Assembly (NCBI GenBank): GCA_013368315.1
Contig: JAACJM010000081.1
Location: 248,001-312,000, forward strand
Length of the DNA stretch: 64,000 nucleotides
Source: Tetrapyrgos nigripes
Taxonomy: Eukaryota; Basidiomycota; Agaricomycetes; Agaricales; Campanellaceae
Direction of reading: 5' to 3'
Shown: positions 1 to 64,000 of the stretch, piece by piece
How the letters are laid out: every line of letters starts with the position of its first letter
Numbering within the stretch: position 1 is the first letter of the stretch
The notes under the pieces: model-generated
What the model saw: only the letters and a program-made list of their open reading frames with translations
What the model was told of the DNA's origin: nothing
Databases searched by the model: none
Translations under genes and position numbers: made by a program

Positions 1-1197
1 AGGGAAGAAGGAATCCGGTACTATTGACGATTCAACTCGACGATTCATACAAGTGTTACAGTCAACAATCGCTCTGTTGTTGCTGTTGAAAGGAGCGGTG
101 GAGCGAGTCTCTGATATTCATATTGGTTATGCTAGTGGGATGGGCTCGAAGGAATGTCGTCTGAAGACATTGCCAACGTCTTACTCTTTGACGACCCAGC
201 TGGTACTCAAAATACTAGCATGGAAGATATCGCATCTCATGAACTTTGCGTCCTGGCTCTCGCTTCATCAAAACTGGCCCTTTTTGCCTGCTACCCCATA
301 GCATGGCTGTTTTCATTGCTGCTACCATCCCATCGCTATTTACGTGCCTGGTAGAGTCACTCACGTGCTAAAAGACGCTGAATACTCTAGACCGATCATT
401 TCCGTCCCTTGAAGACGAACTTGTTTCGTCTTCTGATACAGATAGAATTTGCGTCTATGCGGTGGCCGCACATGGCAATTGTCAAAGGGTTCCTGCTTAG
501 AGCTTGAGGGAAATCAGGGTAAGTGTACTGGTCATTCTTGCATTTTTTTTTGCTAATGATATGCAGTTTAGAATCCTACCCGACTCTTCCCATAGCTCCT
601 TTATTATTCTTGGACAATATTCTGCCTCTCGTCTCCACTCCCTGAGAAAGCCACTGTCGCTATCTCCTATACCTTAGCATTACGTCGTCATCAGGTGGAC
701 AGAGCGATCATCTTCTCTGGACTTTGTCCAGCTGGTACCCACTACGCACTCCTCACCGTGACGTTCCCGCTTGTTCACCAGTCCGGTTTTTTTCAACTTG
801 GATTTGGGGTTTCGGACTCTCATCTGGACTAGATTGTCAGTTGAGGGCATCTAAATGATCGGTGGTGGCATAGGCTGGGTATTCTCAGCGTGGCATAGTG
901 TCTCGTATACGTATGGGGTTATGGGTGGTTCTACCCGTTATTGGAAGGGATACAGGTTGCATTGCTCCCATTGACCTTGAGGATATGATAAGATGGGGAT
1001 ACATGTTGCATGGGTTTCGTTCTCTCGAGGATATGACGAGATGATGGAAAGTTAGAGAAATATGGATGTGGTGGCACTTGATCTCTGCCAGCATCATCCT
1101 TGGTGAAGACTAAGACTAGTGTGGATCGACGGTTGGTTTCGAAGTCAGGGAATGTAAGACCAGTAATATGGTCGGAGCACCAGTAGTTGTAGATGCG
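1..1197. other. Non-coding left flank
   Basis: Only short unconnected reading frames are present, without recognisable motifs or convincing splice patterns. I see no gene here. The stretch ends where the left terminal repeat of KDZ element A begins. Confidence 0.5.
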
Positions 1198-1240
1198 ACG
1201 CATAGTATATAGACAGTACTCACAGAGTACAATGCGTAGT
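1198..1240 (+). repeat. Left terminal inverted repeat of element A
   Basis: Starts ACGCATAGTATA and ends ACAATGCGTAGT. The reverse complement of 16413-16456 matches it in three blocks with a short mismatched middle. Confidence 0.7.
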
Positions 1241-1254
1241 TAGCAGTACTTTTT

Positions 1255-2045
1255 GTCCTGAGCACATACTATACCATGCATTGTACCAGCATTGTAGGTC
1301 TGCTATTCCAATATGCCCTGCACTATGCATTGTATACCCTTGGAGTGAATATATACCATGCATTGTGGGTATACATTCTGCTATGCCTGCTCACTATGCA
1401 TTGTATATCCTTTGGGTGAAATTATAACCATGCATTGTATATCCTTTGGATGATATATACCATGCATTGTAGGTATACCTTCTGCTATGCCTTGCCACTA
1501 TGCATTGTATATCCTTTGGGTGAATATACCATGCATTGTAAGTATACTTTCTGCTATGCTTTCCCACTATGCATTGTATACCCTTTGAGTGAATATATAC
1601 CATGCATTGTAAGTATACCTTTCTGCTATACCTTGCCACTATGCATTGTATATCCTTTGAGTGATATATACCATGCATTGTAGGGATACTTTTTGCTATG
1701 CCTACTCACTATGCATTGTATATCCTTTGAGTGATATATACCATGCATTGTATATCCTTTGAGTGAATATATACCATGCATTGTAAGTATACCTTTCTGC
1801 TATACCTTGCCACTATGCATTGTATATCCTTTGAGTGATATATACCATGCATTGTAGATATACTTTCTGCTATGCCTACTCACTATGCATTGTATATCCT
1901 TTGAGTAGAGATGCACCATGCGTTGTAAGTTCCTACTATACCTTTCAGTAAATATATACCATGCATTGTAGGTTTACTTTTCTCACTATGCATTGCATAC
2001 CCTCAGTGAGTACATACCATGCATTGTGTGTAAGCCTTGCCTTGC
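1255..2045 (+). repeat. ATGCAT-rich subterminal satellite (left)
   Basis: About twenty copies of (A)CYATGCATTGTA alternate with spacers such as TATCCTTTGAGTGATATA and GTATACCTTTCTGCTATGCC, making a higher-order unit of roughly 65-75 bp. Each core is centred on the palindrome ATGCAT. The open frames crossing it on both strands are by-products of the repeat and are not genes. Arrays like this beside the ends of CACTA/KDZ-type transposons usually act as transposase binding sites; that role is inferred here. Confidence 0.85.
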
Positions 2046-2099
2046 CACACATTGTATAACAAGACTAGAAAGACGATAATAATATATTTAGCAGTACTT

Positions 2100-2400
2100 T
2101 ACATGTGAACAGTATTAATAGAATAGGGGGAAAGAAGAAATAGGGGGGATAGGATAATTAGGGCAGAATAGGATACATAGGGGGAATATAAGATAAATAG
2201 AGCGGGATGAGATAAATAGGGAATATAAGATAAATAGAGTGGGATGAGATAAATAGGGGGAATAGCACAAAGAGGAGATAAATAGGACGGGAGATAGGAC
2301 AGATAGATAGGGCGGGATAAAATGAATAGGGCATGCGGGATGGAGAAAAATAGGGCGGGATAGAATGATTAGGGCGGGACAAAGAGATGGGGGTGGGAAA
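2100..2400 (+). repeat. Purine-rich GATAAATAGGG-type simple repeat
   Basis: G/A-rich tract with irregular repeats of ATAGGG and AGATAAATAG, including a near-perfect tandem copy of GGGATGAGATAAATAGG around 2205-2260. It lies directly 3' of the partner gene. No coding content. Confidence 0.75.
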
Positions 2401-2435
2401 GGACTGAATACATATAAATTCCGCCAGATTACTTA

Positions 2436-5400
2436 CTAAACCCCAGCCCGGGACCTTGTAGAACGTGAAGGGGGCTCTTCATCGGTCACTTCACTAAGAG
2501 GACGCTTGGAACCTGGTTTGTGCCTACATATGCACTTCAACGCTTGAATCAAAAACTAGCCTTAATTAAAGCACGTACCTCATGCTCCCATTTATGCATT
2601 CCATGACCCAAACCACATCTTTCACGGCTTCATCCCACCCTCTACGCTGCTCTGGTGTTTTCTGCACCTGAAACCAGTAAAACAGGCACAAAAGGACGGT
2701 AAGAAGTCCACATTGACCCGGCCGTTTCATAACCTCCCATCTATCCTTGAGCTTCTTGTCCTCCAGCCGGTTCTGCACCAATCTGCCCAGGGAATCACGA
2801 ATACGCCAATCAGGATTAATGACGGACCACCACGTCCACCATATACTTTCAAACGCCTCCGCAGATTCCATATCCTTGGGTGGCTCGCTCTGGATTCCCT
2901 TTCCGATTCCACTCCACCATCCAATCAGCTTCGGCCGACTAACATCCGAGAAAAACGCTCGGGGCCCCTTCGGATTGTCAAATCCAAATTTCCTCTCTAT
3001 CTCTACCCATTCCTCCAAGCCATGCATCCATTCAACGCAATGCTTGAGAATGCCCGGAATGCAGAGCGCAACCACTGAGGGACGTTAGACAACAACTTGA
3101 TTGTCTCGTCATTGACGTCATCAGGAACGACGACGTCAGCATCATCAGGGTGACCGCTAGCTGGCGCATTTTTTGACAGCAAGATCGCAGGAGACTCCGA
3201 AGGCGCCGCTGAGGGAGCAATTGGTGGCAAACTCAAATGCTCAAGTCCCTTGGAGTACCCTCCCAAGCCTTCGGTGTCATTAGAAAGAGAGCGGTCACTC
3301 TCTGATGACGTAGGATCAACCCTGGAATCTGTGGTAGAATTGGAGGCGGATGTAGGTGGAGGTGTAAATGCGGGTGAGGAGGAGCTTGAGCCATCGGCAG
3401 AGGAAGTGCCAAGAGTACTGGGAGTATCAGAAGAGGGAGTGGGATGGAATGAAAACGGACTGTGATACTGTGCTTTAGGTGGCTTTGTTGTTGTACCCAC
3501 GAGATATGGAGCCCATGCGTCGTCTATTTTACGTTGTAGCTGCTTGATCTTGACCATATTATTAGTGCGCTGGAAGTCGCTCATGCTACCGTAACGTAGT
3601 TGTGCGATTGTTTCCAAGCGTTCCGACTCCGAGACAGAGTTAAGATACTCTCTTGTCTCATTGTGTAGTAGCTGCTCTCGTGCCTTCTGAAGAACGGGGT
3701 TGGTGGGACGTGGTACAGGTCTAGGCTTTGCAGGAGGATCCTCTGCAGTGTCTTCGGGTTCTTCTTCGTCTCCAATCCAGTCATCTCCCTCGTCATCTGT
3801 CTCAACAGACTCTTTACTCTTCGTCTCAGACTTTCTCGCCTTCTTTCCGCCCTTCCGAGATGCCCCTTTTTCAACGTCTTTTGACTGTTTTCGCTTTCGG
3901 GTTGATTTTGCTGGCTGAGGCTTGTCAACGTCCATAACAAAGAGGGAAGGATCATCCAAAGGATCTAAGCTGTTTGACTGAGCAACAGAGGCTGCGACAG
4001 CATTTGCAGCCTGCGCCTCAAGCTCTGACTCAGTCTGTGGAGCTCTGGAGTTTGCATCTGAGCCGATAGAAGGAGTTAATCAGTACATGATCGCTGTAAG
4101 TATTTAGATACATATTCAGCAAACGTTTGAGGATTTGTGCCCGTCGTCGTTCCAGAACAGATGCTACAGCGAAATAAACAATAAATTAGCCCAAAAATGC
4201 GACTGAGACATTGTGAGCTCACGTCAGTAAAGTAAAGTCCTCCTTTTCATGACCTGGTAGTGGTGGAGCCCCTCCGAGCAGACAAAAGCTCAAGCCAGTG
4301 AGCTGGCAGATAGCATGAAGTAGAGGTTGAATAAACTTGGTGAGATTGGCACGGCAGCTGAAGAGAAAAGTCAGCGTCTATATATAAATAATGACATCAG
4401 CACTTAAACGTCACGAGGAATGTCACCAAATTGGTGTTGTGCCGGATTGAGAACGTACTTGTCACCTTTCATCAACTGCTGGTACGCAGTCAACTTCTCC
4501 TCGTGCTCTGTCGCACTTTCAATCTCAATTCTCCCTTTGATGTCTGCTGGCTCCTTTTCATATAGCTCCGCAGCCACTCGACATTGGAAATCCACCCGGA
4601 ACCGCGACTCGAGACCGGCACTCTGCCATCGAGCTTCAAACTCCTTGAAACATTTCTCTCGGAAATCGGGATGGCTCATGTAATACTTGTGAGGTGGTAT
4701 TGCTATGGGAGCTCGGCTAACCTTGCAGAGGGTCTTGAGGAAAGGTTCGTACACTTTGATGTTAGATCCATTTGTCTTCCCTTTCTGACGATGAAACCAA
4801 TTTTTGAGTTCCTATTATAGTACGCATTAGGTAAATATGTTCATGAATTCAATGACAAACCGACCTTGCGACCTTCCTCCTTGGCATATGCCTGAGCAGC
4901 ATCTCGTTCCGCCTTCAAAATTTTATAACCCTCTGCATCCAGTCCACTTTCCCCTTGTGTTACCAAAACTGTGGCGTGAGGGTTTGACGCTGTAGGCGTT
5001 GGCCTTTCAATAGCCTCGAACTCCTTGGGAACATCATCGGTGTGCCAAGGCCACTTTTGAAACCATCGGGAATAGAATTCGGTAAGGAAACGCGTCTTCT
5101 CCATCTTTGTCTCTAAAGCCAGGTATCCAACCGCAGCTTCCTCCAAATACTCCTTGAAGACACCTTTGAAGTTTCCCGGATTTCCTCCCTTCTTTTTGAG
5201 GACTGCTGGTTGCGGCGTGCTTTTTTTCGTGTCTGACGTAATGTCAGGACCCTTCACAGAGTCAGTTGCCTGGTTTCCTTGATACAGACAAATTAGAACC
5301 TTGGAATACCGTATCACCTGAGTCTTCGAGCCCACCAATCGCCTGACCACCATCTGTAGGCTTGTTAGAAGTGGCAGCTAAGGCATCGGTGGAGATTGTT

Positions 5401-5609
5401 GTTGCTGTGCCGGAGTCACCGGAAACTGTACCAAGTGTTTCACGAGGAGAAGCAGGTGTAGACGCAGCTATAGAAGGAGAGGTTTTATTACCCTCAACTT
5501 CCCCAGCTGGTGGATTGTCTGGTTTGGGAGCCAAGGGAGGTGGAAGTGAGATTTGCATCAACGTAGCATTGGGCTGATCTGCAGGGGAATTTTCGAGGTG
5601 AGAGGACAT
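2436..5609 (-). CDS. KDZ-associated partner protein, copy A
   Basis: Multi-exon gene divergent from the KDZ transposase. The start is ATG at 5609 (MSSHLENSPADQP). A Ser/Thr/Pro-rich stretch is followed by a helical segment containing FKEYLEEAAVGYL and FYSRWFQKWPWHTDDVP, then a middle domain with KNWFHRQ and HKYYMSHPDFREKCFKEFE. Next comes a basic/acidic linker (TRKRKQSK, TDDEGDDWIGDEEEPED). The C-terminal Trp-rich domain has WVEIERKFGFDNPKG, WWSGIGKG and GQCGLLTVLLCLFYWF. A last small exon reads KRPLSEVTDEEPPSRSTRS and stops at 2436-2438. The same order of domains occurs in the genes at 19133-22991 and 43948-46693, each beside a KDZ gene. I do not know a named Pfam family for it. The function is unknown; its position suggests an accessory transposition protein or cargo. 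Exon edges are approximate. Confidence 0.65.
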
Positions 5610-6668
5610 TTTTTTTGGAGAGGTATCATGCGTGGTGGAACTTTAATAAATTTCCTGTTCGGATAATACTACAATACATAGTGTGTGGATTTTGGATTCT
5701 GTTCAGGGTGAGTGGCAACTACTGTGTTTCCAATACAGAACATATGACTCCTATAATGTTGATGTGATGACTCTACAAAGTTGTGAGTAGTAAGTACTTA
5801 TTACTCTACACTACACTACCCATGGTCTGCAGTTGCAGTGTCTGTAGCTCCTGTAAGTTCATCACTCTACATTCCGAGTACTCATTACTCTACACAACCA
5901 TCTTTCGATTGTGTAGCAGTCATGTCTGCCACTTCGCTTTGCCACAGCTCCACGCTTTCTCCATCGGTCATGGTGGGAACTACATATTGATTGGAGCACA
6001 TTCCCCTATGCCCAGCCAAGTTAAATTTGATGATTGGCACCTCATAGATTCTGTAGGGGTGTACGTATGCTGTCAACCAAGTGCCAAAATCGTATGCTGT
6101 GACCTACCGATTATGATAACCTTTACAAATGTAATCATATACCAGGAATACATGTGCAGACCCTAGAGACTCGAAGAAGTAGTTGATATTAATATTTCTA
6201 GGACATCCGAGTCAGTAGAATCTCTTCAGAATGTATTATTTCGCTTACCTTTCACCCTTGGCAATGTCTACTTTGGTATCCTTGGTACATGGTTTCAGCG
6301 TTGACATGAATAATGGGGTGTAAAACAATTTGATTGTAGGTCTCAACAGGGACATGGTCTTTTTATCATTTCTCGGCACCCTCTACTCTCACATTCAGGA
6401 TCAAAAAATTTAGTAAACAGTTCCCAAGTGTCCTCGCCACTTACCCTCTACTCTCGATCATCGGCAGTTCACTGGTCCTTTTAATCTCCTTCCTTGCTGG
6501 AGACCCTACATGTGACATACTCCTGTCTGTCTCGCGAATATTTTGCCACCCTATTAATCCTTGCTCAAAACCTACATACAACATACTCCTGTCTGTCTCG
6601 CGTCAATGAAAATTCTCAAATCATATTCAAATCATCGGACAATATCTTTGCGAGGAACAAAAAAAAAA
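5610..6668. other. Spacer inside element A
   Basis: No convincing gene. It holds a direct repeat of ACATACTCCTGTCTGTCTCG (about 6517 and 6582) and short TTACTCTACAC repeats at 5805-5900. It probably includes the promoter of the partner gene, but I see no defined motif. Confidence 0.4.
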
Positions 6669-7627
6669 CTACACAAGGTCATCATTTGCAACGCTACTGC
6701 TCTCGGTGCTGAGATCCAAACGCGAGAACCACTCAGAAGCCTCCACAACAGAGTCAACTTCACGTTGTTGGCTTCTGAGCCCACGTCGAGCAGCCTCAAG
6801 CATGACCTTGTCGACTTCCTCCCTGTAATTGTATTAAATAATTCCTGCGACTCGAGATCAATAAAATAAAATTCTTACGGCGTGCCAAAGACTCCATTTT
6901 GACCTTCAACACTTACAGCCCAAAGCAGTTGGCGAGGAGAATTGATGAATTGTCGTGGTGGTGACTCAGGCCCGTAAAAAGCGGTGGCCACACGCCTTTT
7001 TGATGGACTTCCTTGATTACGTGTGGTGGCAACAGGCCTAGTCAACGGACTATTCAATGAACTTCCCCGACTACGAGTCACTAGAATTGGTGATCAATCA
7101 TGGGTATGGGCTGTAGGTGATAGAGCTGACTTATGCTGATTTCGACGAGGTGGAGAGACTGAGCGCGGCAGTGGTATGCTTGGAATTGGGGTGTACGTTG
7201 TACCATCCTGGAAATCTGCTGGATGGTCATGGTGGCTGAGGCAATGCTGCTTCCAGGCCTCCAATGCGTCGTCCCATTTCTTGAAACTTTGATGGAGTGC
7301 GCCGCTAACCTTGTTTGTTCTGCGTCTGGCTTCACTCCTGGTATGAGTCAATGTCAAATTTTGCCAAGTCTAGAGCATACACTCACCAGTCCCTGTAGGT
7401 CCCTGCCCCATCTCCTGTATACACATTGTAGAATTTCGTATGTTGGAGAGGTTTGTTGCCCCTTCAGTCTCCCTGGTGCTATGTCCAAATAGTTGAGGGA
7501 CACAGGTTGAACGACGAGTCTGCATAGTATTGAAGTTGAAGTGCTGGTTGTTGTCGACAGATGAAGTAACAGTTGAATTGTCACTGTCACTGTCGGAATG
7601 GATGTGGACAAGCATGTGGCTTACCAC
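6669..7627 (-). pseudogene. Broken hypothetical gene of element A
   Basis: Reads from ATG at 7627 (MVSHMLVHIHSDSDSD) through a Ser/Thr-rich N-terminus. A spliced block follows with SEARRRTNKVSGALHQSF and KKWDDALEAWKQHC. An in-frame TGA at 7094-7096 comes after SPTAHTHD. The same frame then continues with LLWAVSVEGQNGVFGTP and, after an intron, REEVDKVMLEAARRGL and SEWFSRLDLSTESSS, stopping at 6669. The WAVSVEGQNGVF block with a helix after it faintly resembles the RNase H1 N-terminal/viroplasmin fold seen in the cargo of elements B and C, but I would not assign it. The single stop between two coding-like halves points to a recent nonsense mutation. Confidence 0.45.
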
Positions 7628-8291
7628 GTGAGTCTAGAGCTCGACCTAATGAGCGTGTATCAGTGACTTAATCTATATTCCTCACAGTTTTCTACTTCTA
7701 ACAATTTGTAAGGTTGAGAGTACTTAATTATAACAAAGAATCAAAGTTGCTTTCTTTCTTTCTTACTGTGAATTGTTGAATATACTGTAATTCAGAGGTG
7801 ATCTATTTTATGTGCCAATAGCCACTGCATTAAAGTACGAGCTCCAGAGGACCTGAAGGATTTAATAGTTCATGATCCTTGAGAACAATATATGATAGTT
7901 ATTTGAAATGTTCACGATGAAAATATGCTTTTTGGAATGTACAAAATAAGCTACAAGATGTAGCAAACTTTCGTGAATCATATTGAGCTGTACCGAGACT
8001 TGCTCTGAGAATATGACCACTTATACTCCAAGACAGTTTGCAGAATCAAAGTTACAATATTCTATGGATCAAATATATAATCCGAAGAAGTATCTAAGCC
8101 TCGCCGGGTATAAAATAAAGAGACAAAATGTAGGACGGAGGGATTGCATGGCGAGATTCAGTCACTCATGGTGAGATTCAGTCAACGAGAAAATAGGGGC
8201 TTGTACACTGCCACTGCTGCCAAAACGTCTTGATTATAAAACGGTGTTGTCTTTGACCCTTGTACACATTTCAGTCTCCCCCATCTCCTCC
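7628..8291. other. AT-rich divergent intergenic region
   Basis: Lies between the minus-strand pair and the plus-strand genes of element A. It is AT-rich, with no gene and no clear repeat. It probably holds divergent promoters, but no specific motif can be supported. Confidence 0.35.
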
Positions 8292-8723
8292 ATGGCAACA
8301 TATCATGCTCCTGATGAGCTCCAATTGCATCTTACAGGTCTAGATGAGATTGTATGGCTTCGGGCGAGGGGAATAGAAGAAGAGGAACAGGAGCCATACA
8401 TAGAGATTCGGCGCAAGGAGCGACAAAAATGGAAAAAATCGTTGCAAAATGCGAAATACTACCAAAAGTGAGTGATATATTCTGCTATCTTTGTAGACTA
8501 TCTAATCTAATTATCTTAGAAATGTGATGAGCTCCTTGCCCGAGCTAGGGATTGCAACATCAAGCATAGGCAAGCCTTCAAAGAACTATCAGATCTTGAA
8601 CAAGACAAAGTACAGTCCCGACAAAGACACTCTGCATTTGTGTACTGTCTGCGGAACCGAGAGCTTTTGGCGGCAAAAGAAAAGGCTCGTCGTTCACGAA
8701 AGAAACAGTCTGAGTAAGTGTAA
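8292..8723 (+). CDS. Small basic coiled-coil protein, copy A (partial)
   Basis: Starts MATYHAPDELQLHL and runs to RRKERQKWKKSLQNAKYYQK, followed by a GTGAGT donor and an intron ending TTAG at 8519. The phase-consistent second exon reads NVMSSLPELG and gives an ordinary-looking tail. Another frame of the same exon (from 8523) reads CDELLARARDCNIKHRQAF through LLAAKEKARRSRKKQSE. That looks more like the coiled-coil exons of the copy B and C genes, which also have a SL.YYQK block just before the same intron. Either an indel or an unusual splice separates the two. The C-terminal helical domain of copies B and C is missing. Probably the truncated copy A member of that cargo family; function unknown. 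Confidence 0.45.
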
Positions 8724-8784
8724 GTAAAACAAGCATGTTGAACGTGTGTGCTGACTCTGACAGGGGGATTGCTTCCACTTCTAC

Positions 8785-8985
8785 GTAGATTTCTCTTTGA
8801 AGTTAATTGACATCCAATGAAAATTATTTTGTTATGTAACTGGCCAACGCCACCCCTGCGCCAGCTAGTAGCCCTGAGAATCGACTTTTACGTATGTTTC
8901 TGTTTGGAGTTAATTTACGTTCAATCAAAATTATTTTATCATGTAACTGACCAACGCCACCCCTGCGCCACCCAGTAATTCCGAT
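8785..8985 (+). repeat. Tandem duplication of about 107 bp
   Basis: Two diverged copies share AAAATTATTTTRTYATGTAACTG and CCAACGCCACCCCTGCGCCA (8819-8865 and 8928-8973). It lies between the small basic gene and the KDZ start, so it may sit in the KDZ promoter. No function is assigned. Confidence 0.75.
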
Positions 8986-9120
8986 GATGTGGCTTTGAGC
9001 CGAGAACACGGTACGGGACCCTCGGACAGCTATTTGCTGGGTTCTCACTGATACTGTAGTACACATTCTATTTGATCTAGGTATAAAATGTCTCAAATGC
9101 AATCCCTATGAATTAAAAAA

Positions 9121-12100
9121 ATGTCACTGCGTAAGCTTGCAAAGGCAGCTCGTATTGTCAGACCGCCTCCCTCTGCCACATCTCAAACATTTACCGATTT
9201 ATCTGTCTCTACAGACGGACGGCGTACCAAACGCAAGGAAGTTGGAGTGCAAGACCTGCCGAAAGCATTGAAGAAGCGCAAGGAGGAGTCAAACCTTGTA
9301 TTGGAATCAGAGGAGTTTGTCTATGGGGATGCGTATGAGTCAGCGTTCTCGAAAATCCCTGACAGAGATCTGGAAGGAATTTTGGCCACTACCTGTGTAG
9401 TCGAGGAGGTCAAAATCAGAAGACGGTACTTAACTTCAGTGAGTAGTGTATTGAATTTTAAACTATTCCATTCATTTCTCATTTTAATATATTTAGGATC
9501 GTCCTTTGCAAGAATGGACACCCTATCGTGATGAATATTTGGCAGAGATGATCCGGAATGAAGGACGGGGTGATTGCTCACAAGATCTATGTCTCCATTG
9601 TCAAAGAGACCAGGCTCAACAACCATCCGCTGCTCCTATCTATCGTTGCAGGGACTGCATCTTTTTGGGACTCATGTGCGAGGACTGCTGTGGGAATTAT
9701 CACAAGTATCGTCCTTTTGATGTAGTCGAGGTGCGTGTGCTGGTTTTTATGCTCTTTTCTGGTCTCAGGGATTAATTTAGAAATGGAACGAGAAATATTT
9801 CGAGGTTGTCCCTTTGAAGAACTTGGGTGTCAGGATACAGCTTGGTCATCAGTTTGGATCAGATTGCCTAAATCCCCGCCCCGTGTCTAATTTCACAGTA
9901 ATGCATACCAACGGCATACATCAGGTCAATCTCAGCTACTGTGATTGTGCTGACAAGATCAAAGCCGGCGAATGGAGGCAGCAGCTGATGCGCAGACAGC
10001 TCTATCCAGCCACTCATGTGGATCCTCGGACTTGTGCAACGTTTGAGTTGGTGAATAATTTCCACGTATTGACGTTGCAGGGCAAGGTCACGCTTTATGA
10101 TTATTATAATGGACTCTAGAAGTTGCATAACAATGCGGGACTCAATAAAAACAGGGTGCGTCAATTTTGATTAGTACTTAATGGTTTTAACCTGACAGAT
10201 CGTTCAGGACCAGTATAAGTCTTTCGCTCGTATTGTCCGGGAATGGCGGCATCTTAAGATGGTGAAACGGGCCAGTAGAGGGAACGATGGGGCCAGACCT
10301 ATAGGGGAAACTCGGAACGGAGAATTGGGTATTTGTTGCATTGCGTGTCCTCGAGTGGGGGTGAATCTGCCAGAGAATTGGTTAGATGTTGTCGAGGACA
10401 GGAAGTAAGTTGATTTTCTACTCATGTTAACAGTGTTTTCTGACTGACTACTTATCTTAGGTATAAGTATTGGCTATATCTAGCCATCGACGCCTGCTTC
10501 CGACTCAAACGACGGACAGTGTCATCGGAAGAACGGGACCCAGGCTTGGGGACAGGGATGGCATATTATGTAGAGCAAAAACCTTTCAAGGAATTTTTGG
10601 CTACAATTAAGGACCAGGATGAGGTCAGCATGAGTAAAAGAAATTTATTTCATGGGAACTAACATTCCTTCAATAGATGTCGACTTGCAATGGATTACAA
10701 ACTCTTGAACAAGCAAATTCCCGAAATTCCCGTGGATATGCTTCTTCAGGCTGTGGCTTGGGAGTGTGTGCTCGGCATGAATTTGTGCAGGTAAATGGCG
10801 TTGTCGATTTGCAAAGAGGAGAAAGGTATGTAAAATCACTTGTATTGACTGAGTTACTGAATAGGATCTACAGATATGCCAACATGGATTATTGTCTGGC
10901 ATCGTTACTCCGCCATCATCATGCGAGCTTGACCAAAGTCCAATCATACGACATTGCTTGTCAGTGGCACAAACATCTGATCAAGCATCTGTTGGAATTG
11001 CCGCCACTAGTACGACTTAATCTCGCATTACACATAATTTATTTTGTCGTTCCAAAACTCCACATTTATGGACATCAGCTGCTTTTTCAACTTCAGTTCT
11101 CCCTTAATTGGTTGTGGGGTGCTGGAAGGACAGACGGCGAGGGTATCGAGAGGCCATGGGCTCATATGGGACCTGTTTCGACAAGTACCCAGGACATGGG
11201 ACCAGGATTGCGTCATGATACGTTAGACGATCACTGGGGTCACTGGAACTGGGTTAAATTGGTTGGATTAGGTTAGAATGATTACGTTTCAGCTTCCCAT
11301 TGAGTTGAGTTGATAATATTGTTTTACAGTCGAGGACAGCCAATCTCGACAGTTTTCTTGACTGAATTATTGGGGACCGAAGAGCAGCTGAGAAAGGACG
11401 AAAAGTGTGTTTTTAGCGTATTTAGGACATTCTGAAAAGATTTCAACAAGCCGATTTTCTTCAAAGTCAATTTTGATATTTTAACCCCAAAAATTGGCAG
11501 TACCGGCTAAAAAAATCGGGAAAAATAGAGAATAATGCGGAAAATGCTCTTTTACTAAATCTGAGTACAATAGCGTCAAAAAACAGATATCTCAACAGTC
11601 AATTTTGCTAAACAGATAAGGAAACTAACATGTAGGCTACATAGTACCCCAAGGTTCGAGTTTTTTCACCCTGCGACACCCAGCACCCACCCAGCATGGC
11701 TGGAACACCCGCAAAACGAAAACAAAACACAACAGGCCTTCGAAACCAACATAAAGATAATACCTGCACGCCTCACTCGCCAGAAGACCCAGTGTTGACA
11801 TCCAATGACAGCAAATCAGACGGAATGAACACTTCACGAAGCCACGCGAGTCTCGCTGATGCATCAAATGAAGTTCTTGACGAATGTTGGATTCGAGAGG
11901 AGTTGACTGGTGTTGGAAGATGGTTTGGTTATGTGGAGGACTCGAGCCAGAGGACCTGAAGAGCTGGGAAGAGGATCCAGGTCTTGCTGTTAGAGAATTG
12001 GGAGGAGAAAGAGTTTGAAGATGAGATTATTGCACAATTTCATGACGAGTCGTATTTTCATATGAATGACTTTCAGTCCCAAGCATGGGGTTCATTTTTT

Positions 12101-14537
12101 TATTTCGCTGATCTCTAAGCTCATTATATACTCTGTAGGCTCGAGAAAGGTCAATCCCTTTTGCGGTCCAAAGGGAAAGGCCGCATGTCTCATGTATCAG
12201 ATTTTATCAATCAAGTTGATGGTCGACTTGTCCTCCATGATGCGAACGGGAAAATTATTCGAGATACACGCCGAATAATCTATCTTGGTTCTAACGGTGA
12301 TGACTGATGGGATACCACTCAGCTTCTTGAACAAGTAAAGGAAACTTATATTTCTTTCAGTATTAGGGCTCGTTTCATCAATCTTGCGTGGCAGTTTATG
12401 AGTGCGTATAGGCGTGGGCTTACTGGGAGAGCTGCGGAATGGGCTGTCAAAAACCATTCTGAGCGCACTATGACTAGTATTGAGGCTATTTTGAATGATT
12501 AATAGAGTAACCTGTCAATAGATGTTGAGTTCGGTGTCGGATGAGCCATGAGTCTCCGCTGAAAACCCTCAAAAAATTGGCAGTACCTAGCCGCTCGTGG
12601 GAAAAACTTCGGAGATGCTTTTTTCAACGTATTTCGCTATTCTACCTATGAATCCGATAAAATTGTACCCTAAAAAATCCAAAATTGCCCTAAATATGGC
12701 CCACGGGAAATTGTCGAGATTGGCTGTCCCCGACTGTAGGTCCCTTGTTACTTCGGAGGCTGCTAAATGCTATCTCCGAGCAGATCATCCAGTCCAGGTC
12801 CCTGCAAGAATTTACAAAGCAGCAAGGGGAGGTCACGGAGGACTGGAAAAGAATGATTAATGCATGGGAGGCAGAGTTTTTGCTCCCTGCAGGTGTTCGT
12901 ACAAAGCCAAACCCATATGAAATGCCAAAATCAGGTATGATAATTGTGCTCGATTGCCGTTGATGCTCTGCAAAAGCTGATATCCGTAGGCATGACAGAG
13001 AGTGAGGTTCATCTTGAGCTTTTGACGATTGAGGCGGCTCAGGGGGCATCAGGATCACCAGCTATTCACACCATCAGCCCTAGTACTTTTATCAAGCTGG
13101 GCCTTGACCTTGAGGAGCAGCAGTAAGTAAGCTATCAAAGAGGTATTTTTCTAATGCTAAAAGATACAAAGGCGAAATCTCACGCTAGACGTCACGGACA
13201 AATCACGCAAATTTGACACAGCAAATCAGAAATCAACATTACTGCAGCGTCGCACAAAGATTTCACAAGCTATCGGTCGATTCCGAGCAGTGCAAATGAC
13301 ATATATGCCCGCTGCTCTTCAACTCGTGGCCCTGGAGTCTTCCCAGCAAACCCATGCAGAAGACGTCAAATTATATCTTCCATCCGAGCTTCCTCCGTCT
13401 ATGCTGGCATCAGGATGCCACGCCACCCTGCCACAACTCGAGCGTAAAATGCGTGAGGCTCAATTGCGGAACTCGCTTAATCAGCTCCGAAATTATCTCC
13501 ATATGAAGTCACGGCTGCTGACTTATCGGACGTCCAATGTGGTCAATCAGGGTGCTGTCACCCGATCCAAAGGGATCTTCCGCAGGAACCAACATCAAAT
13601 AACTATGGCGACACGCAAATATCAACATTCGTGGAAAGCTTTGAAGGATCTGGCTGGCGAGGATGGAATGACGTGGCATGTACTATTGGATGAGGACATT
13701 CGTTTGATGAACGGTGAGGGTGACAGGGCTGTAGGCGTGGCTCGGAAGCAGAGGTCGAAGAAGAAAATTCAAAAGGAATCGGCAGTAGCTAATGATGCGA
13801 ATATAGCTGCTTTAGGTGAAGATGAGTCGGAGGGGGAAGATCCAAATGGACTTATCGATCAGGAGGCAGAGCTCGCAAATGAAAGTGCCACCCGATTACG
13901 TCATGCGCGGGATATGACTGGGGAGGGGATGAGGGAATCTTCGTGGATATGGCACCATGGTGGGACTGGAGAGACTGTGGACAACGAGGTTGTGAAAGAA
14001 AGTAAGTGGTATTTTTATTCATCCCGGTATAACTTACGGATTATGTCTGAAGTCATCCGCGTTGAATGGTGTAAAGCGTACTCACGTACACGTCGATGGG
14101 AGGAGGAAGTGGTCCTAGTAAAGGAGGAGATGCGGCGTTGCTTGGAGAGTCTGCGCCACAACGTCGGGGAATGGCAAAGCTGCTCACGATATGAAGGGCC
14201 TTTGGCAGTGGGAATAGAACAGTGGAAGGATGAGTGGAGGCTCAAACAAGAATACAAGGGACCGTTGGTGCTGGGTAGTGACGCAGCTCATGCAGAGGGT
14301 GTGGCGGCATATGCATCAAGTCAGGCCGCAATGTATGGGGATATTTTGCAGAGGTTTAAGAATATGTGGGGTGGAATTGAGCAGAAGGAAGGTGAGCTTG
14401 AAGCGGGTAAGGAGTTGTCATTGGTGATGAAGATGTCTGCACACCAGTTGGGTGAGGAGTCTGATTGTGATTCTGACGGTGATGAGGAGCACAATTTTGA
14501 AGGTAATTTTGACGATGAAAACGAGGAGGAATATTAG
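9121..14537 (+). pseudogene. KDZ-family transposase, copy A (one nonsense codon, nested insertion)
   Basis: Starts MSLRKLAKAARIVRPPP. A basic N-terminus is followed by a CxC2-type cluster (CLHC, YRCRDC, MCEDCCGNYHK) and the conserved block FTVMHTNGIHQVNLSYCDC. The catalytic core has LAIDACFRLKRR, then CARHEF, GVVDLQRGERYANMDY, SYDIACQWHKH and FVVPKLHIYGHQ. GRTDGEGIERPWAHMG and DMGPGLRHDTLDDHWGHWNW follow. The presumed catalytic acids are D of DACF, D of SYDI and E of GEG. Two damages are seen. TAG at 10117-10119 stands where related copies read LE (YDYYNGL then stop). A 1410-bp element also occupies the intron after WVKLVGLG. After that intron the frame resumes with LLLRRLLNAISEQ, and it continues to an acidic C-terminus through RVEWCKAYSRTRRWEEE. 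Apart from the TAG the spliced frame is open, so inactivation looks recent. Confidence 0.8.
11327..12736. mobile_element. Nested 1410-bp TA-flanked DNA transposon
   Basis: The ends are inverted repeats of about 26 bp beginning CAGTCGAGGACAGCCAATCT on the left and, as reverse complement, CAGTCGGGGACAGCCAATCT on the right. A TA dinucleotide flanks both sides (11325-11326 and 12737-12738), as expected for a Tc1/mariner- or pogo-like insertion. Both halves carry the shared internal phrase ATTGGCAGTACC (about 11495 and 12576). Only broken frames lie inside, for example 11696-11959, and no DDE motif is recognisable. It is therefore probably a non-autonomous or decayed element. It sits in an intron of the KDZ gene (11272-12739). 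Confidence 0.85.
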
Positions 14538-14689
14538 CTGGTACATGAATACTAGAAAATTCTTACGCATTGTAGTGTATCAACAGGATGGGAAGATCAT
14601 ACTACACATGGTGATCAATGCTTCAAACTTGAACTCTAGCTTGGTTTGAAATCTATGCTATGCATCGTGACTGTCCAGAGCAGTTGTTT

Positions 14690-16450
14690 GAGTAGTTATT
14701 GACTCACAATGCATGGCCATGTTATATCAGACAATATATATACATGTACACTGCGCATGGTAGAATAGTGGTACAGCGAGTTACTATGCATGGTAGAATA
14801 GTGGCACAGCAGCTTACTATGCATGGTATATCAAAATATATATATATACATATGGTGTATACTACGCATGGTGTCGTGCAGCATACTATGCATGGTACGC
14901 AGTAAAATAAAATACTGGTATACTACGCATGGTGTGCAACAAGTAAATTATTAAAATGGAATATTGTATACTACACATAGTATGAGAGTGGCTCAGTGGC
15001 TTACTATGTATAGAATACAATTTTGTTACCCTGCACGTAGTATGAGAGTAGCGGTATCCAACAAATTAAAATATTGATATACTGGGGGTAGCACACTATG
15101 CCTAGTAAAGATACTGGTATACTACACACAGTCTGAAAGTAGCTCAGTGGCAACAAAATAAGATATTGGTTATTATGCATGGTATGTGGGTATCTCAGTG
15201 GCTTAACATGCATGGTATGCCATAAAATAAAATATTGGGATACTACGGATGGTATGGGGGTAGCACAGTAGCTTAATATCTATGGTATGCGATAAAACAA
15301 AATATTGGTGTGCTACACATGGCATGGGAGTAGGTCAGTGCCTTCCTATGCATGGTGTGCAACAAATAGTATATAAGTATACTATGCATGGTATTAATAT
15401 AAAATATCGTATGGTATGCAATAGAACTGCAATACTTACTATGCATGGTATGGGAGTAGCCCAGTAGCTTATAATATAAAAATATGGTATACTATTCATG
15501 CCAGTATGCAGTCAAATTAAATACTACGCATAGTATGGCAGTACCTCAGTGGCTTACTATGCATTGTATGCAACGAAATGAAATATTGGTAGACTACACC
15601 TGGCATGGGAGTAGCTCAGTGGCATACCATGCATTGTATGCAATAAAATAAAACATTGGTATACTATGCATGGTATGGGGGTAGCACTATAGTTTACAAT
15701 GCATGATATGCAATTAAATATTGCTATACTATGCATGGTATGGGAGTATCTCAGTGACTTACTATGCATAACATACAACTCAATAGAATATTGGTATACT
15801 ACACATGGTATGGGAGTAGCTCACTGCCTTACTATGCATGGTATTAATATAAAATATAGAACAGTGGTTTACTACACATAGTATGGGGGTGGCACAGTGG
15901 CTAGAATAAAATGTGATATTACTACGCATGGTATGGAGTGGAACAGTAACTCACTATGCATAGCATCATATCATAATAATGCTACACATGTGTGGTATAC
16001 TATGCATGGTATGGGGTAGAGCAGTGACTCACTATGCATAGTGTCACACCATAATAAAGGTACAGATAAGCTTCTACATACTACGCATTGTGCCCAGCAG
16101 AGTACTGAAACAGTAACTCACTATGCATAGCATCATACCATAATAATGCTACACATGTGTGGTATACTATGCATGGTATGGGGTAGAGCAGTGACTCACT
16201 ATGCATAGTGTCACACCATAATAAAGGTACAGATAAGCTTCTACATACTACGCATTGTGCCCAGCAGAGTACTGAAACAGTAACTCACTATGCATAGCAT
16301 CATACCATAATAACGCTACACATGTGTGGTATACTATGCATGGTATGGGGTAGAACAGTGACTCACTATGCATAGTGTCACACCATAATAAAGGTACAGA
16401 TAACTTCTACATACTACGCATTGTGCCCAGCAGAGTACTGTCAGTATACT
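14690..16450 (+). repeat. ATGCAT-rich subterminal satellite (right)
   Basis: About forty copies of YACTATGCATGGTATG with spacers such as GGGAGTAGCTCAGTGGCTT. From about 15945 to 16440 there is a regular higher-order unit of about 180 bp containing CAGTGACTCACTATGCATAG and CTACACATGTGTGGTATAC. The core CCATGCATAGTA on the minus strand resembles CCATGCATTGTA of the left array, so the two arrays face each other. Short open frames in it are repeat by-products. Confidence 0.85.
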
Positions 16451-16456
16451 ATGTGT
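16413..16456 (-). repeat. Right terminal inverted repeat of element A
   Basis: Inverted partner of 1198-1240; its reverse complement begins ACACATAGTATACTGACAG. It lies just outside the right ATGCAT array and 241 bp before the GIY-YIG gene. Confidence 0.7.
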
Positions 16457-16696
16457 AGTAGTTACAGCTACAGCTGGTCGGAGGGGAAAGAGAAAGAGAA
16501 AGAGAAGGAGAAAGGAAAGAGAAGTCTGTGGCTTCGAGTTTTAAGAGAGGGAAAGGAAGGAAATGAGAGGGAGTTGGGAGGAAGGAATTGACGCGAGCAA
16601 TAATCACACAACCGACACTTTGGTCACCGCCTCCCGCCTCTGTCATTGCCGCCTGGGCCTACACGTCCTCAAAGCCCCAAATACATTCACGTACTC

Positions 16697-17151
16697 ATGG
16701 TGGTACGTGATATGCTACTCTACATATCGTTCATTCACCGTTTCCGCAAGTTTCTGGTTTTCCATGACTGGGTGGTTAGGCTAGTTTCCGCTAGGGTGAA
16801 GAGGGATGCTTGGGTGTACGTCCTGTCCTTTAGAAATGGCAAAGCCTGCAAAATCGGCTGTACCTGTCGCACACCGAGACGCAGATTGCAGGAGTGGAGG
16901 TGCAAAGACAAGTCGAAGGGATTCAAACTGGTATATTCAGTCCAGGTCAGCGAAGAGAGAATGTTCAGTATCGGTACGTTTTGAATCAGTATCCATCAGT
17001 CTTTTCACTCACAAATGTTTCAGAACACGAAGCTCATCAGCAAGTACTCAAATATACCCACAAAAGCAATGGCACTTGCCCGAATTGCTCTTCAACATCA
17101 GCAAAAGTCCAGTTACTGATAAAGGCATTTGGACCCTTGCCACTGTTGTAA
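16697..17151 (+). CDS. GIY-YIG / T5orf172-like (DUF1766-type) protein
   Basis: Two exons joined across an intron at 16974-17023 (GTACGT..TTTCAG) give 134 residues. The ATG at 16697 is the first in frame; an earlier start upstream is possible. The domain reads WVYVLSFRNGKACKIGCT, then CRTPRRRLQEWRC, LVYSVQV, SIEHEAHQQV and CPNCSS near the end. The pattern KxGxTxxxPxxRLxEW, followed by a beta strand and an E..AH helix, is typical of the T5orf172/MUG113 branch of GIY-YIG nucleases. The Tyr residues at the start, Arg (R of RRRLQEW) and Glu (E of EHEAH) could form the active site. The family is known for DNA-cleaving domains, often in selfish or viral settings; activity here is inferred. The gene lies between elements A and B, outside both sets of terminal repeats. 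Confidence 0.6.
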
Positions 17152-17184
17152 AGTATTTAGACATGAATAAATAATTTTTCAATT

Positions 17185-17330
17185 GTTATAAGGTTCAAAA
17201 ATGATTTAGGTACCTTGTACAAGGTTCCTAAATGATGTAGGTACCTTTGAAAGATTCATAAATGATTTAGGAACCTTTCAAAGATTCATAAATGATTTAG
17301 GAACCTTTGAAAGGTTCCTAAATGTTTGGT
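17185..17330 (+). repeat. Palindrome-rich short tandem repeat
   Basis: Four to five copies of a unit of about 36 bp containing AAATGATTTAGGAACCTTTGA and its partial complement AAGGTTCCTAAATG, so that neighbouring units can pair. It lies directly 3' of the GIY-YIG gene. Its role is unknown. Confidence 0.8.
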
Positions 17331-18176
17331 AGCATTTACAAGGCAAGAAAGGATTCAAGTCCTTGTCAATGTATTCAATGGCACTGACTACATAAATTCC
17401 AATTCCCATTTGTAAGGTCAAGAATTAAGTATGGCCTTTTCAAGGTCAATACATGCTCTTCCTATCCTTGAAATACCAACCAGATTTTCAGGTCCTGACA
17501 AAGGCATCAGGAGAATTCAAGGCATTCCAAGTTAGACAATGATTCATCTCTTTGCAAGGTCAATTACACTTTCCAAGGCACAGATAGATGGAAATACTTT
17601 CACAGGCACTATTAGACTAACACAGCAATAGATCTTTCAATATAGCCACAGGTTACAGTATTGTATACTGTAAGGGCGCTGGCCAACCCTTAGGAAGACT
17701 TGGACGGCTCAGTGGATAGGAAATAAGAGTTGATTAGACTGAGGACTCGGAACTACTACTACGCTGGGTATGAGTATATACTTGTAAACTAAGTACTACA
17801 AAGGGCCGTAGTAGGGAGACATTAAAAACCTGGCCTGGAAAACCCTGTGGGAAAAAACCAAGGTCGCAGGAAAAGTTGCCACTACTCGGAAAAGAAAAAC
17901 TACTAAATGATGGGGTCCAGTTTATCAGGGGGAGTAATCTTTCTACCAGAGTGGGGTGACAGCGTGAACGGGTGGCGTGTACTTGCTTTTTCGACCAATG
18001 GAGTTTTGCTGGGGCCCAGGGGGACGGGGAACAAAGAACAGTTTGGAATGATGTCGGTGAGAGGAATCTACTAGGTGTCGTCGTCATCTGAGAAGTCCTT
18101 GAAGTGACAGAGATACTAATAGTCGAAATGTGAGGCGATGTAGCCCCGATATATAAATACTCCTGGTAACCCCTCA
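17331..18176. other. Intergenic spacer before element B
   Basis: AT-rich with many AAGGTC/CAAGG words up to about 17600, then unique sequence. No gene or RNA could be supported. Confidence 0.4.
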
Positions 18177-18209
18177 CCCCCGATAGTACAATACGGGAGG
18201 GATATAGCC
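18177..18209 (+). repeat. Left terminal inverted repeat of element B
   Basis: 33 bp beginning CCCCCGATAGTACAATACGG and ending ATATAGCC. It matches the reverse complement of 31011-31043 with about three differences. Confidence 0.8.
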
Positions 18210-19132
18210 AGGGCATACCCAGGCTAGTTTTGGCCCTAATCAGGCAGCGGTATATGAATATGGGTCACATATGAGAGGTTGGGCAGGGGTTGGCCACGGC
18301 AGGGCATCGGCATTAGGTGGCATCGTTGGCATACGGTGGCATGGCGCTGTTTTCCGGGCTACATCAGGCTACATCCCATCCCTCGCTTAACTCCTTTGCA
18401 TCGGTTGAGCAGATCTCGCTTACGGTAATCGAATAAATACAATGATTCAAGCATATGTAGTAGACTAAGGTAGACTATCGTACATAGAGCATGTATCCTC
18501 ACGGAGCTACCCTGCTTACATCTGTAGGCACATATCTAATATGATTATCGCATGGGGACTTGACCATAGCTTTGATTCCATCAACCCGTATCTCAATATG
18601 GTACTTGCATTGAGGTCATCCCTAGGACATGTAGGGTTGCTCGTTACAGTTTTCCAGCATTTAGCATCATAAATTGCCGCTCTGTGCCCACACGTCTAAG
18701 CATGGGACTTATAAAAGACTTTCCGGAACAGTATCGGCTATACATGGAACTTACAATGATTCTGAAAACTCTCACAGGTATGTACGATGTCCCATTACAA
18801 TACTAGTATCACTGTCTTGTTCATTTCATTTTTGCGCTCACTTTTTATGCCAGGTTTTTGAGACTTGTCAAATTTGTGAAATTTTACCATCCAATATTTC
18901 AATACCGCCATCTTCATCAGGACTTCTCAACACAAGTCAACGTCTCATTGAGTTCGTACTATGGGCCCATATATATATATCGGTTGGCAGTAATGACATT
19001 ATATAAAAGTCCACAACATGTACATAAAGTCTTCCATACAAAATAAACGACAAACAACTAAATAAACGACGAACAAAACCCACAATAGCAAGAATGACCA
19101 AGAATGACGAGCTTCAGGATGACCGCCCACGA
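18210..19132. other. Left subterminal region of element B
   Basis: No gene seen. It contains copies of the element's dispersed motif, such as CCCGTATCTCAATATGG near 18590 and CCCATATATATATATCGG near 18967. It ends in the 3' flank of the partner gene. Confidence 0.4.
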
Positions 19133-22100
19133 TCACCTCCCTTTGGGCTTGAAAGTGCCTCTCCCACCTGATTTCTTCCCTTTCTTGCCCCTCTTCTTAC
19201 TCTCTTCTTCTTCCTTCTCCTTCAGCTCAGCCACCCGACGACGAGTCATCCTTTGACTTGACCCACTTTCCTCCATCTCAGCAGCCTTGCGTTTCGATCT
19301 CGGTGGGTTCTTGAACTTGGCATGCTTGTAGACATGTTCGAGGGTTTCCTTGGTGTCGATCACGAGGTCGGCCCATCCAGCAAGGGCAAAGGTCTTGTCC
19401 GCATTGCGCTTATTGAAGTTTTCCTCCTCCAGATCTCCAAGAATCATGGTGAGGCAGAGCATCAAACCCACCATGAACCTGAACACGCCATTCTTGCCCG
19501 ACGTTGAGTCCAGCGGAGCAAAGTCCATCTCACCCTTCTCGAACGTCGCAAAGTCTTCCCACCATGTCCGCAAGCCCTTCACCTCGTCCTCAATGCAATG
19601 TCTACCAGGCTCAACAATAGCCCAATATGGGCGACCGGCGTTTTCCCACTCCCGAATCCCCGGCCATTCCATCTGTGACATGATGACTCCATTGTTCTCG
19701 TGGTACCGGTAGGCATGCTCTATCTGGAGATAGATGTCAATCAGTTCCTCGAAATGAGTGATCCATTCATCATCCTCCTTAGGCACAGCATCCAGGTAAT
19801 GGCCCCATTCCCCGAGGGCAAGACGTAAGCCAGGCCAGAACTCACTCTCTCTGGGATGGTGCCAGCAAATAGCCTCCCTGGAGATGGTATATGGCTCCTC
19901 CATGACTACTGAGGTGTGAGAACCGGATTGGGTAGGGGAAGTGGAGTCGGAATGGGACGTGGCAGTGACGTTGGGGGAGGTAGTGACGTCGACGTTGGCA
20001 GTAGTAGTGGTAGTGACATCAAAGTAGAACGGAAGTTCTATAGACGGCGGCCACGGACTTGTGTGTAGGAATGGTGAGTACCGAAGGTCAGGAGGTGGGG
20101 TCGTAGCCAAGAAAGGTTCTCCACGGTCATACAGGGCAAATATTCGCCCAGAGAAAGGCATGCTGCCTGGACGAGTGGGGGAAGGAAAGAAGCAAATTGG
20201 CGTGGTTGCTGCAGGAGTCTGAGGTGGAGGAGTCTGAGGTGGAGGAGCGTTTGGGTGAGGAGTCTCTGGGAGCGGTGGAGGCGTGTTTGGTAGAGGAGGC
20301 ATGTCTAGGCGAGGAGGAGTGCGCGCCTTCGTTGATTTTTTTCCAGATCTCTTCCTTGGAGGCAACTGAGACTCTGATTCCTCTACCTCCGATTCCTCTA
20401 CCTCCGACTCCTCTGCCTCGCTTTGGACCAGCTTCCTTTTCCTTGAGGTGGATTTCTTCGAGGGGGATTTCTGGGATGCAGACTTCTTCGAGGCGGATTT
20501 CCTGGACAGTCTCGGAGAGGGCTCTGACTCTGATTCCTCGGCCTCACTTTCTACCACCCTCCTTTTCTTCGAGGCAGACTTCTTCGAGGTGGTCTTCGAG
20601 GCGTTCTTCGAAGCATTCTTGGACGATTTCTTCTTGGGAGGTGGCTCTGACTCCGACTCTTCAGCCTCACTCTCTACCACCCGACGGGACTTCCTCTTGG
20701 TCCGTTTTTGGGTACGGGAAGGAGTCGAAGGAGCAGGTTCATTGGCGAAAGTGGACGATGGCCAGACATGAGCATCACCTTGACCAGTCCTAGCTGCACG
20801 ATCACTTGAACCTGGGTCCCGTATGTCAATATGGGTATGTATTAAATGACGGTATTCAAATACTCACTGAATACAGTCTTGGTGAACCTGATCAAGGAAT
20901 CACCTGTAGCCTTGAATGCGCGTTCGTCAAATTGATGCCAGTCCAATCCCATCCCGTTGTTTCCATTAACATTCCTTCATGACAATGGTCAGAATCAGAA
21001 TGTTACTAACACTCAAACAGGAAACTTACCAGCACACATCTACCTTTCCACCAATATCAGGATTCGGCCCAACCAGCGCTGTAACCATGACCATGCCCAG
21101 CTCATCTGCAACTGCTGCATTGAAACGCGCAATAACTGGCCCCCACTTCTCTAGAGCACTGTCAAAGGCAACACTGTAAGCTTTTGGATAAGTAAGAGAA
21201 CAATTAATACTTACTTTGCGTATCCCTGTGGAGTACCTTTGCCTGCCTTGGCTTTCTCCTTCTCTTCCTCCCAAACGGCAATCCTCTCCACCAGATCCGT
21301 ATCAGCCAACTCCTTGATTTCGGCCTTGAACTCATCTGATTGGGTCGCCAAAATGCGTTTGGCCACACTAAACCGAATCCGCAGGTCACAAGGCTCCTTC
21401 AAGTTCTCTGCTGCCTCTGAGCCCTCTCCTACCGCCTCAACAAGCTCGTTGTACTCCTTCCAGGCTTCGGCAATTTCCTTGTCAGCGTCTTTCTTCACCA
21501 TGGAATCGTAGTAGTGCTTCATAAACGTCTGAGCGTCAAGAGAACGATGCGGTTTGGGCCGAATCGTTGCGGTTTCCTTGATGAGCCCGCGTATGACTGT
21601 ATCAGACTGTGCACTTCGCACAGTACGACTAGCCTTTCGTAAGTATTCGCCGATTTTGCTCTGGCAGAGTCAATCAGCATATCAACCCATAGCAGCAGCA
21701 AACAAGTACTCACGTTACGAAGCATCTTCCAAACCTCTCGCTTCTTGTTCAGACCCTCAGGTGACAGCTTAGTCCAACCTAGCACCTCATACACCTTGTC
21801 AACATCTACCGGCTCCAGATCCAGCGCATCGAACTCGTCTTCAGCAGCCTTCTTCTTGCTCTTTTTCTTCTTGGCCTTGCCTTTGGACGGGGAACTAGCG
21901 TTGGTGGGGGTCGTTGTGGTTTTTTTGGAGGGTGCCTCGGCCGGCATAGGAGTCGATGATGACGGGGTTGTTGTTGGGTTTGCCGCTGTGACTGCGGTTT
22001 TTTTGGATGGAATGGTGCTCGGGGTGGATGACGTGGGTCCTTCGGCTGGCATAGAAGTCGATGAAGACGGGGTTGTTGTTGGATTTGTCGCTGTGGCTGT

Positions 22101-22991
22101 CGGTGTGGTAGTAGGCGGTGCAGATCCCATATCAGCAGTACCGGTATTGATATACGGGACTCCCAATCTATCCAGGTCAGCCTGCAACTCCTTGTTCAGC
22201 CTCTCCAGCGCTGCCGAGACTGTCTCCAGGAGGTCAGAGCTATCATCCACGCTCTCCCGGTCATTGGCAGATCCTGCGTGTCCCATCCAGTCTGAGGCGA
22301 CATAGTCATCACCCCAGAGGTTTTGCAGGGCCGCCTCGACCTCAGGTAGGCTCGTGTAACCCGGGATACCATCAATCTGATCTTGAAGAATGAGCCACGA
22401 GCAAGTCTCTGCGGCTAACAGCAGAAGTGGTTCCCAATTGGTAGTCGAGGAAACCTCCTGCAGCGCTGCTCGGGCCTCAGAGAGTGGGTATTGATCTTGC
22501 ACGTCAGCCAGCCTGGTCAGGATGGATGAAGGGATGGAATTGGAAGTGGGATTGTCTTCAGGCGGCATGGATCCAGGGGCTTGTGAGCCAGATTGAGAGG
22601 GTGCCGATGTTTCAATACGAGGCTGCTGAGGATGAGTGGTAGAGTTGAGTGGTTCGGATTGGGATGAGGAGGAGTTTGCAGCTGCAGGGGTTGTCGTCAT
22701 AGGGTTCCCTGCGTAGTGAGCTGACGCATTGGTATCCGGGTCTGTCAAGGCCCAAAATTAGTTACAAGTAGCTAGTGAGAAGTATAAAAACATACCGAAA
22801 GTTTCACCAAATTTCAACAAGTATTTCCCAGTGATCCAGTCGAGGAACTTCCCCTTGGCTACCTGCCCTACGCACTTCTCGAAAAACTTGTAGTGCTCGT
22901 CCAGCCAAGCCTTTCGAGCGCCATCTGGATCGTCGTACCAAGGTCGCTGACCTGGTTTTTGTTTGTCTTGAGGTGCTTTGGCTTTGACCAT
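19133..22991 (-). CDS. KDZ-associated partner protein, copy B
   Basis: Start ATG at 22991 (MVKAKAPQDKQKPGQRPWYD). The first exon ends after LKFGETF. A long Ser/Thr/Pro linker exon follows with repeated ANPTTTPSSST units and a Lys-rich stretch. Then come FDALDLEPVDVDKVYEVLGW, a helical charged exon (FMKHYYDSMVKK through EEEKEKAKAGKG) and two short exons. The last exon has several SESEAEESESEPPP and KKSASKKS tandem repeats. The C-terminal Trp-rich domain has HHPRESEFWPGLRLALGEWG, DSTSGKNGVFRFMVGLMLCL and EHVYKHAKFKNPPRSKRK. At least six exons are needed. Exon order and length match the gene at 43948-46693 almost step by step, and the C-terminal domain matches the gene at 2436-5609. The Lys/Ser/Glu tracts suggest nuclear location. 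Function unknown. Confidence 0.7.
20400..20690 (-). repeat. Tandem coding repeats in partner gene B
   Basis: Three imperfect copies of a unit coding for KRRVVESEAEESESEP plus a run of KKSASKKSA. The repeats alternate acidic and basic blocks. They lie in the low-complexity linker and probably vary in number between strains. Confidence 0.7.
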
Positions 22992-23180
22992 GATGAGAGT
23001 GAAGCGTAGGCACACTGTAGAGGTCGTAAAGACAAATGTCTCAGATTTCTGACGCGACGCGCCGACGGAAACAAAAGTGACATAATCAATTCATTCGTGG
23101 TCACATGACTGTGACACGTCCAAAATGAGCTGCACGCGTCAGGAACAATTGTTCAGTTCCATTCAAATCCGAAAGACATA

Positions 23181-24378
23181 CTAATACAAAATAGATACTA
23201 CTGATAAGTAAATTAGATCTATGACGATTTGGTCAATATAGTCCCATTCGTCTTGAATTTGCCACCTGTATGTATTGCTCTCTCTCAAACGGTTCCGGAA
23301 ATGCTCTTGAAGCGGGGGATGAGTCTCATTGTTTCGGTATGATGTGAGCGTTTTCACAGTGGTCTCAGTGGCAACGAGTTCATCATGCTTGGCCTTAGCG
23401 ACTGGCCAGAAATGCTCTCGCTTTTCCTCCAATTCAGAACCACAAAACGTTGGATATGGTAGCTCCTCATCAGCGCACCGAGCCCCTAAAAGGGGAAAAC
23501 TGTTCAGTTCACATTTGAAAATGATAGGGTTGTAAGTACTCACGTTGTTCGGCACACCAGTCAGCTAGATCCAAACCTTCAGGGAAGGGAGCAGGCACAC
23601 GAGCATATGGTCCCCAAGGTATCATGCCTCGGTAGTCATCCCTGAAGGTAAATGCATCACCAAAAGCACGCGCATGGTGAGGTTCTAGCCCTCCTGCCCA
23701 TGAAGGTGGTGAGCGCGGGGATGGATCATCACCGTCTCGTTCTCTGGTGCCCAGGAATGCAAATATATCCCCTACCCATACTCGAGCTGCATTCTGCCCA
23801 CGAGGAAACTGAGGAAGCTCGAACATTTCGGTTGCTCGGATCGCGCTATAATTCAATATGGTTTGGCATGTTTCATGGGGCAATCAAATGATGGATACTT
23901 ACAATGGCGCCGACTCTCCCTCTGGGATTTCACGAAGGGTCCAGAAATCAGGTCTCCTGACTGAGACCCTCCACCCATTTTCCACTACTTCACCACCAGT
24001 CCAAGGCTGCCACCCATTGGGAGAAATTGCATGGGAATATTCTCGAAGATCGCTGGCAACGCGCTCAAGGTCAGGAAGTGAATCTGTTTCCGCATGTAAA
24101 TCTGTAATAGAAGAGAGAATAACTTAGGATATGTAGAATAGAATTAAAGATTTTCAAACTTTACCAGTTGTGTTTGTGTCTTGCCTTGGATCTTGGCATT
24201 CCGCACGTTGCCTAGCACTTCTAATAGCGTTAGATAGATCAAGACCCATGAAGCTAGCGAAGAAAGGAATTTGCACAGCCTCACTCAATGTCGGATTTTC
24301 GGACCGGACTAGAGCAAAGCTCGAAAGAAAGGTTGAGCTATATCCATTGCTTTGACTGGAATATTCATTAGATTTCAT
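23181..24378 (-). CDS. Hypothetical protein of element B
   Basis: Multi-exon gene starting ATG at 24378 (MKSNEYSSQSNGYSSTF). Later exons carry DLHAETDSLPDLERVASDLR, NGWRVSVRRPDFWTLREIP and MFELPQFPRGQNAARVWVGD. They continue with FRDDYRGMIPWGPYARVP, then EELPYPTFCGSELEEKREHF and NRLRESNTYRWQIQDEWDYI. Introns have clear GTAAGT/GTGAGT donors. I do not recognise a domain, and no counterpart is visible in element C. It lies between the partner gene and the coiled-coil gene, the slot held by the broken gene 6669-7627 in element A, but I see no sequence match between the two. Function unknown. Confidence 0.5.
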
Positions 24379-24506
24379 GATAGAGCTCCTCCAAAAAGAG
24401 TCTACTTCCATTATCAACCAAAAATGACTGGAAATTTGGGAGGATGAAAAAGTCAAGCGAACCAAAATATTTCAAGCTTGGTTTACGCTTTTGCATAAGG
24501 ACTATC

Positions 24507-25287
24507 ATGCCTCGTCCCAAGTTATACCACACCAAGCTTGAGCGACAGCAAGCAAACCGCAACAAGAGTCTTAAACATTACCACAAGTGGGATTTCCTAT
24601 GCTCTGCTCTCTATTGCCTTCAACACCTTCAACAGGAACCGGGATACCATCAATACAAGCCGTTGCAAGGCCTATGAGGCAGAACAAACAGCTGCGCAAC
24701 TGCAAAGGTATATTTCATATTCTTCTATTGCTATCTAATCCTAATCTACCCTTTAACTTAACTATAGAGAAGAAGCTCGGCAGGATAGACGTGCTAAGAT
24801 TGAACTGAGGCAGAGGCAGCAGGCTCAGAAGCATAATGAAGCCATGAGCCCATGTGTCATACCTGTTAATACTCTTTCAATAACTTACGCTTCTCCTTTC
24901 AGAAACAGAACACAGCTACTGTCTCAGCTGGAGGAATATTATACCTGCAGACTCCAGCAGATGAGAAAGCCGCCGTCAATGTGGTTCGATACAATATACC
25001 ACAAGTATGTATCGGAAACCACAGCAACGGGTGTCCCGAGTGGAAAGCTGGACAGAGTTATCCTCAGATTGGGTGTGACAGTTGCGCGGATTGATAGATT
25101 GGAAGGAAAAATCTATCAGGAGGGTGGCATATCACCAGAGTTCAAGAAGGCAGAAGTCATGGCTCGGACCATGAGGTCATACTTACAATGGGCAGAAGAG
25201 ATGCAGTGTGCGGCAATGGAGGGCCTCACTAAGTTACAAAAGCTTTACACGCAAAAACGTCTCCAGTTTCAGCTCGGTGCTGAGTAA
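24507..25287 (+). CDS. Small basic coiled-coil protein, copy B
   Basis: Starts MPRPKLYHTKLERQQANRNK, then SLKHYHK and an intron. Next is a charged helix (AEQTAAQLQREEARQDRR, AKIELRQRQQAQKHNEA). The C-terminal helical domain has MWFDTIYHKYVSETTATG, FKKAEVMARTMRSYLQWAEE and MQCAAMEGLTKLQKLYTQKR. The N-terminal block R.K...TK.ER..AN..KSL.YY.K and the ending MEG..L..LK.LRFQ-like stretch are shared with the gene at 48986-49761. The basic N-terminus could bind DNA (inferred). Located 125 bp upstream of the RNaseH1-N gene in the same orientation. Confidence 0.6.
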
Positions 25288-25411
25288 GTACATAGCTAAT
25301 TAAGTACTTAATAGATCTGTAATATAGGTCCCATATTTAAATACGGCTTCTAATACGGCTACTAATATTTCAATACATTGTGAAGTTGCATTACATAACT
25401 GCGTCGTCTTC

Positions 25412-26337
25412 ATGCCTACTCACCATCGTTTGACTTTGTATCCTGGAGATAGTAAGTCTTTGGGCTCTCTAGCGTGTTTTAATTGTTCTGACTACTTTTA
25501 CTGGAGCTATCCTTCTCACAGTTGAAGCTGAGGCGCGCCCTTCTCAGCCGGAGACTTCTCGTGTCTCCTCACAGGCTGGCCAGGGTACACAGTCTCATCC
25601 GGTCCATGGCTTTGCGTCGTCTTTACTGGCTGCAATACCAAGACCTTCTTCTGTCCCTCCCCAGAGTTCCTTGCCAAGTTCTATGCCAGATCCGCCTCCC
25701 TATACCTCAACATCTGTCAGTTCCACTCGAGGCGAAGTCACAGTCTTTTATGGCTTCAACCTGTGCCCAAGCCCTCAAGAACTACTGGAAAAGTGGCCAC
25801 TTGGGCAACGAGATGCTGGTTATGTGGTCTCCCGAGGTACAAGACTAGGATTTTTTGCTCATTGGTGCATACCCAACTTTTTTTTGGCGGCATTATTTTG
25901 CTCATCATTCGGTAGGTCCATTGTGGTGGCCCTGACTCACGGTGTCTCCGGCCACTACCAAAAAAAATTCGAACACTTTGACGAAGCCCTACAAGAATAT
26001 TCCCAAGTGCATGCCGGTATGTACATGTCCTATCACTCTTTTCAAATCCCTGTTCTCAAGTGCTCGCAGGTACTTCACTTGCCTATCCGTCTCCTGAGAT
26101 TCTTTCCCGTCCCAGTGCCCTGACCCGTCCCAACCGGCTCTTCTCTTACGCTGATCCCCAACTTCAAAATCGAGATCTCGAATTCGAGGTCCGCGAGATG
26201 CTCCTTCCACGGTCAATCGGGTGGCAGTTCAAGCCACCCAGGAGGATGGCCATAGCCGAGACCATCTTGGGACTGGAGCATTGCGACGTCAGGAGCCTAT
26301 TGACATTTCAGATGTGGAGTCGGAGGATGAAGACTAG
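25412..26337 (+). CDS. RNase H1 N-terminal (viroplasmin-like) domain protein, copy B; frameshifted
   Basis: Starts MPTHHRLTLYPGD. After an intron comes a Pro/Ser-rich linker, then VFYGFNLCPSPQELLEKWPL and GYVVSRGTRLGFFAHW, an intron, and THGVSGHYQKKFEHFDEALQ. The sequence Y.V.RG...G.F..W, a GVSG turn and a FKKF..F.EA helix matches the small nucleic-acid-binding domain found at the N-terminus of fungal RNase H1 and in caulimovirus inclusion protein (Pfam Cauli_VI type). Then NRLFSYADPQLQNRDLEFE aligns with NPLFQFDDPRFDCDLKIV of copy C. Near 26190 the coding frame shifts: the homologous acidic end STVNRVAVQ..DISDVESEDED is read in another frame and stops at 26335-26337. The intron of copy C at this place is missing, so a small deletion is likely. 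Confidence 0.55.
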
Positions 26338-26442
26338 ATAGAGTGTATGACAGTTGTAATATGTATATTCTGACCCCAAATATAAATATGGGGTGGCAGA
26401 TTCTGTCATTCTATTTCCAAACACTTCTATTGATCACTCTGA

Positions 26443-29400
26443 ATGGGAAACAAGTGGAAACAACCTGCCTTCTTTCACCCTGGTGCTGCCAAACAGCACA
26501 AATTTGCGCTCTCTGGTGATGGTCGCCGCTTCCACATCTCCACTGAAGATATTACTGCCGAGCGCCTCTACTCTTCAGAGGCCTCTTCACAGGGGGACGA
26601 TGACGACTCTCATTCAGATACTGATGGTGAGGGTTTTGATGGTGGAACCGAAGACTTCGGGTACGGGTACGATGATGGTGATGACAACTATATTGGATGG
26701 GATCAGGATGATTCAGTGCTTTCGGATTCTCGGCTGCAGAACCTTAGTTTGGTGGAGCCACTTGACTCAGGTTACATACAGATTTCCCAAAAACCGAGGT
26801 TATATTCGGTGAGTTGATTTTAACCTGGTTGAAAGAATATAAATAAAAGGTCTTAGAATAATCCAACCCGAGCGTGGCTTGATCACAGACAAGAATATTT
26901 GGATGTTTTCCTATGGTTGGAGGGTCGGCAGGGATTGGGTGTCAGATGCACTGGATGCAGGCAGCCGGGAATATACCGATGTGTAGAAGAGGAGTGTTTC
27001 CGAGCTGGAATGTTCTGTGAGAAATGTGTGGTGCATAGTCACAAGCGGCTGCCACTGCATTGGATCGAGGTAAGTTCCATGTGTACCTGATATCCTTACA
27101 TCAGAAAACTTATTGCCCCAAGAAATGGGATAATGATCAACAGATCTTTGAGCTGAGCTCTCTGAAATCACTGGGCTTGCATACTCAGCTCGGCCACAGT
27201 CCAGTGGGCAGTCACTCTCATTGCATTAATCCAAAGAGAGCAAATGAAGATGAGTTTACAGTGGTGCATGTTAATGGCATTCACACTGTGGCTGTAGACT
27301 TTTGTGGATGCCCGAATGCAGAGGATCACCATATTCAGTTATTGCAGTCCATGTGGTACCCTGGAACCCCTAGCAACCCACAATCAGCAGCAACTTTTGC
27401 CTGTCTCCGTCAGTTTCAGAACCTCAACTGCTTGGGGAAGTTGCCAGTGTATGACTATTACAAGTCCTTAGAGATCATGACGCAGAATCGGCAGCGGGTA
27501 GTGCCAAAGGTATGTGCTTACTGTTTTCTATCCATTTTCGAGAGGAGTTTGACACTCTGAGTCCTCAGGACCGATACTGCATGCTCCTGAGAATTGTTTT
27601 CCAGTGGCGAAATCTGAAAATGCTTAAGCGAGCCAGACGCTGTCATTCGGTCATGGGAATTGAGGGCACTCCTCAGGGGGAATGTGCTTTAGAGTGTCCG
27701 GCATGCCCCCATCCGGGGAAAAATCTCATAGAGAACTGGAGAGAGGCAGGACCAGAGTCTTCGTGAGTCCCGAACCATTGTCCGGTATCTCAACATTGGT
27801 CCAGCACCCAGCCGGTATTCTAATACAGGTCTATTAATTTTAGGTTTCTATACACGTTATTCCTCGCAATAGATGCCAACTTCCGCCTCAGAAATAGGAT
27901 TGTGTCCAATGAGCATCGTAGTCCAATCCTTGGAGACGGCTTTGCCTATATTGTTCCAAGTAGTCTGTACAAAGAGCATATACAAAAATACGTTGACCAG
28001 GAAGATGTGAGTACATATATGTTTTATGGTTCTGGATAAAGGCAGATACTGACTATCATCTCAGATGAGTAGCTGCTCAGGATTTCAGGCAATGTTCCTA
28101 GCAAATCTGCAGAACGTTTGAGGCCTTCGTGTGAGTGGTATGGCTGGCATATGCTGTGCTCGACACTGTGTCTGGCGCCCCTCTGGATTAGGTGACTTGC
28201 AGAAGGGTGAACGGTGCGCATCTACCATGTTTCAATGTGGCATTTTAGTCTAATTCACCTTTCATCAGTTACTGTAATGTTGATTTCGTATTTGCGTGCA
28301 CCATTCAGGATGAAGAATACCTATCAATTGTCATTTCCTACGACATTTCTTGCCAATGGAGCCAAACATTTTGGAAGCGCATGGAAGCAATTAATCCAAA
28401 TATCAAATTCAAGTTTACGGAGAATGGAGTGCGGTTCCTGGTTCCCAAGTTTCATCTCCGTGCCCATCAACCAGAATGCCACACTGCGTTCAACTTTGAT
28501 TATGCCCCCAGCTGTGGGCAGACTCACGGAGAGGTGATTGAGGAGGGCTGGGCACAGTCTAACAAGGCTGCGGCGCAGACCAAAGAGATGGGCCCGGGAA
28601 CTTGCACTCAAACATTGGATGATATATTTGGATTTCACAACTTCCGGAACATTTCCAATCTGGGTAAGTAGGTACTTTGAATTCAGAACATTGGCCTGAC
28701 GTTGCGACATAGATGGAGTTCTTGCCAAGCGCCTTGTCATTGCGCTAAAGGAATATGATATTCATTTTCGAGACTTTTCTCAGTTTGATAAAGGTCTTGA
28801 ACGGAATGTCGGACGTCCGGAGTTGGAAAAGTGGAAGCGAAAGATCTTGAAATGGGAGGAAAGCCATCAAGCTGAGTGCCCTTATGAAGAGGACAGCAAA
28901 GTGGCTGAGAAGGATTTATTCAAACGGACACAAATTGAAATGGCAGAAGAGGAGAATGAAATGAACAGGTTCAGCTGGAAATATGCTACTAGTCCTTCAG
29001 TCTTTCTGTCGCTGGGTATACAGATACAGGAGCTACAGTGAGTACCCATATTTATATATCGGCTGGCACTCAAATCCTTCAGACGCATTATAGATTTGTT
29101 TATTATCACAAACAAGTACCTAACACCTACACAACAACTCGAGCTACAGAAGAAGTGTCTAAATCTTCTGAAGTGCATCACACACTTCAGGACGTTGCAG
29201 CAACTGCTAATGCCAGGACTGTCAGATGTCCTATCACCCCAAGATTTCGAGCGAATCAAGGACCCTGACAGCTCACATCCTGAAAAAATCCCATTGTTTC
29301 TGCCATCAAGTTGTGGGACCCCTTCGACTAGAACGCGAGCATGTATAGGCGATCTTCCGGAGTTAGAAGCGAGGCTGAGGATGAGTGAGGCAACAGAGGC

Positions 29401-30302
29401 TTTGGAAGGGGTCAGGGATGGACTACGTGCAAGAACAATGGCTGCCTGCTTCAAGCTGCGCAATATCACCGGGCAAGTGGAGAGTGGAAGGGCTGGGGGT
29501 GTTCTACGGCAAATTGATATCAAAATTCATTCCCGGAAGATCCGCTATCGCTTAGCACGAACGGCCCTGTTGCGCCTCAACGGACATGGACCCTGGGAAA
29601 AGGACATCAAAGAGCTTAAGGATGAGGACGTACGAGGGATAAACGAGCGGGCATTAAACAAAGAAGAAGAGGCAGAACGTCAGGCACAAATAGAAAGGCT
29701 CAAGCGTGATGGGGTTTTTGTCAGCGAAGACTCAGATGACGAATATCTCGTTGAGGAAGGAATTGTTTCTCGGGTCCGTGGTGAGGCTAAGCGGACTTTA
29801 TCATGGATTTGGTATGACACTCAGGTGTCGGAAGATGATCCCGAGTTTCGAGAGGGTGAGAGCTTTTTCTCATATATATCGGGTTATTATGCTTATTAAT
29901 ATCATTAACACAGCAATTCGAGTCGAATGGTGCAAAGCTAGGGCATGGATGCTACGATGGCGTGAGGAAGTGCTATTGTTACGTGAGGAGCTGGGCAGAA
30001 TGGCCAAGTACTATTTTTGGAAGGCGACCTGGTGGGATAGAAGACTGGTCGGAATGCCAGGAATGCAAGGTGATGACAGTAAAGAGTTGACGGAAGGCCT
30101 CAATGCCTATGCATTACAGCAGAAGTGTTTTGCACACCGGCGGGCAGAAGAGATCACTACATGCTGGGACCATCTTCTGAAGCATGCTAATGGCGTGGTC
30201 CAGCAGAGTGGAACACTTAAGACCATCAATGTGGACTTGGACATTGGAGTGGATGAAGAGGAAGAGGCTGTGAATATGAGGAAGGCCGAAGAAGAGCTAT
30301 AG
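26443..30302 (+). pseudogene. KDZ-family transposase, copy B (one nonsense codon)
   Basis: Starts MGNKWKQPAFFHPGAAKQHK, with an acidic region and then a CxC2 cluster (CTGC, YRCVEEEC, FCEKCVVHSHK). Conserved blocks follow: FTVVHVNGIHTVAVDFCGC, DRYCMLLRIVFQWRNLKMLK, IDANFRLRNRIVSN, ICCARH, GLGDLQKGER and SYDISCQWSQ. VPKFHLRAHQPECH, GQTHGEVIEEGWAQ and KEMGPGTCTQTLDDIFGF come next. The C-terminal part has VSGRAGGVLRQIDIKIHS-like and RVEWCKARAWMLRWREEV segments. A TGA at 28119-28121 interrupts the exon where copy C reads NVKGLRVSG. All other exons join in frame by eye with short introns. The presumed catalytic acids are present. The GQTHGEVxEE motif replaces the GRTDGEGIER of copy A. Confidence 0.8.
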
Positions 30303-30334
30303 TAGTAGGGTCCATATTTACATATCGGCTGAAA

Positions 30335-30676
30335 ACCCATCTTGTATTTAAATACAGGTCAAGTGCACAACTGGTAAACGGTTGTTTTGAGCGCTAGCCA
30401 ACGACTTATGTAATAAACTGTGGGAACCCAACTACCAGTCCCCTAAGCGAGACCAAAGGGTAAGTAGCCGGGCATTTTGAACCCAGACAGGGGCTTGATT
30501 GGAACACCCATCCTGTATTTAAATACAGGTCAAGTACACAACTGGTAAACGGTTGTTTTGAGCGCTAGCCAACGACTTATGTAGTAAACTGTGGGAACCC
30601 AACTACCAGTCCCCTAAGCAAGACCAAAGGGTAAGTAGCCGGGCATTTTGAACCTAGACAGGGGCTTGATTGGACG
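30335..30676 (+). repeat. Tandem duplication, period 171 bp
   Basis: Two nearly identical units start at ACCCATCYTGTATTTAAATACAGG and include TGTTTTGAGCGCTAGCCAAC and GGGCATTTTGAACC. Located just 3' of the KDZ gene in element B, between it and the right terminal repeat. Each unit carries one copy of the dispersed TATTTAAATA motif. Confidence 0.9.
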
Positions 30677-31010
30677 AATTAAAGCCAATTATATATATAT
30701 TGAGGGGTAGGTCCGACCGGCTGTGCTGACTGAGGCCATTCCCGATCAATAGCAGTGTAAGCGAATGTTTAACCCCGGTTGAATAACCCCGATCAATAAG
30801 CAGCTAAACGAATGGTAAACTCTGACTGGATATAAGCTGATATAAGGCCATCGCTTGTCCTCTCATCCCCGAATGGAAAACAACTGCTGGCCGTGGCTTG
30901 CCGATGACTCTGCCGTCCTCCCAACATTTCAGCCGCTCAGAATTGATATAAGCCACCCTGTATTGATATATGGCTGCTCGTATAGCAGAGAATACCCTTT
31001 GGAGCCACCC

Positions 31011-31043
31011 GGCCATATTCCACCCGTATTGTACTATCGGGGG
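31011..31043 (-). repeat. Right terminal inverted repeat of element B
   Basis: Ends CCGTATTGTACTATCGGGGG and is the inverted partner of 18177-18209. Plus-strand sequence beyond 31043 no longer pairs. Confidence 0.8.
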
Positions 31044-32402
31044 TTGGTCCATGCCAGGCATATTACAATGCAGGGACCCCATAGGGTGGAAATGTTGACT
31101 CACTTTGCAATATCGCGGATGGGATTAATGATTGGCAAGGGTCAGAAGGTGGTTGGAACTCGGAAGGGTCATGATAGGGTTTCGGGCGAGACGTGAGATA
31201 GTGGATAGAGTTGTGAAAGGTATGAAATAAGTTGAGCATCCCCAGGCCATTGTTTACAATGCTCCCAAGCCCTCAACAGCGCCGGCCCGGGGAGTCAATG
31301 TCTTTATTTGGAACGAAAGCTCGTTGGTGAAGTCGTTGGTGAAGTCGTCATTCCTGGCCATGAGTAATCTTGGGAAAGAGCAAAGGTGCGTGTACGGCTG
31401 GGATGCCCTGAGATGACACTGTTGCGATGAGAGTGGACGATGGTGAAACGAAGAGAAAGGGGAACGTAAAGGTGGCTGTTGGGAAATACAGTTTGAATGA
31501 AAAATCACCGTCAGCGATGGCTTCAGTGTCCTCTTTGTATGCTGAAAGGAACTGATCAAGTAAGTGAGAGTTATCGAGAGTAATGGTAAAAAAGGCACTG
31601 ATAGTGGATAAAGTGTTCAGAAAATGTGCCACAATGCAGCGACACCTCATTGGAATCATCATGTAAGAATAAAGGATATGAGGATGAAACGATATGCAGC
31701 TGGGCTGTTTTAACTCCATCCTCATTGGACGGCACTAAATCAGTTCTTCTTGAACTCCTGGGAAAATAAACTGATCAAGTAAGTGAGAGTTATCGAGAGT
31801 AATGGTAAAAAAAGCATTGATAATGGATAAAGTGCTCAGAGAATATGAATATGGGGACACCGCGCTGAAATCATCATGAAATAAAGGATAGGTGTTATAT
31901 GAGAATAGAACAATACGCAGTTGGGCTGTTAACCTGCGGCCAAACTGAAAAGTAGAGCCTGAGATTGTGAGTGAGTGTGCAGGCTAAAGAACGAGCTATA
32001 GATGTGTGCGTGTGGGAGATCGTGGCGGTGAGAAAAGATGTGAGCAAATGAATGACTGAGAAAGAAGATCAAAAGAAAGGTAGGGATTTGTGGAAGAGCT
32101 GAAGCGAAGAAGTCCTTGAGAGTAATGTGGTCAGGAGGTAAGGAGTGGTGTTACGAGGATGGGATCAGGAAGTGGTAAGGTTTGGTGAGAGAGCTGGAGT
32201 GAAGAAGTCCCCAGGAGTAATGTGATTGAAGGAGATAGGGTTCTTCAGGAGTGATGCAGCAATCCGGGATCGGTCGATAGCTACAGTTAGAACTTCCGCT
32301 GGAAGCTTGTAGTTCCGACACGTCAGGAGGCTGGGGCGTGAAAATGAGAAATAGATGGCGGAGCGAGAACGTGTAGACGGTCGAGGTCAAAATTAAGAGC
32401 TA
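31044..32402. repeat. Spacer with a 219-bp-spaced direct repeat
   Basis: Two copies of about 160 bp begin CTGATCAAGTAAGTGAGAGT at 31552 and 31771. They end near GGGCTGTTTTAAC and GGGCTGTTAACCTG. Only weak open frames are seen. This stretch may be the 3' subterminal part of a Plavaka element, but I could not find its ends. Confidence 0.6.
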
Positions 32403-35400
32403 CTACATGTCTGCATACCCCTCTGTTTGATACACATCTGCATTGTGATTGAAGGGTTCCTCACCGTCCTCTGGCCCAAGATTGTCCTCGCCCAGTAGTA
32501 CGTCATCTTCATTTTCCTCCCCGCTTTCCTCAGGCTCTTCATTATACTTGTAACCATAATCTGCTTCCTCATCCTCGTCTACTGCTACGTCCCCAACCTC
32601 CTCGTAGTCTTGTAAACCAGTTGGTGGTTCCTCTAGCGCAATAGGAATCTTCAGTGATGGATCTTCCAAGTCGTCGTCATCTTCCCACTCAGACTCTGGC
32701 ACACTGGCAGAAGAAGCTCGGGTCTTTGGTAGTTGATGCCCAAGACCAATCCCGGGAATGAACCATGCAAACATGTCCCTATCGGAAAAGCTGAGGTACA
32801 TGAGCATATAAAACACGGAAAGCTTAAGAGGTAATGAAACTCACATTCCAATGTCAAATCTCCACCAATCTTCATGCTTGTCAGATGCCTTTCATGCCAG
32901 CTTTGATGGGCCAATGATAGTATTCATCCGACCCATACTAAAGGTAGGGATGAGATGTACAGCCCGTACAACATCATGTGGGTCCACAAATCCAAAAGCA
33001 CCTTCCGGGTCATTAGCATCCACAAAGCCCACCTTGGGAAGACGCTTCTTCGCCAGGTCAAAAGAATGGTCATCATCAAGTGCCAGCCAGCGGACCCACA
33101 AAAAGTCCATTGGTTTATAGGACACCTCACTAGCCAGCTTGACTTCGGCATGGCGCATACAAGTGAGAGTTATCTTGAGCGCGAAGCATGATGTCGGCAT
33201 TGGTACGTGGGTTGATGGGATCTTGGCTGCGTCGCATGTCATAGGTGGTGTAATTGATTCGCAAGACTTTATGGGAGTAGATGCGATCATGGAGGACACG
33301 GATAGATGCTTGTTCTGGAAGGGTGATATCCCATTCAAATTTTCCGGGTACTAACCTGGAATACAGGTGCGACCTCAAATCCTTATAAAAATCCTGAGCA
33401 ATATTAGATATGGGTAATAATATTTAATGGCCCGCCAGACTCACCTTGATAGCTGGGTCCCTAGAGTTCTTGTTCATCCAGGTCTGAATATTCATCCAGA
33501 TGGAAGTGTCCTCTGAAATAGTGTAGGACGTTTTTGGAGAAGAAAAGTGTAAAGGATCCGAGTGAGAGAAAGGAACAATGTGAGATGACTGAGAGGATTC
33601 CTTGGCGCCAGAAGCCTGTTTGGTTTTGGTCTTCTCGATGAGGCGTTTGCAATGCTCTTGTTTGGTGACTTGGTGTGTAAAATTGAAGACACGGTTGGTA
33701 CGGTTATAGAATCGTTTGATTCGGCGATGTTCTAGCTCGCCCTAGATAGAATAGTAAGTTCAGGAAACACACGAATCAAATAAACTTGCCACGTACTATC
33801 TGAGTATTGTAATTGTCAGTGGTACCATAACGACGGATGAACCAGGGATAATGACCGATAGCATGGAACTTGTATGTTGAGAGACTGAAGGTCTTCCTTT
33901 TGGCGACAGTTGGAGTCTCTTTGGCTTTCCCTTTACTCCGAGTCCGAGTCTGCTCTTTGTTTCCACTCTTCTTTGCATTCCGCCTACCCCTAGCAGCTGT
34001 CTCCTTCGGTATCTCCTTAGTTTGAAATTTCCTGCATACCTTCTCCTCAAATGTCCGCATAGAGCTCCCAATGTCGGTGATCTTGTCATCCAGTATGCCA
34101 AGAGAAATGTCAGAATGGATCCGAAACTTGGCCAGGCAATGGAATGCGGCAAGGTCGAAAAGACAGTCAAGGATATTGTCGTTGTGTTCCTTCACGAGTC
34201 CGTCAAAGACAGGTATTGCAACCTGCAATCAATGTCAGCGTCTATGACCCCTCCAGCTGATACGAGAGTAACCTGAACCATACCTGAAGCATATCTTCAA
34301 AGTCCCGGGCTGCAAGTTGCTTCATGGGCGAAGTGTTGTTTCGCATTCTCCGAATGGTGGAGTGACCAAATGTAGGAACCATACGATACCTGTTCCACTT
34401 TAGAACTAGTCAAGCTCTTAAAGAACGTAACACGTACCGTGCGTCCATTTCCTGTACAGTGTCGTGCCCATATGCTATAAGAATTCGTATGAGGTGAGTG
34501 AGTAACGCCTTCCAGACGCCAAGCTCAAGCTCATGCAATACATCGGGAACAAACATCTCGTAAAAGTTGACACCGAACTGGAAAAAACGTTCGGAGAAAG
34601 TGTTCTGAAGAAAGAGATATGAGCAAGTATCCTCGAAATAGTCAAGCTAACAATTTACCCGGACAGTAGTAAGACATAGCGACTGCAACAGTCGTTCCAC
34701 AGCTGCACAAGCAATGCGATATCCGTATTCAAATATCCACTTCCTCACGCTCTCAATTAAACCCCTTTGTTGCTCTGAATCAACCCGCCGCTGAGTCCGA
34801 TGACGTTGACGGTCCTGAAACATTCCGAGTTGATGAATCTGTTCTTTTTTGACCAGACAATGAGGGCAGGGGCGGCCACCAAGATTGCGAATAGTAGCCA
34901 GAATGACCCTGTGAGATAGATTGAGAGGAGGGTATGTTAAATAGTCTAAATAAATACGCACTTTTCTGGATAGTCTGCTGAATAGGTGAAAAACTGAGGA
35001 AAGATTCTCCGGAGAACACCATCACTACAAACAATCTCGATACTGTGCTCATATGCCTCCATGAAATCCTTGTCCAGTATGAGGGCCCAGATAGCTTGTA
35101 CAAGCTCTCGTTTGAGATGAGTGAGGGTCGCTGCACTGGCTGGAGCTTGAAAGTTTGCTCGATACACGTCCTGGAGATTGGCAGGTAGCTGGAGGTATAT
35201 TAGCAGTGCGATCTTCAGGGTAAAAATGAAACCCACCTTCAGGATATAGGCCAGATGATTGACGGCAAATGAGGAGGGCTTGGAGCGCTGATACTTTGAC
35301 TGATTCCCAAAGTACAGGTAAATCGGCCACATGGATTTCTCTCCGAATTGGGACAACTGGGTCTCATCAGACCATACCATCATTCCCACTGGCACATTTT

Positions 35401-36694
35401 CCACCACTTGTCCATCAGCTGTTTTCCGAGCTGCGTGGTGGTGCTGGATATGATCATATTCCTCGATGTAGGCGTCTGAATTGTAAAGTTCCTGATGAAG
35501 GCGGACATCATCATTGCGCTCGTGCAAGGTATCAAACTTCTGAAAAAGTTTGAAGGGCACGTAATGAAAGCCCTGCGATCTCTCCAACTGACAAACTTCC
35601 TTGATGATTTCCAGTGGTTTGCAATAGAAGACTTCATCCACTTCTAGCGAGCGTGCCCTAGACTTGGACTGACAGAAGTTATCTGCAGGAAGGGGTAACT
35701 TGACGGAAGTCTTTCTCCAGCCATCTTGAGCACTCAGATCATGCTCTGGACCGAGAGCCTCATCCATGGTCTTCACTACCACGTCTGCACTGAAACCCTT
35801 CAAATGCTCCTTGTCATAGTCATCTTGAAGGAGTACATCATTTACGAGGTTGTCGAGATCGGCAAGTGACTTGGAGTCATGTCCATTGTAGAACCAGCTC
35901 ATGAGACGGAAAATGGTGGCGTTGAGAAAAGGAGTGAAGATGTTTTTGTTAATGGAAGAGGTACTGTCGACGACGGCCTTTGCTGCAGATCCGAAGATAG
36001 AGAGAGGTTCAGCAGGTGGTGGGCATGGAAATCCCGGACCTTCGCACACTGCTGCGATGGGTGTCTGCAGGTCAGGAATAGACTTCGGCAACTGTGGGTA
36101 GGAACGATAAATGCCGTATTCGTTGGGTTCGGTGTTAATCCAGGTTTCGAGTGCTACAGGGGCCGGCTCTGGCTCTGGCTCTGGAGCTGCAGCGACTGCT
36201 GGAGGAGGCGTCGGCTGTTCGGGAGTAGAAGGTCGGAGCAATGGAGCAAAAATGCGAGGGTATGCCTGAGTAAGACTGGGAAGTCTCTCCTGATGGTGAG
36301 TAGGAAATGAATGCTTCCGGCCTGTACGCAAGGGCTTCAAAATGTTTGGAAGAGGAGAAGGAGGCGGAGGAGTTGGTGATTTTTGTCTGGGTTCGTCATC
36401 TACAGACATTGGCGAGATGGGATTGTTGAGGTCAGGGATGGGCATTGGTTCTGACGTAGAAGCAGACTGTAAAATGATGTCAGGATCTGATCTTGTACCG
36501 GCGAAAAAAATTTCTTCACCCACCTCTGAGTAGCTGGACACATCACTTGCACCAGCAAGCCTCGGTACCTTTGGCTTTCGTTGGTCTTTAGGAATAAGCT
36601 TCAGCTTAGGTCCTGCACCGGCGCAATGCCTCTGCCGGTCAGCGATACTTGGAAAATCGCCACCACATTTGTTACAGCAGTACGTCTTCGCCAT
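32403..36694 (-). CDS. Plavaka-type transposase (CACTA/CMC-related) with C2H2-like head
   Basis: Start MAKTYCCNKCGGDFPS at 36694; an upstream in-frame ATG at 36745 would add a hydrophobic leader that the family does not have. The N-terminal zinc finger is CNKCGGDFPSIADRQRHC. A Pro-rich linker follows, then WRKTSVKLPLP, a conserved VGMMVWSDETQLSQFGEKS block and IYLYFGNQSKYQRSKPS. IVCSDGVLRRIFPQFFTYSA and NLGGRPCPHCLVKKEQIH come next. Further blocks are NFYEMFVPDVLHELELGVWK, GELEHRRIKRFYNRTNR, GAFGFVDPHDVVRAVHLIP and DRDMFAWFIPGIGLGH, with an acidic end stopping at 32403. The presumed catalytic Asp are in WSDET and CSDG. About ten introns are needed, including a 48-bp in-frame one at 35188-35235. 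All blocks expected for the family are present in order, and no stop was found in the exons I could join. It may be functional. Confidence 0.8.
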
Positions 36695-37249
36695 GATGAG
36701 AAGAAGCAATGAAAAAAAGAGCAATAGTCTATAGTTCATCTGCAAAAGATAGACACTGTTAGTGAAACCAGACTAGAGAGTTTAACATGCGCTTACATAC
36801 CTAGACACGAACTTGAAAAGCTGTCCATGTTGTATCACAGTGAAAGCCATCCCTTTGCAGCCTTAATACAAGTTATTCAACAAACTGGCTTCCCATGCGG
36901 CTCGCTGTGTGGGACCTTGTGAGATAATTTGGACGTAGTGATTCGACACAAGAAGGTTTTTGCAGCAGAGGATTACTAACTGTGGGACTGATCCATTAAT
37001 GCATGGAGAAAGGAATAAGAAGAGAATACTCACGTCTTAAACTAACTTTCATTTAGCGAACCAAGAGCTGTACATCTCGCAGATGATCCACTGACCTGGG
37101 CGTAGAAGCAAGCCCAAACGCATCTTCCCTTGTCTCCGACATCCTCCGCTGGTCTCCAAGCCTTCATCATCCCATCTAATACTTGCCCCATAACCAGATG
37201 ACATCCTTGAGTTGAATGATGTGGTCAGCATGCTCGCCGACAGAGAGAC
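36695..37249. other. Upstream region of the Plavaka gene
   Basis: No gene supported. It should contain the promoter and possibly the 5' subterminal region of the Plavaka element, but no terminal inverted repeat could be paired with sequence near 31-32 kb. Confidence 0.3.
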
Positions 37250-38340
37250 AGTTGAAGGAGCATCGACGTATGCCTCTTCATTTTCTCAACCCTGCAGTGA
37301 ATACTAACGTCAAATTTTTCTCAGCCTCTGGGGTCACTGCTCAACTCTCAAAACTACATTATAGTCCCACGGCGGACATTCCATCAAGTACTACTACTCT
37401 ACATTCTGGCGTCAAATCTTACAGGTGAGTACATCCATATTTCTAACCTCTGCCACGATTTTCATCGTGTGCAAAGGCTCGACCATCGTCGAGGCCTGTA
37501 TTCTTTTATTCTATTGTGTGTGCATTGCTAAATTTGGCCTAGGATTTACGCGCTTCTCTGGTCACCACCAAGTCAATATACGTCCCTAATAATCGTTAGG
37601 GCAGCGTCTGCAACCCACCAAAACCTCTCAATAACTACCTAAGGTATGGGTTTTTCTTGTCAATACTCTGGTCAATGCTGATCCTTCAATTTTCTATAGC
37701 CTCTTATATCACTTACTCCTCGGCCAGCCCCTGCAGCCAACCACAAGCGCCATGGCACGTCCGAAACAACGTCAAACTATGCACATGGATGTCGCTGATG
37801 CTTCTCTCAATCAACTTCAAATGGGAAAGGTGACGCACTTCAGTGTGGCGGGTTACCCCTCAAAGGTTTCTCCTGGTGCGATGCACGGCCTATCATTTTG
37901 CCCCGTTTCGTATGTGTTGGCAATTCTTCTCATTTTGTTGAGGCTGAAGAGCCCAGTGACATCGGTGCAGACTATGTGCCATGGCAGCTCGTGCGATTGG
38001 GCTAGCAAACTACTGAGCCGTGGCATGTCCGAAAAGACATTAAACTACGGCATGCAGAACGTTGAACTAGTATGCCTCCTCATTCTCTCAATACTGTAGC
38101 TCATTACTGACCCCCAATCTTCTGCATTCTCAGGTCACCACGACTAGGATATCTCAAAATGAGTTACGTCTATTCAATCTGGACTGTACATTACCCAAAG
38201 ATTTCTGGTGAGTATCTACGTATTTCGGACTTGCAATCTCTGCCGCAATTTTCATTGTGTGCAAAGGCTCGACCATCGTCGAGGCCTGTATTCTTCTATT
38301 TTACTGTGCGATACAGTGCTAATTTGGCGTAGTAGATTTT
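37250..38340 (+). repeat. Diverged direct duplication with possible small gene
   Basis: 37267-37545 and 38071-38335 are related. Both contain GTATGCCTC.TCATT.TCTCA near the start and TGTGCAAAGGCTCGACCATC with GTCGAGGCCTGTATTCTT near the end, with donor-like GGTGAGTA in both. Between them a short frame starts at 37752 (MARPKQRQTMHMDVADASLN). It continues VTHFSVAGYPSKVSPGAMHG, but no domain is recognisable and the exons are uncertain. This is either one gene with duplicated exons or a decayed repeat. Confidence 0.4.
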
Positions 38341-38710
38341 GAACACCCCCGCAACGAGAATACGAAGGTGTATATGGCGCCGTCATGGTCACACTAAGCC
38401 TGGGTAGCCCAGGATCCATGGCTCATTGCTGTGGTTTTCCGGAATGATTGGTCTTGCCAATCCCTATGGCTCATTGCTGTGGCTTTTCCTGGTGGCTCTG
38501 GAGCCATGCCACCCAACACATTCTTACCCTTCTGACTCCTCCCAGCCGGGCTCACATTACACACAGCACAGTCCCCGCAAACTTCGCCATCTCCTGAACA
38601 CTGACCAGGCGAATATATGAATTTGGTGTTGTCATGACGCACATGTTCACCTCGCTTATCGTAGTACTCCAACTTCAACTAATTCCCATACATAGTACTA
38701 CGCATCCAAC

Positions 38711-39582
38711 ATGTCTCGATCTCCTTCCCTAGGTCTCTCTGACCTTCCTCCTACCCCAACTGACAGCCCACTTACCCTGCCTTTACCTCCGCCATTTATC
38801 GAAATAACAAATCAAGTGGATATCATCGACCGGCGCCGGACTCCTTATCAGAATTATTATCCTCCGGGCACGTCTGATCCGCCAACAATCGACTACTTTG
38901 AGCTTTCGCTTACGGACACTACCTTTGCCATCTCATCATCCTTCCAAATGACTGATTATGGCTATCAAGTGACTGGTGATTTATTGGGTGAGTCGCTTCA
39001 CTTGAATCTATCGAATAGTAAATTGAAAAACTGACCAAACTGTCTTGCAGTACCCTCGTTCCTCGGCGCATCTACAAATGCAAGCACATCTGGCATCAAC
39101 AGGTGCATCCAGTCAGACACTGGGAGTGACGGTGACAATGAAGATACGCATGGCTCAAGTCAAGCTTTGGTTAGTTGTAATTTTTTTTGTCCTCCTCTCA
39201 CCATTGATATCCATTCAGAGCCATGACGAGTGTCTGCATCGACGACCAATCTTTTCAATGACCGTTTCAGACATTTATATGGTAAGTCGCAGTCAATCTG
39301 GCTTCAAACCCCTGACTGATCAATGTACAGAGTCCTTCGTCTAATCTCTGGATAGAATCGGCCATTGAAAATGCAGCTCTGTCTCTGCTGACATCCCGGA
39401 TTCCTAGTCCCACCAACACCGTCCAAACGTCTAGTCCCATAATTAATCCTCGGAAGTTGGCATCTGAAAATCAGCCCATCCTTTGCTCTTCTGGCTCAGA
39501 TGTTCAAGTTAACAAGCGTTCCCGCTCGCCTAGTACTCCAGCAAGCCCCCGGAAACGCTGCCTTTTTGACAATGTCAACTGA
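38711..39582 (+). CDS. Ser/Pro-rich hypothetical protein
   Basis: Four exons can be joined. The first starts MSRSPSLGLSDLPPTPTDSP and runs to YGYQVTGDLL before GTGAGT. The second reads PSFLGASTNASTSGINRCIQ. The third reads SHDECLHRRPIFSMTVSDIY, and the last runs from SPSSNLWIESAIENAALSLL to SPSTPASPRKRCLFDNVN. The stop is at 39580-39582. The product is about 220 residues, with no recognised domain. The SPSTPASPRKR end resembles phosphorylation or nuclear-localisation sites (inferred). It lies outside the KDZ terminal repeats. Confidence 0.5.
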
Positions 39583-40071
39583 TGCGCGTTTTCGAGTGCT
39601 ATACATGACTCTCCAATATGGATTTGCAATTAGATCCCACTCATGCCCTACGTTATCGCTTTTGCTTTCCGTTGCACTGTAAATGTATTCCCGACTGAGA
39701 GGGGTAATTTGGTTTACTTACATTCAAACATTCAAACGTTCAAACGCTTACTATATACATACTTTTCTATATCTACTTGCTTTGGTCTTGATTGAATGCC
39801 GTCTTGTCCAAACTCCCCCCTCTGCTCTTGTGTAGTTCACCTTTCATGTTTTTTCTTGTCTAGAGCTCAGAGTCATACCTTTGTCACAGTAGTATTGGAG
39901 TGGGGCGGCCATTCGGCTAGCTGTATTGATTCAAATGGTTACAGTCATATGTTTGGTTTTTGGAGCCTCTTATAATCCCGTCTCTACGATACTTTCCTCT
40001 TAAACCATAACCACCTCCTTCTACTGACTTTTAACAGCTCGATTTACGCGTTTCAAACCGAAAACCCCCAT
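39583..40071. other. Intergenic spacer
   Basis: No gene seen; contains short CATTCAAACGTTCAAACG repeats near 39722-39748. Probably holds the promoter of the DUF6698-like gene. Confidence 0.35.
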
Positions 40072-42041
40072 ATGAACGCAACAATGGGCAAAGGTAAGGC
40101 CGGAGCAAGTGATCAGGCCCCTGCACCACCCCAGGGCAAGAGGCGCCGCATTCGAGATATCGCCAATACGAAGACAACGCCGGTAACTGTGTCGGTACCT
40201 GCACCAAAGCAAAATCCAGAGTCGAGTCAGGGAGCACCTGAGGCTCAACCTCAACCTGAAAGCAACGACGGCAAGGAAGAGCCACTTCCACGACCTGGTC
40301 CAACCTTGACTGAGCACCTACGGAACAAACGACATTTGCAGAAACGGCAGGGGTAGGTGTCGTCTCTTACTATGATAGCCACACTGAAGAATCCTCTAGA
40401 GCCAAACCTAGGCAAAACATTGACCACTTTCGCTCTGCTGCCTGTCGGATGGTTGGAATCTTCTCACCCTGGATCGATTGGTATCAGATTCTCTGTCTTG
40501 GGATGCAAGACGAGAACATGATCCAGCCAGGAGAAGTTGCTATGGAAGATCCGTGCGAGTTGTACGTACTCTTCGTCAGCGCCCTTGATGCGCTGCTCAT
40601 TCTTTTTATCCTCTAGACAAACTATGCGCAACGTTTTCGAATACCTCAAGGAGATAATCCCCAATCTACTGGAAGACCTGGAGAACTGCGTGGAGAATGA
40701 CTCTCTTTATGAGCTCGTTGGATCGGTGCGCAATGAATCATCTGGTATTGCCTAAAATAGCTGATCCTTTTGCGAACAGATGAATGATGCAGCCAGCGGT
40801 GTTATTTCCCAAGATATCTCTTCACTCAAGCTTGTGATACTCGACTACACCCGTGACTACCTCTGCATCTCCCAGTTTGACCCTCCCATTAATCCCAAGG
40901 CAAACAAAGGTGAAGAACGAGGATGGAACCATCCCCAGCTTGCCCGACTCTTGGTTCCACCTACGAAACTCAATGCTTTTCTCAAGAATCCCAAAGAGTA
41001 CTACCTTCTTCTCATGCATGCGTGTATATGGCTAAATACCTTACAGATTCATTTCCAAGGTCCGGGAAAACACAATAAAAATTAGTCACAAGCATTTTCC
41101 GTCCTTCTTCTACTGGGATGCAGGGCAGGAGGCCTCACAAGGTCCCAGGTATGCGGGGACACACCTTCTCACAAGTGATTTGCTTTATAAGGTATGTTGA
41201 TAACCTCTCTTCACTTCTACCGTATCTTACTGCGTGATTGACAGGTCTGGGTTCACTTGTTCTGTGGGGAGAGCAACGCTGCGCGATTCGATCCCGCATC
41301 AGGAGAACGTTTCAAAGTCCTCCACGCTGGGAAGGTATGGCAATTTGGCCTCAAGACCATCTCCTATTCTCAGATTGCGTACACCACCTTAATGGTATTG
41401 TGTATTTCTTCGCTCAATAGTCATGGTCTCACATATCGCTTTTTCTTAGGTGTGGCATACTCTAAGTGCTTCCAACCACTGGCGCCTGGACGACGGCGCT
41501 GTACACAAGCACACGGCATTTGATCTCGTCTCTGGCTTATTTGAGGATGAACGGCTAATTGACGAGAAGTTCAACAAAAAGTTGCTCGAGGACTGGAATC
41601 GGTAAGTGACATTTTATTGGTTCTCTACCCTTCAACTCAACGTACTGTCTTCTCCAGGACGGTAGGCTGGATGCTCCCTGGACTTGAAGACAACAACGAC
41701 CTTGAAGATGATGATGATGAAGACTCGTTCCTCAACCAGTGGCAAACTCGCAATAAAATGATCATCGAAGAGGAGGCCGCTGCTGCCAAGAAGGCTGAGG
41801 AGGAGAAAGCTAAAAAGAAGAAAGCTCGAAAAGAGAAGGCTAGAAAGAAGAAAGCTAAGGCGAAAGCTGCTCAAGCAGCGGAGGCCGATGGTACTGAGGG
41901 TCTAGAACCCGACGACGCTGACAACAACAACAACAACAACAACAACAATGACAACGCTGACGACAACGGCGACGCTGATGACAACGACAACGACAACGAT
42001 GATGATGATGACGACAGCGACAACGACAGCGACAATGACAG

Positions 42042-42079
<38 letters not shown>

Positions 42080-42348
42080 GCAACGGCAACGACAACGACA
42101 ATGCTGCTGCCGCTACCGATGCTGACGTTGCCTCTGCCTCTACTGGAACTGCAGGCCCGACTGCTCCATCGCCAGAGGAGTCTTCAGATCAACGTAAGCC
42201 AAAGGTGTGTCTCGGGCTTGAAATAAGGAATATATAGTTCTAATCTTTCCCTCAGCCTCATGGAAGGGCTCCTCCTCCAAAGCTCCCAGTGAGTGCTGTC
42301 CAAGTCATGACCAATATACATGTTGAATTTTTCTTTCAGGTTTTTTGA
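40072..42348 (+). CDS. DUF6698-like protein with Lys-rich coil and Asp/Asn tail
   Basis: Start at 40072 (MNATMGKGKAGASDQAPAPP) or 40084. About nine exons follow: a Pro-rich head, NIDHFRSAACRMVGIFSPW, FEYLKEIIPNLLEDLENCVE and LDYTRDYLCISQFDPPINPK, then KISHKHFPSFFYWDAG, VWVHLFCGESNAARFDPASG and WQFGLKTISYSQIAYTTLM. VWHTLSASNHWRLDDGA and FNKKLLEDWNRTVGWMLPG complete the domain. The order of a W.sFlY-like strand, an LL..hxxIFxxPxSA-like block, an IAY...VW helix and a closing LL.dWNR resembles the Agaricomycete DUF6698 family. The tail has a Lys/Ala coiled coil and then runs of Asp and Asn. A final tiny exon ends at 42346-42348. DUF6698 has no known function; such genes are often multicopy in mushrooms. 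Confidence 0.6.
41915..42105 (+). repeat. GACAAC/AAC coding microsatellite
   Basis: Runs of AAC, GAC and AACGAC triplets encode Asn and Asp tracts at the end of the DUF6698-like protein. The antisense Ser/Leu frame is a by-product. Likely to vary in length. Confidence 0.9.
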
Positions 42349-42646
42349 TTGCTTATGACTAGAGTGAGTGTCTTCGTTCTACTTCTGTTGATATATGCAT
42401 TGATGTTGTTTCCAGGTTTCTTTGCCTTGCCCCGATTGCTTGTTTCATCGACTCTCTTTCCTTTCCCATTGACATCCAGATCATTTTTTCTTCTCTTCGG
42501 TGAGTTTATTCTTTTACTCGTCCTGTCCTATCGCCTTTGATTGACGTATTTCTCTCATGATCATTACTCGACACTCTGCCAGTGAATACTGCAACTGGTA
42601 CTAGTGTACTACCACATGATATCGAGGCAATGCTGTACCAAAAACT

Positions 42647-42697
42647 AGATATACCTGGGGTGACCCCAGCACCCATAATTATATATACATGGGGTCA
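42647..42697 (+). repeat. Left terminal inverted repeat of element C
   Basis: Begins AGATATACCTGGGGTGACCC. About 38 of 50 positions match the reverse complement of 55842-55891 by eye. Confidence 0.7.
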
Positions 42698-43007
42698 CCC
42701 CATGGGTGGAGTCTTTAGGGGAGATATCTAGATATGGCGTGGGGTCTCTGGTGGGTCCATCGCTTTTTGGTTTGCTGCCCTTTGGGCCGGGCCATTTTGC
42801 CTTATATAATCCACCAGATCCCAGATTTATGCGCGTCACTGTCACACTTGGTGGCCTTTATTGCCTTTAATCCTTTTCTTAATTCCTAATCCTTTTCCAT
42901 GCTTATCAATGTGTCTCGTTTCTTATCAACTCTCTTATCTCACTCCGTCTTTAGGGTTACCATCGACTTGGGGTTAGACGACGACTTGTTTCACCACTGA
43001 GTTAACT

Positions 43008-43561
43008 ATGACTACCTGTACAAAGTCCTTCACACCCCGAACGCTAATCTCCACGTCACCCAACAGAGTCATTATGACTGGCGCTCAGCATGCGTCCACT
43101 GGAACCAGTGTTGAGCTAGACGACACGCAGGAATGCACGCATGTCATCGGTGAGCCTTCTCATCGATATCGCAGTAATGTTTTCAACTCTTTCTCATCGT
43201 CTCTACCGCCAGCATTTTCTGAAATCAACAGACCTATTCAGACGACTACTGCTACAACTGGCGACACTTCAGGCAACTCCACTGAACTAGAAAAAGCCAT
43301 CAACCTGTATGACTTGATACGCGTGCTCGAGTTGCGCTCGTACGTAGTTGTTTCATTGTCAACCTTCATTCCTAACTCACTGTTTTATGCTTTAGGTTCC
43401 TTCGTCTTCCGTTGTTGTACCCTCATTCTCATTCCCCTCTTTGTCAATACATCCACCCTTCCATCCCTAAAGACACTGTTGCACACGGTGAAATCGTAGA
43501 GACTGACTGGACCACCCATGTAGCTGCCCACTGCCCTCATGATACAGTTGCCAAGCTGTAG
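43008..43561 (+). CDS. Small hypothetical protein at the left end of element C
   Basis: Starts MTTCTKSFTPRTLISTSPNR. After an intron near 43149-43222 it reads TTTATTGDTSGNSTELEKAI and NLYDLIRVLELRS. After a second intron (GTACGTAG..TTTAG) it reads FLRLPLLYPHSHSPLCQYIH and GEIVETDWTTHVAAHCPHD. The stop is at 43559-43561. About 150 residues with no known domain. It converges on the partner gene inside the terminal repeat. Coding status rests only on the coherent splice pattern. Confidence 0.35.
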
Positions 43562-43611
43562 ACATTGTATTACCCATATAAACACATCGCCTTGTTACTA
43601 AATACATAATA

Positions 43612-44100
43612 TAATAAAAAGAGAACGACTTCCGTTCGACCGTTGAAGTCCAACGGTAGTGTTCATATTCAACTTATTAAACTTGAGTGTATGTCACGGT
43701 ATAGTATCTAACTTTACCGTGCAGGTTTCCTTCCACCTTTGGTGCTAGAGTCAGCACCGTCTATCTGATGGCACGTTACATGTTCTCCGACCTCTCGTTT
43801 CACCTTCTGTTCAGCCGCCTGCTTAGATCATGGCGGCCTAAGTCCACAGTTCACATAATATAAAAAGAAAACACTTCCGTTCGACTGTTGAAGTCCAACG
43901 GTAGTGTCTATATTCAAATTAAACTCGAGTGTATGTATACTCCATATCTAACTTCGTCGTTTCCCTCGACCCTTGGTGCCAGAGACTTTTGAGTGAGCAC
44001 CGTTCTGTTTCTTGGCACGTTTCAGGTTCTCCGACCTCTCGCCTTGTTCCGCCTTCCGTTTAGCCGCCTGCTTAGACGACGGCGGCCAGATACCAAATTC
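43612..44100. repeat. Tandem duplication of the 3' end of partner gene C
   Basis: 43625-43850 and 43870-44095 are related with an offset of 245 bp. They share ACTTCCGTTCGACYGTTGAAG, CTTGGTGCYAGAG and GTTCTCCGACCTCTCG, then AGCCGCCTGCTTAGA. The right unit is the true last exon end and 3' flank of the partner gene; the left unit is a decayed duplicate. Confidence 0.85.
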
Positions 44101-46693
44101 AATGACCTTCCCCAATGTTTCTTCAACTTCTCGAGCCAGCACCATCCACTCCCCAATCTGCACCCTCTGTGCATCAGATCGCTCCTCGATCTTCTGCTGC
44201 CCCACAAGCAGAACGATACTCCACACCATACAGCATACAAAACGCCACATTCCGTTCTTGCCTGAAACACAATCCAGAGGGCCCCAGTTATCGTCATCAT
44301 TCTCACGATCCGGCAACAGATCAAACCACCAACTCTTCACTGACTCTAGGAACTTGTCAATCTGTGCCTCGTTAATCACCATGTCCATCCATGCGGGTCG
44401 CCCGAATTCCTCCCACTTCTTCATTAATGCAATCTCCTTTGTGCTGGACAGAACACCATTTTCTTCGGTGAATTTAAACGCCTCCTCATACTCAATAAAC
44501 GTGTCAACCATCGTCTCCAGGTCATCCAGCCAGTCCTCCGACTCTTTTGACACGAACTCCTCACCCCACTCCTTAATATTCCGTCGCATTTCGGGCCAGA
44601 ATTTCTTTTCCTTTGGATGTTGCCACGATCCTGCAGCTTTGATCTCGTTATCCCCGGAGGCGGTAGCAATGGCAGCCGGTGGATTCGCTTGAGACAAGTT
44701 CTTGTCACTCCACAGCACTGGGGAATCGACGTCGACATCTATAGATGTTTCTTCTCTGATATCACGACCCGCAGTGGAATCCGTAGGCAAAGAAGAGTGC
44801 GAAGGAATAGTAGCAGGGGTAGAGCTTTCGGAATTCGTCCCGGTAACCGGTCTGGGCTTAGGCTTCAGTTGAGATTTATCACTGGAACCTTTTGATCTGG
44901 CTTTTTTGGTTTTATTCCGTGTAGCTGTTTGATCTGCAGTCGAGGATTGTGTCTGGACTGAAGGGATTGGAGAGGAGGAGGAAGTTGGGGTGTCCTGGGC
45001 CGGATGTTGGGTGCTCGATTCGACGCTTGTATGACTCGTAGCAGAATTCTCCCCGCTAGCAGCCTGTCCCGCTTTATAATAAAAATGACAAGTTATTACC
45101 ACAAATCAATGAGACTTGACCAGGAGACATACTGAGGATTGCTTTTCCAAAACGAGTCAAAGAGGCCTCTGTGGCGGTGTATCCCACTGGATCAAACTCG
45201 GGCCACTTCAGTCCACTGTTGGTCTTCCCATGATGGACCCTAGACAGAGTTGAACGACATCAGCATAGTATCATAATAGGTATTTCGTCATACATACCAG
45301 TATAGCCTGATTTTCCCTGGGTTGACTGGATTGTCACCAAAGAAGACTGTAGATGCTGACATATTCAAATCTTTGGATAATGCTCCAGTGACCTTCGAAA
45401 CAGCTGGTCCCCATTTCTTGATAGCTCTAGTTAAAGCAGCTGAATATCATGGAATTATAGATGTATATGAAAATCAACGAACTGAGCACGATTTTCTGCA
45501 GTCTGTTCACCCACAGGTAGGCTCTTAGCCTCCTCCCACTTCCTCTTCTTCTCGAGATACTCTGTCTCCGCAATAGTACGCATCTCCTCCTTCACCGCCT
45601 CACTCTCACCCTCTAACAAGCGCTTAGCCGCAGCATAAATGATGGCAACGCGTACAGGCCTTTTTCGCTCCTCGGATGTATCTGCAGAATCCTTCCACGC
45701 CTCATACTCCATCTGAGCCGTCTCCCAATCCCGATCGGCCTCAGCTTTCACGCGTGCCTGGTAAAACATTGCCTGGTATACCTGTACATCTGTGCGTCGC
45801 TGGGGTTTGGGAACCTTTGCTCGATGTGCTTTGATAACGATGTCGAGGGCATCCTTGGAGGTGTTGAGGGATCGGTGTGTTTTCCGGTAATAGCTGCTAA
45901 TTTTCTTAAAAAGGTATCATCAATAATGTAGCTGATGGGAACAAAGATATATGTACTCACCAGACGCTTCTCCTTGAAAGCCTGTTTTTTCAGGAGCAAC
46001 TCCTCCAACGGTAGACGGTTCCATCCAAGCTGTGCCATTGCCTTGCGCAAGCTACTAGCATTGAGGCCTTCATCACCATCGTCAACGCCATCTTCCTTGG
46101 CCGTGTCGTCCTGACCCTGGGGAATTAGTGCCGAACCGGACTGTGGTTGACCCCGAGGCTGAGAGAGATCACCTGTCCCTGGAACACTAGAGTTATCACC
46201 GGTTGCACCAGGAGTCGACGATGTGGGGTTGGCAGAATCCGATGGAAGCAATGAGCCGTTTGAAGTCGAAGCTGATGGAACATGAGATGGAGACTCTGAA
46301 GTACTACCGGCAGCCCCAGCCAGTGTTGATGAGTCAGAGGTAGCAGGAGTAGAGCCATTCGAAGCTGACGAGGTTTGAATAGTAGGAGAGGATGGATCTT
46401 TTGGAAGATCTTGTGGCTGCACCTGAACATCGTCAGCATCGTCTGCAGTGGCTGAGTACTGGATCAGCACTCAATAGTGAATCATTTAAGTGAGAATACT
46501 TACCTGTGTCATTCTCGTACTGAATGAAGTATTTGATTGTTAACAACGTGTAGAATGCAGTTACTGAATGCGAACGGAAGCATTGCTCAAATTCCGAGTA
46601 GTGGTCGGTCAGGAGCTTTTCGACACCAGGGTCTTTCTTCCACCAAGCAACTGGACCTGGTTGCCTTTTCGCGTCTCCAGCCTGCCGAACCAT
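43948..46693 (-). CDS. KDZ-associated partner protein, copy C
   Basis: Start ATG at 46693 (MVRQAGDAKRQPGPVAWWKK), matching the start of copy B. Exon 1 ends near KYFIQYENDT. A Ser/Thr/Pro linker exon runs to DEGLNASSLRKAMAQLGWNR. Then come KISSYYRKTHRSLNTSKDA, a charged helix (MFYQARVKAEADRDWETAQM, EYLEKKRKWEEAKSLP), AFTRAIKKWGPAVSKVTGAL and VHHGKTNSGLKWPEFDPVGY. The last exon has low complexity and a Trp-rich domain: SWQHPKEKKFWPEMRRNIKE, DCVSGKNGMWRFVCCMVW and RKAEQGERSENLKRAKKQN. The stop is at 43948. Six or so exons line up with copy B in order. Nuclear signals are suggested by the basic end. Function unknown; probably an accessory factor of the KDZ element. Confidence 0.7.
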
Positions 46694-47689
46694 GACCAGA
46701 TCAAGCAACAAGCAAAAAAAAAAGAGATGATGTGACGGGCAATTTGTTGCGAGCACTATATATGACGTGTGGCGTCACATCACGTGGAATATCAGCACGC
46801 ATGCATGGTTCGTTTGTTTCATTTCTTTCCTTTACATCCTCTCTTCCCTCTTCTTTTGGGTTTGTCTCCATTCCAGTAATCGCAGAGTGAGTATTTTCTT
46901 GTATTCTTACTATCTTTCCGTTCTTCATCCAGTAGTTTGGACAGTTAGCCCCCTTCCCAGGAATTACGTTTGAGCACTGTTTCCATTGCTGCAATCTATC
47001 CTCCTTCGCGTCCTCTACCAAGAGAATGCTTGCTGTACTGTACTAACCTCTTGTCCTCTCAAGTTCTAGTCCTCTCAACTTTAGCTACCTTCATGTCCGC
47101 AAGACTTGTGAGTTTTCCCAACTACCTTTCACTTCAGCAACCTGACTCACCTATCAGACAACCGTTTACGGACACTGTTATCAGCCCTTTATTGCAGCGC
47201 CCGATTATTTCAGTCTCCAAGGCACAGCACATCGCGTCATTGACCAGCACCCGGACTCTTACTCTCCACATGGCTCCGTTACTATCTCGCTCCTCAGTTC
47301 TCCATCATCCTCTAGGCCACCTTCTCCTCTCCTATGTCCTGCTCAGAATATCCTCCTTTCTATTGTACTCCCAATAACTTCTGCAAACCCAATGTAACGT
47401 CTACAGTCACATCAAAAAAAAACACAACACAGGCAAAAACGCAAGCAGCCCCGTTCTTCAGATACCCAAGGCTCGGCAGGTTCATCGAACTTCATCTGAG
47501 GCTTGGCAAGTCTATGTTACTCTTATCGTAACCACTACGATCCCTGACAGTCTTTTTCTATTCCTCTAGCTTCTGTTCCCCTCATGTAGGTAAATCTTAT
47601 GCAAGACTCCAGTGGATACCAGGGCAATCTGGATCCCCGGAAGCCGGCTGAACCGCGTGTATAATCCTTGATTTCCGAGAGCTGATCAG
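46694..47689 (+). other. Divergent spacer with a weak plus-strand gene candidate
   Basis: A possible exon set near 46970-47397 reads APDYFSLQGTAHRVIDQHPD and SYSPHGSVTISLLSSPSS, stopping at 47395-47397. Other frames are also open, and no domain is recognisable. The rest is non-coding. The region separates the partner gene from the repeat array and the coiled-coil gene, a longer gap than in element B. Confidence 0.25.
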
Positions 47690-48245
47690 GGATGGAAAGT
47701 AAGTACATACTTTCCACTGACTAACCTCAGCCACTGATGGAAATTTCGAGCTGCAATATGCCCTCTCGTCGACAAAAACGGCCGTACGTTCCCTCTTTTA
47801 GTTAGATTCCCAATGGACGACCCAGATTCGTCTGTCGATGTCGTGGAACAGGCTGAAAAGTAAGTACATACTTTCCACTGACTAACCTCAGCCACTGATG
47901 GAAATTTTGAGCTGCAATATGCCTCTCGTCGACAAAAACAGCCGTACGTTCCTTCTTTTAGTTAGATTCCCAATGGACGACTCAGATTCGTCCGTCGATG
48001 TCATGGAACAGGCTGAAAAGTAAGTACATACTTTCCACTGACTAAACTCAGCCACTGATGTAAATTTCGAGCTGCAAAATATGCCTCTCGTCGACAAAAA
48101 CGGCCGTATCTTTCCTGTTTTAGTTAGACTCCCAATGGATGACCCAGATTTGTCTGTCGATGTTGTGGAACAGGCTGAAAAGTAAGTACATACTTTCCAC
48201 TGACTAAACTCAGCCACTGATGGGAATTTCGAGCCGCCACAAGAC
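47690..48245 (+). repeat. 161-bp tandem array (3.5 units)
   Basis: Units begin GTAAGTACATACTTTCCACT at 47699, 47860, 48020 and 48182 (periods 161, 160, 162). The last unit is cut off. Each unit includes GTCGACAAAAACRGCCGTA, a CTTTTAG acceptor-like site, a small frame coding for PMDD.DSSVDVVEQAEK, and then a strong GTAAGT donor. It looks like an amplified exon with its introns. Confidence 0.9.
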
Positions 48246-48549
48246 CCTGCTCAAAACTTTCACTCAGCAATACTTACACTGTTTTCTTTTTAGCTTCTCA
48301 TTCATGCAGTCTTCCTCAGGGGCCCTCGTGCTGTATTACGACAATAGTTCTCAGACCCAGATATCAATGCCACGAGGAGAACGAGCTGAGTGAGTGCGAA
48401 ATGACGGCTAGGGAAATGGCAGTCAAGGATGGATACATGTACTATTCCACTCTACATAACCTCCATGCCCGACATAAGTATCTAATCATAGTGCTGAATT
48501 CGATACCTACAATACATTATTTTCATTTCGTATGACAAGCCAAGTCAAG

Positions 48550-48870
48550 TACGAATGAGTCGGCACCTAAGAGATACGAGGCTACTTTAGACTTAGCCGA
48601 TTATTCACAGATGGCTCGCAAAGTCGAATTCCCTTCCTCAGACACTACAAAAGCCACGTTTGCTCTGAAACTTGGCAGAGATACTTTCTAAGATGCTCTA
48701 AGTATAAAAAAGAAATGAGTCGGTGCCTAAGAGGCTACTTTCGACTTAGCTGAATATTCACAGATGGCTCGCAACGTCGAATTCCCTTCCTCAGACACTA
48801 CAAAAGCCACGTTTGCTCTGAAACTTGGCAGACATACTTTCTAAGATGCTTTAAATATAGAAAAGAAAAA
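48550..48870 (+). repeat. Tandem duplication of about 155 bp
   Basis: Two units share GAATTCCCTTCCTCAGACAC, AAAGCCACGTTTGCTCTGAA and ACTTTCTAAGATGCT. They lie 5' of the coiled-coil gene in element C. No coding function seen. Confidence 0.9.
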
Positions 48871-48985
48871 CTGAGTTGCTACAGAAAAAACTGAGGAATT
48901 TATAAAAGTCAAGTGAAAAGCCATATTCCACCTTCACTTGTTCAATGACCGACGCGACTTATGTACTACTCCTTCCTCTTCTGCA

Positions 48986-49761
48986 ATGACTCGACCTAAA
49001 ATCCATAAGACCAAACAGGAACGACTGCTCGCCAATCGAGCCAAGAGTCTTCGGTACTATCAAAAGTGAGTGTTTACCTTTCTCTAGTACTTGCTATGTG
49101 ACCATTCGTTCACAGAAACAAAGATGACATCAATTACAAGAAACGTCAAACTTATCAGGCCCAAACCCAGCTTCAGGCTGAAGAGGAGTAAGTATTAGAG
49201 CAGAGGTCCTTCACTTTTATACTTAAACAATCCGCAGAGCTAAGCAACGCAAGAAGAAGAGGGAAAACTTCTGGAAGGAAGACGAGATAAGGAGTAAGCT
49301 GTCTCGTTGGACTGAAAAGTTTGCCATTCATCTGCCTGTTCTTTTCAAAGCACTCATATGTATCATTCTGCAGATGTCCTATTAAAGGCATGCGTAGTAT
49401 ACTGGTCTCACTAAACCGAGCCACCAACTATTCACCATCCACCTACCTAGCCAATGTTTACACTGCTTATGAACACTGGCTTCAAGACCCAAAGGAAAAC
49501 CCTTCTCCCGTGCATGAAGCTGCCGAAATATTTGACAGTCTCCAGAAGGCTTCCAAGCCTTTTTTGAACGCCGTCCTTCAAGAATTTGGATGCACCCATA
49601 CATATTTCGAGGCAGAGGCGATCGACCGGAGGGTTGAAAATGTTATCCGATGCTTGGAGGACATGGAACTTGCCCAGATGGAAGGCAAGCTGTGGCTCAT
49701 GTACCGCCTTAAGCGGTTGCGATTCCAGATGCCTGCGATGAAAGATTTTATTGATGGTTAA
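48986..49761 (+). CDS. Small basic coiled-coil protein, copy C
   Basis: Starts MTRPKIHKTKQERLLANRAK, then SLRYYQK and an intron (GTGAGT..CACAG). NKDDINYKKRQTYQAQTQLQ follows, then a second intron and AKQRKKKRENFWKEDEIRS. The C-terminal domain has GMRSILVSLNRATNYSPSTY, EAAEIFDSLQKASKPFLNAV and VENVIRCLEDMELAQMEGKL, with LKRLRFQMPAMKDFIDG at the end. It matches copy B in intron position and in both halves. The junction near 49295-49374 is not fully resolved by eye; the obvious donor gives a different phase from the downstream frame. A DNA- or transposase-binding role is inferred only from the basic coil and location. Confidence 0.6.
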
Positions 49762-49892
49762 GATGTAGATTTACCTTTTTCTATAGAATAGGTCTGATGG
49801 CGATCAGATCTGAAATACATATATATAAAACGGAGAAATGAGTACAGTTCTTTTCTTCAGACCACCACGACCTCGCTCCAGTGCCCTGTCGA

Positions 49893-51111
49893 GATGGTCT
49901 CTGGTGTTCACTACATTACCCTTCAACCTGGAGAGGGTAAGTTATCTTCTTATTTTTTGACCAACGTTGACGACGTTTTCTAGTTGCCGTTGTGACCATG
50001 GCGCGCCCTGGGGTTTCAGGGGGTGTTGTAGACCTTTGTGCTGACTGTGCCTCACATCCCGATCCAGCCATTGTCGATGGCCCTCCAGTCGTACAACTTC
50101 CTCCCTCCCATACGCAGACTCCTCCTCCTCCCTTTTCTCAGATCGACGCCACAGGTCCTTCCGAGAGTAATTAAGGAATGTAAGTAAATATTAGTATCAT
50201 CTATTCGAATGCCACAGCAGCTGAATACTTGTTCTAGAAACATGGAGGTGGTTCAAGGTTCTCAACGCCCTGATCTCACCCCTACGGACGTGGATACGAC
50301 TACCAATGATGACCTCCAGCTGGCTAATGCAGTAATGAGGGCCCTTCAGACCACCGAACGACCTCAGGCCAACTCGTCACCCTCTGCAGGTCTCTCTCGT
50401 CCACTTCTCCCTGTCCAATCTTCCCCAGCGACACTCGAAATTCGAAACCTGCTCCCGATCCGTACTCTTGTTTTTTTCGCATACAATGAACGTCCCAGTC
50501 CTGCAGCCCTCCGTGCTACTTGGCCTCTGGATCCTTGGGATGCAACGTATGCTGTATTTCGAGGTTCTCGAATTGGAATGTTTCCCTCATGGTGAGTTTC
50601 TAACTTCCCAAAATGGATCAGTTCCTGACTATTTTTACAGGGACATCGCACAGGCCTTTGTCCTTCATGTGTATGTCCTTCATGTGTCTGGCACCAGCTT
50701 CAAGAAATTCAAGAAATTTTCGGACGCGATGTTGGAGTATGATAGGTGGTACTTCGGAACGACTCTTGCCCCAACTATTGAAGTATGCGGCGCCGTCAGC
50801 AACCCACTGTTTCAGTTTGATGATCCACGCTTTGACTGTGATCTCAAAATTGTGGTTCCACCAGATGATTTACCGTTTGCCATTCATGCTGAGGACGAGC
50901 TCCCTAACATGCAGTCCTATGTTTCCAAGTAAGTCAAACTTGTATTTGATACTGGGTTCAACGTACTGAGAAATTCAACAGTGACTATACAGTAGCCAAT
51001 GGTGTTGTGGCTTCCAATGTACCTGGGTCTTCACAGGAACAACATGGGTCTGGCGGCGTAGTGTACATCTCCAATACCTCGGACGAGTCCGAGTCAGATG
51101 GTGGAGCTTAA
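49893..51111 (+). CDS. RNase H1 N-terminal (viroplasmin-like) domain protein, copy C
   Basis: Starts MVSGVHYITLQPGE. After an intron comes ARPGVSGGVVDLCADCAS and a Pro-rich linker, then a short unclear intron near 50166-50238. NMEVVQGSQRPDLTPTDVD, a disordered stretch and VFFAYNERPSPAALRATWPL follow. YAVFRGSRIGMFPSW comes next with an intron exactly after the Trp, as in copy B, then the GTSFKKFKKFSDAMLEYDRW helix. A second domain has NPLFQFDDPRFDCDLKIV, and the tail is acidic (NTSDESESDGGA, stop at 51109-51111). The Y.VFRG...G.F.SW core is the signature of the RNase H1 N-terminal double-stranded nucleic-acid-binding domain. No RNase H catalytic domain follows. It probably binds RNA/DNA hybrid or duplex during transposition (inference). 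Confidence 0.65.
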
Positions 51112-51378
51112 TAGTCTTGCGTACTAGTACTAGTTGTCCTTGTCTCTAATTCGAAATTCCGTGTGGCTTTTTTTGGATTGGTCCAGGCCTAGGCCATCGG
51201 ATCCGACACGTGTGTACTGATAATGTCATGTCAACTGAGACTTTCGTCTCTTCACTCATCTGAGTCTCTTAGATGTTGTGACGGCCGTTGTTTCGCCAAA
51301 TGTAATTCGATACGGCTGGGACAATCCTCCGGGTGCTGAGCCTTGGCACCTCTCACTCATTCCCACATTCCCTCCCAC

Positions 51379-54300
51379 ATGCCTCCCCGTAAACGCAAGC
51401 GAGATGAAGAAGACGACTGGTACGAAAATATAGTTGGAACGTCTACTACCCTTGAAGTCTCGCAAGACGATCTATGTTTGAACATGCAGAGCCAGCAGCT
51501 CTCCCAGGATGATTACCATGCGTACTCTTCCGAGTTGGAGGACGGCAGTGACTACTACAGCGAGGACAATCTCAATGAATCGGCTGAACACAACGCATAC
51601 GCTGACAATGATTCCTGGTCTGCTGTCTGGGATTCCGGAGTAGTAGAGAATGATATAAGTCTGCAGAGACTGAGTGATACTCAGAATCCAGACTCTGGGA
51701 ACATAAGAGTACGGCGAGCACGAAACGAGGACTCGGTAAGTGGCCATGTGTTGTGACTCTAATGCCTTCTCAACATCTGCTTTTCGGATAGGATAACCCT
51801 AATCGTGCTTGGATTCAGTACCATGAGGAGTTCCTGGAGGAAATGCTGTGGGTTGAGGGAAGACGAGGGATGGGTCAGAGATGTAGTGGATGTAGAGGTT
51901 CTGAGGAGGTGTGCTACCGCTGTAGCGATCAAGAATGTGTTGGGGCAGGAATGATGTGCCAGCTTTGCGTAGTGAAGGCTCATAGCAATCTACCATTGCA
52001 TTGGATTGAGGTGCGAGTCCGGCTCAATCTATGGTCTTTTCTATGCTGATAATGTGTTATTAGAAGTGGAATGACAAGTTTTTCGACACAGTCTCTCTCC
52101 GCAGTCTTGGATTGACTGTCCAGCTCGGTCACCTTCCTGGGGAAATCTGCCTGCTGGAATGCCCAGCAGACCACGACTTCACAGTCTTACACACCAATGG
52201 GATCCATAACGTTGCCGTCCTCTTTTGCAGATGCGACGTCACGTTGGAACACCGGGTGCAGCTCTTACGAAACCTATGGTATCCAGCTACACCAAAAGCT
52301 CCTCAGACAGCCACAACCTTTAGCTATCTTCGGCAGTTCCAGCATCTCAACTGTACGGGCAAGATGCCACCGTATGACTATTACTGGGCTTTGGAGATCA
52401 TGACCTTAAGTCGTCTCAGAGCCAAGCCGAAGGTCAGTCTAGCAAAATACACATCAGGGTTTATGAGTTACTAATCTGCCTACAGGACCGATATCGAGTT
52501 TTCTTGCGAGCTATCTTCCAGTGGCGTCATTTGAAGATGCTTAAGCAGGCAGGACGTGGTCACTCCCCGGGAAAGGCGGCCGGAACCTCCTCTGGTGAGC
52601 TGGCTCTTTCATGTCCGGCTTGTCCTCAACATGGAAAAAATATCCCGGAGGACTTGAGCATTATCGCGCCGGAACTATTGTGCGTATCATTTCCTCGATC
52701 TCTGATTAGAACGATGTAACTGACCTCATAACGATTTAGTTTTCTCTATACCCAGTTCTTGGCGGTGGACGCAAATTTTCGCCTTCGCAACAAGATTGTA
52801 TCCAATCAATATCGTAGCCCCATACTAGGAGATGGATGGGCATACATGGTACCAAGTGGGCCTTACAAGGAACACTTGGCAAAGCATACCACAGAAGAGG
52901 ATGTGAGTTCTCTTTTTTTATTCCGTGACGATGTACTTAGAAAGTGTTTTCACTCAGATGAGCAGCTGTTCTGGATTTGCCGCATTGTTCTTGGCGAACG
53001 TCAAGAACGTCAAGGGACTCCGAGTGAGTGGTGTGGGTGGAGTATGCTGTGGCAGACATCGGGTATGGAGGGGGAATGGTTTAGGAGATCTCCAGAACGG
53101 CGAAAGGTGTGTCTTGCTATCGAGACTTTCCTATATAAAGCTGATCATTTATTCTTCACTAAGGTATTCCAATATGGACTTTATTTTCTGGTCAGCAATC
53201 AAAGAAGAGCTCTACTTGTGCATCGTCATTTCCTACGATATCTCGTGCCAGTGGAGCCGAAACTTCTGGTCACGAATGGAAGGTCTGGATCCTTCTATCA
53301 GGGTCAAGTATACCACAAGGGGAATCATTTTTATGGTTCCAAAGTTTCACTTGCGGGCGCATCAACCGGCTTGCCATATTCCCTTCAGCTTCAACTTTGC
53401 TCCGGGCTCCGGTCAGACACACGGCGAGGTTGTGGAAGAGGGGTGGGCCCAAACAAACAAGGTTGCGGCACAAACGAAGGAAATGGGTCCTGGAACGCGT
53501 GCTATGGCTTTGGACGATATTTTTGGCTTCTGCAACTGGCAGACGATTGAAAATCTCGGTGTGTATCAATACTATTATTAACTCAATGGTTACTAATGGG
53601 GAGTATCAGCAGACAAAGTATTGGGCAAACGGCTCATCGAAGCCGTGAAAGAATTTGATGAGCACTACGAGGATTTCCGGAGGTTTGATAGTGGGCTCGA
53701 GAAGGCTCTGACAAGGGAAGTGCTCGATGGGTGGAAGCAGATGGTGCTGGATTGGGAAGAGGACCACAGTCGCTTTTGTCCTTATGAGGTATCCGGGACT
53801 GGTATGTCTTTGGCTTTTTGTCTTGGCTACTCTTTCTCATATACTAACATCATTGATAGAAAGCAACGAGAGTCTCTTCAAGAAGATGCAACTCAAATTG
53901 GCGCAGGAAGAGCATCAACGTCTGGTGGCCAGTCAGTGGCCTCACTCCTCGAGTCTAGTGGTCTTTATCACTCAGGGTATAGAGCTTCAAGAGAGCCAGT
54001 ATGTTCTTTGTTCTGTTAAGTCGAAAATCATTATTATTAACTACCAAAGTACAGGCGAGCTCTTGAACTATTCATTCTGACCAACAAATTCCCCACCCCT
54101 ACCCAGCAGCTGGATCTTCACAAGAGACGCTCTTCCCTTTTCAAACGAATCGTCCATTTCCGCTCTCTTCAAGCTCTACTCATGCCCCGACTTTCGGACG
54201 TTCTCTCCCCTGACCACATGAAACATATTGAAACCCCTGACAGTGACCGTCCCGAGAAGATCCGACTCTTTCTGCCATCGGAGGTCGGTACTGCCAGTGC

Positions 54301-55250
54301 AAGAACCCATGCATGCGTCTCAGAGCTTTCAGAGACGGAAATTACTCTGCGTGAATCAGAAGCTTGTCAGGCGTTAGAGGGTGTTAGGCAAGGCCTCCGT
54401 GCGAGAACAGCTACTACTCGCTACAAAATTCGGAATGTTACGGGACAGGTTGGTAGTACCAGGGCCAGCGGTGTTCTCCGTCAAGTCGACATCCGTATCC
54501 ATTCCCAGAAGATTCAGTACCAGCTGGCACGAGATGCTCTCATTCGATTGGGTGGACGGGGCACGTGGGAAAAGGAGTTGTTGGAGTTGAAAGACTCCGA
54601 CGTCGTTGGACTGAATGAGAGGAAATTGACTGAAGAGGAAGCTGCACAACGAGAGGAGCGGAGGAAGCGAATTGGGGTGGATCTTGACGACGAGGATGAA
54701 GATGTCTACCTAGAGGATGAGCAGATTCTCGCCCAGATTCAAGGGGAGTCGTGTAGGGTATTATCATGGATATGGAACGGTGTAACTGTTAATAAAGGGG
54801 ACGATGAGTTTCGAGATGGTGCGTATGTTATCTTGTGGTCTTGTTTGCTTTCTAATATTGCCTTATACAGTGGTTCGGGTAGAATGGTGCAAAACTCGTG
54901 CGAGGATGCTTCGTTGGAAGGAGGAGGTGTTGTTATTGACAGAAGAAATCAAGAGGATGCATGATTTTGCCCTCTGGAAAGGGGAATGGTGGTTGAAACG
55001 GAGGGTGGGCGAGGGGGAAGGGCTATGCTCAGTTAATCTTTCGGCAGAGCTTGCAGAGGGGTTGGACGCCTATGCCTGGCAGCAAACGCAATTCCAGGTT
55101 GACGGAGCATTGAAGGTCCAGGCCCGCTGGAACGAGCTAGCGGAACATGCCAAGAAGGTCGTGGCTCGGATTCGCAACCTTCCGACTATTTCTTTGGAGC
55201 TGGACGTCGACGAGATGATTAGTGCCGCACAAGCAGAACAGGACATGTAG
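51379..55250 (+). CDS. KDZ-family transposase, copy C (apparently intact)
   Basis: Starts MPPRKRKRDEEDDWYENIVG, with an acidic head and then a CxC2 cluster (CSGC, CYRCSDQEC, MCQLCVVKAHS). FTVLHTNGIHNVAVLFCRC, DRYRVFLRAIFQWRHLKMLK and VDANFRLRNKIVSNQYRS follow, then MSSCSGFAALFLANV, CCGRHRVW, GLGDLQNGERYSNMDF and SYDISCQWSRNFWSR. VPKFHLRAHQPACH, GQTHGEVVEEGWAQTN and KEMGPGTRAMALDDIFGF are next. The long helical C-terminus has GVLRQVDIRIHSQKIQY and RVEWCKTRARMLRWKEEV, stopping at 55248-55250. About eleven short introns join without a stop. The presumed D, D and E of the RNase H-fold core are present. CARH, usual in KDZ proteins, is CGRH here. The gene closes element C after the coiled-coil and RNaseH1-N genes, all on the plus strand. 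Confidence 0.85.
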
Positions 55251-55402
55251 GATAGTATGTATTTGTATTGATAGTGACAGCTAGTAGTTGAAAGAAGGTT
55301 CCGAGGAAGACAGCCCGTAGAGATGGACCCCACAAGAGATCTAAATGTACCCAAGGTGGCCAAAAGCTGCCAGTCATATTGAAAAGTGAAAAAATACATA
55401 TG

Positions 55403-55473
55403 TACCCTATCGGGATCGAACACACGCACGAGGAAGAAACCGTAGACACTATTACCAACTACGCTATCAAGCC
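55403..55473 (-). other. tRNA-like sequence (degenerate)
   Basis: The minus strand has a perfect A-box (TAGCGTAGTTGG) and a B-box core (GTTCGATCC) 33 nt apart in a 71-nt stretch, the size of a tRNA. The acceptor and T stems do not pair, so it is not a working tRNA. It is either a decayed tRNA or the pol III head of a SINE, in the 3' flank of the KDZ gene inside element C. Confidence 0.3.
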
Positions 55474-55519
55474 ATCTATTATTCCCATAGCAGCGAGATG
55501 TTTACTATGCGATTGTGTG

Positions 55520-55620
55520 CACGGTATCTACTGTTTCCGTCGGATTATCCACGGCTCTGTCCGATGGAGAACGGTATCTGTTTCCGTCGGATTATCACGG
55601 CTCTATCCGATGGAGATTAT
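55520..55620 (+). repeat. Short tandem duplication
   Basis: Two copies of GGTATCT..GTTTCCGTCGGATTATC followed by ACGGCTCTRTCCGATGGAGA, offset by about 50 bp. Non-coding, close to the right end of element C. Confidence 0.85.
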
Positions 55621-55841
55621 CACGTGGTTCTAGTCTGTGATGGGGATAATTGTTTATTTGCGTTGTGACACGAATATTGGATTGATGGCCCCAGAAAAGG
55701 AAATGTGGACTGGTCCATGGGTTACATAATGCAAGAAAACTCACCTGGACACCCGAATCAGGAAATGTGCTCTGACCCCAGCATATATCAAGATGCCACT
55801 GGGGTCATTCTCTTATTGCTGAAAAAAATGGGACCTGGCCA

Positions 55842-55891
55842 AACCCCACGGATATCTAATTATGAGGTGTGGGGTGACCCCACAGATATCT
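55842..55891 (-). repeat. Right terminal inverted repeat of element C
   Basis: Ends GTGACCCCACAGATATCT on the plus strand and is the inverted partner of 42647-42697. Confidence 0.7.
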
Positions 55892-57135
55892 GGATGAGAG
55901 TACACCAAGGGGTGTGATATCTTTCTTGATGCTCACGCTCCTCACCTGATCTTGGATCACCGCCGCTTTTCCCTTCTGTTCGTTTTGCTATCCACCTATA
56001 TCACTAGCCCTTTCCCTTAAGCTTCTTTGTATCATTTGTTCCTATCACTCTCTTCTAGCATCACTTGTCCTCATTATTGGATCATAGCTCCATTGTCGTT
56101 GTCCCTATGCTTACTGCTGTATATTGATTACTATTCGTTGTAATGAATTTATGGATTGTTTTGACTGTATATGTGTTGAATGGTCCATACAATGTTCAAG
56201 GCCTGATGTCTCTTTTAAGGTGACAAATCCCGATGGAGAACTGAAATGGTCATGATCCTATCACCCCTTCACTAACCGCAAAACACTCTTATAGCTTCAA
56301 GACTTACAAGATCATTTGGATATTTGAAAAGGTGAAAAATCCTTGCTGACTTTTGAGTGGCTCTAAATCCTTGTTGACCTCTAGATGACCGTAAATCCTT
56401 GCCGACCTTTGACTGGCTTCAAATCCTTTGCAACCTTTGAATGGCTCTGAATCCTTGCCAACCTTTAACTGGCTTCAAATCCTTTGCAACCTTTGAATGG
56501 CTCTAAATCCTTTTGCAGGCTCAACCACCCAAACATCCTTGTCGATCTTTGGAGGGCACTCAATCATTTGCAGGCTTGACAAAGTGAACAACTGTTGATC
56601 AACTGTAGACGGCTCTACACTCTTCATAGCTATGACACAGTAAGCAATTTGTTAGGACCATGGAAGTAGTCATGAATTATTTTGGAGCTCCATCAGGTGT
56701 GTAGTCGTTGATAGTCTTTACATTGCTTTCAATCATTCCAGAGCTTCTCAAGACAAGTACTCAATTAATGTATCTAAAGCCCATCTATCATTTTGGTCCT
56801 CGCAATCTTAGAGTGTCACATAAAGGCCTAGTCATGTGGCATCCTCATTTACAGGCATTGGGCACTAATAAAGGTATCTAGATGTATCTGGGCTTTTGGT
56901 GATGAAAGCACCGAGAGGAATTCGTCTTCAAAGCAGCATTTGGATTGAGAGATACCTGCGACGCCGTTGATATGGTGAAGGAACTTGTTGGCTGAGTGCT
57001 TGGGGCTTTTTTCCTCTTTTTTTTTTAGCGTCGTTGTTTTCTGTTTGCTATCATGTTTCTTGCTTTCGTATCTGCATTGTATGTACATTCTTGGGTGTAG
57101 AAAATCAGTCTGTGACAAACCAATTCACAACTGTC
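55892..57135 (+). repeat. Right flank of element C with a 34-bp minisatellite
   Basis: 56335-56520 holds about six copies of a unit of 32-34 bp, AAATCCTTGCCGACCTTTGA followed by CTGGCTTC or ATGGCTCT. The rest shows no gene. A pyrimidine-rich stretch ends in TTTTTTTTAG just before the next gene candidate. Confidence 0.75.
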
Positions 57136-58401
57136 ATGGCGGTCGTCTCAAACTACTCCCTCGCACTCGACATCAAGCCCAAAATCGCATGGACAGAGAA
57201 CCAGGAAAAGTCTCTCACTAGAGACTACCCATTTGTGCTTGATCGCAACGAAGACCCTCAGCAACACTACTCGATCCCCTTGTCCTTACTACGCGGTCAA
57301 TAACTGACAAATACCGTGGACTTCCGAGCCTCCTGGATAAGATATGCAATGAAGAAGAAGCAGAAGAGTTGGGAATTGAAGAGAGTATCTACTTTACCGG
57401 AACTCTGTTCACTTCTCCGGTCGAAAGTCTCCAAATTTACCTTTCTCAGACAAAGAGAAGGAGGCAGCCAAAGACGACACCTCCGCGGATATTGACACAC
57501 GACACCATAAACGGGCATGAACTAGTGTCTCCGTTGCCAAGATCTCGATCAAACGCGACTCCTCCAAACTTTCCAAGCACCTCACTGTCTCATCATCCTC
57601 TTCGTCAACTAGACACCCATCTCCTGCCTTGTCCGCCACTTCAAGTACCTCTCACACTCGCGAAAGACATCCGTCTCATCCTCTAGAACGTTCCCGTTCT
57701 CGCTCGCTTTCTGTCACTCTTGCAGAAGAGGAGCATCAAAAGGCAGTGGAAGCCAAAGAACGACAACACCAGCACGCAGATAGCGTCGGAATCGGAGGAG
57801 TGAAGAAACGCGTTCTGAGCCAAGAAGTCAGCATGACGAGGGTGTTTAAACCCAAGGCGAGGTCTCAGACCACAATGGTCGCGGTCGAGAAGACCGTCAA
57901 GCCAGTAGTGAAAACAGAGCCTAAGGATTTGGTGGTGACTTTGGTAGAGGCCACACTGGAGAAGCCGTGGATAGTCCCTGGAAGGACTTTAAAATTGTCG
58001 CGGTCACAGTTACAACAAGCTGTACCACCGCTACCACTATTACTACCACATTCATCATCATCACTTCAAGTTTGCCGACTGCTCCAAAATTAGCTCTTCC
58101 CGAAGAAGATATCTTTTTTCAGCCGGGATCCCAGCAGATGGGTCAGAGTCGTACCCGTAGCAAGAATCCAGGTCCAGGTGGCCTAAATCTCTCCGAGCTC
58201 AGCGAGCCTGAGGGTGACGTTGATGAGGTTGGAAGTTCAGATGCTGAAGTCGAGGCAGAGGAGGTATGGTATCCTCCTGCTTCAAGTTCCCCCGACGTCC
58301 TTCTGTTGAGTGACAAGTTAAAAGTCCTCACAAGCAAGATATTTCACCGTCTGGATCTGATTCTGGTGATGAAGGCGATGACAATGACTGGCAGGCCATG
58401 A
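57136..58401 (+). pseudogene. Uncertain Ser/basic-rich gene or remnant
   Basis: Three coding-like blocks lie in different frames. MAVVSNYSLALDIKPKIAWT begins at 57136. A second, KYRGLPSLLDKICNEEEAEE through YLSQTKRRRQPK, runs at 57300-57500. A third, RSRSRSLSVTLAEEEHQKAV then KKRVLSQEVSMTRVFKPKA, runs at 57640-57990. After that come LALPEEDIFFQPGSQQMGQS and an acidic end, LSELSEPEGDVDEVGSSDAE. The R-V-xx-EVSMTRVFKPK stretch faintly recalls the C-terminal region of fungal DNA replication regulator Sld3, but the large Sld3 core is absent and I cannot assign it. Either introns I could not place or frameshifts separate the blocks. Confidence 0.35.
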
Positions 58402-60144
58402 ATACATGCGTGGGTGTACACCCACGAAAACTATGTGTTTCTTTCACGCAGATGCGTCTTGCAGTGGACGCGTTGGAAACGCGACTGCGTCAAGCCACTG
58501 ACGCGCCTACGTCCTATTCTGACTCCGGAAATACGATATATCTGCAGACCTATCTGAACTCTGGATAGATGGTCCATTTGGACTCCTATCTGCACCTGTA
58601 TATGTGCTCCAGATATACGGGATTTCTGGACATGTATCCGGAGCTTTAAAAGGTTATCTTTCTTTTGTTCGAATAGCTATACAAATTAGGCGTCTTTTTG
58701 TACATCTTTACATAGATTACATGTGCCATCTTTTTGTTTACCTATCAAATGTAATTAGGGGTTTCCGGATGTACGTTCTTTCTGTATGAATATTTAGAGT
58801 CAAAATATAACATTTATTTGTATATATATCTGAACACCAAATACATCCTACTTTCGTACACCTATCTGCTCATCTATCCGTCGAGCCGATAGAAACGTAC
58901 TTCCGGCGTGTCTATACCCAAGCTTTTGTGTGCCTCGAAACATAAATCTAAGTACCTATTCATGGCCATAAGGTGGATCAAGTAGCTAGGAAGACGCATT
59001 ACTGGATGACGAATTATGATTACCCAATTTGGAAAGGCGGGTATCTCACGCTTCTTCTCGTGTCATAAGCCACTTTCTTGCCACTTTCAACCAGCTCTGG
59101 CAACAAACAGGTAAATGAATCTAATCACTTTCGGGGAGTAAACTCAGCAAACCATTGGTAGTAACGATGAGGACCAGTAGAAATTTTTTTTTACCTATGT
59201 CATAGGAGAAAAGCAAAACTTACAACGTACTAGTCAATTCACCCTACTCATTTATCACTATGCCTGGTTTTCCTGAATCCGATGCATACAAGGCAATATA
59301 TTTCTCTATTTCACATGAGCTACACGTCTTCCTAGCTACTTAATCCACTTATTGCCACGAATACCTTGTATCTGGAATATGATCAGACGCATATTCTCAT
59401 CCTTATACCTTCGTTTTTGATCAGACACTCGTGGTTTTTGGTAATTACCTACCCTATAGCCTCAATGAAAAATAGATACTTACTACAGAGCTTAGCAGTA
59501 CACCTGTTTGTTGCCAGAGCTGGCTGAAAGTGGCCTGTGATGGAGAAGAAGCGTGGAATATCCCCCTTCCAACTTGGGTAATCATTAGTCATCTGCTAGA
59601 CCTTATTACGCATTTATCCAAGTTTTCAAACCCCACACAATCTATTGCACATCCTGGTACAGTGGTGCCTATGCTGAGCGATATACAAAAGCTTAGCGCA
59701 GACGAGAACAGGGGATGTCCGAAGTGGTGTACGAGTCGACGCATGGCCGAAGCCATCAGATATTCGTTACCCGAAGATTGCCCGAAGAAGGCCGGATTCA
59801 CAAAGTCGAAAATTGAAAAAGCAAGCTTGCCCTTCCCGAGCGCAGTAAAATAAGACAATCAATGGTACAGTTTCCGAGTATATGTGCACTGTGCAGAATT
59901 AAGGCAAAATTTACACTGAAGGGGGAGTACGAGAGGGTGTATAGTAGCCATTGTAAGGAGCTGATGGATTAGGGTGTTTGCGAGAAGGCGCACCTGGGTC
60001 ACCTCGCTCGCTAAATCCTCTCTCACTATTGGACCTGGATTCGCGTTCTCTGGGACCATCTAGAGCCTGGATCGCCTCCGCGGACGTTGCCGAGTCCAGA
60101 CTCCCCACAACACGTGACTTTACTGCACCCTGATCCTGACCACG
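58402..60144. other. Intergenic region upstream of SNF1
   Basis: AT-rich, with TATCTG/ATACGGA-type short words at 58530-58640 and a large inverted repeat (59019-59583, listed separately). The last 200 bp before the SNF1 ATG include CACGTG at 60111-60116, a possible bHLH site. Open frames at 59530-59853 (plus) and 59911-60264 (minus) are not supported as genes. Confidence 0.4.
59019..59583. repeat. Fold-back inverted repeat (MITE-like)
   Basis: Arms at 59019-59112 and 59502-59583 are inverted copies. The outer ends are GATTACCCAA and the inner ends are CCAGCTCTGGCAACAAACAG. The left arm has 13 extra bases. A shorter inverted pair, GTGGATCAAGTAGCTAGGAA (near 58990) and its relative near 59330, lies in and around it. 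No coding content; size and shape fit a MITE or fold-back element. Confidence 0.8.
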
Positions 60145-63100
60145 ATGGCGGCGCAAGTGTTTCCAGCGTCCAAGCTGGGCGAGTACACTGTCATTGGCGA
60201 TATCGCCGAGGGCACCTTTGGAATCGTCAGAAGTGAGTAGTCTTTTCCCGTCCCCACTCCCCACTGACCCCCCACTCTCCCCCCAACTTCCTCCACTTCC
60301 CCACTCTTATCCCCTTCCCCCCCGCAGTGGCAGTCCATACAATAACAGGCCACAAAGTCGCTATGAAATACATCTCAAAAAACGTCATCACCCGGGACAA
60401 AACCAAAACCCGAGTCCGCCGTGAATTCGAGTACATGCGAGCTCTCCGTCATCCCCACATCATCAAACTCTACGAAGTCATCTTTACCCCTACCGATATC
60501 ATCTTTGTCCTCGAGTACGCTGGGGGCGAGCTCTTCAACTATATCGTCGCTCATGGACGGATGCCTGAACCCCAAGCTCGGAGGTTTTTCCAACAAATTA
60601 TTTCAGGAATTGAGTATTCCCATCGGTTGAAAATCGTTCATAGGGATCTCAAACCTGAAAATGTGCTGTTAGATGATGACCTTAATGTCAAGATTGCTGA
60701 TTTTGGGCTGTCGAGTGAGATTTCGGATGGGGATTTTTTGACGACGAGTTGTGGGTCTCCGAACTATGCTGCGCCAGAAGTGATTAGAGGAGGGGTCTAT
60801 GCTGGGCCAGAGATTGATGTTTGGAGTTCGGGGGTCATACTCTATGTTATGCTTTGTGGCAGACTGCCATTTGAAGACGATGAGGTCCAGGTGTTGTTCA
60901 CCAAGATCAGTCGTGAGTGTTCTTTCTTCTCTTCATGCTCACTACTAAGTATTTTATTAGAGGGCCAGTACCACATCCCATCATACCTTTCCCCTCACGC
61001 CCGTTCCCTCATCACCGCCATGCTAGCAGTCGACCCCGTCAAACGCATCACCATCCCCGAAATCATTGCTCATCCCTTCTTCCAAACCGATTTACCTCGT
61101 TACCTCCGACCTCTCCCTCCCAAACCAGGTCCCGTCCTAGGAACCCTTTCCGCACTCGTCTCACCGCCCGTTCATCCAATGCCCGTGAACGTAGAGGTCA
61201 TCGAGGGGCTGGGTAGAGTCGAAGACGATGTAGTAGCTGATTTAGCTGGAAGGTTGCAAGGTGTGACAAAGGAGGATGTATATGATTGTTTGAGAAGGGA
61301 TGATGGGATACAGGGGAATGCGGTCAAGGTGGCGTATATGTTGTTGAGGGATAAGAGGAGGTTGGGGAATGATTGTGGGTGTTGCGTTATTTTTTGCCTT
61401 CTTGCTCTCTTCTGACGATTTTATTTTATTTTTTCGTCTTTCTTTCCAGTATCCGTCTTTGCAGAACAAGAACGAGACGCCGAACTAGCTGCTCTTGATC
61501 CTCGAAATCCGCTTTCACCCAATGCACTCTCGCCTAGTGGGGCAGGGGATTTACAACGAAATCCTTTCGAGGCCGAGTTTATTGTTGATGCTGAGGCAGA
61601 GGCTAGTGCCAGAGCCAGTGCCCAGGGTGAGCGTGATGCGGATGGGGAGGTTGACGGTGAAGGAGAGGTTGATGATGAAGTAGGAGAGGGAAGTGAAGGT
61701 GAAGAAGAGGTTGATGATGGTGGAGACGCAGATGGAGTAGAACAAGCTGGAGAAGGTCAAAGTGAGGATACCTCAGACGCAAACGAGCATGAGAACGGCA
61801 ACAACAACAGCAACAACACCTTTGCAGTCCTCAACTCGTCTTTACAGGAACGTGAGCGGGAGAGGGAGAAAGAGAGGGAGAGGGAGAAGGAGAAGGAACG
61901 AAACGAGAGAGGAAAGACCTCTCGTGGATCTGGATCTGCTTCGTCTTCGTCGAAGAGAAATCGAGATCGAGACCACGCTTCCTCGCCGCAATCGTACGCA
62001 GACCGAACAACTGAACGGACGACATCCCACTACCCCCACAACCACGCCTCCGCCCACTCCCACTCCCACAAATCAAATCAACACCAACACAAGACGAAAT
62101 GGCATTTCGGTATTAGGTCGAGGAGTCCACCTATGGAGATTATGTTGGAGATTTACAAGACGTTGAAGGTGTTGGGGATGGAGTGGAAGGAGAAGAAGGG
62201 GTTGGGTGGGTGAGTAGTTTTCTTTTTGTTCTTCGTTTTTGGGGTTTTTTTTTTTCCGTTGGTTTTGCGGTTTGGAGGCCAGGGAGCGTTGTCCCGGGGG
62301 ATGGATGGACGACATCTGCCTCCCCCAGGGTCTCGTTTTCTTGCTTTTGCCTCGGTTATCTTTGTCTCGTTCTGTCTTATCCTTTCTTTCCTTCTCTTCT
62401 TTATTCTTTTATTACCTCATTCTTCGTCATTTTCATTTTTTTCAACTCTCTCCGTTCAAGAATACAGCACTAACTGTACTTTTACTACACTATACAGACT
62501 CGGAGGCGTCCGTACTCGTGTCGTCTGGGACGAAACTCTACCTGCAGAGGGTGAAGCCGAGTGGGAAACTGATGGCACTAGTTCTTACTCGCAGTCTCAC
62601 TCTCATTCTACATCAACTGCAACGTCTTTATCACCCACTTCTGCGTCGTTGTCACCCACCACTCTCTCACCTTCTCCTTCGACTACCGCTGTGGACGTGG
62701 ACGCGGACGCTGATGGGGTCAATGGTGCTGGTGGTGTTAACGGGACGAATGGTGTCAATGGTGCTGGTGTTGTTAATGGCAACGGCACCAACGGTACTGG
62801 TACCGACTCAATCACTGGCGATACCCTAGGCTCCCACATACCCTCCGATATGAGTACGACGCCGACTTTGACTAGTATGGCTCAGTTCTCTACCTCTGCC
62901 TCTACCGCCACTACCATGAGAACGGGGACGGGGGCACCTCAACCAAAGAGTCCTACTTCTCGAAGAGGCGCATACAAAATCGAACGAGTCAAAGGCTTGG
63001 ACGGGCAAGAAGTCGATTTGAGAACGGCTTGTCAGGTTTATTTTGTAGAAACTAGGGCGAGGGTGCAGGATGTTGTGGTGAGTTGGGGCTTTTATTTCGT

Positions 63101-63770
63101 CTTGCCTTCTTTTGTCTTCTTTTTTTTCTTATCTCGTCTTCTTTTCCTCCCATTCTTCTTCTCGCCTTTGATTACGCTGCGTCATGATGATGACTGACTG
63201 ACTGACCACCTCTCACAGATCCTAATGAACCTCCAACTCTACATGATAGACTCTATCAACTACCTCGTCGACTTTCACCACAAGAAATCTTATCTTGCTA
63301 GTCGAAGACCCGGTGCTGGGAAATACGAGCCTGCGGAGAAAGATGAGATTAGGAGTTTTAAGGATTTTAGGAATTTTAGAGATGGGAGGGATTGGAGGGA
63401 TGGGATGAAGCAGATGCAGGGGTTGGGATTGGGTCAAGGGCAAGGGCAGGGAAGAGGAAGGTTAGCGGGCAAGGGGAGTCAGGGGAGTCTTAATTCGGAA
63501 GATAAAGAGAAGGAGAACAAACTCAACCCAACGTTAATAGGACCCTCTGGGGAGAGGCTCACCGGTGAAGGAGACTTCAATGACCAACAACATCCTTCCT
63601 CGCCCAGACTCAACCCAACCACCACCAACTCGGGCTCGGGGGCTAGTCTCGCGACGAAGGGGAAAGAGGGAGCAGGAGCGAGAGATGATAATGCAGAGGT
63701 GGTGTCGCCGTATGTGTTTATGGATGTGGCTTGTAGGTTGATTTTGGAGTTGGCTGGTGGGGGCGAGTGA
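60145..63770 (+). CDS. SNF1: SNF1/AMPK alpha-type serine/threonine protein kinase
   Basis: Six exons. The start is ATG at 60145 (MAAQVFPASKLGEYTVIGDI). The kinase domain has AEGTFGIVR, VAMKYISK, IVHRDLKPENVLL and IADFGLSSEIS. The activation loop FLTTSCGSPNYAAPE has the Thr phosphorylated by upstream kinases, and PFEDDEVQVLF follows. After an intron at 60913-60960 it continues QYHIPSYLS and DPVKRITIPEIIAHPFF. A UBA-like autoinhibitory segment (VTKEDVYDCLRRDDGIQGNA) follows. Next is a long acidic and Arg/Glu-rich insert, then the C-terminal regulatory domain from KWHFGIRSRSPPMEIMLEIY to YVFMDVACRLILELAGG. A Ser/Thr/Ala/Gly-rich stretch also breaks this last domain. Known role: glucose derepression and energy stress signalling with beta (SIP/GAL83) and gamma (SNF4) subunits. 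The first Gly of the nucleotide loop is Ala (AEGTFG). The stop is at 63768-63770. This is a normal chromosomal gene that anchors the right side of the transposon cluster. Confidence 0.93.
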
Positions 63771-64000
63771 GTGGTGTCTGATGGTGATGGGATAGAGAGG
63801 CGGATAAGTGACGTGTGCAAGGCGAGATGGCTCTACTCTTACCGACGTCAGTCAGTCAGTCAGTCACGTCTCCCCAATTTATGTCGCGGTTTCTGCGTTT
63901 TTTGTGTATCAAGTATGATTTGTTTCCCTTGCCGTTCTTTTTTTCTTTTTGTTTAGCCTCGAGTGTTTTTCTTAATCTTCTCCAACTCAAAGCAACCACA
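63771..64000. other. 3' flank of SNF1
   Basis: Contains CAGT repeats (63849-63866, TCAGTCAGTCAGTCAGTC) and pyrimidine-rich sequence. No further gene is seen before the end of the window. Confidence 0.4.

Follow-up and report, generated by a model that had tools for sequence, protein, structure and literature searches.

The DNA analysed here, a stretch of 64,000 nucleotides from Tetrapyrgos nigripes (assembly GCA_013368315.1, contig JAACJM010000081.1, positions 248,001 to 312,000 of the forward strand; "the window"), contains three separate, bounded KDZ mobile units, A, B and C (Table 1). A previous reading of the sequence alone had claimed that in each of them a KDZ transposase is joined by a divergent multi-exon partner gene (P) and a small basic gene (CC), and the element boundaries, the target site duplications (TSDs) and the profile searches agree with this.

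Table 1. Coordinates of the three KDZ elements and their genes in the window
Feature	Position	Strand	Remarks
Element A	1178-16474	+	15.3 kb; decayed KDZ transposon, termini inverted
A, P	2566-5609	-	Multi-exon; middle domain at 4458-4811 predicted to be HMG-like, C-terminal domain at 2566-3051
A, R (RNase H1 N-terminal)	about 6881-7445	-	PF01693 35.8 bits, E 9.6e-9, hand-spliced; adjoins P
A, small basic gene in CC position	8292-8714	+	Two exons; short motif and exon end agree with CC of B and C
A, KDZ transposase exons	9497-14537	+	CxC2 9814-10140, KDZ core 10872-11249; interrupted by insertion
A, nested insertion in KDZ gene	11325-12739		1415 bp; 100% identical copy at C31
Element B	18132-31088	+	13.0 kb; 7-bp TSD GAAATGT
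B, P	19133-22991	-	Six exons, 1199 aa open; predicted HMG-like domain at 21215-21660 in exon 3, C-terminal domain at 19310-19903
B, accessory gene X (matched part)	23226-24087	-	Joined to P in predicted Dendrothele protein P0002
B, CC	24507-25287	+	Small, basic/helical; exon 1 at 24507-24587, main exon inside 24757-25287
B, R	25473-26123	+	Domain about 25734-26039, one intron; PF01693 25.7 bits, hand-spliced
B, KDZ transposase	26857-30302	+	CxC2 27162-27491, KDZ core 28270-28641
Element C	42624-55914	+	13.3 kb; 7-bp TSD TGATATC
C, P	43948-46693	-	Matched to P of B
C, CC	48986-49761	+	Small, basic/helical; found by direct comparison
C, R (part)	50339-50932	+	Domain about 50470-50761, one intron; PF01693 25.6 bits, hand-spliced
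C, KDZ transposase	51792-55250	+	CxC2 52097-52405, KDZ core 53150-53536

Element A is flanked by a 9-bp repeat, TGGTCGGAG (1169-1177 and 16475-16483), which can alternatively be read as 8 bp plus a chance base. The host repeat holding A is unbroken at seven other places, where the matches of the two flanks overlap by 9 bp, and the left and right ends of the element align with a score of 40 (shuffle maximum 26). The boundaries of B lie within a few bases of the ends of five other B copies, those of C agree with its second copy (C199), and a 7-bp TSD surrounds seven of the eight B and C copies examined, the exception being B284. The sequence-only reading took the terminal repeats of all three elements to be unrelated. 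This is true of A, whose ends align with those of B and C no better than shuffles, but not of B and C, which have the termini 5'-GAGGCRATG ... GGGTG-3' in common, their left-left and right-right alignments each being equalled by 1 of 200 shuffles. Within B and within C, the left end aligns with the right end better than in all 200 shuffles. Subterminal motif arrays were considered as a general binding site and rejected because they are not common to the three elements: ATGCATTGTA/ATGCATGGTA arrays occur at both ends of A, B has AT runs only, and C has none.

Profile searches found the KDZ (PF18758) and CxC2 (PF18803) domains above their cut-offs in all three transposases, with the cysteine cluster CxC2 standing before the KDZ core. 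Element A is decayed, its KDZ gene being split by the nested insertion and its P carrying a frame change near 3040. On a relative (C132) the matches break off and restart on the two sides of this insertion, and are 2 bases apart there.

The P genes of B and C match, five of the six exons of B having a match in C and the low-complexity exon 2 none. Comparison of single A sequences with B-type profiles (hhalign) was unconvincing (P segment P3, probability 2.5, E 0.019; segment P2, probability 8, E 0.0042), and the link between P of A and the B/C type became clear only when A-type relatives were added to the profiles (its two domains gave E values of 1.3e-8 and 5.8e-6, against 0.71 and 0.23 for mismatched controls). 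The middle domain of P is predicted to be HMG-like on the basis of weak structural matches, among them those in the viral library, where HMG-box proteins ranked 2 and 8, with E values of 0.26 and 1.7. The alignments used for structure prediction were free of stop-bearing segments (P3 of L031, L046 and L053; P2 of E282 and E23). Up to E 10, the Pfam HMG families gave no match to the middle-domain segment of any of the three elements, nor did a PDB sequence search with this domain. The protein database, in entries given without gene context, contained one relative of B's P (Dendrothele P0002) and one of A's (Tetrapyrgos P0003).

The third companion, R, has an RNase H1 N-terminal domain, and it is predicted to bind RNA-DNA hybrids. 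It had been noticed in B and C, where it is indeed present, but it is not restricted to them: the spliced R segments of all three elements passed the curated PF01693 cut-off of 21 bits, and the R of A has relatives elsewhere. A genome-wide PF01693 search yielded a single gene (at C15), presumably because R is split by an intron and diverged, and spliced segments were tested instead. The proposal that the cargo aligns between copies is borne out for B and C, which match in P, in one exon of R and at both ends of CC as well as in KDZ, and, by profiles, for P of A. It does not extend to the gene in CC position in A, which had no profile match to CC of B and C; the two do agree in a short motif where exon 1 ends, the one exon boundary compared. 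CC had no relatives in the protein database. A bZIP reading of its N-terminus was dropped, Pfam having nothing over its cut-off. The accessory gene X of B was looked for in C and not found. B and C carry P, CC, R and KDZ in identical order and strand, whereas in A the order, supposed to be the same, differs, since R lies on the minus strand beside P.

The genome-wide tests were done in one genome of 98.5 Mb. The KDZ matches listed (150 of 173, from the best 150 of 345 candidates scored) and the CxC2 matches listed (150, the best 150 of 209 candidates scored) are part of all, thus the merged KDZ loci number at least 202; one KDZ core, at C286, was found directly in the DNA outside these matches. 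In this genome the companions lie mostly near KDZ genes: 39 of 50 P2 genes, 50 of 54 CC genes and 30 of 33 R genes are within 10 kb of a KDZ locus, the 10-kb zone around the listed loci making up 4.2% of the genome. Several P genes that have no KDZ neighbour sit at contig ends (C411, C191, C453, C440, C479 and C60), others do not. The companions stand upstream of the transposase in near-fixed orientation, and the distance from R to the KDZ core is narrowly distributed (median 2.24 kb, interquartile range 2.18-2.38 kb, 28 hits). The sets occur in three gene orders, all of which include P. The 32 full sets counted do not include element C, because its CC was detected by direct comparison only.

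Neither of the outcomes that would have refuted the earlier reading, cargo mostly away from KDZ genes or cargo divergence unlinked to that of the transposase, was seen in this genome. Among segments collected with tblastn at E 0.001 or better, the distances between cargo proteins, with P2 and CC segments kept from 80 aa upward, correlate with those between transposases by the Mantel test, also when near-duplicates are removed. The near-fixed orientation beside KDZ and the correlated divergence make random capture a poor explanation, and partly support the earlier suggestion of a functional multi-protein system.

The reading that we prefer, with a probability of roughly 0.6, is that the KDZ transposase travels with P, the CC-position protein and R, which jointly move or maintain the element. 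The companion genes lie between duplicated target sites, their relatives stand upstream of KDZ genes, and their divergence is partly shared with the transposase; we infer the joint action of the companions in transposition, the order of the steps and the protein contacts. With its predicted HMG-like middle domain, P would bend the ends of the transposon or bridge them, allowing the KDZ transposase to pair them, a task that in Sleeping Beauty falls to the host protein HMGB1 and here would fall to a protein of the element itself. R may anchor the complex to RNA-DNA hybrids, of which the simplest source would be transcription of the element or the target, and CC might serve as a DNA-binding or assembly adaptor. 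A bolder picture, which we regard as unlikely, is a self-supplied transpososome consisting of the transposase, its own HMG-type bender and a hybrid reader that would direct it to R-loops or hold it on the element from which the transcript came, i.e. a hybrid-guided eukaryotic cut-and-paste system.

It is possible, though we think it rather unlikely, that the transposase acts alone and the companions form an anti-silencing or expression module, in which R counters RNA silencing through its binding to double-stranded RNA or RNA-DNA hybrids and P opens chromatin. Other KDZ elements carry TET/JBP dioxygenases, for which an anti-methylation role was proposed (PMC12730594), and the hybrid-binding domain of RNase H1 is described as binding RNA-DNA hybrids (PMC10639055). 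Any function useful to the element predicts the same co-inheritance, but the presence of P in all three gene orders and its predicted HMG-like domain fit end-pairing slightly better.

We hold it very unlikely that the companions are passive passengers, which an ancestral KDZ element picked up a single time and which have since been passed on without a function. Several recent pairs are near-neutral, as such passengers would be (dN/dS 0.72 for P3 of C and C199, 1.2 for P2 of E209 and E226, 1.6 for CC of E18a and E79), and A is decayed. Against this, five of the seven measurable P3 pairs have dN/dS values of 0.13-0.36, and the other eight measurable pairs are scattered from 0.14 to 1.6. One CC pair has a value of 0.135, and of the six pairs made up of this one and the five of P3, three have a dS of 2.0 or more, near saturation. 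Moreover, the set has outlasted three rearrangements of order and strand. The least probable account is that unrelated transposable elements, abundant in the window (Plavaka, the 1415-bp insertion), piled up in the same islands and simulate linkage, which agrees poorly with the position of all genes of A, B and C inside the TSDs of one element, and with the orientation and spacing described above.

KDZ elements are usually recognised from the transposase alone. If they bring along a fixed companion set, then fungal protein families still lacking a Pfam name would belong to a single transposition system, and KDZ annotation, activity assays and use as genetic tools would need all companions. An element with its own HMG-type bender would encode the counterpart of a host HMGB1 requirement, and with an RNase H1-N protein on board, a connection of transposition to RNA-DNA hybrids would be open to direct testing.

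In the two-gene plant elements En/Spm (TnpA, TnpD) and MuDR a catalytic transposase is likewise combined with an element-encoded accessory protein. To our knowledge these proteins are unrelated to the KDZ companions, which differ also in forming a three-companion set with an RNase H1-N protein. The sequence-only reading took this partner set to be undescribed with KDZ transposases. The novelty of the set is only partly safe, since Iyer et al. 2014 reportedly mention in their abstract additional KDZ-encoded proteins, including one with a divergent HMG domain, which the middle domain of P resembles; in the open-licence literature searched, neither an RNase H1-N nor a CC gene was found beside KDZ, nor were the three gene orders.

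It is instructive to compare A, B and C with the described KDZ (Kyakuja-Dileera-Zisupton) transposons, whose transposase with an upstream cysteine cluster they share. The 7-bp TSD of B and C is that of Kyakuja, for which CA..TG termini and no TIRs are given (Kojima 2025, PMC12730594), but B and C start with GAGGC, finish with GGGTG and have left and right ends that align, thus they fall outside the Kyakuja definition of that account. For Zisupton, TIRs and an 8-bp TSD are given; A has inverted termini, and its TSD of 9 (or 8) bp is near this length, the comparison covering these features only. The TET+ KDZ transposons of the same paper encode TET/JBP dioxygenases; no Pfam match to these was seen among the ORFs scanned here, which cover part of the reading frames. 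The Cryptococcus elements KDZ1, KDZ2 and KDZ3 (about 9-11 kb, insertion observed, TSDs of 8 bp for KDZ1 and 4-8 bp for KDZ2 and KDZ3) carry CxC1 instead of CxC2, and the domains named for them are KDZ and CxC1 (PMC12810828). For Sleeping Beauty and RAG, the end-bending that leads to pairing is ascribed to HMGB1, an HMG protein encoded by the host (PMC7827188), whereas here the predicted HMG-like protein is encoded by the element, the analogy being one of working only. An RNase H1-N gene within a mushroom transposon is also reported for the Pleurotus Helitron helpo1.3, which belongs to another transposon class and whose PF01693 (viroplasmin) gene is described as captured (PMC4289320).

Genes related to the cargo of the KDZ transposons A, B and C lie mostly beside a transposase throughout the Tetrapyrgos nigripes genome (98.5 Mb in 587 contigs). 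The queries were the cargo of B and A, KDZ excluded: the divergent partner gene P (P2, its middle segment, predicted to be HMG-like; P3, its C-terminal segment), the small basic coiled-coil gene CC, the RNase H1 N-terminal (PF01693) gene R and X, an additional gene of B. Merging the listed matches to the KDZ core and the CxC2 cysteine cluster gave at least 202 transposase loci, whose 10-kb surroundings make up 4.17% of the genome. Within 10 kb of the listed loci were 50 of 54 CC, 30 of 33 R, 39 of 50 P2, 36 of 54 P3 and 20 of 25 X matches, together with 35 of 52 for A-type P, 29 of 33 for A-type R and 10 of 10 for the A-type CC-position gene, counts that are inflated by copies of one family (the de-duplicated sets comprise 7 to 11 families). 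The association of cargo with KDZ genes, proposed in the sequence-only reading, is thus borne out in this genome. The spacing between cargo and KDZ is narrow, and side and strand relative to KDZ are near-fixed; the exceptions in strand are CC and A-type R, which use both strands and are always upstream of KDZ. With a 15-kb upstream limit, P, R and a CC-position gene were all present at 32 of the 202 listed loci, in three gene orders (19, 7 and 6 loci, the 7-locus order being the one with the A-type CC-position gene), and none of them was detected at 107. Another KDZ element, just beyond the window, has CC and A-type P opposite in strand to KDZ, and elements similar to it show the third gene order, with R on the KDZ strand.

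Earlier work (PMC12730594, PMC7641404, PMC12810828 and PMC8290104) already describes KDZ elements as well as their cysteine clusters, target-site duplications (TSDs) and TET/JBP cargo. In the literature searched, which did not take in the key 2014 paper (Iyer et al.), neither a recurring set of P, CC and R nor the three orders that it takes nor its co-divergence turned up.

PF18758 (KDZ) and PF18803 (CxC2) are present in all three elements. The P gene of B has 1199 codons of open frame in six exons. Matches between B and C fall in five of these exons, at the two ends of CC, in a single R exon and in KDZ. X was looked for in C and not found; in a Dendrothele relative X and P are fused as one predicted protein. 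Judged by profile comparison with mismatched controls, the P genes of A and B are relatives. Profile comparison could not demonstrate membership of A's CC-position gene in the B/C CC family; the two have in common an ER...KSL...KYYQK motif at an exon end. R had been noted in B and C only, but A has one as well, overlooked on the minus strand adjoining P: hand-spliced R segments of B, C and A all passed the RNase H1-N cut-off. A Tetrapyrgos relative of A's P, a predicted protein with PF01693 near its start, had hinted at this. A six-frame PF01693 search of the genome returned one gene only, which is probably that of the host's own RNase H1. Searches of this kind miss R genes split by an intron, and such genes may be under-annotated.

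Cargo distances track KDZ distances, and with near-duplicates removed the correlation is weaker, still beyond permutation. P changes more quickly than the KDZ core (differences of 0.40-0.80 in P3 vs. 0.10-0.40 in KDZ). The expected congruence of cargo and transposase holds in this genome for the distances and for several clades common to the KDZ and P3 trees, including E23+E188+E257, C+E209+E226b, E134+E51 and the E18a group (E numbers denote relatives elsewhere in the genome), but not for the grouping of B with B2 or the placement of the E51/E134 pair. dN/dS was estimated for 18 pairs, synonymous change being saturated in five. The seven measurable P3 pairs gave 0.13, 0.20, 0.23, 0.26, 0.36, 0.64 and 0.72 (the two lowest at dS of at least 2.0, near saturation), P2 gave 0.40, 0.57 and 1.2, and CC 0.14 (dS 2.6), 0.53 and 1.6. 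These values indicate purifying selection on P3; on P2 and CC they do no more than suggest it.

Elements and other features (window positions unless a contig is named)
Feature	Position	Copies or relatives	Flanking repeat
Element A	1178-16474		9-bp repeat at boundaries
Element B	18132-31088	five further B copies (97-99% identical), whose breakpoints agree to within a few bases	GAAATGT
Element C	42624-55914	another copy (about 98%), located on contig C199	TGATATC
Motif arrays of A, both strands	1280-2041 and 14743-15921
1415-bp insertion in A	11325-12739	C31 copy, 100% identical
Plavaka transposase (PF18759, E 3.3e-21)	34946-36772 (-)
Tandem array in C	47690-48245
Protein kinase + UBA_2 domain	60237-61415 (+)
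Further KDZ element	G000:C80:329115-337725
Single six-frame PF01693 gene	G000:C15:680689-680873

The window, positions 248001-312000 of contig C80, holds three KDZ transposons (Table). A 7-bp TSD flanks seven of the eight B/C copies, the sole exception being B284, which lacks one, and the host repeat hit by A is uninterrupted in copies at seven other places. The ends of the three elements had been said to differ completely, which is wrong for B and C: both start with GAGGC and finish with GGGTG, and their left-left and right-right alignment scores were each equalled in only 1 of 200 shuffles. In each of the three elements the left end aligns with the right (score 40 in A, shuffle maximum 26), and the ends of A do not align with those of B or C. 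Near both ends of A are arrays of the motifs ATGCATTGTA/ATGCATGGTA, with 38 occurrences in the two terminal 900-base stretches vs. 8 inside; they are possible candidate binding sites for an A-encoded protein.

The insertion in A's KDZ gene has inverted ends and, because its C31 copy is identical, was probably mobile recently. Inside C, a unit of about 160 bp is repeated four times in tandem, each with an intron-like stretch (GTAAGT...CTAA...CAG), and the array aligns with that of the C199 copy in shifted registers. B and C are separated by the Plavaka transposase, whose frame opens with a C2H2-like stretch. The kinase gene is a host gene, which we take to resemble the SNF1/AMPK catalytic subunit.
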